Part shown: in pieces, positions 1-64,000 of the stretch
How the letters are laid out: the number at the start of each line of letters is the position of its first letter
Numbering within the stretch: the first letter of the stretch is position 1
Source of the DNA: Hoplostethus atlanticus
Lineage: Eukaryota; Chordata; Actinopteri; Trachichthyiformes; Trachichthyidae
Reading direction: 5' to 3'
Length of the DNA stretch: 64,000 nt
NCBI GenBank assembly: GCA_034670405.1
Contig: JAXDDX010000001.1
Span: 12,757,501 to 12,821,500 of the forward strand
Translations under genes and position numbers: made by a program
Notes under the pieces: model-generated
The model's input: the letters and a program-made list of their open reading frames with translations, nothing else
What the model was told of the DNA's origin: nothing
The model's database searches: none

Positions 1-68
1 CGCTCAGCAACCATCGCCATTGCATACATCATGAAGACAATGGGCTTGTCATCAGATGACGCCTACAG
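1..68 (+). CDS. dusp8: Dual specificity phosphatase 8, penultimate coding exon (partial)
   Basis: This is the 3' part of an exon that starts before the window. Read in frame 1 it gives RSATIAIAYIMKTMG then LSSDDAYR, the catalytic-domain segment directly after the phosphatase P-loop. In this family the P-loop reads HCLAGISR, so the first codon (CGC) is the invariant phosphate-binding arginine and the catalytic cysteine lies just upstream of the window. The exon stops at AG|GTACAC, splitting an arginine codon 2+1, and the reading frame resumes at 485. DUSP8 is a JNK/p38-directed MAP kinase phosphatase. DUSP16 is almost identical here; the C-terminal tail in the next exon decides for DUSP8. The a or b fish paralogue cannot be told. 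Confidence 0.9.
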
Positions 69-484
69 GTACACATTCACCCCCATCTGCCACCAGCTGA
101 GCTTAGGTGTCAGACCCAGTTAAAAGGCAACTCACTGTTGAAAGAAATGCTAGACGATTCTCTCAAACCCCCCAGTCGTGAGAAGTGGAATTGTTAGATG
201 GCTGCCAGAGAAGGCAGTAGGCACAATAGGCTTTGCTTTGCCTTGTCTGGAAAACACTGCCACTGGATCATGTGTTGTGTAGCAGTGAAAGAGTTCACAC
301 CCAAGGCCTAGTTCATCTTGGGTAATTCTGATCTTAGAAAGTCTGATGTGTTTCCAGGCATGTCTATGAAGTTCAAACCCATGCTCTACCTTAGGCCATA
401 GATAGTAGTCACCCTATTTTCCAGAGTTTTCTTAAAATTGGCATTGTAGAACTAATGTTTTCTCACTTTGTTCCCTCCTAACAG
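69..484 (+). other. dusp8: dusp8 intron
   Basis: This 416-bp intron runs from the donor AG|GTACAC to the acceptor at 484, after the pyrimidine-rich stretch TTGTTCCCTCCTAACAG. The TCCTAAC just before the acceptor could be branch-point-like. The flanking codons join as AG+G (Arg), giving ...DDAYR-FVKDRRPS..., as in DUSP8 and DUSP16. No other feature was seen inside it. Confidence 0.85.
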
Positions 485-1775
485 GTTTGTGAAGGACCGG
501 AGACCTTCAATATCCCCCAACTTCAACTTCCTGGGTCAGCTGCTGGAGTTTGAGAAGGGCCTGCGATTACTCCAAGCTTTGACCTCTGGCTCTGATGATA
601 AGAGTTCAGAGGGGAAAGCTCAACAACAGATCTCAGAAGTTAATGGGGTCAGCATGGGGTTTGAGGTAAACGGTCACCACAGTAACCATGAGTCATCCGT
701 GGCAGAGCCACAGATCCCTCCAGTACCCAAGTTGCCGTCACCTACCTCTCTCCAGCAGGGCTTCAATGGCCTCCACCTCTCTGCAGAGAGGATCATGGAC
801 ACTAACCGGCTCAAACGTTCCTTCTCCCTGGACATCAAGTCAGTCTACTCCTCCAGCAGCCCCCACTCTCCACGCCTCGCACCCACACACTCTGAAGATG
901 TCCCCAAGCTCTTCAAGCTTGATAGCCCAGGAACAAGTTCCTCCAACGGTGTCTGCCCCCAGTTTTCCCCCGCCCTAGACAGCCCTGGCTCCTTGGATTC
1001 ACCCTTCCCCTCACCAGGCAGTGGGGGCAGCATCGGAGGTTTGGGGCACGGAGGAAGTGAGGGCGTCGTTCGGTCTGGTGGTTCTTCCTCATCCAGACCC
1101 AGGAGGAAAGCCAAGCACAGCTCTGGCTCTGGCCCTGGCTGCAGCCCCAACAGTTCCCCAGTCCACTCCCACCCATACCAACCCCCCCAGTCCCTCAGCC
1201 TGTCGCTGGGCCACAAGAGCCCCAGCCCGGACGAGAACCTGAAAGGCTCCCTGCTCCTGTCCTTACCCTCTCTGCCCTCTCTGGGGTCTGGGGCCATGTG
1301 GACCAAACACAGAGACACTGTGCAGGCCACCACACCTGTCACCCCTGTCACCCCCACTGCAGACGCCCCATGGCACTTCGGAGCAGAGGAGGGCGTCGAG
1401 GGAAAGATGGAGCTGGGAGGAGGAGGAGACCGAGGGAGAGACGAGTCGTCGGTGAGGTTCGGGAGCAGCTCGGCATACGTGGCGTTCGGGTGCAGCGAGG
1501 GTGTGCGACTACGAGACAAATCCCAGAGGGAGAAGCCCTTAGCGCCTCAGACACAGAGAGACCATCGGGACTCGACGTCGTCATCCGCGGTGAGCGTGTC
1601 CAACAGCACAGTTGCAAACAGCAGCGGGCCCGTGTCAGAGAAGCAGTTCAAGAGGCGCAGTTGTCAGATGGAGTTTGAGGACGGCATCTCCGAGACGCGG
1701 TCCCGAGAAGAGCTAGGGAAGATCGGGAAGCAGTCTAGCTTCTCTGGGAGCATGGAGATCATCGAGGTATCCTGA
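485..1775 (+). CDS. dusp8: Dual specificity phosphatase 8, terminal coding exon
   Basis: The exon begins at the acceptor at 484 and encodes 429 residues after the split arginine, to TGA at 1773-1775. It opens with FVKDRRPSISPNFNFLGQ and LLEFEKGLRLL, the end of the phosphatase domain. A long Ser/Pro/Gly-rich tail follows. Tail blocks I recognise from DUSP8 are SLQQGFNGLHLS (about 747), DTNRLKRSFSLDIKSVYS (about 798-852), PKLFKLDSPG (about 903) and the C-terminus QFKRRSCQMEF...SFSGSMEIIEVS (1644-1772). DUSP16 shares the extreme C-terminus, but the LQQG/GLHLS and KLFKLDSPG blocks fit DUSP8. A basic patch RPRRKAK (about 1097) could be a nuclear signal. The protein should dephosphorylate JNK and p38. 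Low-complexity Ser, Gly and Thr-Pro-Val runs separate the blocks. ATG 468 lies in the intron and is not a start. Confidence 0.93.
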
Positions 1776-3919
1776 CAGACAATAGAACGGATCAGAGCTG
1801 GCCCTTGGGGGCAAAAATGGACCTGGTTAGAGGGAGTAGAAGAGGACAAGTGAGGGGGGACAGGAGAGTATTTGCTGTGCTCCCCACACAGACAGTGTTA
1901 AAGACTCCAACTGAGAGAAGGACAAACAGATAGATACACAAACAGAGAGAGATAATGTGAATTGGTTAGCGTGCACACCTGGACTAGTGCTGTATAGCCC
2001 TCCGACAGACAGAAAGAGACTGCTATGTGGTGCGGGGCAGACCAGAACCATACAGAACTACCAAACAAAGCTAAAGAAACGTCTATAGGGGGGGAAGGGG
2101 GGGTGGCTGCAGGTGCTGAACCTAAACTTCAAAGTCTTCACTTTTCTGTGCTCTGTCACGGATTAAAAAAAAATGACCCTGGGCTAATGTTATCTTGTAT
2201 CCTGTGACCCATAGAGTGCCCTTGTTTTGACAGAGCTCTGATACAAACTACGCTTGCCTATGGTCAAATGTTGTGTGTTTCAGTGGGTATATAGCTTGTG
2301 ATTTGAACCAAGCCTCGTGTTCCCTCCTAAAGCTTTGGTGTCAGCAAGCCTCAACCCTAGCATGGCTATGTCTGCCCCCACCCCCCTCCCCATGGCTCTG
2401 CCTGCCAGACTCTATATAACAACATCAACCACAATAACAGACTTCTTAGCAGCACTGTGCCCTGTTCATGTCACCACAGCACAAAACCGGAGAGATCCTG
2501 CTGGCTCCTCTCTCTCTAAACCAAGGACTAATGACATAGGCGGTACTGCATCCAAAACAATGAAGGATCCTCTGTGTCTTTGGGGCGTCGATGAGGCGAC
2601 TTCTAGTGACCGTTGATGAAGATTCCCAGCGACGGGCAGTGTTTTCCCCCTAAAGCACAGTGTGTTTTCTCTGACATTGGCTCCCTTGTTTCCAGTGTTA
2701 ACAGTGTGATGTGACTGAGGTTTCGGGGTGGTGGGGAGGGTTCGGTTTAATCTCCCTCAATGTAGTGGAGTTCTGTACGCGCATGTCCATCACTCCACAG
2801 CCCCCATGTATACCCCCCACCCCTGCCCACCCTGCTCCCAGTCAGCATGCATCAGAAAGGCTGACAACAGACAGACAAATACTATATATACAATATGAAT
2901 ATATATAGCGATTTTAATGGACTTCTAATGGACTTTTCTGTTCAGTTATAGTTTTAATTTATTGTATCGGTTCATTCTGGTAATGAGAAATAATATAATG
3001 TTTTGTGGATTTTTTTTCTTTTTCTTTTGTTGATTTATTATTATTATTATTATTATTTGCTGTATGGTATTTATGAACACACACTCATACAAATACACAA
3101 ATTCAGCAAATTCAAGCAAGCAATATGTGCTGTTCCTTCTTTGGGGAGAGTGATGTATGACCTTGAAATGCACTTTTCTGCTTTCTGATCTCCTTTGACA
3201 ACAAGTCCAATTACCATTCACTCCCAAAACACCCTGGCAACATGAAACTCAATAAGCCATCTTTCTGGTTCGGTCTGGTCGGTGTAAAGAAGATGGCACA
3301 GACCTCCCACTGTTAAGATCTTTAATAACAGGATCCCTATTTGGGCAGTGGGCGTTCATGGAGTCATGACAATTGAGGGCTCTCGCGTCAACTAAAGAGA
3401 CTGTGTGTGGGAGACGGAGTCGCACGGTGCTGTCTGATCAGTCTCCCCTACAGTAAATGTTAGAAAACATTTCTGCCAATTTCTCGAGGGTTCACGTAAC
3501 AACAACTATATGCAAAATAAATGCACGCTGCTTCACAAGTTTGAGGTTCAAAGACATCCGACTCACAACTCTGGCGCTGGCTGTTGCACAGTGCACCGCC
3601 ACACGCCGAGGTAGCCAGCACTAGTTTAATCATCATAGTGTGTCCCCCCCCCCAAAGCTGAAACAAACACCCTCACACCCATCATATACTGTATGCACTT
3701 ACACATATATTTACACATGTAAAGCATAGACACACACACCCTTTTGTTTGTTCTCAGGGGATCTTTCAGTGAGCCAAGCCCAGCACAGGGTACACAGCTG
3801 CTGGTACATCAGCACAACGCATGTCCCTAAAGCTCCCTTCGCTTTCCTTCTCTCTTTTTCTCTTCTCTATTATTTTCCAAAGCTTTGATAAAAACTGCGT
3901 AACAAAACGGAAAGAAAAA

Positions 3920-3925
3920 AATAAA
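3920..3925 (+). terminator. Possible proximal polyadenylation signal
   Basis: AATAAA within an A-rich stretch about 2.1 kb after the dusp8 stop. The A-rich setting makes a chance match likely. Confidence 0.25.
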
Positions 3926-4268
3926 GGATATCCATATCCTGAAGGCGGAAGAAATGAAAACTTTGCTCTCCTGGTGCGAGATGGTTATTTATTTATAATG
4001 TAATATGTGTTTCTTTCTTCGACCCTTGATTAGCTTTTCTCTATGGCAAATTCTGCCCTTTGACCTTGACCCTATGTGCTGCTGTAGCTAAGTTCAGATA
4101 GATTTCCTGTGTTCGGTTCTCCCCCCCTAACTGGCCCGAGGCTCAAGCAGCTTCTCCTTTCCTTTCCTTCCTTCCTTTCTATATTTTTAAGAAAGATGTT
4201 GTTAGAATTATTTATGACATGTAACAAAATGATGCAGGCTGTCCCAATTGCTAAAATTGTTGGTATTG

Positions 4269-4270
<2 letters not shown>

Positions 4271-4310
<40 letters not shown>

Positions 4311-4324
4311 GTTGTTGTTGTTGT
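4271..4324 (+). repeat. (TTA)13 then (GTT)5 compound trinucleotide repeat
   Basis: An uninterrupted TTA run is followed directly by a GTT run, inside the presumed dusp8 3' UTR. In RNA this would be a single-stranded UUA/GUU tract. Confidence 0.95.
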
Positions 4325-4506
4325 GTAAATAGCAACGTATCTAAGAACATTGAATATAGGTGAGTTTTTAAAAGAAAATCCTGATACCTTAGGCTGCTTG
4401 ACGCAAAAATACCTCAGGTTCTATTGAAAGGCTTTTCCTTCCCCTGTACATGTTTTGTGAAAATGAGACAAAAATACAGACATGACAAAATATGAACTCC
4501 TCTCTG

Positions 4507-4535
4507 CTTCTTCTTCTTCTTCTTCTTCTTCTTCT
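4507..4535 (+). repeat. (TTC)n trinucleotide repeat
   Basis: About nine CTT/TTC units on the plus strand, near the presumed 3' end of the dusp8 UTR. It is a GAA/TTC purine-pyrimidine tract. Confidence 0.95.
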
Positions 4536-4790
4536 GTGCTTGCATGGGGATGAACGGGGCTGGGAATTCCTCAGCACGGACGTACAAGGCATTAAGAGAT
4601 CCCGGAGAGGTCTTGGAGTCTTGTTATTGATTTTGTGTTTAACAAACACCACTCGGACCACATAACACAGCTCCATTGATTCTTTTGCCAGACAGTTCAG
4701 GACGCCATGGGCCGGTGATGAATTATTTAATAGAAAAGCAATATTCAAAGTCATTGCCTAGAAAGAAATGACCAAATTATCTGGAGATTT

Positions 4791-4796
4791 AATAAA
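4791..4796 (+). terminator. dusp8: Candidate distal dusp8 polyadenylation signal
   Basis: AATAAA followed by GTGATTATAATGTCGTT, so a GT/T-containing stretch lies close downstream as expected for a cleavage site. It is the last canonical hexamer before the microsatellite-rich intergenic DNA. Confidence 0.45.
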
Positions 4797-5178
4797 GTGA
4801 TTATAATGTCGTTAGATTGGATCGCACGTCAACACAGAGCTTTTCCACCAACACAATATGGGTGAAATAGACGTATGTAATAGATGTAGTAGCCGACTGT
4901 ATCCCAGGGTCATGAAACAGTTTCTACATATAGGAGGCAATGTTGGCTCTTACGATTCACATAAGAATTAACAAAGGGAAATTCAGAATTACAAGGTTTT
5001 TCCAGGCCACTGACAAATGTACCGACAGTATAAGCTAACTACTAGCTCAGAGAAGAAATACGCCCCTGGGTGCACCGCCAGATTGTGACAGGTCTGTGAC
5101 TCCATTAATAATACAGTCCCATGGGAAAGAGAAAGGGAGACAGAGAGACCCCCAGGCACAGGATATGAAAGAATATGG

Positions 5179-5179
<1 letters not shown>

Positions 5180-5230
<51 letters not shown>

Positions 5231-5351
5231 CGGTCCAGCCTGGGAATAGGAGGATCTAAAGCCATGCCTTTAAGGAGTGTCTCCCTGTTGTTCTCTCTCC
5301 GATTGGCTCATTGTCCATGTTATCCCTCTGCTTCCTCCTCTCCTCACTCAC

Positions 5352-5391
<40 letters not shown>

Positions 5392-5574
5392 CACATGGCA
5401 GGTTTTCAGGTCTTCACTCCTGTTTCCCCGTTCCACCTCTTTCTTATCTGTACGTGTCTGTGGGCACGGCACTGGGAGGGAGGCTGCTGAGGGTGCGGTG
5501 TTTGCCAAATGATGTGATGTGTTTGAACAGCGCTTACCTCCAGGGGATGAGAGAATGAGATGAGGTAGTGGTGT

Positions 5575-5623
<49 letters not shown>

Positions 5624-5977
5624 TGTGTGTCCATGCATGAGAAAGAGAGAGATTTAGAGAGAGGGGAAGGTATTTGCCTCCAGAGAACATAGTCTACTTG
5701 AATGTTGGGGGGGAAAAAAACAAACAGCTTCCAAATCCAGTGGGGGGCCAGTTCATCCTGGACCTCTATGGGGGCTTGACTACAAAGGCGGTTTTGGTTT
5801 CATGATGTCACGGTGGAATTTCACCTTGTTGAATCAAACAACATCTCTCCGCAAACAAAGTATCCCTCGCAAAGCCTCACCGTTTACAGCCCTCTATCCA
5901 GAACAACAGGTGTGTTGTCCTTGACAAATGAGGAAGTGGGAGCAGCAAAGAAGATGGAGCAATGAACGGCCTTTCAA

Positions 5978-6020
<43 letters not shown>

Positions 6021-6152
6021 GTACATCCAAAACCAGATGGCCCTTGGCCCTTTTCGATGAGCACAATGCTTTCTTAATGAGCGTTTCACCGAGTCCAATA
6101 GGAGACAGGCAGAGGTAATGGCATTACCAGCGTGTCCAGCTGAGTCCCACTG

Positions 6153-6202
<50 letters not shown>

Positions 6203-6222
6203 CGTGTGTGTGTGCGTGTGCA
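5180..6222. repeat. Cluster of five GT/CA microsatellites
   Basis: Five separate long alternating purine-pyrimidine tracts occur within 1.05 kb, in both orientations: GT 5180-5228, CA 5352-5388, GT 5581-5620, CA 5980-6018, GT 6155-6222. Opposite-orientation pairs could cross-pair as long imperfect hairpins. Confidence 0.95.
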
Positions 6223-7790
6223 TGAAGCCTGGAAGCTTATTTTACGCCCATCAGGGGAATTTCCCCTGACAGGACCGCCACAATAATGGAATACATAATA
6301 AATCTCACCTTCACTTTCATTCTTTCTACACGACCAGCCAACCTATTGTGTCGGAGCGTCTATCTATCCGTTGGATCATAACAGATAATCCCTTCACAAT
6401 ATGCTCCCTCTGTGTGTGTGGGCGTGTGTGTGTGTGTGTTTATTTGTTTTTCAAGGTGCCCTCAGCGAGTATTATATGGATCTGCATCTCATAGAGCAGG
6501 TCAGGTCACCTACCTATCTACAGTATCTGTGCTGAAGTCTGCACTTCTGTGTAGGTTTCACATTACCAATGTACTGTACTTCTTGGGTGCCCTGAAATAG
6601 CACGCTGGACCGATATTCATAGTTAACACTTGGTTAACGCTTCGCTGTCATTCATGTCTTGACAGGCCGGGTATTCTGAGTGCCTCTTTCGTTTACACGT
6701 TCTTTGTTTTTGTGAAGCAAAATATCGTATTTGCAATTTTGATTGAATTTCAGTTCTTTTCATGTCTTGTCTAATGGATGGCGGGAAAGTCAGTGGGTGG
6801 CAATGCTAGGGAATCAGCACAAAAAATGAATGCAGATTGTGTGTGTGTATGTGTGTGTGTGTGTGTGTGTGTACATGTATGCATTGTGTTTGTGCATGAA
6901 CATGAGATGTGCTTGTGTGTGCATGTGTGTGTGTTGCAGTGTGTCTCTTCGGTTGATGGCTACCAGACGTGTCCATGCTGAGTGGCTGCCTGGCGCCTGG
7001 TCCCAGGCCTTCTATATGGAAACTGTTAGGAACGTTACGTCAGCACGGCACTCAGCGCTTTTCCACTCTCACGCATGTGGACGCTCTTTGGGATTGCACA
7101 CACACACATGCATACAGAATGTACTCACACGCATACAGACGCCGATATTCTCACAGAACATATTCTCTTTCCCTCCCCCCCTCTCTCTCTCTCCCACTCT
7201 CTTTTATACTCAGAGACACACACAAGAATTCTCAAATACACACTCATTACACACATTCGCTGCTCAAAAGTTACGTCATCACAGCATTCCTCTCTTTTCC
7301 ACGCGTCAGCGAGAATGACTGATTCCAAACAACATTTTTTTGCCCTATTTTTTTTCCATGGAAAACTCTTGTCCTTATATAACCCTAAGATGGCAGCCTA
7401 CTCTTCCATTTCTCTCGGTCTCTCTGTCTGTGTCTCTCTCTCTCTCTCCCTCTCTCTCCAAACAGTCTCTCCTCCCTATCTATCTCTCACGCAAGGAGGC
7501 ATAAAGGGGAGCTGTGGGCTGGGAGGCCGGGCAGATGTGGTAGTTCCCCTCTCCCCTGTGCCAGGCCAGCAATAGCCTTGGTATAAACATATGTGTCCAA
7601 TATTCCCTCCCTGCTGTTGCCCTCTCACAGTCACAAGCATTCATCAATCTGTCTTCTTTTCAACATGAATTACAACTCACCGCAATGAAATCAACTAAAT
7701 GAATGAATAGAGAGATCATTAGTGCAGTTGCTTCAGTAGCGAACGGCAGCATGTGTGGCCCGTGGTGAGAATCCCTGGCTGGCTCTGGAG

Positions 7791-7814
7791 CTGCTGCTGC
7801 TGCTGCTGCTGCTG
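7791..7814 (+). repeat. (CTG)8 trinucleotide repeat
   Basis: Eight uninterrupted CTG units. Translated in one frame they make a leucine run that mimics a signal peptide, but there is no ATG in that frame. Confidence 0.95.
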
Positions 7815-8423
7815 CTCAGCGGGCCTCAGGTAATCCGACTTAATGCAGTGAGCGTTGTCATGGCCACCTGTGTATTACACATTGCAGCAATACAGCAAGA
7901 CGGAGGGGGGCGTCTAGACTGGCAAATCACTCTAAAACAAAGAGAGGCTACCAGGAGCAAGACAGCGCTGTCTGGAGGTTATGCTTTCAACGTGAACAGC
8001 AAAGCGTTCACAGAAATGGTCACGATCAAGGGGAGGACGGATTTAATATTATCTGTCGATCAAGGCGATTGAGCTGATAATCAGAGGTGTTTCATTTGTG
8101 CACTGAGCAGCAAAAGGTCCGTGGATGAGAAGCCATTCTGGTTAGTCGAGCGGTTATGTTATGTAACTTACTGCTGCCACCTACTGTTGGCTCCCAGTCA
8201 AACTCGAGCCGCTCCAGCTTGTCCCCTGACATAAAGGTGAGAGGCGATCAATAGTTTTGTTCCGCAAGTCAAGCCAGCGGCAGATTGAATATACATCAGT
8301 CTGTCGGTCCTCAGGTTTCGCTTAGCATCTGTTTTCAGAGGAAGCAAAAAGAATGAATAGAGAGAGAGAAAGTAAATGCAAGAGGGAGAGAGCTTGTGTG
8401 TGTATCTTTATTTCTGCCCTCAA

Positions 8424-8463
<40 letters not shown>

Positions 8464-8599
8464 CATACGTATGTGTGTGGCACTCTCTCTTCACTGTCAA
8501 TGAGTGTGAGTGTGTGCATGTATGGTTAAAGTGCTGACTAAAGCAGCTGGTGGTGCTGACATCTGTCTCTGTCTCTAATGGTGGAACAGACTGCAACAG

Positions 8600-8600
<1 letters not shown>

Positions 8601-8678
<78 letters not shown>

Positions 8679-8690
8679 CTCTCCTCCCCA
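8601..8690 (+). repeat. (CT)n microsatellite
   Basis: A pure CT/TC run to 8674 followed by interrupted CTCT units. It is a mirror-symmetric polypyrimidine tract, with a (CA)n tract 85 bp downstream at 8775-8806. Confidence 0.95.
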
Positions 8691-8771
8691 CCCACCCACC
8701 CCCAACATCAGCCCCATCAGCACTCTCTGCCCAGGTCCCAACCCCATCAGTGCATCCACACAAACGTGGGT

Positions 8772-8809
<38 letters not shown>

Positions 8810-9976
8810 CCTGCTCCTGTAGTCAGCAGCGCAGCGCACACAGCAGTACATATCCCATATCAGCGCCTGCACCTCCAAAACCACATCCCGGACCACCACC
8901 GAAGAAGATAGTGCCTAGGGTGCATGTGGCACTGCTGACACAAGGTCAGACATTGCCTCATCCCCCTAAATGATCAAGGACGGGATAAGAAGTACAGTAA
9001 CTTAATCACAGGTCTGTGGGTGATGCACAGTCGAATTCCTCGCCTTACGTCATCGTCTCCCCTTCAGGTCGAACGCGTACTGCAAGATTTGTTGAGCCAA
9101 TTAAGTACCAAAACTGCCTCTTTTTCAAGATTAGTGTGCACTGAAAGAGCCTGCAGCTGTTGCGTAATACGTTCACATACTTTCATGGGTTAGGTTTTGA
9201 CCAGATTTAGCCCAACGTAGGCCATAACACACAGCCAGCTTTAGAGCATCACGGGGGGAAACTTTGGCCTTAATTTTTCTCAAAAGCTCTCTCAGGTCAA
9301 ACTGGGCTTAAAAACGTCTCCATACTTGGTAGATTTTGCACATAATCGGTTTAACAAATCTCACAGTACGTCTCCAGAGAAGTTGAGGACTTGAAGGCCT
9401 CTCTGAGACAACGGCTGAAGCCCTGACACACAGCAGACTGCTTGCTGACACACACTGTCTGTGGCTGCTGCTCTGTTATCATTTCTCTACTCTTTGCCCA
9501 TGACCTCAGAGCCACATGTAAGCTATTTCTGTTGAGTTGCTGCTGGCTGAAAATGACTTCATGTCTGATTTGCCCTGTACCAGGGTGGGGGAGGGGGAAA
9601 ACCCGTATCACTTTGTTCATGGAAAACGAAACTGCATGAAGACAGCATGCTGCTTTGATACGTGAATAATCTGTTCGTTAGTTTTGGTTTGATGCGCCTG
9701 CGGCGAGACTGTAGCAAGTGCGGCACCTCCCCTCCCCTGCATCCCTTGCTACGGTTTCCAAATCCTCCTCTCTCTTATACCCTAAGCTGCCTTTGGCCTC
9801 CCTCTTCTTCTGGTCTCCCATCTCTCCTCCTCTTTAATCCATTACAGCTCTCTGCTCTCCTCTAGTCAGCCTCTTTTCTATTCTGTCCTTCACCCCCTCA
9901 ACTTCCCATCTTTCTTAACTCTAGCACCGGATTTACTCTCCTACTGTAATTCCAAATCCATCCTCTTCTTTCCTCC

Positions 9977-9977
<1 letters not shown>

Positions 9978-10035
<58 letters not shown>
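9978..10035 (+). repeat. Compound (TC)n(AC)n microsatellite
   Basis: About 48 bp of TC passes directly into an AC run, a common compound microsatellite in fish genomes. Confidence 0.95.
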
Positions 10036-10199
10036 CCTTTCAATCACTTGTCTCCCTCTTTCTCTCTCTCTCTCCAGGGTGGGTGGTTGAGTGCTGGAGC
10101 CAGGTAGGTCTGCAGACATGAGTAATGTGGCTAAGACTTGACTCACACACTAAGAAATCAGCCGTCAGTGTGGAGCCAGCCATGACACAAGCACAAGCA

Positions 10200-10234
<35 letters not shown>

Positions 10235-11016
10235 GATAGAGAATCGACACAGAGGCAGACAGACTTGGTGGTGCCGACAATCTGAAACCTCATCATACAA
10301 GCGGCCTCCTCATCACCCTGTATTATGTGATCATTGTTGAGAAACTGAAAATGAATCCATCGGCCAATGGTGAGATCAGACTGCTAACAGTAAGACGTAT
10401 CGGACCGTGTGACTGGAACCATTTAGCACAGTGCATATCAGGAATGTGCAATATTTAGCTCATGACTTACTGCACCACTGGCACACTGACGGCTACATCA
10501 AACGTCTGACACATGTACATACTGCATCATGGCAACATTCAGCTTGCTCTCTCGGTATTTAAGACTGGCTCTCTGTGAATCGTTCACCAACCGGTCCAAG
10601 AGTAACTGAAATAAGACAGTTTCATTCCAAAATGAGACACCCACCATATGAAAAGTGTGATATTATTCAAGTCGGTAGCTGATCTTGAGCCTTGTACTTA
10701 CAAAGTAGTAACACTTCCAGGATGTAATCGTCTGTGTGTTTAAATATTGAGCACTGAACATCAAGTGAGATGTTTTTTTTCTCTAAAATAGGGTAAACAG
10801 CATTTTGGAATGAAACCCTTCAAAGCCGTATAGCCGTCTGACGTAGATGACGTGATAACATTAGTGTCATATAATATAAATGGCTCATTCAGATATTGTA
10901 TACTTTTGTGATCCCTTTGTCAGTCGTTCCCCCCGTGCTCACCTTGGCACACACAAGCTGAATGGACTGACAAGCATTTCTCATCAACAGAGAGGGTTCT
11001 TACCAATGAACACACA

Positions 11017-11057
<41 letters not shown>

Positions 11058-11235
11058 CTCATTGCATCTATTACACATTTATTATTCATGTGAGAGTAAT
11101 GTGAGGTGTCTCCGTTTTAATGCCTCCTAATGGCTTTTTGAGTTACCGCCGCCAGCTATGAATAAATCATATCAGTCATGCCGCAGCCAATACCTCACCC
11201 TGGCAACACCGAGCTGATCCATAGGTATGTGGTTA

Positions 11236-11267
<32 letters not shown>

Positions 11268-11365
11268 TTGATGATGCTGGTTGTTACAGTATGTCTGTTC
11301 TATTTCTGATCCAAAAAAGTCAGATAGACATCAACTGTTTTTCCCTGATCACAATATGATGTGAA

Positions 11366-11409
<44 letters not shown>

Positions 11410-12120
11410 TCAGAGGGTCTTCGGGGGGTTACAAGGCAGTCATACTCCACATTCCCGGGCAGAGCGGCTTGATTAATTGATTAATTGAAGTTGATTGTAG
11501 GTGGCGGTACCATGTGTTGTTAATGTACCTATGAACAGGGCAGCTTAGGCAACTCTCTCTTGTTATCTTATGCACGTTTTCAGATCCTACACTTACCCTC
11601 CATTGTGAAAATCCAAAGTTGTGATTATGAAATGAAATGATATCCAAAACAAAACAAAGGAGTGAGTTCCGATGTTGACCCCACCAGTCACCCTCTTCAG
11701 GTGGCAATCTCTCTGAATAAGTAGAATAGAGGCAAATCTCTCCCATGAACTGCACTGGCTGGGATGGCGTGGGATGAGAACATATCGATCCCTGGATCAC
11801 TCAGTATTGACGAGAGGATGGATTTCAGGAAGTGACCTTGGCTTTACCCAGACAGGCACCTGACCAGAGGACAGCTCGTTTTCCCATAGAGCACATTTCT
11901 GGCACCGACTTCCCCTCTAAAAACAGACAGTGTAGAGTCACAGTGGGGTATACCCTTGTGAAGGGTATATAGGTGATGAGGTGGTTCATTGGAATTGAAA
12001 TGCTGCCATGTCCCACTGCTTTAATTGTGTGCATGTCATAAATAATGAGTGATGAGTCTTTTGGAAAATTCATGGGGGGGATTGTACAGCCAATACATGC
12101 AAGTAAAACAAAATACCAAA

Positions 12121-12297
12121 AAGATAGACTGCTCTGCAACTGAGCGGTCATAGGTTCAGTCCCTGTGGCAGCTAATGTATGTCCGTCAACATCCATGGGT
12201 TCTGTTGATGTGCTCTTGAGCAAGGCACCGAGACTCTACCTGCTTAGTGATTGTAAGTCCCTTTAGATAAGAGCCTCAGCTAAATGCCTAGAATGGA
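12121..12297 (+). mobile_element. tRNA-derived SINE with LINE-type tail (degraded)
   Basis: A pol III B-box-like GGTTCAGTCCC lies near 12153. The 3' part reads TGTAAGTCCCTTTAGATAAGA then GCCTCAGCTAAATGCC, a mutated form of the widespread fish SINE/LINE tail (consensus ...GTAAGTCGCT..GGATAAGAGCGTCTGCTAAATG). The middle includes GAGCAAGGCACCGAGACTC, another block common in fish SINEs. The boundaries are approximate. Confidence 0.7.
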
Positions 12298-12529
12298 AAA
12301 TTGATTTGTTTTTGTTTTTGTTTTTCTATGCAAACTTTTTTTTCCCATTGTCACTGCCCTTTCTGTCGCTGAGTGGAGGATACACGCTGGCACAGATCCA
12401 GGACCAGATTATCAAACATTCAAAACAACAATATTGGAAGGACTTGCCAAAACTGATCAATTGACAACAAAGATCCCACAGCGCCCCCCAGTGGCCATTA
12501 ATAGTACCACATCAGCGCTGAGTACGCCA
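12298..12529. other. Intergenic DNA
   Basis: AT-rich sequence with T runs and no recognisable gene or repeat. Confidence 0.5.
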
Positions 12530-12760
12530 CCGGCTTCCTGTCAATCATTGCTCTAACTCCGCCTCCCATAGAACTGATTGGTGGCCACCGAGGCGCTGGA
12601 GTGTCGAGGAGCCAATCAGGTGGTTCTGCCTCCTGTTAACAGGGCTTCTATTCTCAATGCCCTGTCACTTGCCTGTGTGCAATTGTTATTTATAGAAGCC
12701 TGAGTTTCCAGAGAGGAGCAAGGAAGAGGGAGGGAATCAGGGAGAAAGTAAGGAGGAGAG
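12530..12760 (+). promoter_or_regulatory. Promoter-like patch with CCAAT boxes and a TATA-like box
   Basis: The patch contains inverted CCAAT (GATTGG, about 12577), GC-rich CTCCGCCTCCC, forward CCAAT (GAGCCAATCAGG, about 12609) and a TATA-like TTATTTATAG (about 12687). A purine-rich leader GAGAGGAGCAAGGAAG follows and a possible splice donor GGGTGAGA lies near 12759. The order and spacing fit a pol II promoter with a short non-coding exon. It could drive an extra mob2 first exon or a non-coding RNA, or be chance. No known gene start was recognised. Confidence 0.35.
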
Positions 12761-14317
12761 GGTGAGACAGAAGGAAGAGAGGAGTATTAAGATTTGATGG
12801 CCACCATAAGTCTTACTCTAATGGTATTTCAGAGAGAAAGAGAAGAGAGAGGGGACAAAGTACATATTGATCCTCTCCTTGCAAACTGCAGCTGTTTGAT
12901 GGATGGGTTTCTTATGGAGGAAAATTGGGTGAACAGGGAAAAGGGATGGAAAGACCCCGAAGGAAAAGATTATTAAAGCAATATAGAGTGAATGAGCTCA
13001 TACAGTGGAAATAGGGGTCAGGTCAAGGCAGAGGAGCATGATGAATCCTGGGATAAAATGTATTCCTGTACCAAAATAGAATCCCAAAATAGGAACAAGA
13101 AAAAGACACACGAGGCAGGCCAGGTTTCTGGTATGGTCACTAAATCACCTTTTGTAATTTCTAAATGGCAGATGTGAAAGCTTTCATCACAATTATACAT
13201 GCTGCTGTTTAATATACTGTGCTATTGATCAAGTGGGAAAGAGACAGTTGGACCTACTTACGTGTTTACACTATAGTGAAATGGGACACGTCCTGTGTAC
13301 ACCTGATGTCCAGCTTTTGTCTCCACTCAACACTTTGGCTTAACAAAACGTTAATCTACTCTAAACTGATCAAATCTCATTTTGACAGGCTGAATAAAGT
13401 GTAGCATGGCAAGGCAATTAACTAAACCTAACCCTAGAATTCTGGCATATAATATCAATACTCATAAACAAACCAAACACATAGTGAGTCAATTTCTGTG
13501 GACAAGTAGAGCAATGGCTGATTCCAGGATATTTTTATTATTATCAGTGTGATAAATTATAAAGTACTGTAACTGCCCTTGCACAGATGCACACAGCTTA
13601 GAGGGGGCATTGCACCTGAACGCACCCCTGCTGAGACTTTTTGATAGCCTGTGGCCTCCAAATACATTTCTCGTAGGATTTACTCGGAGTGTAATTTATA
13701 TTCTCGATCATCATGATGAAAACTACAGGATCAAATTTGGCCTCACTGAAGCTGAGTGTCGTACCTTGCCAAAACCGGTGACGGCATCGCAGAGGGATGA
13801 AGACTTAAAGGGGAATGCGACTGAATTTCAGCATTGAAATCTTTATCCCTATGCCCACGGACAGTTAGAAATAAGCCAGCAAAAAATGAAGAGTTTGTCC
13901 CGTCCCATAACCTGCAATGTCAAATTGTACAGCTCCACCTCCATTAGAAAAGATGGAGAAGGTCACCTTCTAAAATTATGATTTTAATTGAATAAAGGTA
14001 CAATATGTGGGAGAGAACTAATAGCTCTGTTACCACAATGTAACTCGTTGGGATGGATAAATTCATTTTAACATTTGAGTCCACAAAGTCAGTCTCCCAT
14101 TCACTGGCAATAGAGCAGCTCCCGGCAGTATATCTTTATAACAATGGCCGGTTTGCTGTTCCTAGATCTGGCGGAGAGTGTGTTCGTTAATAGCCTCTAC
14201 TAATGTCTGCATGTCCTATGAATGGGATTCACCTTTAACTAACTTGCTAACTACATATCCCATTGCATCGATGTTCGCACAAGCTCTGCGTGACACGCGT
14301 TTTACGCACATGAGAGA
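12761..14317. other. Upstream flank of the first mob2 promoter
   Basis: No gene is supported. Short open frames at 12794-12976 and 13610-13837 have no recognisable similarity and no splice-site support. No SINE or transposon was recognised, although the phrasing near 13840-14230 could be an unfamiliar repeat. Confidence 0.5.
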
Positions 14318-14400
14318 GAGAGTGGGTCTGGTCTGTGTTTACTTCCGGACTTCGTTCTAGACTTCGTTCAGAAAGCAGCAGCTCTACTGGAGGTTGAGCC
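14318..14400 (+). promoter_or_regulatory. mob2: mob2 promoter 1: ETS site before a CpG-rich leader
   Basis: A perfect ETS/GABPA-type motif ACTTCCGG lies at 14341-14348, preceded by CpG-containing sequence (GACACGCG, TTTTACGCAC). No TATA box is seen. The next 500 bp are CpG-rich and lead to the MDWLM start. This is the layout of a housekeeping-type CpG promoter with a start site probably near 14360-14420. Confidence 0.5.
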
Positions 14401-14913
14401 TATGAGCTAACACGGTAGCCATACAAGGATTCATGACAGAGGGTACCGGGCTTGTCCAGCGGCATCCCAACACTCAACTCATTCGGCGCTACTGCGGCGG
14501 GAAGGACATCCGTCAGGCCGGCGGAGAGCCACTGCACACCGGAGACCGGGACACCACACCGACCGGGAAGTGGACCGAGACCGCTGTCCCTGCTCTCCTC
14601 CACTCGCCTTCGAGCTCAAAGTCACTCAATGCTGCACTCTCGCTACCAGCTAACAAACTGATCCGACTGTTATTGCTAGTTCATGATCCAAGCTAGCTGA
14701 GGATCATCATAAGGACATCCACAACAAGTTTCAGCGACATTTGATTTGACCACCGGATCCAGCAGGCGGGAGAGACCGGGTCGGGGAGCGACAGGATTTG
14801 GGGCCAGGCAGGGCAGCGAGGGTGGTGGCTGGATAAAGTAGGGGTCGCCTCCAGCTCCTGGTGGATTTATCCCCTGCCAGCTAACGTTAGCTAAGCTATC
14901 TACAAACACCATC
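14401..14913 (+). other. mob2: mob2 first-exon 5' leader with an upstream ORF
   Basis: This CpG-rich sequence precedes the MDWLM codons. It holds an 87-codon open frame, ATG 14433 to its stop at 14696, which is not in frame with the mob2 start. If transcription begins upstream of 14433 this would be a long uORF. The ATG context (T at -3) is weak. The exact leader start is unknown. Confidence 0.45.
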
Positions 14914-14930
14914 ATGGATTGGTTAATGGG
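14914..14930 (+). CDS. mob2: MOB kinase activator 2, first coding exon (MDWLM-G)
   Basis: ATG GAT TGG TTA ATG GG followed by donor GTGAGT. It encodes MDWLM plus the first two bases of glycine, matching the start MDWLMG-KSKAKPNGK of mammalian MOB2, where the first exon is this short. The ATG has A at -3 and G at +4. MOB2 is a small zinc-binding MOB-family protein that binds NDR1/NDR2 (STK38/STK38L) kinases and competes with MOB1. The call rests on six residues, the phase, the CpG-rich promoter and the dusp8 neighbour, which agrees with human DUSP8-MOB2 order and strand. The shared exons are not in the window, so the next exon lies at least 49 kb away. Confidence 0.75.
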
Positions 14931-17190
14931 GTGAGTACAGCTAACTTGGCTAGCTAGCTCCTATGACAGGTCAACCGCGCAGTCTGTCTGATGCTGGTTG
15001 CAAATTCACCGCTGTGTGTTTGACACCACCGCTGCCACCAGAATCAAATTAGACGAATGTCTTATTGAATACTGTCAAAATTCTACTTTGCCACATTAGC
15101 TAGCCAGGTAGCCTGTTGCCTAGCCTAGTGTAGCTCTGCTAGGCTAGCTGGGTAGCATAGCTGGCAACGGTTTCATTTTGCAACGGTAACCCAACCTACT
15201 GTTACCCAGCCGATATTTTGGGCATCTCCGTGGCCTACGGCTAACTAGCCAGCGACGGCAGCGCCCAGATTAGGTGGTGAGAATATTTGTTTAGAGGCCA
15301 GTTTGCTGTGCAGGGAGTGTATTTATAGGAACGATTTACGCAGCAAGTGGCTAACGTTAGCTGCCTGTCAATCTTGCTATCGCGGCTGTGCCCAGTTTAT
15401 TTCCTCTGCAAGGTGCGCCTTCGCTGGCCAGCTTTTACACGAACTAACATTAACAGTCATGCTAACTTGGCTAATTTGCTAGCCTGGAACAGAACATTGT
15501 TCTGGCCAACGAGCTCGCTGCCAAAGAGTATAGCTTCCTTACTTGTGTCAGCTAGTATGAGACTAAATTAATTTAGTTGACCACAAAAACCCACAGGCCC
15601 AGTCTAGTGAGGGTGACAAGGATAAACAAAACATTACCAATGTTGAGTGGTTGCAAAAGCATTGGTTAAATCAGCTATGAAACACAGCATCCTTTCTCAA
15701 TAACGCGACATCTAGATTGAGGTGCCTCTAACAAGTGTAGGAAAAGCTGTGTGTGTTGGGATGATGAGGAGATGGCACCTCCCTGGAGTTGATGATGCTG
15801 GTTTCTCTGCTGGTTTCGGCTTGGGTCCTGCTTGTAAAAGTGCTCAGTTTGGGTGACAGATGGGGTAGATGATTATAGAGGCCCATGTCTAAAACTAAGT
15901 GCTTATACACTTCATATTTCCAAGACCTTCATATTCAGGCTTAATTTATGATAACAGTGTAAGAGTTATATCCATTCCTCCCCGACCCCTACTAGGTGTG
16001 CTCTCATAGAATCCAAATAATTTGTTTTCTGGGATTTACTTACACATTTACAATGCAAACTCATGTGAATTGCCTTGTATCATCAGTGCCTAAGTCATAT
16101 TTGCCTGTGAGTTAAGGAGGAAGTCAATAAAGTTACACTCAAAGCTTTTAATTAACAGTTGCTTTGGTATATTAACACATTTCCAGGTACATAGGTAAGC
16201 CGTCATCTCACACTGTGAGGCTTAAGTTTCCAGAGTCCTGGAAATCAACACATCTGTTCTCTGTAATATCACAAAAGGATTTGAGTCACACAGTAAGGTG
16301 TGTCGCTGTCAGGCCATTCTCTTTTCTGACTGGCTATGTAGCTGGCTGGACGGCAGCGATACTCTGTTGTGAGCAAAGTAGGGCAGGGTAAAGGAAGGGT
16401 GGAGGCCGTTGTTAGGGGTGGTTCTTCACAGTCTGACATTTTGGCTTGGGAGATAACAGTGCAGCCCCTTGATACCCCCAGCCAAAATACCAGCCATTGT
16501 TGTACTAGCGCTGTTGTTTTTCCTCTTTTTTTTTTTTCCCTCCCTCTGACATTTGTTGCCATCGCTTTGTTGATTGGTTCTTGCAGTGACAGATCTCATG
16601 TTCATTCAGTATTAAATGGTGTACCTCCTCATCCTTTCTTTCACTCAGTCACTCAGTCTTTTATTCCCAACAGTTGGTGCTGTCAGACCTGGTTTGCTGA
16701 GTGATGTGTTAGGAATCCAAGTGTAAGAGCAACACTCAGTAAAGTCTTGCTGTCAGAGGAGCAGAGGAAAGGAAATACCTACATATGGACTGTGAGAGAC
16801 ACTGTAGTGTAGAGTCATTTCCATGACATTTGCACGCACACAAAGTCAGAGCAGAACCCATCAACTGGCGCCCATCCCATGTATAGAGGTTATAGAGAGT
16901 TAAACCCAGGCTATCGTCTGCCTGTGTGCTTGCTAACAGCCAGCCAACCAACCAGTTGGACTCGAACAATGGGTGTCACTAAATGTAGCTGGTATTATGA
17001 AAGCTCCTCCCTCATAGAAAAGGTGTCAAAGGTTATTTTAGTACGGCATCCTTTGGACTTGCCATTGTGCTCCTGAAGAGCAAGCTCTCAGAGGAAATGA
17101 GTCATGGTTATTTATATATTATTTATGGACTACATTTTTAAATTCATTACAAGAGGAGTAGGGTACCTACGATGTCATTACTGTCAGGTC
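14931..17190 (+). other. mob2: mob2 intron, proximal part
   Basis: Just after the donor the sequence is dense in GCTAGC and TAACGTTAGC words (14940-15560), typical of fish intron flanks. No further exon was recognised. Confidence 0.5.
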
Positions 17191-17214
17191 TGTCTATTCA
17201 ACTGTGAAGGACGA

Positions 17215-17720
17215 CACAGACAGGACTGACGGAGGGAGAGATGTGGCATGGAGGGAGGAAGGTGGAGCAAGAATATGACTGGAGCAAGCATGAGAGTGCA
17301 AAGGATGATGGAAGAAAAGGTGGCGCGGTGAAAGAAGCTGATTTGGGAGAAATGGGAAGATGAAGAGAGGAAGGCAGGAGTGCGATGAATGAAAGGGGAA
17401 GTGGAGTGGAGAGAAGAGAAAAGAGACTGATGAGGGAAGGGCAGGCTGATTCACAGAGATGGGGGTATAGGAGATGTCATGCTCCTGACTGATGGAAGAG
17501 AATTGAAGGATGGAGAAAGGGGATATGAATGCTGTTGATGGAACGGTTGATTAGAGAGAAAAATAGAGGAAAATGGAGTGGGACGGAGATTGGCTGATGG
17601 AAAGGATGAAGCTCCCCAGGGAATCCAGTGGAAGGATGAAGCAAATGACAAGCCCATGATGGCCCACTAATGGCAAATGGATTGAAGGAGGGAGATATGG
17701 AGAGGCAGCTTATGGTGGGT
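17215..17720 (+). repeat. Long degenerate purine-rich tract
   Basis: About 500 bp in which the plus strand is dominated by A and G in irregular words (GGATGG, GGAAGA, GAGAGAAG) with no fixed period. The open frames on the minus strand here are Ser/Pro/Phe-rich translations of the complementary pyrimidines. Confidence 0.6.
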
Positions 17721-17947
17721 GACAAATGCAGCAGAGCAGAATTTGTCCTCTAGTGTAAGCCTGAGGCAGAAGGGCAGACTTACTCGTAGGCGGCTGGGTG
17801 TGCAAATGAAGCCTCTTGGTTGCATCTACGCGTTTGCGTACTAGCCTGTGTATTACCTGTGTATTAGCCTAAAGCCTAAGCCAGTGTGTGTTTGGGAGGA
17901 GGGTGGTGCAGGCTGTCCATGCACTGTGTTTCTATTTTGTCGGACAG

Positions 17948-18084
17948 GGAGAACGAACGCATCCTCTTGGAGCCGAATGACCTCATCTGTCCGGATTCAG
18001 AGTCAGACAGGACGTTACATCACAGGGGCGATCTACAACGCCTACATGTGTCTTTTCCTGCCGGGGGAAACGGGCAGGCTTGAC
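17948..18084 (+). other. Exon-like segment, unrecognised
   Basis: A good acceptor (TTTCTATTTTGTCGGACAG) is followed by an open, CpG-containing frame reading RENERILLEPNDLICPDSES then DRTLHHRGDL, to a stop near 18083. The composition looks more coding-like than its surroundings, but no clear donor follows and I do not recognise the product. It may be a conserved non-coding element, an exonised repeat or chance. Confidence 0.2.
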
Positions 18085-18250
18085 AGATGTTTAATCCCCT
18101 TGCTTTTGAGTGATGGATTGGTAATGCTGAGAGGAGAGATAGAAGGAAAACTACAACAGCTAAGTGGGGCAGACTTTAGGCTGCCTGACCTGCACAAGAG
18201 TCAAATCTAATGTACACTTAGCTTGCACTGCACCACTTGTCACTGTATGG

Positions 18251-18734
18251 TAACACTACATGGCCAAAAGTATGCAGACACCCCTTCTATTGAGTGGATT
18301 CAGACACACCCACGCTGACAGGTGTATAAATTCAAGCACACAGCCATGCAATCTCCTTAGACAGCAGAATGGCCCGTACCGAAGAGCTCAGTGACTTTCA
18401 ACGTGGCTCCATCATAGGATAGGATGAACTGATAGGATCGGTTTGTCAAATGTCTGCCCTGCTAGAGCCGCCCCGGTCAACTGTAAGTGCTGTTACTGTA
18501 AAGTGGAAGCATCTAGGAGCAACAACACCTCAGCCGCAAAGTGGTAGACCACACAAGTTCACAGAACGGGACCTGCTGAGTGCTGAAGCGCAGGAGAATC
18601 ATCTGTCCTCAGATTCCCAGAAGAGTGGAGGCTGTTGTAGCAGCAAAGGGGGAGCAACTCCATAGTAATGCCCATGATTTTGGAAGGAGATGTTCGACGA
18701 GCAGGTCCACATACTTTTGGCCATGTGGTGTATA
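18251..18734 (+). mobile_element. Internally deleted Tc1-like transposon
   Basis: The left end reads CACTACATGGCCAAAAGTATG and the right end is its inverted counterpart CATACTTTTGGCCATGTGGTG, flanked by TA dinucleotides as expected for Tc1/mariner insertion. After the left end comes the transposase N-terminus (ATG 18369, MARTEELSDFQRGSII...), with an in-frame TAG soon after (IIG-stop). The coding region is then cut: near 18600 the sequence jumps to the 3' end block CAGAAGAGTGGAGGCTGTTG. A full element of this family is about 1.6 kb, so roughly 1.1 kb is missing. The copy is non-autonomous and inactive. Confidence 0.9.
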
Positions 18735-19012
18735 TAGACCGCGCCAGAGGAATGCAAATGATAGTATCAAACATTTCAGCACTGTAGGCTTTGAGATGAG
18801 GTGAGCTACAGCTTGCTGTAGAGCAAACCTTGGGATGCCATTTGTTCAGGTAGCCAGGTATTCGACTGCCTTTCAAACACAATCTTTGTTGTTGGTTGCC
18901 TTGATCATCTTGTTTTTCTCCAGGCGGATTTCCATCAGATGGCACATTGTTAGGAGAATAACTGAAGCGTTTACGGGTATGTTCCTGATTATGAACATCT
19001 CACCCATACCGT

Positions 19013-19100
19013 GAAAGTGCCCTTGAACAAGGCACTGCCAACTGCTCCAGGTTAGCTGCTCAGGGGCCAACAGCACAAGACTACTGGGCAGCTCTCAAGT
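19013..19100 (+). mobile_element. SINE fragment
   Basis: GTGCCCTTGAACAAGGCACT followed by CCAACTGCTCCAGG is a block shared by many teleost SINEs (consensus GTGCCCTTGAGCAAGGCAC...). The tRNA-like head is not clear here, and the downstream part runs into a short GT repeat and a C run at about 19139-19157. Confidence 0.55.
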
Positions 19101-19453
19101 GTGTGTGTGTGTGTCTGTAACTCTCCCTCCCTCTACAACCCCCCCCCCCCCCTCCCCCGGTTGTCACTGTGATAAGACTGTGTTCTCAGTCACCTTATCT
19201 GCTTGCACTGTTAGATGAGAGCACGGTAATGTCAGGTGATTGGGCCACTGCCTGCGATAGACAGAAGAGAATTCATGAGAAACTTCCTGCTACGTTGTCT
19301 ATTTCTTATGCTCCTTGTGTCTGGGGGTTTCACTTTGAGTAATATCCCTTTATGCTCTTGACTCATGCCGTGTATACATAGAGGCTCTAAATGGGGATTT
19401 TGCACTCCGCAGCCCTGCCCTCATTCAACCTGCCTGCCTTATTTCCATCTCCA

Positions 19454-19455
<2 letters not shown>

Positions 19456-19491
<36 letters not shown>
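19456..19491 (+). repeat. (CA)n microsatellite
   Basis: Pure CA run. The surrounding 19100-22600 stretch holds no supported gene, only short T/C-rich patches such as 20525-20600. Confidence 0.9.
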
Positions 19492-19494
<3 letters not shown>

Positions 19495-22400
19495 ATTGCA
19501 CACACAGTGTCAGCCCAGGTGGCTGTTTCCGCTGCTCGCACCGCGGATGCAGTGTTGATAATAGCCTCTGACAGATGAGCAGGCATCATCTCAAAGCATT
19601 CACCTGCTCTAGAGTTGAATCTAAGCGACGCTGTCAGAGTGTTGCTTGGCCTAGGTCTAGAATGCAGTTTTGTTTTCCTGTCTATTTCTAGCTTTACAGT
19701 CATTCGCGCAGACACAGAGGAGTTCCTTGGTAGAGTGAGGGGTTATTAGGATTGATCTGAGGGCTGTGCAGCAGACTAGCTTACCAGAAGGCCCGACTGT
19801 CAGTCTGTGAAAGACCCATTAACTGGCCTACTACTGTTGCAGTGAAGAGAGCTTCTGTTGGCTTACCCTCTTATCAGAGCCTGCTGTAAGAACCCCACTC
19901 TGTTAATAATCAATTTATTGTGTCTGCCGTTAAACTTATTTTACAACTACAAATCCAAGGCAGACCAGGCCAAGATTTTATTTATTTTTTTAGGGCACGC
20001 AAGCTAGCCAAGCCTCCAAAGAAAAGGACACGGTGTAGTGATCCAAAACGACCCTGTGTTGTGAGTGGCAGTTAGCCCAGTGTCCCGACAACATGTTGAC
20101 TCACCACAGATTTCCCACCCAAGTTTTTGGACGGACTGAAAAAAAAAAGACTCTTTGATGCATACCTGTTGTCCATAAAACAGTTGACTTGCAAAAGTGA
20201 CACGTGTTGACTGACAGTTTATTAAAGTATCATTCAGTCAAGAAGACACTTGAGTCTGTGGAGTCTGTTCTGTTCTGTGGAATCCAGGTTTCCCAAAAGT
20301 CTTCAACACTATGGTCATATACGTGCATCAGTTTACAGTGAAGCTCAGATCAACTCCGTGCTCTGCTGCTGTAGCGTAATCGGGCCCTGGCCTTGGGCTC
20401 AGTTGCAGGCATCAGGCTATTCTACCGTGATGTGCTGCTGCGCTGAGGGGCTCGCCGGCTGGCAGGAATACTAGTTGGTTTGTTTACTCCAGAAAAGAGC
20501 ATTTTTCGTCCGTCTCAACCCTCCAACTCGCTCTCTGTCTCTCTCTCAGTCTTTCTCTCCCTGTCTCCCTCTCATTCTCTCCCCCTCTCTCTCTCTCTCA
20601 GGACGCTGATGTGTAGAGACGTTTGCGTGCTTGGCTGCTGTCGGTGCTGGACTGCTCAGCCGCACAGTGGAAGTCAGGGTTGAACAGGCCCAGGGCGGTC
20701 CAAGCCCTCTCAGGGAAATTGGTTAACAACAGAAGCTAGCAGGGTGTTAACAGCATTCTGAACTGAGGCTGACTGCAGGTAGGAGGATAGCCTACATGCA
20801 GGGTAGCATTGCTCATTCTATATGTATCTATCATGATGTTTCTGTGTGCTGCCCTCCATGTGTCTTTGGATGGGGGAACAGAGCAAGGAAAATGGGATGG
20901 GAGCAGGGCTAAACAAACAAGTCCTCAGCTGTCCTCCCTGACATCAGTCCCCTTCTCCTACCAGTTTGTGGTGACTTTAGCTACGAACAACATCACTATT
21001 CATGGTGTCCTTATTTTTGGAACATTAGTTTCTCATGTGAGGAAGAAGCGTCACTTTGGGAGATCGTGACAGAACGGCAGAGATGGTCGCAGCATGCAGG
21101 CGAACAGTACAGCACAGCCCTCTAGCATAGCCTAACTACAGCGAACCGTCTGTCAGCACGGCATCACTTTACATGGCGACAAATGAATGCAAAGTAATGG
21201 ATGTCATCTTTCATGTTTTGCCACATTATCCATTTTTAAAGATTTGATATTTCCCCGCTATTCAACCAAGTATTCCTTTTATTCGTGTGTGCATGGTCTT
21301 GTTCACACTCCTGAAACTAGTGAGCAGTCTCTTGGAGATTGTTCCACTTCCCCAGTACCACAGAGCATAAAGTGAGGAGCAGGGCCATCGCCACACCGTA
21401 AAAGCTCAGCTGTCATAGTTCAGAGGTGGCGATGACTTCAGGTTTCATAGAAAGGTGACACCCAGTGCCTGTAGGTGATCTAGTAACAGCCATGACTAGC
21501 GAATTTCAAGTGTTCTGAATCACAGAAATGATTGCACGTCTTCACACTCGCAATCGTAATACTTGCTGGTTAGCTTGTTCTATTGTCCCTTAGTGTTGCA
21601 GAGCAATCTTGAGCCAGCTGACCTCTAAAGCGAAGCTCTTAGTGAATGTGTGTGTTAAGTGAGCTTCCCCCAGGCTTGGAGACAGGGTACTGTATCACGG
21701 AGTGTAGTTTCTAGTACCTCGGCGCAGAACACTGAGGGAGATATAAAGGCTCTATTGAATGCCTCTCGAGGAGGTAAATAGCCTGGGTACAGGAACACAC
21801 ACACACACACTCTCTTGAGACGCCTCTCTACCTCCCCGTCTTCCCTTCTTTCTGAGGCAGGAACAGGGAGAGGCCCAGAAATGAATGCGATACCAGAGTG
21901 ACTCGGCAGTTTGCCTTTTACTGAATATGCATAAGTGCAGAATTGGAGACTGAGAAATTGTGCATACCTGTATTATTTTGTTTTTTTGAGTACTTGGAAA
22001 TGGAAATTCTGCCTATGTGGTCTCTTTTTTTTGCCTGTATGTTTTGAGTGAAGTTGATATTTAAAAGTCCTAGGGGCATTACATGCTGTGAGTGTGGTGC
22101 AACCCAATACTATGATAGATCAAGACCCTGCACACACAACCCAACTTGATACCTGGAGCTGGCTGCTCTTTTGAAGCTTCTCCGCCCACTCAAATCTGAC
22201 CTATCAGATGTTAGGCTATTTGTTAGCAGGTTGCTGTCACTTAATAATGTCACAAATGTGAAAATTGCTTACATTCAACTTAACAACCTGCTACTCATCC
22301 GGTAACCTGTTAGATGCACACTAGTAGTTCCTCTCTGTGATATGGGTATGTATACTGGGAAATGTATGATCTATTTATTTAGATAGATTTATTATCAGAA

Positions 22401-22679
22401 CCTTACTGTTGCCACTTGAGTATTATTTTAAAGATGTTCTACTCATTTATGGCCACACTGTTGTGTTCAGCTCCTGGCTTGGCTCGGGACGTGTGTGTGT
22501 GTGTGTGTTGCCTCTGTTTTACTTGGCAGGAGAGTGGAACCATGCTGTGACTGTGTTTACTCTTTCGTAACGCTCTGGACAGCCCTGCCCAGGGCCGAAC
22601 TGGCACTGCCAACGGATGGAGGGAGAGAGAAAAGAAAAGACTGACAGAGGGCGGGAACAGTCATATGATTAATCAGCCG

Positions 22680-22680
22680 G

Positions 22681-22742
<62 letters not shown>
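22680..22742 (+). repeat. (TC)n microsatellite
   Basis: TC run with single interruptions by CCCTC and CGCTC. Flanking sequence shows no gene. Confidence 0.9.
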
Positions 22743-24473
22743 GCATGTCTTGTTGCTTGTCAAAAGGGGGCATTTTTCTCAAAATATTTTCCCCCCCATT
22801 TGTGGAGCACAGGGCCAACGTTGCCACACAGATTAGGGACTTCACTGGCTCCTCCATAGCAGTATGAGCAGCCACAGGCCTGGGAGCAGCTACTGTGCTG
22901 TCAAAGAGTATCATATTCATGGCCTGCTGTCGGCTAGAGCTGACTGAAGATCGGCTAAAATAAGCTGAAACCCCCCGCAGCAGGATTTAGGGTTGTTTTT
23001 GCCACCTACATGCACAGGACCGCTGCAAAGGATCAAAGCAGCATTCACACATTTGAAGGTTCATTTCCTAAGCCTTGTATCAAACCCACACGTTATGCCC
23101 TGCATTAAGGCTGGGCATTTTGGGATATTTTGCAGTAGTGCAATATTTCAAATTCGGCACTGGCTCTAAAACATTTTGTTTAATGAAAATACCTTTGAAC
23201 TAGAAGAACACTTTCCATCATAAGGCTCATTTTAAATCAAATTTGGTACCAAATAAATGAGTACAGTACCACATTGCCGAGGAGATGTCCTGGTATACTG
23301 CATCATATTATGCCCCGTTACCCTACACAGTCATTGTATGGTGTCTGTGTATCTTTTCTTATCTATGTGTGCTGGGTGTGCTGACATGGTTTTGACATGG
23401 TATGAGCACGTTAACTGTGACTCTGAAGGAAGCATGGATGGAGTCTGAGACAGGGACAGCTGGAGGGACCTGTACCCATTGATACATACACACACACACA
23501 CACACACACAGGGTGGTTTCTGTGCCTGATGTCCATTTTTGTCCTCCTGGGCTTGCTGTTGAGAGGATGTAGATGCTTATGACTGCCAACGACTACGACC
23601 TTTGAGCATCAGAGTTGGGCCGGGTCATGACGAGAGAAGTGAGGAGGAAAAGAGGGACTAAATGAAAGAATAAAGGAGGAGATTTGGGATGTGAAACGCG
23701 GGGTGGGAAGTGGGCGGAGATGGGGAGCTGTGGCAGTGCAAATTCAAAACACCAGAGTGAGAGTGAGAGGAGAAAGAGGGGACAGAGGAAGAAGAGGGCA
23801 GCTGATAAGGAGGAGAGCAGCAGGAGAATATAGAGAGTGCAGCGGTGGAGGGGTAAGGAGGGAAACGATAGTAGCACGGAGGGGATGGGTGAGATATGGA
23901 GATAAATGGGAAGCGGTGGCGAGGGTCAGAGAGCTAGATTAGAAACAGCAGAGGTCTGCACTAGAGGACAGAGAGGGAGATTTAACAGCAGGGGCCCAGC
24001 CAGCCTGTGACGGAGAGAGAAATGGAGTTTGTAGCTTCGTGCAGGTCAGAGGGACAGAGAAAGCCTGACAGAAGGAGACAGAATGGGGGTGAAAACCAGT
24101 CACAAAAACCCATTGGATATCTTCTCTGAATTTGTCTGTCATCCTAGCTTGCTGCCTAAACCCTTAAAACCCAGATTTTAGCCCAATAGAACAGAGGTCC
24201 TCATTCAGCTAATGAGATAACAGCTCATTCTGGGTGATATATTTTTTTTCCCCCCATCGAGAAGTACTCTGTAATTGTACGAAACTGGTGTGGTCGGCTC
24301 CTCGGGCTAGGCTTTGGTTGAGCGGCTAAATCTGTGCAGAGCTGGTGGGCTGCTAGCATTGGTGTAGCTAGCTAGGTTTGTCCTTGGCGGCTGAGGCCTA
24401 GGCCGCTAGGCTGGTCTGAACTGTAATTGGATTAGAGAGCAGTGCGCTGCATCAGGCAAGGCAAGCCGGGTAT

Positions 24474-24505
<32 letters not shown>

Positions 24506-25317
24506 ACACTTGTAAAGTACACTTCGCTGTAGGGAGCCAAGTTCAGCTCAGTCCTCGAGGCAGTCAGAATAAAACAGGCCCTGATTCACCCTCCTCCTCC
24601 TTCTTTCCTCTGCATCCCTTTATTATCTTTATCCCTTCTTAATCACCCCCCACCCCGGCTGTATTTGTATATGTGTGGGCATGTGTGTGTGTGTGTGTAT
24701 GTACGTGCATGTTTGTGTATGTGTGTGAAAGCGAGCGTTTGTGTGTACATTTATTCCCGTCCCATGAATACCCTCTCCAAATGGGATTACAGGACTTGTG
24801 TCCAGCCCATGCTGAGAACAAGCGGGAGAGTAAGTGAAAGGAGGCAGAAAGAAAGGGGGAGAAAAAGAGAGTCAAGAATAGAGAATAGTTTGAAATAAGA
24901 GTAGAGAGTAGGACATGATAGATGTGAGGAATAAGAAGTCCTATTTGGCTGCAGTTCAGGAGGTGACAGCAAGCGAGTTGCTCATGACCTTCTCAGATGT
25001 GAAATTCCTGTTTGGCAGCTCCAGACAGGAAGTAGAAGGTGATGTCATGGATGTGGTGTGCATCCTGGTTCCCTGCTTTAACCTGAGGCCTATCTCTGAA
25101 TGGTTTCCTTCACTACACCATCAGCAAGGCAGAACTGGAATAGAGGTCATTTAAATTTTTACAGATTTTATTTTTTTAACTCAGTTAGACTTTAACTGGG
25201 TACAGTGTGTTTCTCATTCTCTCTGTCTCATTCACGTGTCATGCCTGAGAACCAAATAATCATGTTTCTCCCACGGCTGTCAGCGAGACATTTTTCAGAC
25301 AATATTTATGTTTATAT
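22743..25317 (+). other. mob2: mob2 intron, no supported gene
   Basis: Contains (CA)n at about 23488-23510 and 24473-24500, and a degenerate purine-rich stretch at 23600-24080 similar to the one at 17.2 kb. GCTAGC-rich words occur at 24300-24420. No exon recognised. Confidence 0.5.
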
Positions 25318-25371
25318 TTACAGTTTACATTTTAGGTATTTAGCTGACGCTCTTGAGGGATTACAATGGAA
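25318..25371 (-). mobile_element. SINE/LINE tail fragment (minus strand)
   Basis: TTTACATTTTAGGTATTTAG followed by CTGACGCTCTTGAGGGATTACA is the reverse complement of the same fish tail found at 12.2 kb (GTAAGTCGCT...GATAAGAGCGTCTGCTAAATG), mutated at several positions. Only the tail is recognisable. Confidence 0.65.
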
Positions 25372-25639
25372 GAATAAGCTCCAATCCCCAGATAACCAAG
25401 ATTACAAGCAACGCAATGCTAAGGAGTGCAGAGGTTAGAGTGATAGCGCTCTGAGTGCATGATCATGTATACGTACCAGGAAAAAGAGAGATAGACATCT
25501 GTCCGGCCTCCCAAGGAAGAGTGTAAGGTGTACTAAAGCTCTCAGGTGGTATGTTGCAAACTGGAAACAAAGGGTGTGTTTTGAGGATTGGTGGACAGGT
25601 TCAAACAAGAGGTTGGCATTAGAAGAGAAGGCATGAAGG

Positions 25640-25805
<166 letters not shown>

Positions 25806-26342
25806 CCACGTATGTGCGCATTACCACAGACGTGAATGTGGTCGGGGCAAGATGCTAGAGAGTGGAGAGGCATCCGTAAGATTAGAGAGAGACGGCGATA
25901 GAACGAGGCCAGACCAGCACCAGCAGCCATATGTTTCATATGTCTCCTCTGACAACTCTGCCGTATGGCTCTGATCCGTCCATATGGCCTGTACATCTAC
26001 TCATCTACTACATCTACTTTCTGCTACCCTGTCAGCCGAGGGACGGAGGGATGTAAGGATGGCTTGATGGAGGGAGGGCGGGAGGCAAGTGGGCAGCATG
26101 TGTACAGAGATAGAGATTGGGAACGTGGGAGGGAGGGTACGGCTCTGATGTGGGATGACGGAAGGAGTTGGATGTTTTTTGGAACCTCGGGAGGACAGAT
26201 GTTAAAATAGAATGAAGGCTAAGAGTCAGTAAAGGAGAGCACGGAGGGAGATGGTGCTCAGGGTCGTCAGATTTCATCTGCTTGGTTTGATGTCACCGTA
26301 AGGAGCTGCTGACTACACCTAAGGGGGGGGGCAAGGCTAGAT

Positions 26343-26418
<76 letters not shown>

Positions 26419-26540
26419 GTGACCCCTGTGAGGCCTCCAATATCCCCCCGAGGAAGTGTGTGCAAACACTGATAAGTCTGACTGACTGAGGGCTTACAGA
26501 GGGGCACGCTGGGGAACATGCTCTGTCAGGGTGTTGTACT

Positions 26541-26613
<73 letters not shown>
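26343..26613 (+). repeat. Paired (AC)n tracts flanking about 128 bp
   Basis: Two long AC tracts, about 26344-26414 and 26543-26613, are the same length (about 70 bp) and orientation and are separated by a unique spacer. Direct repeats of this size could delete the spacer by slippage or single-strand annealing. Confidence 0.95.
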
Positions 26614-26616
<3 letters not shown>

Positions 26617-27843
26617 TCATTCTTTTAGATCTGACTTGCACTCACTCTTGGTCTCCCATACACACACTGGCATGATGTCATAACATTGGCCTTTTCAGAC
26701 ATGATCTCTTCACTGCTCTGTGCTCTCAGACTTAGACCTGCTCAGCATGACCTTTTTAAAAGCCTTTTTAATCACTGGTGGCTTGCAGCGATAAAAGCTA
26801 ACGCTGTGCCAACAGCCTGGTAGCATTGGGAGGTGGGTTAAAAGCTAGCTACGCTATGAACACCGGCTGTTAGCATAGGGCATTATGATGTGAAAGGTTT
26901 GTGTTCGAACCCGGAAGGGACGGGGTTCCCACTGTTGCCAGTGACGTTAAGAAGCCCCATCAGTTAATTACGAGAGACAGCCTGGTGCTGGGAGCTCGAT
27001 CACTAGCACCCTGGGAGTCATACATCAGGGGAGTGTGCAGAGCAGAGCAGGCTACCGCAGATTAGAGGTGAGAGGAGTGTGGGGCTGATTTATTACTGGC
27101 TGTTAGGTGGTTATATGAGGCTAAGTGAGCTGGCCAGCTCAGGGAGGTGAGATGGAAGAGATTAGCCTATATAAAGAGCAATGGAGGAAGAAGATCTGTG
27201 TTCGAGAGGCCTTGCATCCTGCTTTTGCACCCTATTCCTCCTCTCCTCTCCCATCCTTCCCTCCTCTTCATCCTCGTATCCTCCCTTTGAGTATCTCATA
27301 TCACGTCTGCAATGCGGTCAAGGGTATGTTTAGCTTGTTCTCAAGCATTCCCTGTGTGTTGAATGAGACTATAAAGCAACAAGTAGGTACTTGTCATTGT
27401 CGCTGGCAGTGTTACTGGTTTTGTGCTCTAGGTTCCTGCCCTGTTCTTGCCACGGCCACGTGACAAATGTAAGTAACACCACACGTATCATGTCGGCGTC
27501 CTGCCAAAAGTCTAGTTGTCACACGTTTTTTGAGATGCAAAAAGTTGATTTGTTTTCCCCCCTCTGATGCCCAGTATTGACATTTTACAATGGGTTTTCC
27601 ATAATGTGGCTTGATCTCAGGGTCACGAAATGTTTTCTACGCCTTCTACCTGCGGAAGGCAATGTTAGTTTTCAAAATAAAAAGTTTTTTCTTTGAGAAA
27701 TTCAACACTTCTTCTGGCCCTTAGCCCTCCATCATGCTTCTACCAGCCAGGATTGTTCCAGAGCCACTGATAGAAATGATTAATTATATACAAGTATATA
27801 AGATAGATGGATATCCGCTTTGTAAGTCGCCTCTGTCCTCAGC

Positions 27844-28081
<238 letters not shown>

Positions 28082-28197
28082 AAAAATCCGTTTCCTCTCA
28101 TAGAGGAACAGTAGGTCAGGGGTTTTGGTCTGCCCTGTTGAGCTCATGTAGCTCAGGGCCAGATAGAGGGAAGAAATACAGAATACACATCCCATCT

Positions 28198-28226
28198 GTG
28201 TGTACTGTACATAATACAGTACACAC
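28198..28226 (+). repeat. Perfect 12-bp inverted repeat with 5-nt loop
   Basis: GTGTGTACTGTA, loop CATAA, TACAGTACACAC. All 12 pairs match. It lies 120 bp after the giant GA tract. Confidence 0.85.
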
Positions 28227-28491
28227 CGGTGGCACATTTCTCCTAATCATTGGGGGATTTCATTTTAAGAAACTTTCAGCCTACTGCATCCTGCTGTTTT
28301 TATTTTTAAAGTCAGGTTTGGTGTGGTCTCGCTCCGCCTGTCTGCAGGAAGTGCTGAACTGAATATTTTGCAGGTCATAAGTTGTTGGTCTAGCCGTGAG
28401 CTGAGGGCCTTAGTTCCCTATTCACTGTCTTTCTTTCTCTCTTCTTCTCTCTCTCTCCCACTGCTCTTTTCATGTCCCGGTCTAAATATAG

Positions 28492-28575
28492 TTCTGGTTG
28501 TTCACAATTATTTTATTCTTTATTTAACCAGGAAGATTACAAATCTCATTTGCAAGAGAGACCTGGCCAAGACAC
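28492..28575 (+). mobile_element. Interspersed repeat fragment (TTTATTTAACCAGG type)
   Basis: TTATTCTTTATTTAACCAGG, then AAATCTCATTTGCAAGAGAG and ACCTGGCCAAGAC, is a phrase I recognise as a high-copy fish interspersed repeat; the superfamily is uncertain. Only this fragment is recognisable. Confidence 0.5.
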
Positions 28576-29176
28576 CTTTTGTTATCTTACTACTTTTGTG
28601 CCACTGCATGTGTCCGTTTGCAAGCTTGTGCTGGGTGTGTGTGTGTGTGTTTTCGTACACCTGTATGCGTGCCTCTGTTTGGATATGACCGCATGCTTGT
28701 CAGTGTGTGTGTGTCCCTCCCTTGCCCCACCCTGTACTGTAACGCGCTCTCCTTTCCTCTTCATTGTTCTGCCTCTCTGCCTGGCCAGGGAGTCTGGAGC
28801 AGGAGCTGGCAGGAAGTCTCAGTCACTCGTTGCATGGAGGGAAGGCAAAGACTGAGATGCACAAACACAGGAAGCGCTGCTTTCCTCACGCAGGCCGCGA
28901 CTGAGCGTCTGTCACCCTACTGGGTTTATCAGAGGCCGACAGTGCGAGCTCCGTCTCTTTCTCTCTTTCTGTCTCTTCCATCCTGCTCCGTCGATGTGCG
29001 CCTCCACCGACGCTGCTGTGGTATCTTATGAAGCGCAGCTTTTCACCACTCTTCACTGCTGCCTGTCACGATGCTAGAGGAGCTGTAGAGGTTTAGAGCG
29101 GGGAGTGCCGGGGACGTGACAGCACTGCACATTGCAACTTTCACTATCTCTTTCTCTGTATCATTCTCTCTTACTG

Positions 29177-29250
29177 TGTGCATGTGTGCACTTAAGTGAT
29201 ATGTGCATGTGTGCACTTAAGTGATATGTGCATGTGTGCACTTAGTGATA
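29177..29250 (+). repeat. 25-bp tandem repeat, three copies
   Basis: Units at 29177-29201, 29202-29226 and 29227-29250 (the last one base shorter). Each unit holds TGTGCATGTGTGCAC followed by TTAAGTGATA. The first two contain the palindrome CACTTAAGTG. Confidence 0.9.
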
Positions 29251-29263
29251 TGTGCACACACAC

Positions 29264-31380
29264 ACACTGAGCCAGGCTCACATAGACTAATTGGATATTT
29301 ATAGTTAGTTGGAGACCTTAGCTATACGGCCACCCATCATGTCCTCTGGCATATTTTATATTTGTTAATTAGACAGTGCAGTACAGTGGCTTCTAGGGAA
29401 ATCAATGTTTCTCGCTGTCGTGCTCTAATGACCACTGGCCTCATACACACACACACTCACACACACACACACACCACTAGGCCTGGCTTACACCTCCATT
29501 AAAAAAGGTTGAGAATATTTATTTCTATTGTGGCGTGGTGCAGAAATTCCAGTCTGTATCTGTAGCCTCTGACTTTCACCAGTGGAATCAGGAAGAGCTG
29601 TTAATGCTTTTATGGAGCCACGTTTCTTATAAGCTGCTCCCAGACTCTATAATAACACACATGAATTCTTCATTTTGCCCCTCCTCTGTGTTGCTTGGAG
29701 CAGTTGACCTTGCCAACCTGCACTAGTCCAATGCCATTACATCCTCTTGTCTTATATTGCAGTGAGACCTTTACTGGAGCCAGTATATTAGAGCCATCTA
29801 TCTAGACAGCGTATGTAGCAGCCGAAAGGTGAACAGCCGTAGTCAAAGGTGGTTGGAGGTCAGAGGACTGTAGAGTTATCTCTTCGGGGCTCTGGACTGC
29901 ACACAGGCTGCAGACTGTGCCTATGACATATGAATGTTTGTATGCCCACACACAGGCCGTGCTTCAGCTGTATGTGCGTGTGTGCGAGGGGGGTGGACTA
30001 TTGTTACTCCAGCAGCCAGTGTGGGGATTAGCTACCTGGGCAAGGCCTTTACTAGCACGGCACAGCTCAGAGCAGCTCGGGGCAAAAGTGGAGTCGGGCC
30101 ATGCTCCATTTGCTCCATGCCCCCTGGGGCCTTGCGTTTGGATCTAAGCCATACATGGCATGCTGCTGTCACACTATAGCCCCAATGTTTTGTCTGTGCT
30201 GCATCTGTCTTTTGGGAATGGGACTAGCCAGAAAGCTCCTGATACAATGCTGTGATACTGTGCAGTAACTTTGTTTTGCAGTTCAAAACTACAGTTTGTT
30301 GTTCATATGTCCATCGCTGTGTTTTTCTTTCATTTGACTGCATAACAATGTTGAAATAAAATCACTTGGAGCAATAGCATGTTGAGTGAAGTTTTACTTA
30401 TGAGTAAAAAGCTATCAATCCATTACTGGATGAAATTTGAGGTCTTTCAGGTAACCCTTTTTTTCCCCCAAGAAAAATCCTCATTATCAGGGATGCAGTG
30501 ATTAACCGATGTCACTATTAACCACACTTTAAATGCCACGGTTTTCTGTCCATGAGATACGCTTACCATGTCTACGGCTCTAATGCTCTTTGGTGCCGCC
30601 TTGCTTTCATGCGCGATTGTGCCTGTCAAAAGAGTGACTGATGTTGTTTATGTGTGTGGGGGCTTCATTAGCTAACAGAGAGGAGATGAAATCCCAGCCT
30701 TATATCCACCAAAAAGTGCCTTAACTCAGCAATGTGGGAGCATTTTAGATACCTCAAAAGTGACATGAGGAAGAAGACTGCTAACCAATTAGCAAAACAT
30801 GCTGATGGAAAAGGTGCTTGCCAAAGGGTCAAACATCTAACCTGCTACAACATCCATCCTTGCATGCCCAAATTAAGGTAATCATTTGTGTGTCCTTCAG
30901 CTAACATGCATGCTGTGTGGACGGGTGAAACGCTACCCGTACTTTGCTTGAGTTTTGATTGAGAAATGCTGCAGTACCTAAGGTTCCATGGATAAAAGTG
31001 ATTGGAGATGATGTTGAAGAATTAGCCATGCTATTGATCTGCTAACTCTTGGGGGCGATTAACCAATTACGGGAAAGTTTGATACTGTCAGTTTGTTAGA
31101 CAGAACTTGATGTAATGTGTATTGCTGACACAAGGGGGCAGCACATCTCCAGTTTGCCTCATGACTGTCCAGTGGGAGGAAACGTGCTGCTGGGGAAAAA
31201 TGTTTGCCTGTCAGCCGTTAGGTAACTCTGTTTGGTCAAACATATTGATTTTAGCAGGTGATATGAGTGCACTCTTTTCATCCATTGAGGTTGAGGTGTA
31301 CTGTTCTGTCTGTGCGTGTGATATGAGGAGGTAGAGGGAGCAACTGAAAAGGAAGGAGAGAGGAGATACTCAAAGGTGGC
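29264..31380 (+). other. mob2: mob2 intron, no supported gene
   Basis: A (CA)n patch lies at about 29446-29473. Otherwise this is moderately AT-rich unique sequence with short unrecognised frames only. Confidence 0.45.
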
Positions 31381-31435
31381 AGAAAGACATGGAGAGAAAG
31401 GTAGAATGGGGGGAGGGGGTAAAAGATTTAGAGAG

Positions 31436-31725
31436 AGAGAGAGATCCATTGAGCGTGAAATCAGATCTTGGTGTTGCATAATCATGGCTTGCAGGGCTTC
31501 CCAGGGTGCATTGTGTTCTCTCTGCTCTTTCCAGTCCAGTATCACATATCCAGTACGACCATATGAAGCATCCGCGGCGTTAAACCAGCAGTACCGGTCC
31601 ACCACCAGGCAGGGGCAGCCAGAAAGATCAATAGTTTTGGGTTCCCCACTGCCAATGCTCACTGTGTTTCCTGGAGATTTTTTCTTTCTTCGGGGGGCAG
31701 CCAGTCCCTCTTGTATTTCTATGTA
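31436..31725 (-). other. Unrecognised open frame on the minus strand
   Basis: Reading the minus strand from about 31725 to 31440, an open frame gives RRKKKSPGNTVSIGSGEPK then TIDLSGCPCLVVDRYCWFNA and DASYGRTGYVILDWKEQREH. It has mixed composition with Trp, Cys, Tyr and charged residues and GC-leaning third positions, unlike the repeat translations elsewhere. No ATG is in place; a GTG occurs at 31662. An acceptor-like CTCCAG precedes it. After about 31440 it runs into a GA/CT repeat. It may be a pseudogene piece, a cryptic exon of an antisense gene or a conserved element. I do not recognise the protein. Confidence 0.25.
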
Positions 31726-32068
31726 TTATTATTGTTACCAAAACTGCAGCTAAATGAATGTTTAAGAAACAGTGGTTTATTTCTTCATCCCATACCCTCG
31801 TCTGTAGTTTTTAAGCAATCCCCTGCACCTCCACCTTAGTGTCTTTTCACACCCACTAAAGCAAAAAAACCTTATTAATTGTTTTTCCTAGGAGATAAAT
31901 AAATTCCAGAAGCTTCTGATTGCGTTCTTATAACCTTACATTTGCTCCACAATGGTTGTCTTGGGCACGGAAGTCAGCAACTTCCGTATCCTTGCCTTGC
32001 CTCTCCTTGAACTCACGACAATGGTTTTATTACAGCCTAAAACACTACAGCAGTCAGGCAAACCCACG

Positions 32069-32121
32069 TCTCCATGTCTCCATGTCTCCTTGTCTCCTTG
32101 TCTCCTTGTCTCCTTGTCTCC
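32069..32121 (+). repeat. 8-bp minisatellite (TCTCCTTG/TCTCCATG)
   Basis: About six to seven head-to-tail copies: two of TCTCCATG, four of TCTCCTTG, then a degraded unit. One frame of the complement reads as a repeating basic/acidic peptide. Confidence 0.9.
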
Positions 32122-34576
32122 CTCCATTCATTTTATGCTCCGCTCCTTTTGCATACCAGCAATACCAGATGTCACTGAGGCATCAGTACCGCTGCTCTGC
32201 TCTCCTTCCTTCCCTTCATCTCCAATCTTCACTTCACCTCTTTCCTTTCCTTATGGGTGCACAACCTTTATTCGCATGCCAGCAATACCAGACTGCATAC
32301 CAGTCAACAGGACACCGGTGACCGCCTCCACTTCTACCCGCTGGTTCCCTGCCCTGCTTGTGCCCTCCCTTCCCTTCCTGCTGCTTTTCTTTCACCACTG
32401 GTCTTCACCTCCAACACAATTCACTTAGCATGGCAGCCTGAGAGAAAGAATGAAAGGCAGTGAGTGGTGCATTATCTCTGGTCAACAGTAGGTGGCACCA
32501 CAGCTCCCCTGTCCTCAGCACTCCACTATATGATTCCCATCTTTACTATGACCCCTGTCAGCTGGAAGGTATTAGATGTACTTGCCCGAGAGATGCACAA
32601 AACAACAGCGCTGCCTGCTTTTCGCCAAATGACTACTTTAACCGCATGGGGTTTACTTCTCCTCTGGTTCCAGTGTGATGTATGTCCGTGCCAAAAGGCA
32701 TTTGAGAAAATACCAACATCGCCTCCATGCTCTGTTATTTCACAGGCAGGCTCATGAGTTCCTCTGTACTGAGAGGCCAGTAACCAACAGTATTATTGGA
32801 ACTGGAGAATCTATTCTGGCGGTATTCCAGTTTCTGTATGGTGTAACTTACTGCCCCCCGACGACGGAGAGACAGATGGTCAGACAGGCAGGCCAAGCAG
32901 ATAGACAGGCCGGCCAACAGACAGACACAAGTGGACAGACAGAGAGGGGGAATCCGCTCAGGCAGCTATAAAAGGTGAGTTATGGCGGTGTCCTCTCAGT
33001 ATAGGCCAGGCTGTATGTTAAAGACAGACACACTCACACACACACACAGACAGACTGACTCCTGGCGTCTGCCTGCCTGGCCGTCTGTAGGCCCTTTCAT
33101 ACTGCACCCCTTGGCCTGGCCCCAGCTTACGTACACTGCTGGAACTGTATTTCGTGTGTGTGTTTGCTTGTTCGTGTGTGTTGAAACATATTTGCAGTGT
33201 ACCCGTTGGTGTGTGTGGTAGGTTTTTAGGAGCATGGCTATAAGACCCTATGTACATTAAATTGTGTATCCATGCATGTTGGGTGTTTCATAAGGTTAAT
33301 CTTTTTTGGCATTACAGGTGTGTGTGTGTGTGTCTGTGTGTGTGTCTGTGTGTGTGTGTGTGTGTGTGTGTTCTGTCAGTATCACCTCTATGCTGCACAT
33401 CGCTGGCACATACAGTAAAGTGGTCTCGCCGTAGAGCTGGCGCCTCTTCTCTTACAGTCACTCAAGCTGCTGTAGCCACAGCTGTGTGTGTGTGTGTGTG
33501 TGTGTGTTTTGAATGCTGGCTTGTGTGTTGCGGTCCAGTGTTGGCTCTGTGCAGTGTATTCCTGGAAAGCTTGTGTAGGAGTTGAGGGGCCAGGGCTATT
33601 TCACAGTGCTCCCGCAGTCAGTGTTGCCTGTTTTGTGGAAGCTTCCCTCTCCCTGTGAGGCCCCCAGCCCAAGAGCTGTCAGTGGGAATGAGGAAACAAG
33701 AGATGGAAGGAGAGCAAAAGAGAAAGTTGTTGTTTTTTTTCCTTTAAATTCTCAGCTGGATGTCTGTAAAGCTGTTATGAGATGTGACGCTGAAGAGTAG
33801 CACCACCTTAAGAGACGTTCTTCAGCTGCCACCTTGTGGCCGTGGATGAGGAAGAGAAGTGGTGGTGATGACAAAGACAAAGTATTTTCTGTGGAACGGT
33901 GCATTATTGACTGGTGTCTTTAGGCAATCGGTATGCACACACACACCCACAAAGCTCATTGTCATTCTTACGCAAGCCGGCAGGAGGAAGACGGGGGTAC
34001 GAAGAAGGGAAAAACAGGACTCATGATGCAAGTGAGGTATGCTTGGAAAGGCATGAAAAGAAAAGAGGATTGAAACGAGGAAGAACGCTTGAATTAGCCT
34101 AATGAAGGGCTGGATTAATGAATAGGCTGCAAAGGGAGCAATAAAATCAAGGGCAGTTAAAGTGTGAGAGATGAATAAGTGCAGGGAACTGAGATGGATT
34201 GGAACTGAATGGGTGGAGGAGGGAGGTGGGGGTTGTTTTCAATACAGCAATAAAGCACTGGCTAATTGGCCCTGTGGTCTGCAGTGTTGCTCCTCACCCT
34301 CGTTTCCTCCCGCCGTCTTCCCTTTCTCTTCTACCGTCGCTCCTACCCCACGCAACCCGACCGGCTTCCTGTATCCATCCTCTTCCTCCTGCCTCCCATC
34401 GCCCTCCTCTTCTCCTCCCCCCAGTGGCTGTTGTGTAACTCTGCAGTGAATATGGAGCTGTAGCAGCAGTGGCACTATTGATTGATCAGCAGTTCTGGTG
34501 CCAGGCTGCTCTTACAGTAATAAATGACCCTGGAGCCACTGAAACCAGTCTTGAGTGCTCTGCGGGCGTAGAGGGA

Positions 34577-34577
<1 letters not shown>
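32122..34577 (+). other. mob2: mob2 intron, no supported gene
   Basis: Holds GACAGACAGGCAGGC-type degenerate tetranucleotides (about 32865-32945) and GT tracts at about 33318-33371 and 33483-33507. No exon was recognised; open frames here lack family resemblance. Confidence 0.45.

Positions 34578-34644
<67 letters not shown>
34578..34644 (+). repeat. (CA)33 microsatellite
   Basis: Pure CA run of about 66 bp. Confidence 0.95.
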
Positions 34645-34646
<2 letters not shown>

Positions 34647-34852
34647 CGCGCACTGCACCGCACTCCCATGATGTAATGCTAACCTGGAATGCTCCTAAAC
34701 TTGCTGCTTGCTTTTGAGCCAAATAATAACTCATTTCCTGGTGTCCTTATTGTTATGGTGGGACTTTCATTGTTCAATAGGAAATAGGCTGGTTTTTCTA
34801 GCTTTGTTTATTTGGGTCTTAAATTCCAGTTAGCATGAAAAAGGCTTAAATT

Positions 34853-35000
34853 GGGGGTGTCCTGGTGGCTCATTGCCTAAGGCACATACCATGTAACTGT
34901 GATGGCCTGGGTCTGAATCGGGCTTGGTCGCATGTCATCCCTCCCCTCTCTCTCCCAATTCTTCCTGTCTCTCTCGACTGTGAGCTATCTAATAAAGAAA
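34853..35000 (+). mobile_element. tRNA-derived SINE
   Basis: The head GTCCTGGTGGCTCATTGCCT resembles a tRNA A-box region, and GGGTCTGAATCGGGC near 34910 is the B box (consensus GGTTCGANTCC). The body CATGTCATCCCTCCCCTCTC and tail CTATCTAATAAAG followed by an A-rich end match a common teleost SINE type. The order and the A-rich end make this a fairly complete copy. Confidence 0.8.
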
Positions 35001-36100
35001 AAAGTCTTAAATTTGGCTTCTTGAAACCTGCAGATACCCTGTACTCACAGCGTACACGTTCTTTCCCTTTTTGTGATTTCCTCCTCAACCTACTCCCCCT
35101 CTCCCACTACTGAACCAGCTTCTATCCATTAGCCTACAATCCAAATGTATTGACATAACAAGAGCTTTGGATAACCCGCACTGTACACAGCCTTAGCTGT
35201 AGTTACTGTATACACACCTGAAACCTCTGGTAAAGATCATCTGGCAGGGGAAGCGAGCTTCCTTCCCTGAGGGGATGCATACACATCTAGGCTATCTGGA
35301 GGGAGTTGGCTGGGTGCAGCGATTCAGATCTCTTTGTCATTGTAAAGTCGTTGCAATGTCACTTCAGTGTCAGCTCTAAGTCACTTCAGGTTGCCCTGCC
35401 TGTCCTTTGCTCCCCATATTTTAGCATTCCTAACAACTCATCATCATTTCACACTGTTCATTAGCGAGGATGATTAAAATGCTGCATAGGATAGATAGTG
35501 TTTGTAGCCAGCCTGTATCCACCCACTTATTTTCTGATCATTGTGCTGCAGGGTCATTGTCCACACAGCAGCACCTGTTTGGACATCAGTTATGTAACGG
35601 TAGATAAAAAGGTGGGTAAAGTATGACCTCCAGTCGGTAATCATCATGAGGCATCACTAATATAATCAATCAGTTATACTTTCGCAAAAGCATTGATTTT
35701 TGTGGTTTATTTCCCTTTAAAGACCCTATCCGCTTATGAAATACATCACTTTAATCCTATTTACTCTGATATACTATGAATTGATTGACTAAAGGTTTAT
35801 GTTAGCCTTAAAAAGAAGAAGTAAGTTGAGTTTATCTGGGTTTACCCTCTGTATTCCCTATAAATAGGCAAAGTAAAGCTCCCTGTATCATCAAATATAA
35901 ACTAATATAAACGGACTAACTTAGTGATGTGTGTGTCCAAAAGAAAGACAGGCATACACTTGGAAAGACTACTTTGGATTTAAATGGCATTAATGGATCC
36001 TCTGCCCTATTCTTAGCCTCAAATCTGTCTCACCCTTAAGGCGCTGACATGTGCTGGGTTGGGGCGGTGGAGTCTGTGCTCTGCTCAGCCTATGGAGGAA
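35001..36100 (+). other. mob2: mob2 intron, AT-rich
   Basis: AT-rich unique sequence. No exon, SINE or microsatellite of note. Confidence 0.45.
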
Positions 36101-36797
36101 TATAAATAAATATATATAGCTCCTCAGATAGGAAACGCTCTTGAAACATGAGAGCCTCTACTGCACCGTGAACGGAAAAAGAAACCTGCGCGTATTAATA
36201 ATGTGAATCATTTGTCATAAATGGGCCGCAGCCTCACGTGATTTTGCTTTTAACGCTACTCCGATTGGGGTTTTCAAGTCCCCGGACCGGATGACATGTC
36301 GATCGGATGCAGATCTGATTGGGCTGAAAGAAAGTTTCGAGTTTCTCCGGCGCATCTTTGGAGTATAGCGCCGCGCGCTCTGCGTCAGTGGGGCCGCGGA
36401 CACAAAGAGCGCGTGAGCCACAACGTTTTCCAAGTTGCACAAGGAGGTCGCGGCACAACTACATTCATGCAGCGGTCGCTACATAACCCGACGAGCCCTG
36501 TTTTCGTTTTAATCGAAACGCTTGCTTGCTATCGATAGCCTTGCCCCCGACTTGTAAACCCTGCCCTACGGAAACTAAAGGGAGGGGGGACCGGAGAAGA
36601 GGAGAAGAAGGAGGAGGAGGAGGTCTGGGGAGAAGCACATAGATAGAGAGCGAGAAAGGAGTAAGGTCTGCATAGCTTCCGTATTGTTGTTCCTCCTCGT
36701 CTGCAGCCGTTCAGTAACACGGTGGGTTTTCGAGGTGAAACGAAAAGCTGAGACGCCGTCAATTCTGGATTTCTTCATCCGCTTCCTGTCGTCCAGG
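36101..36797 (+). promoter_or_regulatory. mob2: Candidate mob2 promoter 2 and leader (CpG-rich)
   Basis: A TATA-like ATAAATAAATATATATAG occurs at about 36100. A CpG-dense stretch at 36230-36560 follows, with CACGTG (about 36235), an inverted CCAAT (GATTGG, about 36262), GCCGCGCGC and TGCGTCAG. A purine-rich leader (GGAGAAGAGGAGAAGAAGG) leads to ATG 36798. The CpG density contrasts sharply with the AT-rich intron upstream. The start site is not defined. Confidence 0.5.
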
Positions 36798-36835
36798 ATG
36801 AGGTTTAAAAGGAACGGCTCCTATACATTAAATAG
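36798..36835 (+). CDS. mob2: Candidate alternative mob2 first exon (MRFKRNGSYTLN-R)
   Basis: ATG AGG TTT AAA AGG AAC GGC TCC TAT ACA TTA AAT AG, then donor GTAAGG. It encodes MRFKRNGSYTLN and the first two bases of Arg or Ser. The codon is split 2+1, exactly as in the MDWLM exon at 14930, so it would join the same downstream exon. A sits at -3 of the ATG. The peptide is basic and has no signal or membrane segment. The assignment to mob2 is inferred from position, strand, phase and the CpG-rich leader; the peptide itself I do not recognise. It could instead start an unrelated nested gene. Confidence 0.5.
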
Positions 36836-37153
36836 GTAAGGGGCTTCTATTGAGACGCACAGGCAATAACTTGTTAATGTGTCGTCCATGAGGAGGAGGG
36901 GGAGGAAGAGGAGGAAGAGGAGGGATGAGGGACAGCGTGTTGTGTTATATCCTAACAGAAACTCAAAATATTCCTATAGGGACCTATAGTGAGTTTCTAG
37001 TGATCTTATAGTATTTAGTTTAATAGTGTTTTATGTTGTATCCTTCTACAACATGTCGTGGTATTCTTCTAAAATGTATCATAGGATTAATATAGGCTCG
37101 TTTTTTGTTCACTGGAGCTTGTCTTTGATATAAAATGTGGTTATGATCAGGAC

Positions 37154-37201
37154 AGCTGTTAAGCATCAGTTTCATGAAAATGAAACTGATGCTTAACAGC
37201 T
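37154..37201 (+). repeat. Perfect 22-bp hairpin with GAAA loop
   Basis: The left arm AGCTGTTAAGCATCAG...CAT at 37154-37175 pairs perfectly with 37180-37201, loop GAAA at 37176-37179. Immediately downstream TTTCATGAAAC repeats the bases around the loop. It lies about 320 bp after the 36835 splice donor. Confidence 0.95.
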
Positions 37202-37210
37202 TTCATGAAA

Positions 37211-38381
37211 CTTGAGCTTTTCAGTTATTTACAATCAGAAATATATGTTCTGATTGTTTTGTTTTTTTAGTCATTGCTTTTATGATAGGCTGCCAGTAAA
37301 ATGTGCCTCTTGTTAGGAATTGGCACTGCTGGCTGATCTGAGATTGATGATGATGTCAATTCCTTTTCAGGCTGCCCTGATCCTACCATTGTGGTGCCCA
37401 CGTGTAGTTTATTCTGTGAGGTTGGATCGGGAGAAACCTGTCTGTCTCGCTTTGAGGGGGTGGTCTCTCTTTTGTTTTCTCTCTCTCGTTGAGAACACCA
37501 AAATGATCTTTCCCTCTTTTCTTTGTTCTCTCCCTCTCTCTCTTTCTCTGTCTCCAGTATCCTTAGCAAGAGCTGTTTTTTCCCTCAACAAAAATACCCC
37601 TCCCTGTGGTCCCATCACCTAGCAACTTTGTGTGTATGTGTGTGCGTGTAGCCGTGTGAATGATGTGTGCTATGTGTGTCTGTCATTCTCCCCCTAACCC
37701 ACTTTCCGTTGACATGATTGCAACGGGCTCTATTCATGTCCAAGCGTTTCTAAACCCGGTCACGAGTTGGGTCTTACCCTGCCCAGTGGTTCGGTCTCTC
37801 TCTCTTCATTGTGTCTCCCCAAGTCACAAGTTTAAGAAAAATACTTTCTTTGTCTCCTCTTCCTTCTACCAAGCAAGCCACATGGCAGTTTGAATGCTTG
37901 ATTCCAGCTCATGACTGTTATGCCGGATGTCTTGTTTTATTGTTCATCTGGATACTTTGATAAAGCCTGTGGGTTTGAGGAAGTACACACACACATTAAT
38001 TTGTCGAGTGTTGATGTAATGGCAGTTTCCCTTCCTTCATTTCTCCTCTGGCACTCCTTCCCCCCTGGCCTCGTTATCGGACGCAGGCCCTTCCGTTGTA
38101 AACACACACAAAACCCACATCCTGACTGTTAGGTACTGAAACACAAAAGGAGCTAATGAGTGCCGAGCACACACACCCACTCCATTACACAAATGCGAGA
38201 ACGATGTTATCACCATACACTCCCTCCCAAGCATATTCACTTAGGAAGTGTGTGCGTGAGGTAGAGCAAGAAAATTGGAGTGCGTGTGTGTGTGTGTGTG
38301 TGTGTCACCCCCCTGATCTGCTTGTGTGAGGGTTCATGTCACGCATGTACCTCCCTTGCAAGTGTGTATTGACATCTTCAG

Positions 38382-38423
<42 letters not shown>

Positions 38424-39834
38424 AGGTAAGAGGGATGAGGTAATTCAACAGTGAAAGAGGAGGCTTGCTAGCTGCAGCCCCTGGGAGCAGCATGACGTCA
38501 TTGGATGTAAAACTGCTTGGCTGGGCTGCTGCAGCGGCTCCTCTTTCTCATCTTTCATCCCATAAAGAACAGAAGCAGAAAGGCGATAGAGGAAGGGAGG
38601 AAGGGAGAGGATGTATAATATTGTCCTGCAGCGAGGTCTGAAGGTTTTGTAGAGCCGGGTTAGTCAAAATAGCTACTGGCTCTGGTTACTGTCAGCTCCA
38701 CCTCACTCTTCAGGGGCTTTGTGATAAGTTGGTAACAGAATAAGAACAGAACCACCCTCTGCTGTTGTTGCGTAACACCCAAAGTCTGAAGGTGACTGTC
38801 ATCTCCATCTCCATCTCCCCCCCCCCCCCCCCCCCATCTCTTGTCTCGCTCACTTTTTCTTTTCTTGGCAGGCTGCATTGATTTGTTTTCTGTGAACACA
38901 ACCGAGTTAGTGTTTTGGTTTGACACTGAGCGTCGTTATTTAACCGCATTGGCTGTTTTCGTCACAGGTCAGTTAATCCTAGGTTTGTGTCTGTTGAGTC
39001 CAGCACCGTCTGCAGCCTTCGATTAGGGCGACGCACACATTTATACACACACTAGGGATTGGTAGACTTCCCTACCAGGTCCCTGCTATCCATGCGGAGT
39101 GTGTCTCTGTGTGTAAAGACTAAAAGGGCATGTGGACATTGGAGGGCAAAAGTAAGTGATTGCTCCTACTGAATGATGAGGAGGGTAGGGAATAGTGAGA
39201 TAGAAGGAAAGAGGCCAGGGGGAGAGATGTAAAGAGGTCCATTATTGACTGTGCGTCCTTCATCCTGTTTGCCCATGCCACAACTGATGTGATTGGCCCG
39301 CTTCCTGGAGGCTTGTCATAGCAGTAGCCCCTCCCATACCTCTGCATCATCTGTGAAATGAAGAATAGTTGGAGCAGCAGTGTTTGTCTGTATGAGAGAG
39401 AGAGAGCGAGAGAGAGAGAGAGTGTACGTGCTGCATGTATTCATGTGTTTTGGCCTCACTCAATATTTACTTTAGAGTTGAATTTGCCTTTTGCTGTTGT
39501 AACTCAATTAGCTATTACATATTGAGCAAAGGCACGTAGAGGTTGTCACGTTGCTGACTTTCTAGCAAAGGTTAGACATAGTCTATCAGAGGTTTGTGTT
39601 TGTGTGTGTTTAATTTTGGTTGTGTGTGTGTCTGTAACCAATGGGTGGGGATGATGTTTAGTCCTTGTTTAGGATGTATACAGATGGCAGCGATTTCTAC
39701 CTCCAAGGGAATGCTTCCTGTCTTTCTCTCTCTCTGTCCATCTCCCTCTCTCCTGCAGTCCACCCTGTGCTACCCAGCAGTCAGCAGTTTGTTTATGGGA
39801 CTCTGTTTGCCAAGCTAATCTTCCCGCCTTTCAA
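37211..39834 (+). other. mob2: mob2 intron, no supported gene
   Basis: Contains GT tracts at about 38284-38305 and 38384-38420, a run of 20 C at 38817-38836 and a short GA patch near 39395-39421. No exon recognised. Confidence 0.5.
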
Positions 39835-40280
39835 GTGAGAGCCAGCAAGCAACGGAGGGAGGCAAGGAGAGAGGGAGAGAGAGGAGAGAGGGAGAGAGAG
39901 GGAGAGAGTGAAAAAGAGAGGCGGGCAGTTGCACTAGTTGGAAGTGAGAGAGAGAGAGAGGAACGCGCTCAGAGGACGGACTCCTGTTTTGTGAATGATT
40001 CTTTATTTTGCCTTTATTTGTGCATCTGTGTGTGTTTGGCTGAGTTGAGCTGTGCATCTGTGCGTTCATCTCTCTTGCGTGACCTACGTTCAAGTCGCGG
40101 GCTAGTTTAGCGCTCCGCGAGCAGGCGTGTGATTACACAAGGTGCAATGCTGGAGCTGGGAGCTGCTGCCCCACTACACCTGTAGCCGAGTTACAGGAGA
40201 GGACGGAAAGGGAGGCGAAGGGGAGGAAGGGTTCTGGGTCGGAGCCTCGTCGCCCCGGCTCTGCCTCCGCTACCAGCTGG
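39835..40280 (+). promoter_or_regulatory. mob2: Candidate mob2 promoter 3 and leader with a short uORF
   Basis: A GAGAGAGG-rich stretch (39860-39960) is followed by CpG-containing sequence (GCGCTCCGCGAGCAGGCG at about 40110) leading to ATG 40281. A 12-codon uORF, MLELGAAAPLHL, runs from 40147 to its TAG at 40183-40185 and is out of frame with 40281. The 40281 frame is open upstream to a TGA at 40080 but contains no earlier ATG, which supports 40281 as the start. Confidence 0.45.
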
Positions 40281-40318
40281 ATGGGGGTTTTGGTGTGCTG
40301 CGACTGCTTCTTCTATAG
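40281..40318 (+). CDS. mob2: Candidate alternative mob2 first exon (MGVLVCCDCFFY-R), lipidation-type N-terminus
   Basis: ATG GGG GTT TTG GTG TGC TGC GAC TGC TTC TTC TAT AG, then donor GTAACT. The peptide is MGVLVCCDCFFY plus a split Arg or Ser codon, phase 2+1 as in the other first exons. Glycine at position 2 with a small/Cys residue at position 6 fits an N-myristoylation signal, and cysteines at 6, 7 and 9 would be palmitoylation candidates. Joined to the MOB2 core this would give a membrane-tethered form. ATG context: T at -3, G at +4. The mob2 link is inferred from strand, position, phase and promoter character. It could also be the start of a different nested gene. Confidence 0.5.
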
Positions 40319-41293
40319 GTAACTACTACCCTCTGTCTCTCTCTTCCTCGCTATCTTTCTCCTCTCTCCTCCTCTCCTTCCTTCTTATTGTTGATTGTCT
40401 TTGTTGTCGCCCATTGTTGACGTTTGAGCACACTCCCCAATATTCTCACCACTAGCTTAACTTTCCCCATCTACTCCCCCACCCCCCCCTCTCTCCTCAT
40501 TTGGGATTTTAACCTATTCTGTGCTTCTCTCTCTTGAACCCCCCCCCCCTCCCTCCTCCCCTCTCTGTTATTGTGCTGCGGTTTGGAGGAGACATTTGAG
40601 GACAGTGCTGCTGTAGCCGGCAGAGATTATGCTGTAGTCAGACACCGGGTATCTCGACTTTTGGAAGGGAGGGAGGGAGGGAGTCGAGGTCAGAGGAATA
40701 GAAATGGCACGCAGCCAGCCAAAGGGGAGGGACGTTAAGAGTTGTTGCTTACAGGGTTAGTTAGGGAGTAGGTTAAGGCTGGTTGGAGTGGAATGGCACG
40801 CAGCCAGAATGAACCAATGCTCAGGGAGAAATGGCACGCAGCTAGCCTTCCTTTTTCAGCCTCCCCAACCTTTCCTCTCCTCCTCCTGTACCCCCCTTGG
40901 TTCTGCAGCACTGTTTGTTCGGACACAGTGTTCCTTCACAAGGGTGAGGGGCTGTGGACTTTGTCCTCTTGTCTAGTTAGACCAACCTGGTTCAAAGAAT
41001 TATCTGTCTAATCAGTTCACCCCAGTTACCACAGCCAGTTTTGGAGAGCCTGACCAGTTGGCTTTGATAGATTGACTTACTGGCGTTCATATAGTTGGCT
41101 ATTGTGCTTTAGAGAATGGGTGGATGATTTAGGTCAGCCTCACTCTGGCAGTCAGAGCAGAAGGGATCTGGTTCCCCTCTCTTGTGGTTGTGAGGTTAGC
41201 CAGCATGGGCCTGCCATAACTGCAGTATAAAGTCTATATATAACCTTCTAGCTCCCTGAGGAGCGTTTTGATGGTGAGGCCCAAATTGTAGCT

Positions 41294-41350
<57 letters not shown>

Positions 41351-41439
41351 CTGCATTGGATTAGGCCATCAGACCTCGCTGTGATTCAGTACTTTGTTTA
41401 CACTGCATTGCTACTCTTAGCATGAATAACAGTCTGCTC

Positions 41440-41493
<54 letters not shown>

Positions 41494-42180
41494 TGTGCTT
41501 ACGTATGTCATACGTGTCAGGCTCCACATGTGTATGTATACGCCTTGGTAAAATGCACACAGAAGCCTTGTAAAGGCAGGGCTTGTGCCAGAAGGACTTC
41601 TTTCCCCCCCCCAATTATCACCAGGCCAGGGGTGGGACTTGACCGGAGAGATGATGCCTTATTGGCTCATTAAGGCAAAATGGCCCGTCATTTCTATTTT
41701 TAGTGCTTCCTCTCCCTCAGCATCTCCGTCAGCCAATCAATTGGCTTGGCAGTGATGTTATATGGTTTGATTGATGTGTGTTTGTGTGAGGCACACCCAT
41801 ATGAACAGGTCCTTGTTGACCTCAGCCTGGGCCAGCCCTCAGTGCTCTGGGCTCCTGTGTTTCAACAGTAGCTTTGTGTGGAGTACAAACTGCCTGCCAA
41901 CACTCAATAAACCATGTCAACTCCAATGTTGATCACCATGCTTAGACTGGAGCGATTGAAAAGTCTTTCAACATATGACGTAAAGTGAAATAAGTTGAAA
42001 TGGACCTTCATTCCTTGGACCCTGTATTATGTTGAAGTACAGTCAGGCATAATGACTTGATGTTTTGCACCTAGGTGAACTTGGGGAACAGCAGGATACA
42101 CTTAGCTAGGTGGTGCTGAGGTCAGACAAAGAAAACATTAGCTGGGTTGACAATGAGCCTACTATTGGAATAATAAGACC
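40319..42180 (+). other. mob2: mob2 intron with two long CA/GT tracts
   Basis: (AC)n at 41297-41349 and (TG)n at 41442-41488 face each other across 92 bp. A word AAATGGCACGCAGCCAGC is repeated near 40703, 40793 and 40830. No exon recognised. Confidence 0.5.
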
Positions 42181-42184
42181 AGCC

Positions 42185-42421
42185 CATTCTGAATTAAGTT
42201 GATTAAGTTGAATTTGGTATGAAAGCTCTGATCCGAGTACCGATACGGAGTATTTTCATAGGCTGCTGACTATTGGCCTGTAATGAAACAATTACAGGAA
42301 CAAATGCGTCGGCATCGATACTTCAGATTAATTTGCCAGTACGAGTACCTAGGGGCCACATCGACGCCGATCCGATACGTACAGATACTATCACCTGATA
42401 CATCGCTGTGCACCTCTAGTG
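42185..42421. mobile_element. Degraded interspersed repeat rich in CGATAC words
   Basis: Many copies of CCGATAC, GAGTACC and ATCGATAC with mirror forms (for example GAGTACCGATACGG, GCCGATCCGATACG) and an end reading GTGCACCTCTAGTG. This resembles fish DNA-transposon-derived repeats with TATCGGATCGG internal words and a GTGCATCCCTAGTG terminus. The family is uncertain. Confidence 0.45.
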
Positions 42422-43412
42422 TAAATCTTTGATAATCCATTAAAGAGGATACTATTAGCAGCTAATAGACATGTATATGCTTTAACAGACTGCTGTCTAT
42501 GTTTGGAATACAATGTAAAACCAGCAGGTTCTTCATTTGAATCAGCAGAAACTCAAATATTGTGCAACGCTGCACAACGCATGATGATTATTCAACTAAG
42601 CATATCAAAAACAGCTTTATTCTGATTACATGCTTTGGTGCATTTACACAACACACACCTTGTTGGATCACTTTATGTAGCTTTCAAGTACTTCCTTTCG
42701 AATCTTCAATCGGAGGGAATTCATTTGGAAAGATACAACATTCTGCCTATAACCGTAGCCTTTGACCTTGCAGAGACTGCTTGGTAATGAAAAGGTGACG
42801 ATATCATGTAACATATGTTAGTTGTGAGTTGTGGCACTGTCAGTATGTCTGTCAGTTACCGTGCTGCATTGTGGGTGACCGTCCTCAGAAGAGTTCTATT
42901 AAAGTTTAGCTCAAACACAGTGACCAAGCTTTGAGGTTCGACCTTTGGTTTGGGCTCCTGGTCTGTTGTGTCACCATTGGACATTAGCTTACCTTGATCT
43001 ACACATGTAGGCAGATGTGAGTGCACACAAACACACACATACACACACATGTTCTCTCTAAAACCGGATCACTTCTCTAGGGCCTCTTCCTACACAACAA
43101 TCCTGAAGCAACTACCACTGTTGGAGTTGAAGCCTGATTCACCAACGTCTTTTCAGTTCCTCATTTTTGTGTTTTTCTGTGTGTTTCTCTCAATCAAGAG
43201 GTCAAAAGTTAAATCTGTGGTAATTTCCTCTTCTTCTCTCAATTGCAGCATCAAACAGTAAATTCAGTTTTCCCTCAAGGTTTTGTTTTGTAACGGTTCT
43301 GTGCCAGTGCGCTGTATTGTTGACTTGCTGGTAGAAAGTAGGAACATTCAGACCTGGAGGCTCCATCACATGACAAAAGTTTGTGTGTGTTTGTGTGTAT
43401 TACTGGGTGAGT

Positions 43413-43457
<45 letters not shown>

Positions 43458-45306
43458 ACAATAGTTCTGAATGTATCATGATGCTTTGCATTAGCGTGTG
43501 TGTGTGTGTGTGTATATTGTATTAGTGGAGCAGGCCTGCCATGCCATGTGTCTCTCATTAGGCTATCTTTGGCAGGCCTGGCCAGTTCCACAGAGCTGAG
43601 ACTTGCAGCTCAACAAGGACACCATTCTCCACCAAAAACCGCTGCTCTCTTTCCTCTCACCCTGGCCCAATACTCTGCCTTCTCGCCTGCATACCCGTCA
43701 CTCAGATCGGCCTGAATCAGGCTGAAATGCTTAGCTCTTCGAGGAAAGTTTAGCTGAAAGGTTTGTGTTGTAACTAAGGAGATGATTAGTGCATAGAGAT
43801 CTCATGAAATCATTACCGTGTTTTATAGATTTCTATTAAAAGCACACTGTAGGAACTGGATGGCATTATTATCCTACTGTTCTGCACCATAGATCTATTA
43901 TAATATCATACTGGGTGGAGGAAAGTGCCTAGACGTTGGACTAAACGTCAAGATCAGCCCTTTAATTTTTAAAGGAAGAGTTGATGGTCTGTTGAAATTC
44001 TATTTGTAGAAGTTCGTAGAACACAAATAAATATTTGCTGAATTTTGATTTTATATAATCTGTTATTCCCTATCCTAACTGATGTTTATCATACACTGCT
44101 CCACCCAGACAAATGGGGCGTGCAGTCCAGAGTCAACCGATAGGCTTCAGTGGACCCTGTTGCACAGATAGACACACCCTGTTGGTCAGTCTGTCTCACT
44201 GGCCAAATGGCAAGCTAATTGGCTGGATTTAGAAGACGGCAGGTCAGAAGAGCCTCCAGTATGAAGGCTTTAACTTGTACTTAGCTTGCACCTTTTTGTT
44301 TCTTTGGAATCCCTCCACCAGTTCCTAAGAATCAAACTATTAGCCAGCTTACCTGGCTAAGGTTGTAATATGGGTTCATCCGACTATTTTTGTGAATGAA
44401 TATTAGATTGTGAATGAGTATTAGAAACTATTATATTGCAGAACAGATGAACCGTGTCCAAGGTGTGCCGCAGTACTTGAACCAGTCAGGAGATGCATTA
44501 CACTAGACACAGATGGACTGACAAATGCTGGTCAGTTCAGATGAGAGGACTGACTTGACTGACTGTCCTTCTCTGTTTTCACCTCAGTCACTGCAGAGGG
44601 CAGACACATGGGGCCAGTTACATAAGTGTGTGTGTGTGTTCAGGAGCAGCATAGTCCTCTTTGGGTGCTGCTGGCTCAGGAGAAGGAGAAAAGAGATGGC
44701 CTTGCAGTAACCTCACCTCTGCATTTAGATCCGCACAGTCAGCACGCACACACTCATGCACACACCGAAATAAAAATGCACATGGCCTCTTTGCAGCCTT
44801 TGTTGTTATTGAAGCATCTTGACTCAGTATTTTCATCAGCTAAAGTCTCAAAGAGTAAATGACAATGTTTAGGGTGTCTGTGGCAGCTGGTGCCCTTTAG
44901 GCATGGATTGACAAATTTATTTAGGCCACCAATCGCAATAGCTTGGTGGCAAGTGCATAATGAATTAATTGCCTTAGGCTAGGGCTGTGGGTGGGTCAGG
45001 TGGTGTACGTGTTAGACAGAATTCAGTGCCACAACAGGAGGCCTTTAGGCTTGGTCCAGGCCTATATGGGCTGTAAAGGTGGCAGGGAAAGGATTTGGTC
45101 ATGAATTGGGTGTAGCAGTTGTTGTAGCCACAGCAGTAGCCCACGGCTTCTCCATATTGCCTCTGAGAACAAGAGGCCCAATTCAGGGGAGACAGGAAGT
45201 GCCTGGGCGCCTCATTTCCTGTTTATGGAGTTTGTCCCAGGCGAGAGTGTGAGGGAGGGGTGGTCTGGGGCAATGTAAAGGGACGGAGAGGGTGGTGGTA
45301 AGTAGG
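42422..45306 (+). other. mob2: mob2 intron, no supported gene
   Basis: (GT)n at 43418-43454 and a short GT run near 43496. Otherwise unique sequence without recognisable exons. Confidence 0.5.
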
Positions 45307-50837
<5,531 letters not shown>

Positions 50838-50980
50838 CTCCATGCCAAGGTTACGAGTCCCTATCATACTCTTCCCAGGAAAAGGAAGGTTGAGAATTCT
50901 GAGAAAACCTGCAGCCTTGGAGAACCTTTTGTGTTTCCTCCAGCAGAACACAAGGCGTGACACACACACACACACACACT

Positions 50981-51195
50981 TTGTAAGTCAAGTTGTTTAT
51001 TTATATAGCCCTTTTATTGAAAACAAGCCTTAAATGACTTTACAGGTCTAACTAACTCAGGCTGACAATCAGATTAGGACGCACAGTTGATTCAGCATGT
51101 AAACAGCAGAACAAAACGCATGGAAGGGTGTAACTTACAGGAATGCCTCAGGTGACTTTTCAGGCCTAACTAAGTCAGCTGAAACTCAATCATTT
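50981..51195. repeat. Fish interspersed repeat with an internal imperfect duplication
   Basis: Starts with GTAAGTCAAGTTGTTTATTT and ATATAGCCCTTTTATT, a phrase common to high-copy fish repeats. Two similar blocks follow about 117 bp apart: TGACTTTACAGGTCTAACTA (about 51035) and TGACTTTTCAGGCCTAACTA (about 51152), each continuing into ..CTCAG/GTCAG.. and CTGA. Confidence 0.5.
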
Positions 51196-54100
51196 ATGAC
51201 AAATAAGATATTACAGAATACAATCAGAACAAAAGCACTCGGAAAGCACATAAAAGTACTCTCTGCAGACTCCTATCATGAGAAATATGAGACCAGTTTA
51301 AGGACAGATGAAGAATTCTCCTTAGTCCTCTGCTATTACCTTGCAGTTGTTGGTTGCCTTTCTTATAAGGTGCAAGCCAGCTCAGTCAGTATTGAAGCTC
51401 GGTTTACCCCCCCCAGGCTGCCTTTGTGTGCCTTGTCCCAGGAACCTGATGTTAATGACTTTGCCTCTGACACTGACAAAGCAGCGTTTGGTCTCTCACC
51501 ATTAGCTGACAGAGCCAACAAACCTGACCCTGCCATACACCTACAGCCATTAACAGGCAGGACAGGCTCATAACCACTTCCCTTTTTACCAGCAGGCCTG
51601 AGGACAAAGTCACATCTGGCAGAGCTGTGAACACCTGTGGCTCAGTGGCATGTCATTCTATAGGGTGCTCCTCAACTTCCTTACCTGTGTGTCTTGATAA
51701 TCTTGATAATCGTTAATCTCTAACCTTGCTGCCTCTGTCAATTCCCTGACCATTATTTCATTGCTCACTTTGCACCTGAGCCTGTTAGTGTGTGTTTGTG
51801 TACGTGTTTGCGCGCCCGTGTCTTGCTCTGTGTGTGTGTTTGTATGGGTTTGTGCACACTGCCCTTTGACAGACAGGTGTTTGGCTGCCAATTTGGTGAA
51901 TTATGGGATGTTGCAGGCTCGGCGGTAGACTCTCCCCTGCTATGGAATGCTGGGAGGAGGAGTGCACTGGGGGCCAGGGCATGCTGTGACAACCTCCCCC
52001 GTTCAACCGCACTCTCTCACTCCTCTTATCCCTCCGATTCTCTCTTATTACTATCATTCATTATCCTTTTTCTGTTCTGTTTTTCACCTCCCTGCTCCCT
52101 TTGGCAACCCTTTCTCTGTTGCCCTCTCTTCACCCCTCTCACTTAACTAATCTCAACTACTCCCTTCTCCTCACTTCCTTCCTCTTCATTCCTCTCCTTC
52201 TCCCATTGCATCCTCCTCTACTCTTCATCCTTCCATTTCAGCCAATTCCTACTGATATGATAGCGTTTAATCTGAGCAGTAGCCATGGAGATGGTGTTTT
52301 ATAAACGCCTTGACACGAGTCTGGTGTTTCTCACCTCCTGTCTTCCATCTCACTAAAGCTCTCTTCCTTCATCAGTCATAAACCAGTCAGAACATGGCCT
52401 CCCATCTTTCAAACACACTTGGCTACTCTCTCTCATTTGCAAACTTCCTTTTTGAAATGGCTCCAGTGCCAAAAAGTATTCAGAAACAATTTGAGGTTTT
52501 AAAATGCAAGCAAACTTGACTCCTTATTGGATTATGGATGCAGTGGATTTTAGCTGAGTAAATCCTTTGTGCCATTACTGGTGTTAGCTGGAGCATTAGG
52601 TTATACCCTAATGTGTTTGCTTATCTTGTTGGGGTGATCGACCTGCACTTCATGAGCAAAGTCAACCTGTTCTGGAGCACTTTTAGTTCACTTTTTAGAC
52701 TCCCCTTTCTCCTTCTCAGTTCTCTTCTGTCTCTCCTTTGTTTAGCCAGGCTGTGTGTGCAGCGACTGGTGGCATGTCTTTGCATGCAGCCCTCTCCCTA
52801 CTGGAATGCAGAGCATTAGGAGGAGGGATGGAGAGATGAAGACAGGGAGAAAAAAGGAGAGAGTGGGTAGAGGGAAAAGGAGATGGAGAGAGTTGGGGTT
52901 ATTCCCCTATAAGGCCTCAGGGAAAAAAGGAGATAATAGGTTAAAGCGAGGTAGAAAACTAATGGCCAAGACCTGGTATAGTCCAGTCCATCTTTACCAA
53001 GCTGAAGCATCATAGTGATGTCTGGATTGCCATGTACTGTCTAGTATCAAATATGACCGCAAGTACAATTTGGAGCTTAACCCAATGTGTATATCAGCCA
53101 GCCCACAGTGCCCTGTAGAGGGGAGGAGTGCATGCCTTTGAGGGAGGGGTGACAAAAGGTTGACCGAGAAGGTAGACTCCCACACACTTGCTGCTTTGTT
53201 CTGTTTGCTAACGGCTATTCTTGTCCAGATTTTGTTTGTACATGCACACACACACACACACACATACTACATAGGCTCTATATGGGCCACACATAGTCAG
53301 CATTTCATGCAACACATACAGCCCAGTCTTTCCTGTAGGCCTGTTCCAGGATCAGTTCCAGTAGGTGTTGCAGTTTAAGAATGGCTCTTATTCGGATATT
53401 TATATCACAATATATGAACGCTTGAGCTGTAGTGATTGTATTTACATTTTTGTAGATGTGAGGCAATTTCCCCCCACAAAGGAAGCACAGCAGTCTCTTG
53501 TCTGATAGAGGAGGTGCAGATTGGTATTGCAGGGCAGGTCGCAGGGTTCAGTGTGTGGAGTGTCTCCTGGCCCTGCTAACCTTTCTCTGGGCCTATAGAA
53601 ATCCCCCAGGCACTAAGACCGTCAGCCTGCACTGTTTTCACTGGCGAAGGCCTTACCTAAACACACTACACACTCGCACGCACCCAGAACGCCACACCAA
53701 CTGAAGTTCCCGAAAGCCTCAGGGAGCCACTTGGAACCCCTCTGATTTGAATTAATTAATTTTTTTCATGTGGTTGGGTGTCTGACCTGTCTGTCATGTA
53801 GACCCAAGGTATGATTGGCTGGAGATTCGTTTTGGCAGGGGCGGGATTGAGCTGTTGCCAAGTCCCGAGGCGCATCTGCTGTGGTTGTGACTCAAATAGG
53901 TGGAATGCCCGCTGACTTTCAGACCCAACCTGTTAGGCCAGCCAGCCAACCATCTCTATTCAGCGGTGAATAGAGTGGGCTAAGTGCCCCCGGGCCAACG
54001 CGCTTTGTCCAAGATGTGACACTCGAAGAACTTTTAATGGGTTCATGCTGGTTGTGATTGTTGTGAATTCATTAATCGCACAATGTCACTTTGCTATTGC

Positions 54101-55126
54101 AATCAATATGTAAAATCTGCATTATTTCCATTCCTTAGATTTTTCTCGACCAATTTGACTTTTGTCTTTCTCTTAACTAGAGTGCTGTGACGCCAGCACC
54201 ACAGTGATTTGAATTGCTTGAATTTTTCCACCGCCGTCTATATTTTCCTTGCATTATCTCATGGTCTGATCGCAGTTATTGATGGTTGGCTGCACGTATC
54301 AGATCAAGGCTTTACACAGGGCCATCAATTTTGCCTACCAGTCACAAGGCCTTTATTGACACCACAGTATTTCCGTAAACCTCCTTTATTTTACTTCCAC
54401 CTCCGTTTTTAATGAGTGATGTGTTCTTTATTAAATCTGGGCCTTTGCTATCTGTGCCTCCGGAGTGGTTGTCTTTGATGAGGTTAGTATACTTGAAGCA
54501 GCTGCTTAGTACTGATACAAAGGCAGGCTGTTCCTTCTCTCTAGACCTATACATGATGTTATATTAATCTGAAAAAAAATGGTATGTCTCTACAAACATC
54601 ACAGCTTTAGATTAAGGCTACTGATTTTTTTTCTTTCATTATTGAAAATGACAAAGAAAAGTCCTATGAAACCTGCATATAGGCCTGGTGTGTTTTTTAT
54701 GAGAAGTAGACTATCATTTGAACTTAATTGCAGAACATTTGTGTGTGTGCTCATGTGCGAGCACCAAGGCATGCCCGTGAAAGACTGGGTATGTGTAGTG
54801 TGGTGCTGGCCTCGGAGACAGCATCTGGTTGCTGGTTACAGCAGGTGGCAGATGAGTGATGCCATGTCTTGATGAGTGTGACGTCAGCAGACAGAGAAGA
54901 AAGAGTAAACCGCTGTCCACCAGACAACGGAATGTGGTCGCTGGTTTCCACCCGCGTCAGACATTGCCTAAGAATTAGCTTCATGTGTGCCGACGGTTCC
55001 AAGTTGAACTTCTCAATGGCACTGTTTCTGTCTTTATGGGAAAAGACTGATGCGCACATGATGTCTTTCACTGGTGCTGGTCCATGGATGATAGTTTAGA
55101 TAAATCCATATGAAAGTAAATCCACA
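51196..55126 (+). other. mob2: mob2 intron, no supported gene
   Basis: A 125-codon frame at 51196-51573 begins in repeat sequence and has no recognisable domain. There is a T/C-rich stretch at 52000-52230, a purine-rich one at 52815-52960 and (CA)n near 53244-53264. No exon recognised. Confidence 0.45.
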
Positions 55127-55229
55127 CTAGACAAGACAAACAACGTTTCAAACTCGATCAGTCTTCGTCAGGTGACTTTGTCAGGTACCTGGCAAAGACC
55201 AATTAGAAACGTTAACGTTTCTTGTCTAG
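55127..55229. mobile_element. Short element with inverted termini (CTAGACAAGA...)
   Basis: The left end CTAGACAAGACAAACAACGT and right end AACGTTTCTTGTCTAG form an imperfect inverted repeat about 100 bp apart. The interior complement reads CTGACGAAGACTGATCGAG then TTTGAAACGTTG, resembling the CTGATGAAG...GAAACGTTG phrase of widespread fish repeats. Probably a small non-autonomous element or fragment. Confidence 0.45.
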
Positions 55230-56258
55230 CGATTAGTAGAATGCTGTTGTGCAGACCTACTTTTAAATGTACTGTTTCTATCTACCTGTTGTTAGTGTAC
55301 AGCTCACATAAGATGGAGGAACCTATAGGTGCGACTACATATTGCCTTATAATTAGCCGCCTGCTTTTTTCCTAATTCATTAAAGTTCTTTGTCTGGACT
55401 AGCGCAGTGCTGAAGGTGGAGGCCCCAGCCAGGCCATGCCCCAGTGATCCTGAATGGCTGTCTTCTATTTTAGGTGACCGCACTGATCTAATAGTTAGAA
55501 GCAAATTGATGGAAAGTTCTCTGTGCACAGCAACTGCTTTCGCTTGAGTGGTCACCTCATGTAGCGGGGCTACATGACACCATTTAAGACTGATCACCCT
55601 TAACCCCCCCCACATACACACACACACACACACGCACACACGCACGCACACACACACTGACCTCTGTACAGTTGCCTCTGTCCCCTGTATAGCGCTATCT
55701 CCCGCCTACTTGCTCAGTCTCTGATTCACTCACTCACTCATTTGTGCATACCCATGCACACACAGTCATACACACTCACACTGCTCATACCCCCCTTTCC
55801 GTATTGTTCTCTGTATTCTTTATGGGCAGGCTGATACTATATTTAGCTCCTGGGGAAAGGTCTGTGCCCTGTTCTGGTCTCTCTCCCCTGCTCCTCTCCA
55901 CCACCACTGCCACAGCAGCAGCCACCCACAGGGCCTCTGGGTCCAGACAGAGAGGCATGTACCCGTAGTGTGGTAGGCAGGAAGGAAGGGAATCAGTCAT
56001 GCAGGATGAGGGTGCAGGTTGATTGTAAAGAGAGACCCCTATCAGACCCTCTGTCCCTTTGATACTTACAGATAGATTCACTTAACTCTGAACAACTAGG
56101 GGCTTGTTGACACAAACAAGTAGCAGTCAGAAGGTCCACCAGTCCACACTAGGCATGCTCCACTGGCATACCTCACAGAAATGTACAAACATAGTCCTCA
56201 CACACCCCCTACACTATCTCTTCCATCGCTCTCTTTCAATTACTTACACTCACCCATA

Positions 56259-56298
<40 letters not shown>

Positions 56299-57660
56299 AA
56301 CTGTGCAGGGCTCCAGAGATCCCTTAGATTAGCGTGTCTTTGTGTGTATCCATGCTACAGCAGCCGGCTGGTATTTCTCACATCTGCAGCTGTGCTGCGG
56401 CCCCACAGATCCTGTCTGAGGAGTGAGAGAAGGACAGACATGGCAAAGAAAAGGGGAGACAATGAGAAGGAGAGGCAAGTAAAAACAAACCAAGAATGGG
56501 AGGGGAAAAGTTTAAAGAGAGAATAAGAGAGGAGGTTTGGTGATGGAGAATAATTAGAGGGAAGGAAGGTGACAAAATGATGGTTCCATAACACAAGTTA
56601 TAATCTTCTCATGAGTCGCAAAGCCCTCAATGTTCAGTGTTAATTTCCTCCCCTCCTTTTCTTAAGGGTTGGTGGTTCACTGCAAACTTTCTTCTGAATT
56701 CTTAATTTGAATCACTTCATATCCAAAAGTCACTCGGTTATCATATCCGACAATTCCTAGATTTCTCTGTGTATACCCTTGTGAATTTGGCCACAAGCCT
56801 GTCACTGAAACCTCCAGGTATGCATATGAATCTACCTTTCTATGGCTGTCAGAGCAGGCTTTGTCTGATTCCCTCACCTGTGCTACAGCTTCCTTAGAAA
56901 AGTCAAGTTTGAACATGCCTGCCCGCTGCCAGTCTGTCATAGTTTGGCTCCAGGTGAAGTTCAGAAACAACAGGAGGAATGTCGCCCCAAAGTCCCAGCA
57001 TGCATACTGTGCAAACCTCTGCTTCACCTGGCACAAGTCCTCCTACAGCTAGGAGTGAGGGATTTTGAGGCACCACACACTGCTAACTCTGGATGGTGTA
57101 GCAGCAGAGATGTAGTGGAGGGTAAACTCACCTAAACTTTAACCCACGTACATTTTTATGATGTGAATTCATAGTACATGTCATACTTAGTAGAATCAAA
57201 CTGCTTTATATGAAGATATGGTATTTTAAGTGAGGAAACATACAATAATGCTTTCCTGAAAATATAATTGTTTTTGTTTATATTGGTGGTTGCTTCCTCT
57301 ATGAAGATGACCAACAAGGTCATAGTTAACCTGCCTTTTTATTTACCACTACATCACTGATAAGCGGTATTGAAGTATAGGTTGATAATATTGAATTATG
57401 GGTAATGTTTTGCTAGTTTTGGTACAACTTTTTAGCATATTTACCAAATTAACTCTCTTGTTTTGCATGGAAAAGGGGGTCTTTGTGTATAGATACTTAT
57501 TCTTGTGTGCGTGTGTGCATGTGTTTGTATGTATGTATGTATGTATGTATATGTATAGTGTAGTGAATTTTTTTTTTTATTGCATTGCAGTTACCAGTTA
57601 CTAGCTAACCACCTGTTGCTACATTGTAACTACACTTCAAGGAAATGCATGAACCACGTC
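55230..57660 (+). other. mob2: mob2 intron before the last alternative exon
   Basis: (CA)n at about 56262-56295 and a (TATG)n run at 57527-57550. An unrecognised minus-strand frame is listed separately. No plus-strand exon recognised. Confidence 0.45.
56677..57036 (-). other. Unrecognised 119-codon open frame (minus strand)
   Basis: This is the longest non-repeat open frame outside dusp8 in the eastern part of the window. It contains a hydrophobic stretch FGATFLLLFLNFTWS near the N-terminus, followed by mixed polar sequence. I do not recognise a family. In sequence of this composition a frame of this length is plausible by chance, and no promoter or splice support was seen. Confidence 0.15.
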
Positions 57661-57675
57661 CACATGGGCAGACTG

Positions 57676-57885
57676 TGACGTCACCCACCCCCTTCCGATG
57701 ACTCTTCCCTCCGGTGATTGGTTGAAAGTGGAGAAAGGGGAGGGTCTTTTCGAAAGTATTCACAAAGTTTTTTCCCCCTGTACAGTCAGTTTCAGATAGA
57801 TCAAATCCTGAGAGGAATTCGCGTAGGTATAGTGTGAGTGGTCTAGAGAGAGATATCCTCCCATCATATTTACATGTATTAAACT
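57676..57885 (+). promoter_or_regulatory. mob2: mob2 promoter 4: CRE, CACCC box, inverted CCAAT
   Basis: A perfect cAMP response element TGACGTCA at 57676-57683 is followed directly by CCCACCCCC (KLF/Sp type) and, at 57717-57721, an inverted CCAAT box (GTGATTGGTT). The ATG at 57886 lies about 200 bp downstream, which gives normal promoter-to-start spacing. No TATA box is clear. This arrangement suggests activity-dependent (CREB/ATF) control of the 57886 exon. Confidence 0.6.
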
Positions 57886-58001
57886 ATGGTCGGTGACTAC
57901 TGCTCTCTCTCTGGAGATAAAGCGGATATGCACTCGCAGAGAAACCCCAAAAACGGACTAAGTTGCAAAATGGTGCTTCAAGCAGTGGGAAAAGTTCTAA
58001 G
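57886..58001 (+). CDS. mob2: Alternative mob2 first exon (MVGDYCSLSG...MVLQAVGKVL-R)
   Basis: The exon runs from ATG 57886 (A at -3, G at +4) for 38 codons plus AG, ending at AG|GTAACG. It opens MVGDYCSLSGDKADMHSQ and closes KMVLQAVGKVL-R, the last codon split 2+1 as in the MDWLM exon. A second in-frame ATG at 57970 (A at -3, G at +4) would give MVLQAVGKVLR-. To my recollection a VGKVLR-type start is also used by mammalian MOB2 transcripts, but I cannot verify that here. The CRE/CCAAT promoter just upstream supports a real first exon. If right, the protein joins the same NDR-kinase-binding MOB core as the MDWLMG form. Confidence 0.65.
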
Positions 58002-59717
58002 GTAACGTTCAAGTCCGTGTTTGCTGTTCTAAATTAACAAAATAGTATTTTCTCGCATTTCTTTTATTTATGGAGCTTTCCGCTGAATGCACTGTCCAAG
58101 TCGGCAGTTTGAAAGCTGCTCTGTCCTCTCCGCAGTGATCAGCCTGTGTGCGTTTGCGCTATTTTGTCGTGTAGTCTCCCGACGTCGTATTACATCTTTA
58201 GTTGTATATTACTACGACGTTACAAACACCTTAACACCGGTTTGGTATAATGTCGAAAATGTTGGACTCTATATATGTGTTTTTCTAAAACTGTCAATAG
58301 GGATAAAAAATATATTTTTTGAATGAATCCTAATGCATGTCTCGTAAACGTGGCGTGAAAGGGTAAATTGCTGTCTCTTCAGCAGCAGTTACAAGCTTAT
58401 TGGGACCCTCCGCTTCCGGGGTCACAGCAATTAACTAGGCACTGATAACGGGTAGCAAAGCCTCACTCCCCTTCACAGCACTCCTCAACTCGACAGCTCT
58501 CCCCAGCAAGGCTGAACAAGAGCAAGGAGATACTATCTCAGCTAGTGCAATACATACGTTTAACCGTTTTAACTTTTTTTTTTTTTTTTTTAAATCATAG
58601 GAATCTGCTGTTTTAACCCTTTCTCTAGATATAACTGAGCAAGCCTTTGTGGCCAAGGTTGGATAGAGATAGATTCTTAATGGATTTGCGTCTTCTATCG
58701 TCCTAACTACTGTAACTGGACACAGTAAATCTAAAACGCAGTTTTGGATCAGAATGGGTACACCAGCCATGCATCTGATTGCCTACTTAAAAAAAGGCTA
58801 TGTACTGTATCCAGGCCATGTCCACACTGCGTATGACGGAGCAGACATAACACTTAAAGAATGCATGACCCACATAGGAGTGTTAACTGTGTGTTTGTGT
58901 GTCAAATAAAGGGACACAAACAGAACCCCAGTCAGAATTAATCCCATGAAGAATCAGTGCAATTTGAGAAAAATGGCCATGGCTTGGCTTGGGGAGACTA
59001 GCTGGGTGTGGATAAGACAAATATTAACCTAGTTTACATCTGTGTACTCTCCCTGTGTCATGTGAAAAACAGTCATTATGAGTGTGTTCCTTCAGGCGAC
59101 ACTGTCCTGCTAACACTGAAGTTTCCTCTTACCTGTCAACCAGCAGCCCAAAGGGAATTTTTCCGTGCAACCTATTGTCCTCTTAGATGTGAGCATTGAT
59201 GGTATGAAGAACATCCACCATCTTAGGATCTCTAATAGAATTTAGGCTGCGTTTAATGGACCCAGCAGAAAGCATTATTGTACAATATTGTGGTATATCT
59301 GTCATAAGACCTTTAACTGGTAGTGACAAGTTTGTCTCTGTTTTCCAGGGAACTTTAAATGCTTTACTTGAGAAATACCCCACTGGTGCGAGTCAGTTGG
59401 TTTGTTAGAAACGCCACCTTTTTCTTTTCTTTTTTATCACCTCTGCTGGAGAAACGGGGGTTTCCAGAATTTTGACGTCTGAGGTGAAAGAATTGAACAA
59501 AAGAGGGACTTAACCAGAGTCAACAAGGATGCATAGTTTTAGTTTTAAGGAGGGGGGTGGACTAGACTAGACCCGTTCACAGCTAAACTCAACCTTGTTT
59601 CCTCCTCCAATGAATGCTTCAATGCCCTTGGTTTGGAAGCAGGTATGAACCGTAGCATGGGAAAGATGGTTAAGAGACTTCTTAGCAGTAAAGTCAGTGA
59701 GAGAATGCATGGCCTGT

Positions 59718-59755
<38 letters not shown>

Positions 59756-62164
59756 TCCTTATTTGATGCAATAATCATTACAATGTTTTGATTATTAGGA
59801 AGTGCGGTGGAGAGTTCTTACTCGCACTCACACTTACTCAGTCACATCATTCTCTCAGTCATTTCCCGTCATGTCAAATCAATGTTTAAGCTTCTTCAAG
59901 GCAGCAAAGGAAGGATACATGAGTTCAGCCAGTGGCTCAGTCAAATCTTGTCTAAGCCCAAACCCCCCTTCCTCTCACACGTGTGTGTTGTGATGTTGAT
60001 GAGGCTGCATTATAGTGTCAGCAGGGGGTCCTAATGTACTCTACAGGCCTGAGAGCTTCTGAATGGGATTTAGCACAGGAGGACTAGAGGGAGAAGAGGT
60101 GGCCAGTTCTACTGGGTTAGGGTCAGTAGGGATGTGTGTGTGTGTGAGTGTGTGTGAGTATGAGTATGAGTATGAGTGTGAGGGAGAGGGAGAGAGGGAG
60201 AGTGTTTAGACATTATACAATTCTCTTTTACTCATTTACAGTGCTGCTTGAACTCCTGGTGATGCCATTGATTAAGTAGTGGCAGCTTGGCTTTTTTGTT
60301 TTCTACGTTCTGTCCACTCCAGAACTTGCGCTGAAATATTGAGGTTGAGGAATGTTTGTGTGTGAATGATCTTTTAAAACTGCACATCGAATTCAGGTAC
60401 AACAGACCAGGACATCTACTCTGTAGGCCTCGGCATTGCGAGGCTAAGTCCATCCTTAACTCGGTCTCGTTTTAGCCCGGTAATGGCCGCTGTGGTTGTG
60501 CTTGGCTGGGCTCAGACTGCCTGCTCTCCTCTGTCTGTGGTTTTTCGGGGAAAAGAGCCATTGAGAGTCTATTCAATTTGAATCCTGAAATAGATCAGGG
60601 GGCCTGGCTTGGAGCAAACCGATCTGACTGAAGCAGCTCTCTTTACAAAATGGTAGAGCTCTCTCTCAAGTCTAGTCTTATCAGTATAGATTTGTTGCAA
60701 TTGACATTTTATTACATTCTTTTAACCAAATGTTATGAAGCTCAGAAACAAAGTTCACAAAAGAGGAAGCATCGCCCTGACATTGTATTGATTCCATCTC
60801 TGACCCATCAGGTGTTGTTTGGAGGTCAAGACAGTTAGTAGTGTTTGATTCCTCTCTGAGATGGATTGGTGTTCCAGGGTAGTTTTTCTTCAGTTTTTCT
60901 TCTTTTCTTCAAAAGACTTCTGATTGTTGTCTGCAGAGACACTGGGGCCATTTTCCAGTGAAATGATATTGTATGAGGGCCTGGTGGTGACAAGAGAAGC
61001 ATATCTACTCCTTGGAATGCTCATCTACCAGAAAGATAAAAAGAAAGAGACCTGTGTCGTAGAGACTTACTTACTTATTTTCTGTTTCTGGCGTTATTGT
61101 GTTTATTCTGGAGTGCAAGTGCCTTAGGCCACAGATATGGGATCACCTTGCCCTCCCCAAATCATTATTTTTATCATTGCGTAACTCAAAAGCAAACTTA
61201 TCTATCACTGTAAGAAGCAACCTTCCCCATTCTTCTACTGTGTGAGCAGAGAGAAGATCTTCTTCATGGATGCAAGCGCTGTTCACCCTCACATATTGCA
61301 TTAACTGCATCCATATGCCAATAGTTAGATTCCTCCGCAATCCAGCAGGCCAATTTCAGCTACAGTTGTGAAATACTGGGCTTGGCAGGAGCCGCAGGCT
61401 TAAGGGGAAAGTCATTACATGGGTTTAGTTAGAAAGGAGTTGAAAATCTAGTTGCATTAAATGCATTCAGATTGCATAACACGTCAATAAAAACACTGGG
61501 GCCTCTGGTTTCTATATAAAGTTATAGCATGTGCGTCAGTGTCGATGGAAGCAATGCATGTTGTGGTGTGGAGTAACTATGGAGTCGGCACCTTCAGCAG
61601 TCAGCATCGTCTGAAGCTTCCCTCCTTTGAAGCGTTGTTGGGGGGGTCGAGGGCTCTTTAGTAGCAAATTGTAGCATTTTAGTGTAAGCACTTAAGCTAA
61701 TTCTCCAGCATACATCTGTAATGTGGTCCCGAGTGATTCCTCTATTAATTGGAACCAGGTTGCTGGTAATGAGACAGGCTTGCAGTGTACCTGCCAGAGG
61801 GCTGCTTCTCTTGAGAGAAGGTTTATTTTAGAACCGTGTGTATTCAGCATTCAGCAGGCATGCAGTTAGCTAACATAACAGCAACCAACCAGCGATAAAT
61901 GCACCGGTGTAAGGCCAAGAGATCTGCATTACGCATATATCCTCAAGGTTGTGAACAATGCGTGTGCACAGATGGACTTGCTCGATACACACGTGCTTGC
62001 ACAAACACACTTTCAGACTAGACAGGGCTCGCTTCTTCTGGTTTTCTCGAGGTCTCTGGTGGGATCAGCCTTGTGACGCAGCTGTTGCGACCAGCTGGTT
62101 GGGCCATGAAAAGGGAGAGGGGCTACAGTCAGAGATGTGTGTGTATATGTGTATGGTGTGTATG

Positions 62165-62199
<35 letters not shown>

Positions 62200-63329
62200 A
62201 GGGAGCTGGAAAAAGTGAAAGGGGTAAAAGAGCGCCTAACAGACAGGGTCTAACAGCTGTCAGGTCAGTCACTTCTCAGCTCCACAACACTGACCTCAAT
62301 GTCACCCGACTATAAAACCCAACTTCCCTATTGTTTTTATTGCAGATAAACACCAGCAAGTCTGTCTTCCTGTCTCTCTCTCCACCTCGTTGTCTTTCGT
62401 GTATATATAGACACACAGCAGTGCTAGGTGCAATGTGTGGGCCTACAACTGAGTGATTCCAGAGCCATGTGTTGTTCCAGATTTGTTTTAGTATTAATAT
62501 CTTAACGTAAACTACATTGGAAATTATAGTCTTTGCTGAAGAAAGTTCAAAAGACATAACTTTTGTGCACGTGATTTTCTCATGGGTCTTAGAAGTCCCC
62601 AAGCCACATCTCATTCCTTTGGGCTTGACCAGGTCCCTGGACTCTGAGCCTGTATCACGGATGGGTTCCTACTGGTGCCAGGCAGGCTGTGGCAGTTCCC
62701 CAGCCCAGAGACATGCGCCTGGCGCTGGCCTCAGTTCCCCTTCTCTCCTGACTTCTGGCCTGCCCTGATCTGGCCTGATCTGGTGTGGAGAAGGAGGCAT
62801 CTGCTGCCTTTTATGGCAAAGACTTGCCCGGGAGAACTTTACCAAGAACAGACAAAGCCGTGTGTGTGTGTGTGTGTGTATGCGTGTGTGTGTGTGTGCT
62901 TAGTGAAGACAGACTATGCACGTATGAGGGGAGGAGTGCTGGCATAGAGGAAGTTTTCTTTATCCTAAAATAAACTAATGGCTCCAGAATTTCACATCCC
63001 CCCGTACCACACAAATGTTTGCAGGAGGAGGAGGAGGCGTTTGTATGGAAAATGACGAAATTACAGACGGAGAGAGGCAGGAAATGGCTCAGAGAAACAG
63101 AATGTTTTCAAAAGGAAAGGGGGGGGGGGACCTGATTTTAAACTTTCACAGGAGCCGAATGGTTTTCTGAGGGGCTTAGCGAAGCCTTTGAAAAATTGTG
63201 TGAGCTGACGGTATCTGTGGATGAAGCTCTTTTCCTGGGTAAGCTCTTTCACATGACGGAACATGTAGCTCACAGCACGAAACCACATGGACCACATGAA
63301 TCTGTCTCTGCTCTGCTCTTTATGAGCCG
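58002..63329 (+). other. mob2: mob2 intron 3' of the last first exon; no shared exon seen
   Basis: I searched for codons of the expected second exon (KSKAKPNGKK... then the LYLEP/ARITD region of MOB2) and saw none. The segment holds a 19-T run near 58572, (CA)n at 59724-59751, a GAGTAT repeat at 60157-60178, and GT tracts at about 62165-62190 and 62862-62898. The shared exons should therefore lie beyond 64000. Confidence 0.5.
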
Positions 63330-63780
63330 GAAGAGGAGGGGGGGAGAAAAGTGGGAGGGAGACGGGACGGGGGGGGGGGGGAGCAAGCAGACAGAGATAA
63401 GAAGAAACGAAAAAATCAACGAGGCAATAGTTGGATAGATATCTGTATTAAAGGAACAACAATTTAAAATGTGAGGCAGGGTAGAGGTCAGGGAATAAGG
63501 GAGATGGAAAAAAGAAAGGGCAGGTTGGTAGTGATAGACAGAAAGATCAAAGGAAAGGGCAGAGAGAGATGAAAGGAGAGGGCAAGGATGGGAGTGCAAG
63601 GCCCGAGGCTCCTGACCCCGCACAATAGGCTAGGACAGGTAAGCCTGCAGCCAAAAGGAGGAGAAAAGGAAAGAAGAAATATCTCCCAAGCCTAAATGAA
63701 ATAAATGACATTGTGAAGTGGGAAACAACAGAGGAGAGAGAGGGAGAGGGAGAGAGAGGGAGAGGAGAAACAGAAAGTAG
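63330..63780 (+). repeat. Degenerate purine-rich tract with a poly-G run
   Basis: The plus strand is strongly A/G-rich (GGAGGGAGACGG, GAAGAAACG, GGAGAGGGAGAG) with a long G run near 63369-63381; another G run lies at 63119-63129. The minus-strand frame here is a translation of the pyrimidine complement. Confidence 0.6.
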
Positions 63781-64000
63781 CCAGGCATTAATAATTAGCC
63801 AGCAGTGTAATCTGTAGTGTCCTTGGTTTTAAATGAGGCCAAAACACAGCTCAGGTACTGCCTGATAGGAAGAGCCCAATACCTTGATGAATTCTTTACC
63901 CAACAAATGAGAAGACGAGCAGCTGTGTGTGTGTGTGTGTGTGCGTGCATGTGAGTGTGCATGAGTGCGGGCCCTTCAAACCTTATGTTTTCACATGAGG

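Follow-up and report, generated by a model that had tools for sequence, protein, structure and literature searches.

Do several separate ATG exons on one strand of a fish chromosome feed a single mob2 gene, and could the choice among them send MOB2 proteins to different places in the cell? The question was raised by a sequence-only reading of a window, meaning here the whole 64,000-base stretch of DNA that was analysed (C1:12757501-12821500 of a 633-Mb genome). It proposed four alternative first exons, referred to below as A to D, which would be spliced to one shared acceptor beyond position 64000 and serve one mob2 core, so that the isoforms would differ only at the N-terminus.

Four first exons in frame with one MOB2 core

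All four exons lie on the plus strand, together span 43 kb, and are in frame with exon 2 of mob2. Exon A (14914-14930) has 17 bases, encodes MDWLM followed by the split codon GG, and ends at the donor GTGAGT. Exons B (36798-36835, donor GTAAGG) and C (40281-40318, donor GTAACT) are each 38 bases long and encode MRFKRNGSYTLN and MGVLVCCDCFFY, respectively. Exon D (57886-58001, donor GTAACG) is longer, with 116 bases encoding MVGDYC...GLSCKMVLQAVGKVL; like B and C, it ends in the split codon AG. On re-reading, the coordinates, strand, ATG starts, donors and 2+1 codon split proposed for the four exons were all exact. Exon D was also matched by the protein search of the own genome. It contains a second in-frame ATG at 57970 in a strong context (AAAATGG), from which a shorter protein beginning with MVLQAVGKVLR would be made.

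The shared acceptor was found after GCAG at C1:12823496. This is window coordinate 65996, 1,996 bases beyond the window end, and it is in frame with all four donors. The first base of exon 2, a G, completes the split codon as glycine for A and as arginine for B, C and D, and the frame continues with KSKTKPNGKK. Exons 2-5 of mob2 lie in the adjoining 10 kb, with AG/GT at all acceptors and donors, and the exons from 65996 onward encode a complete MOB2 core. The distance from the first exon to exon 2 is 51,066 bases for A, 29,161 for B, 25,678 for C and 7,995 for D, and the predicted proteins have 236, 243, 243 and 269 residues, respectively. Judged by its gene content, the genome is that of a fish, and the window holds the 5′ half of its mob2.

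The Mob1/phocein domain (PF03637) scores above its cut-off at C1:12828829-12829502; the same model gives 214 bits for the orthologue P0021 and 221 bits for P0001. Over 100% of its length, isoform D shows 92% identity with P0001, a MOB kinase activator 2a. Other MOB-domain loci of the genome reach 33-45% identity in the own-genome protein search. The gene is MOB2: annotated MOB2 proteins resemble it more closely than MOB1, MOB3 or MOB4 do. A second mob2 copy, sought as an internal comparison, was not found in the genome, and matches of at least 86% identity all fall at the C1 locus. From orthology, we infer that the encoded MOB2 would bind NDR1/2 kinases. An intronic piece at 62660-62772 resembles a segment of P0012, a MOB2 gene model from Dissostichus, and contains a stop codon in this genome; it is perhaps a conserved non-coding piece absorbed by the annotation.

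Protein homology, not codon phase, links the exons to mob2

The identical phase of the four exons had been presented as a coincidence expected about once in 27. Applying a strict donor pattern to the plus strand of the window gave 36 donors, of which an open upstream ATG reaches 8, 6 and 12 in phases 0, 1 and 2, respectively; A, B, C and D are four of the 12 phase-2 candidates. The phase argument is weak because 12 sites in the window satisfy the same rule. We therefore rejected the phase coincidence as proof of a shared gene, and it is protein homology that decides. In a junction test requiring a match of at least 60% identity at the junction to known MOB2 N-termini, 13 of 131 N-termini matched B, 10 matched C and 65 matched D. 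The eight other phase-2 candidates matched 0/131. Exon A also gave 0/131 and rests on other evidence.

To follow the starts into other species, we used database proteins clustered at 90% identity. A search with isoform D matched 687 proteins, 120 of them listed, and searches scored on residues 1-42 of C and A gave 29 and 39; the combined sample comprises 133 distinct listed proteins. The start of B, MRFKRNGSYTLNR, occurs exactly over its 13 residues in 9 of these, and MRLK[RK]NGSYTL in six more (geckos, snakes, tortoise, goose). The 13-residue start of C, MGVLVCCDCFFYR, is exact in 8/133, including salmon, catfishes, minnow, Danionella and the sturgeon protein P0066, and is thus identical over 13 residues in a sturgeon and several teleost orders. 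For D, MVLQAVGKVLR is present in 43/133, and looser forms bring this to as many as 62. Among the listed matches, both fishes and tetrapods have B and D, cartilaginous fishes have D as well, and C occurs in ray-finned fishes; no C was seen in tetrapods among them. Conservation across orthologues holds for B, C and D, each of which is found in databases directly before the same MOB2 core. Together with the one in-frame acceptor and the one complete core, this supports the proposal of isoforms that differ only at the N-terminus. B, C and D are almost certainly alternative first exons on one core, judging from these sequence comparisons.

The same can be said of A with slightly less assurance. Its assignment to the MDWLMG start of MOB2 stands in so far as this motif opens two of the 133 listed MOB2 proteins (P0070 from Anolis and P0127 from Arctogadus), but it drew no match in the junction test. 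Human MOB2 likewise begins with MDWLMG. MDWLMG-KSK, that is A joined to the core, was not found among the 90% cluster representatives. Short-tail isoforms hide behind one another in such clusters, which is the likely reason.

One listed protein, P0017, can be regarded as a cDNA-like case for exon C on the core. Its source label, 'lgn', is taken to denote assembled public reads, and it runs from MGVLVCCDCFFYR straight through the core to the C-terminal NHVTER (263 residues) on contigs no longer than 1,215 bases. In the locus studied here the same two parts lie 25,678 bases apart. Given introns of this size, such a protein would need spliced RNA or a retrocopy.

Sorting all 133 listed proteins by pattern left 34 without an assigned start, many of which look like gene-model artefacts or other starts. 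A fifth start type, E (...LLMALFHR), opens MOB2 cores in P0041, P0057, P0058 and P0074 (Polypterus/bichir, bowfin, conger and the mormyrid Paramormyrops), and by eye also in P0065 and P0126 (Arapaima, lungfish). When exon E was looked for from the start of the window up to exon 2, the best match anchored at the junction reached 6/11 residues (at 48220) and was not convincing; for this reason we treat E as missing from this locus or diverged in it. The same scan recovered B, C and D at 11/11, a trivial calibration since the letters come from the same sequence. When database N-termini were compared loosely with the window, many short chance matches were among those listed.

RefSeq-style isoform numbers run up to X8 among the listed MOB2 records; in other species, isoforms numbered in this way are predicted by annotation pipelines. 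Alternative-start isoforms of mob2 are thus already annotated, piecemeal, in databases, and mob2 is a real, well-conserved multi-start gene, ordinary in kind. The claim that such breadth is not a standard description of mob2 survives in part: the isoforms are annotated in other fishes, but among open-licence PMC papers we found none that reports alternative first exons of mob2 or lipidation of MOB2.

Promoter context and a possible non-AUG start

CpG content was measured as the best 600-base observed/expected ratio near each exon, against a window median of 0.36. The sequence-only reading had placed a CpG-rich or promoter-like stretch ahead of every exon, and this is true of three. The ratio is 0.82 before exon A (14015-14614), 1.12 in an island-like stretch before exon B (36149-36748), the highest near any of the four, and 1.02 around exon D (57787-58386). 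For exon C, however, the best value is 0.62, which is reached by 45 of 634 windows; its ATG has a T at –3. The palindrome TGACGTCA, of the CRE type, lies at 57676-57683, 210 bp upstream of exon D, and has two more copies in the window (38493 and 54879). We infer a promoter of its own for each first exon. Another CpG-richer stretch (42101-42900, up to 0.81), in which no first exon was visible on reading, may be an old repeat.

Exon B may extend upstream of its ATG. The 12 codons before it (36762-36797, plus strand) encode ILDFFIRFLSSR, which is similar to gene models of other species: identity over the 12 residues is 10 for Arctogadus, 8 for goose, 6 for viper, 5 for Danio, 4 for P0117 and 1 for Silurus. 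No other 12-mer of window frame 1 shares more than 6/12 residues with the goose 12-mer. An in-frame CTG at 36765 has a favourable context (A at –3, G at +4), and no in-frame ATG occurs upstream of exon B back to the stop at 36576. The similarity possibly reflects a non-AUG start, or else DNA conserved for another reason.

Predicted membrane addresses in tails C and D

Tail C has Gly2, Cys6, Cys7 and Cys9 (MGVLVCCDC), followed by hydrophobic residues and then by the lysine-rich start of exon 2, in which five of the first 10 residues are basic. It fits the N-myristoylation pattern (PROSITE PS00008), and A, B and D do not. Among 1,349 open 12-codon ATG peptides of the window, 25 fit the pattern, and only two of these, C among them, also have at least three cysteines in positions 3-10. 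The conserved frame of C begins at Met1-Gly2, since the residues upstream of it are not the same in the window and in P0017; all nine proteins carrying MGVLVCCDCFFY retain Met1-Gly2. A shark relative of C, P0119, begins with MDILFCFDCVLFR and, lacking Gly2, does not fit the pattern; P0086 starts with MCCDCFFYR. Thus, myristoylation of C would at best be restricted to ray-finned fishes. In the mechanism that we propose, N-myristoylation on Gly2 and palmitoylation on Cys6, Cys7 and Cys9 would hold MOB2, and the NDR kinase bound to it, at membranes. For the myristoylation itself, predicted from sequence features, we see a chance somewhat better than even.

The tail encoded by exon D consists of a variable linker followed by GLSCKMVLQAVGKVLR, which is nearly invariant across 28 aligned proteins from sharks to mammals. 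Its 11-residue end, MVLQAVGKVLR, has a hydrophobic moment of 0.68, a value reached by 0.3% of 5,000 shuffles. Exon D would add a short amphipathic segment before the core. No amphipathicity was detected in A, C or start E, and that of B was not significant; in their annotated form, A and B lack an anchor of this kind. A concrete prediction can be made for C and D only, because C alone fits the myristoylation pattern and amphipathicity is absent or insignificant in the other tails. In predicted structure models, residues 1-79 of isoform D and 1-45 of isoform C have pLDDT below 50, so that no ordered N-terminal structure is supported for the tails.

Weighing the explanations

The explanation that we favour, with a probability of roughly 0.6 for the whole, is a multi-start mob2 with one core, whose tails act as address labels and whose tail C is predicted to be lipid-anchored. 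At least four alternative first exons (A-D) would be selected by promoter choice and yield MOB2 proteins differing only at the N-terminus, which would likely be sent to different cell locations according to the first exon used. The tails would serve as address labels placed directly before the basic start of exon 2 (RKSKTKPNGKK), and this role taken by itself is probable. It could be argued instead that some of the exons are chance ATG-donor matches that remain unused, and that only A, plus perhaps D, serves mob2. Of the 12 same-phase candidates in the window, eight have no support at all, which would be in keeping with this, as would the missing CpG-rich flank and weak start context of exon C. 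Chance, however, cannot place B and C letter for letter on the MOB2 cores of other fishes (9/133 and 8/133 listed proteins, respectively), and homology of the starts has already largely refuted a view that we consider highly improbable.

A different objection accepts all four first exons as real and takes their N-termini as functionally neutral: promoter choice would provide tissue-specific expression, and the tails would be by-products of promoter position. Alternative first exons that serve mainly expression control are common, three of the four exons here have promoter-like CpG content, and the tails are short and predicted to be disordered. Yet strong, even residue conservation is not expected of neutral tails, and C is identical at 13/13 positions between teleosts and the sturgeon P0066, while the D core MVLQAVGKVLR persists in 43/133 listed proteins as the rest of exon D varies. 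We regard neutrality of the tails as unlikely. Doubt about tail C is narrower. It might be palmitoylated, or simply be a hydrophobic, protein-docking motif, without any myristoylation. The shark start MDILFCFDCVLFR retains two cysteines and hydrophobic residues but not Gly2, and proteins of the GAP43 type are anchored by N-terminal cysteines alone. Against this, Met1-Gly2 is present in 9/9 carriers of MGVLVCCDCFFY and the cysteine at position 6 fits the pattern, which leaves a C tail without myristate doubtful, though less so than neutral tails.

Going beyond the favoured multi-start explanation with its address labels, one may tentatively see in mob2 a switch by which the choice of promoter sets where NDR kinases go, the core being supplied with exchangeable membrane addresses at its N-terminus; we would sooner doubt than endorse this extended form. 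In it, ray-finned fishes would have evolved a natural, doubly lipidated MOB2, isoform C, hundreds of millions of years ahead of the acylation-tag fusions made in laboratories. D would be an amphipathic tag for membranes or organelles that sharks and mammals have both retained, and B would have a non-AUG form starting at the CUG at 36765.

Relation to known systems

As in multi-promoter genes with a shared acceptor, mob2 has several distant ATG exons of the same phase that fit one acceptor, and its structure would be usual for this class except for the number and age of the starts. The closest counterparts are annotated MOB kinase activator 2/2a isoforms of fishes and tetrapods (NCBI and UniRef names), which have the same core and, in many species, the same starts B, C and D as numbered isoforms. 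These are automated records, and among those retrieved none gives the starts a function or describes the full set at one locus. Src-family and similar N-terminal anchors combine myristate, cysteine palmitates and basic residues. They resemble C in having Met-Gly, nearby cysteines and then a lysine-rich stretch, but are not homologous to it; in mob2 the basic part lies in a shared exon and the predicted acylation part in an optional one.

Membrane recruitment of NDR by MOB proteins was reportedly described in a 2005 paper. Reviews state that NDR/LATS kinases are turned on when MOB1 recruits them to the membrane. According to PMC4880841, targeting MOB1 to membranes is enough to increase the activity of NDR1 and LATS1, whereas MOB2 interferes with NDR1/2 activation by competing with MOB1. 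Artificial myristoylation of MOB3C and MOB1 is discussed in PMC10480535. In the engineered proteins, an acylated tail at the N-terminus precedes the MOB domain and serves to bring NDR/LATS kinases to membranes (membrane-targeted MOB1, PMC4880841; myristoylated MOB3C, PMC10480535), and the membrane work on MOB and NDR named in the former used engineered proteins. Tail C is a candidate natural counterpart of such artificially membrane-targeted MOB proteins. Their tags are artificial, whereas start C would be natural and would sit on MOB2, the competitor of MOB1 according to PMC4880841. At membranes, start C might conceivably promote either NDR activation or NDR sequestration.

What is new here is a testable mechanism, the predicted lipid anchor of C and the amphipathic segment of D, and not the isoforms themselves. 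If MOB2 has promoter-chosen membrane-anchored and soluble forms, whether it inhibits or activates NDR may depend on the first exon that a cell uses. Experiments with a single cDNA would then miss most of mob2 behaviour, and a knockout or knockdown at one first exon would spare the other isoforms.

Neighbouring genes

Rfam and tRNA scans of the window gave 0 matches. Upstream of mob2 and on the same strand, 468-1775 contains the last exon of a dual-specificity phosphatase, whose closest solved relative is DUSP8 (E 7.2e-11); the DSPc fragment in this exon scores below its cut-off. Downstream, on the minus strand at C1:12831200-12841000, frames resemble by eye a Kir6.2-type inward-rectifier potassium channel and a sulfonylurea-receptor-type ABC protein.
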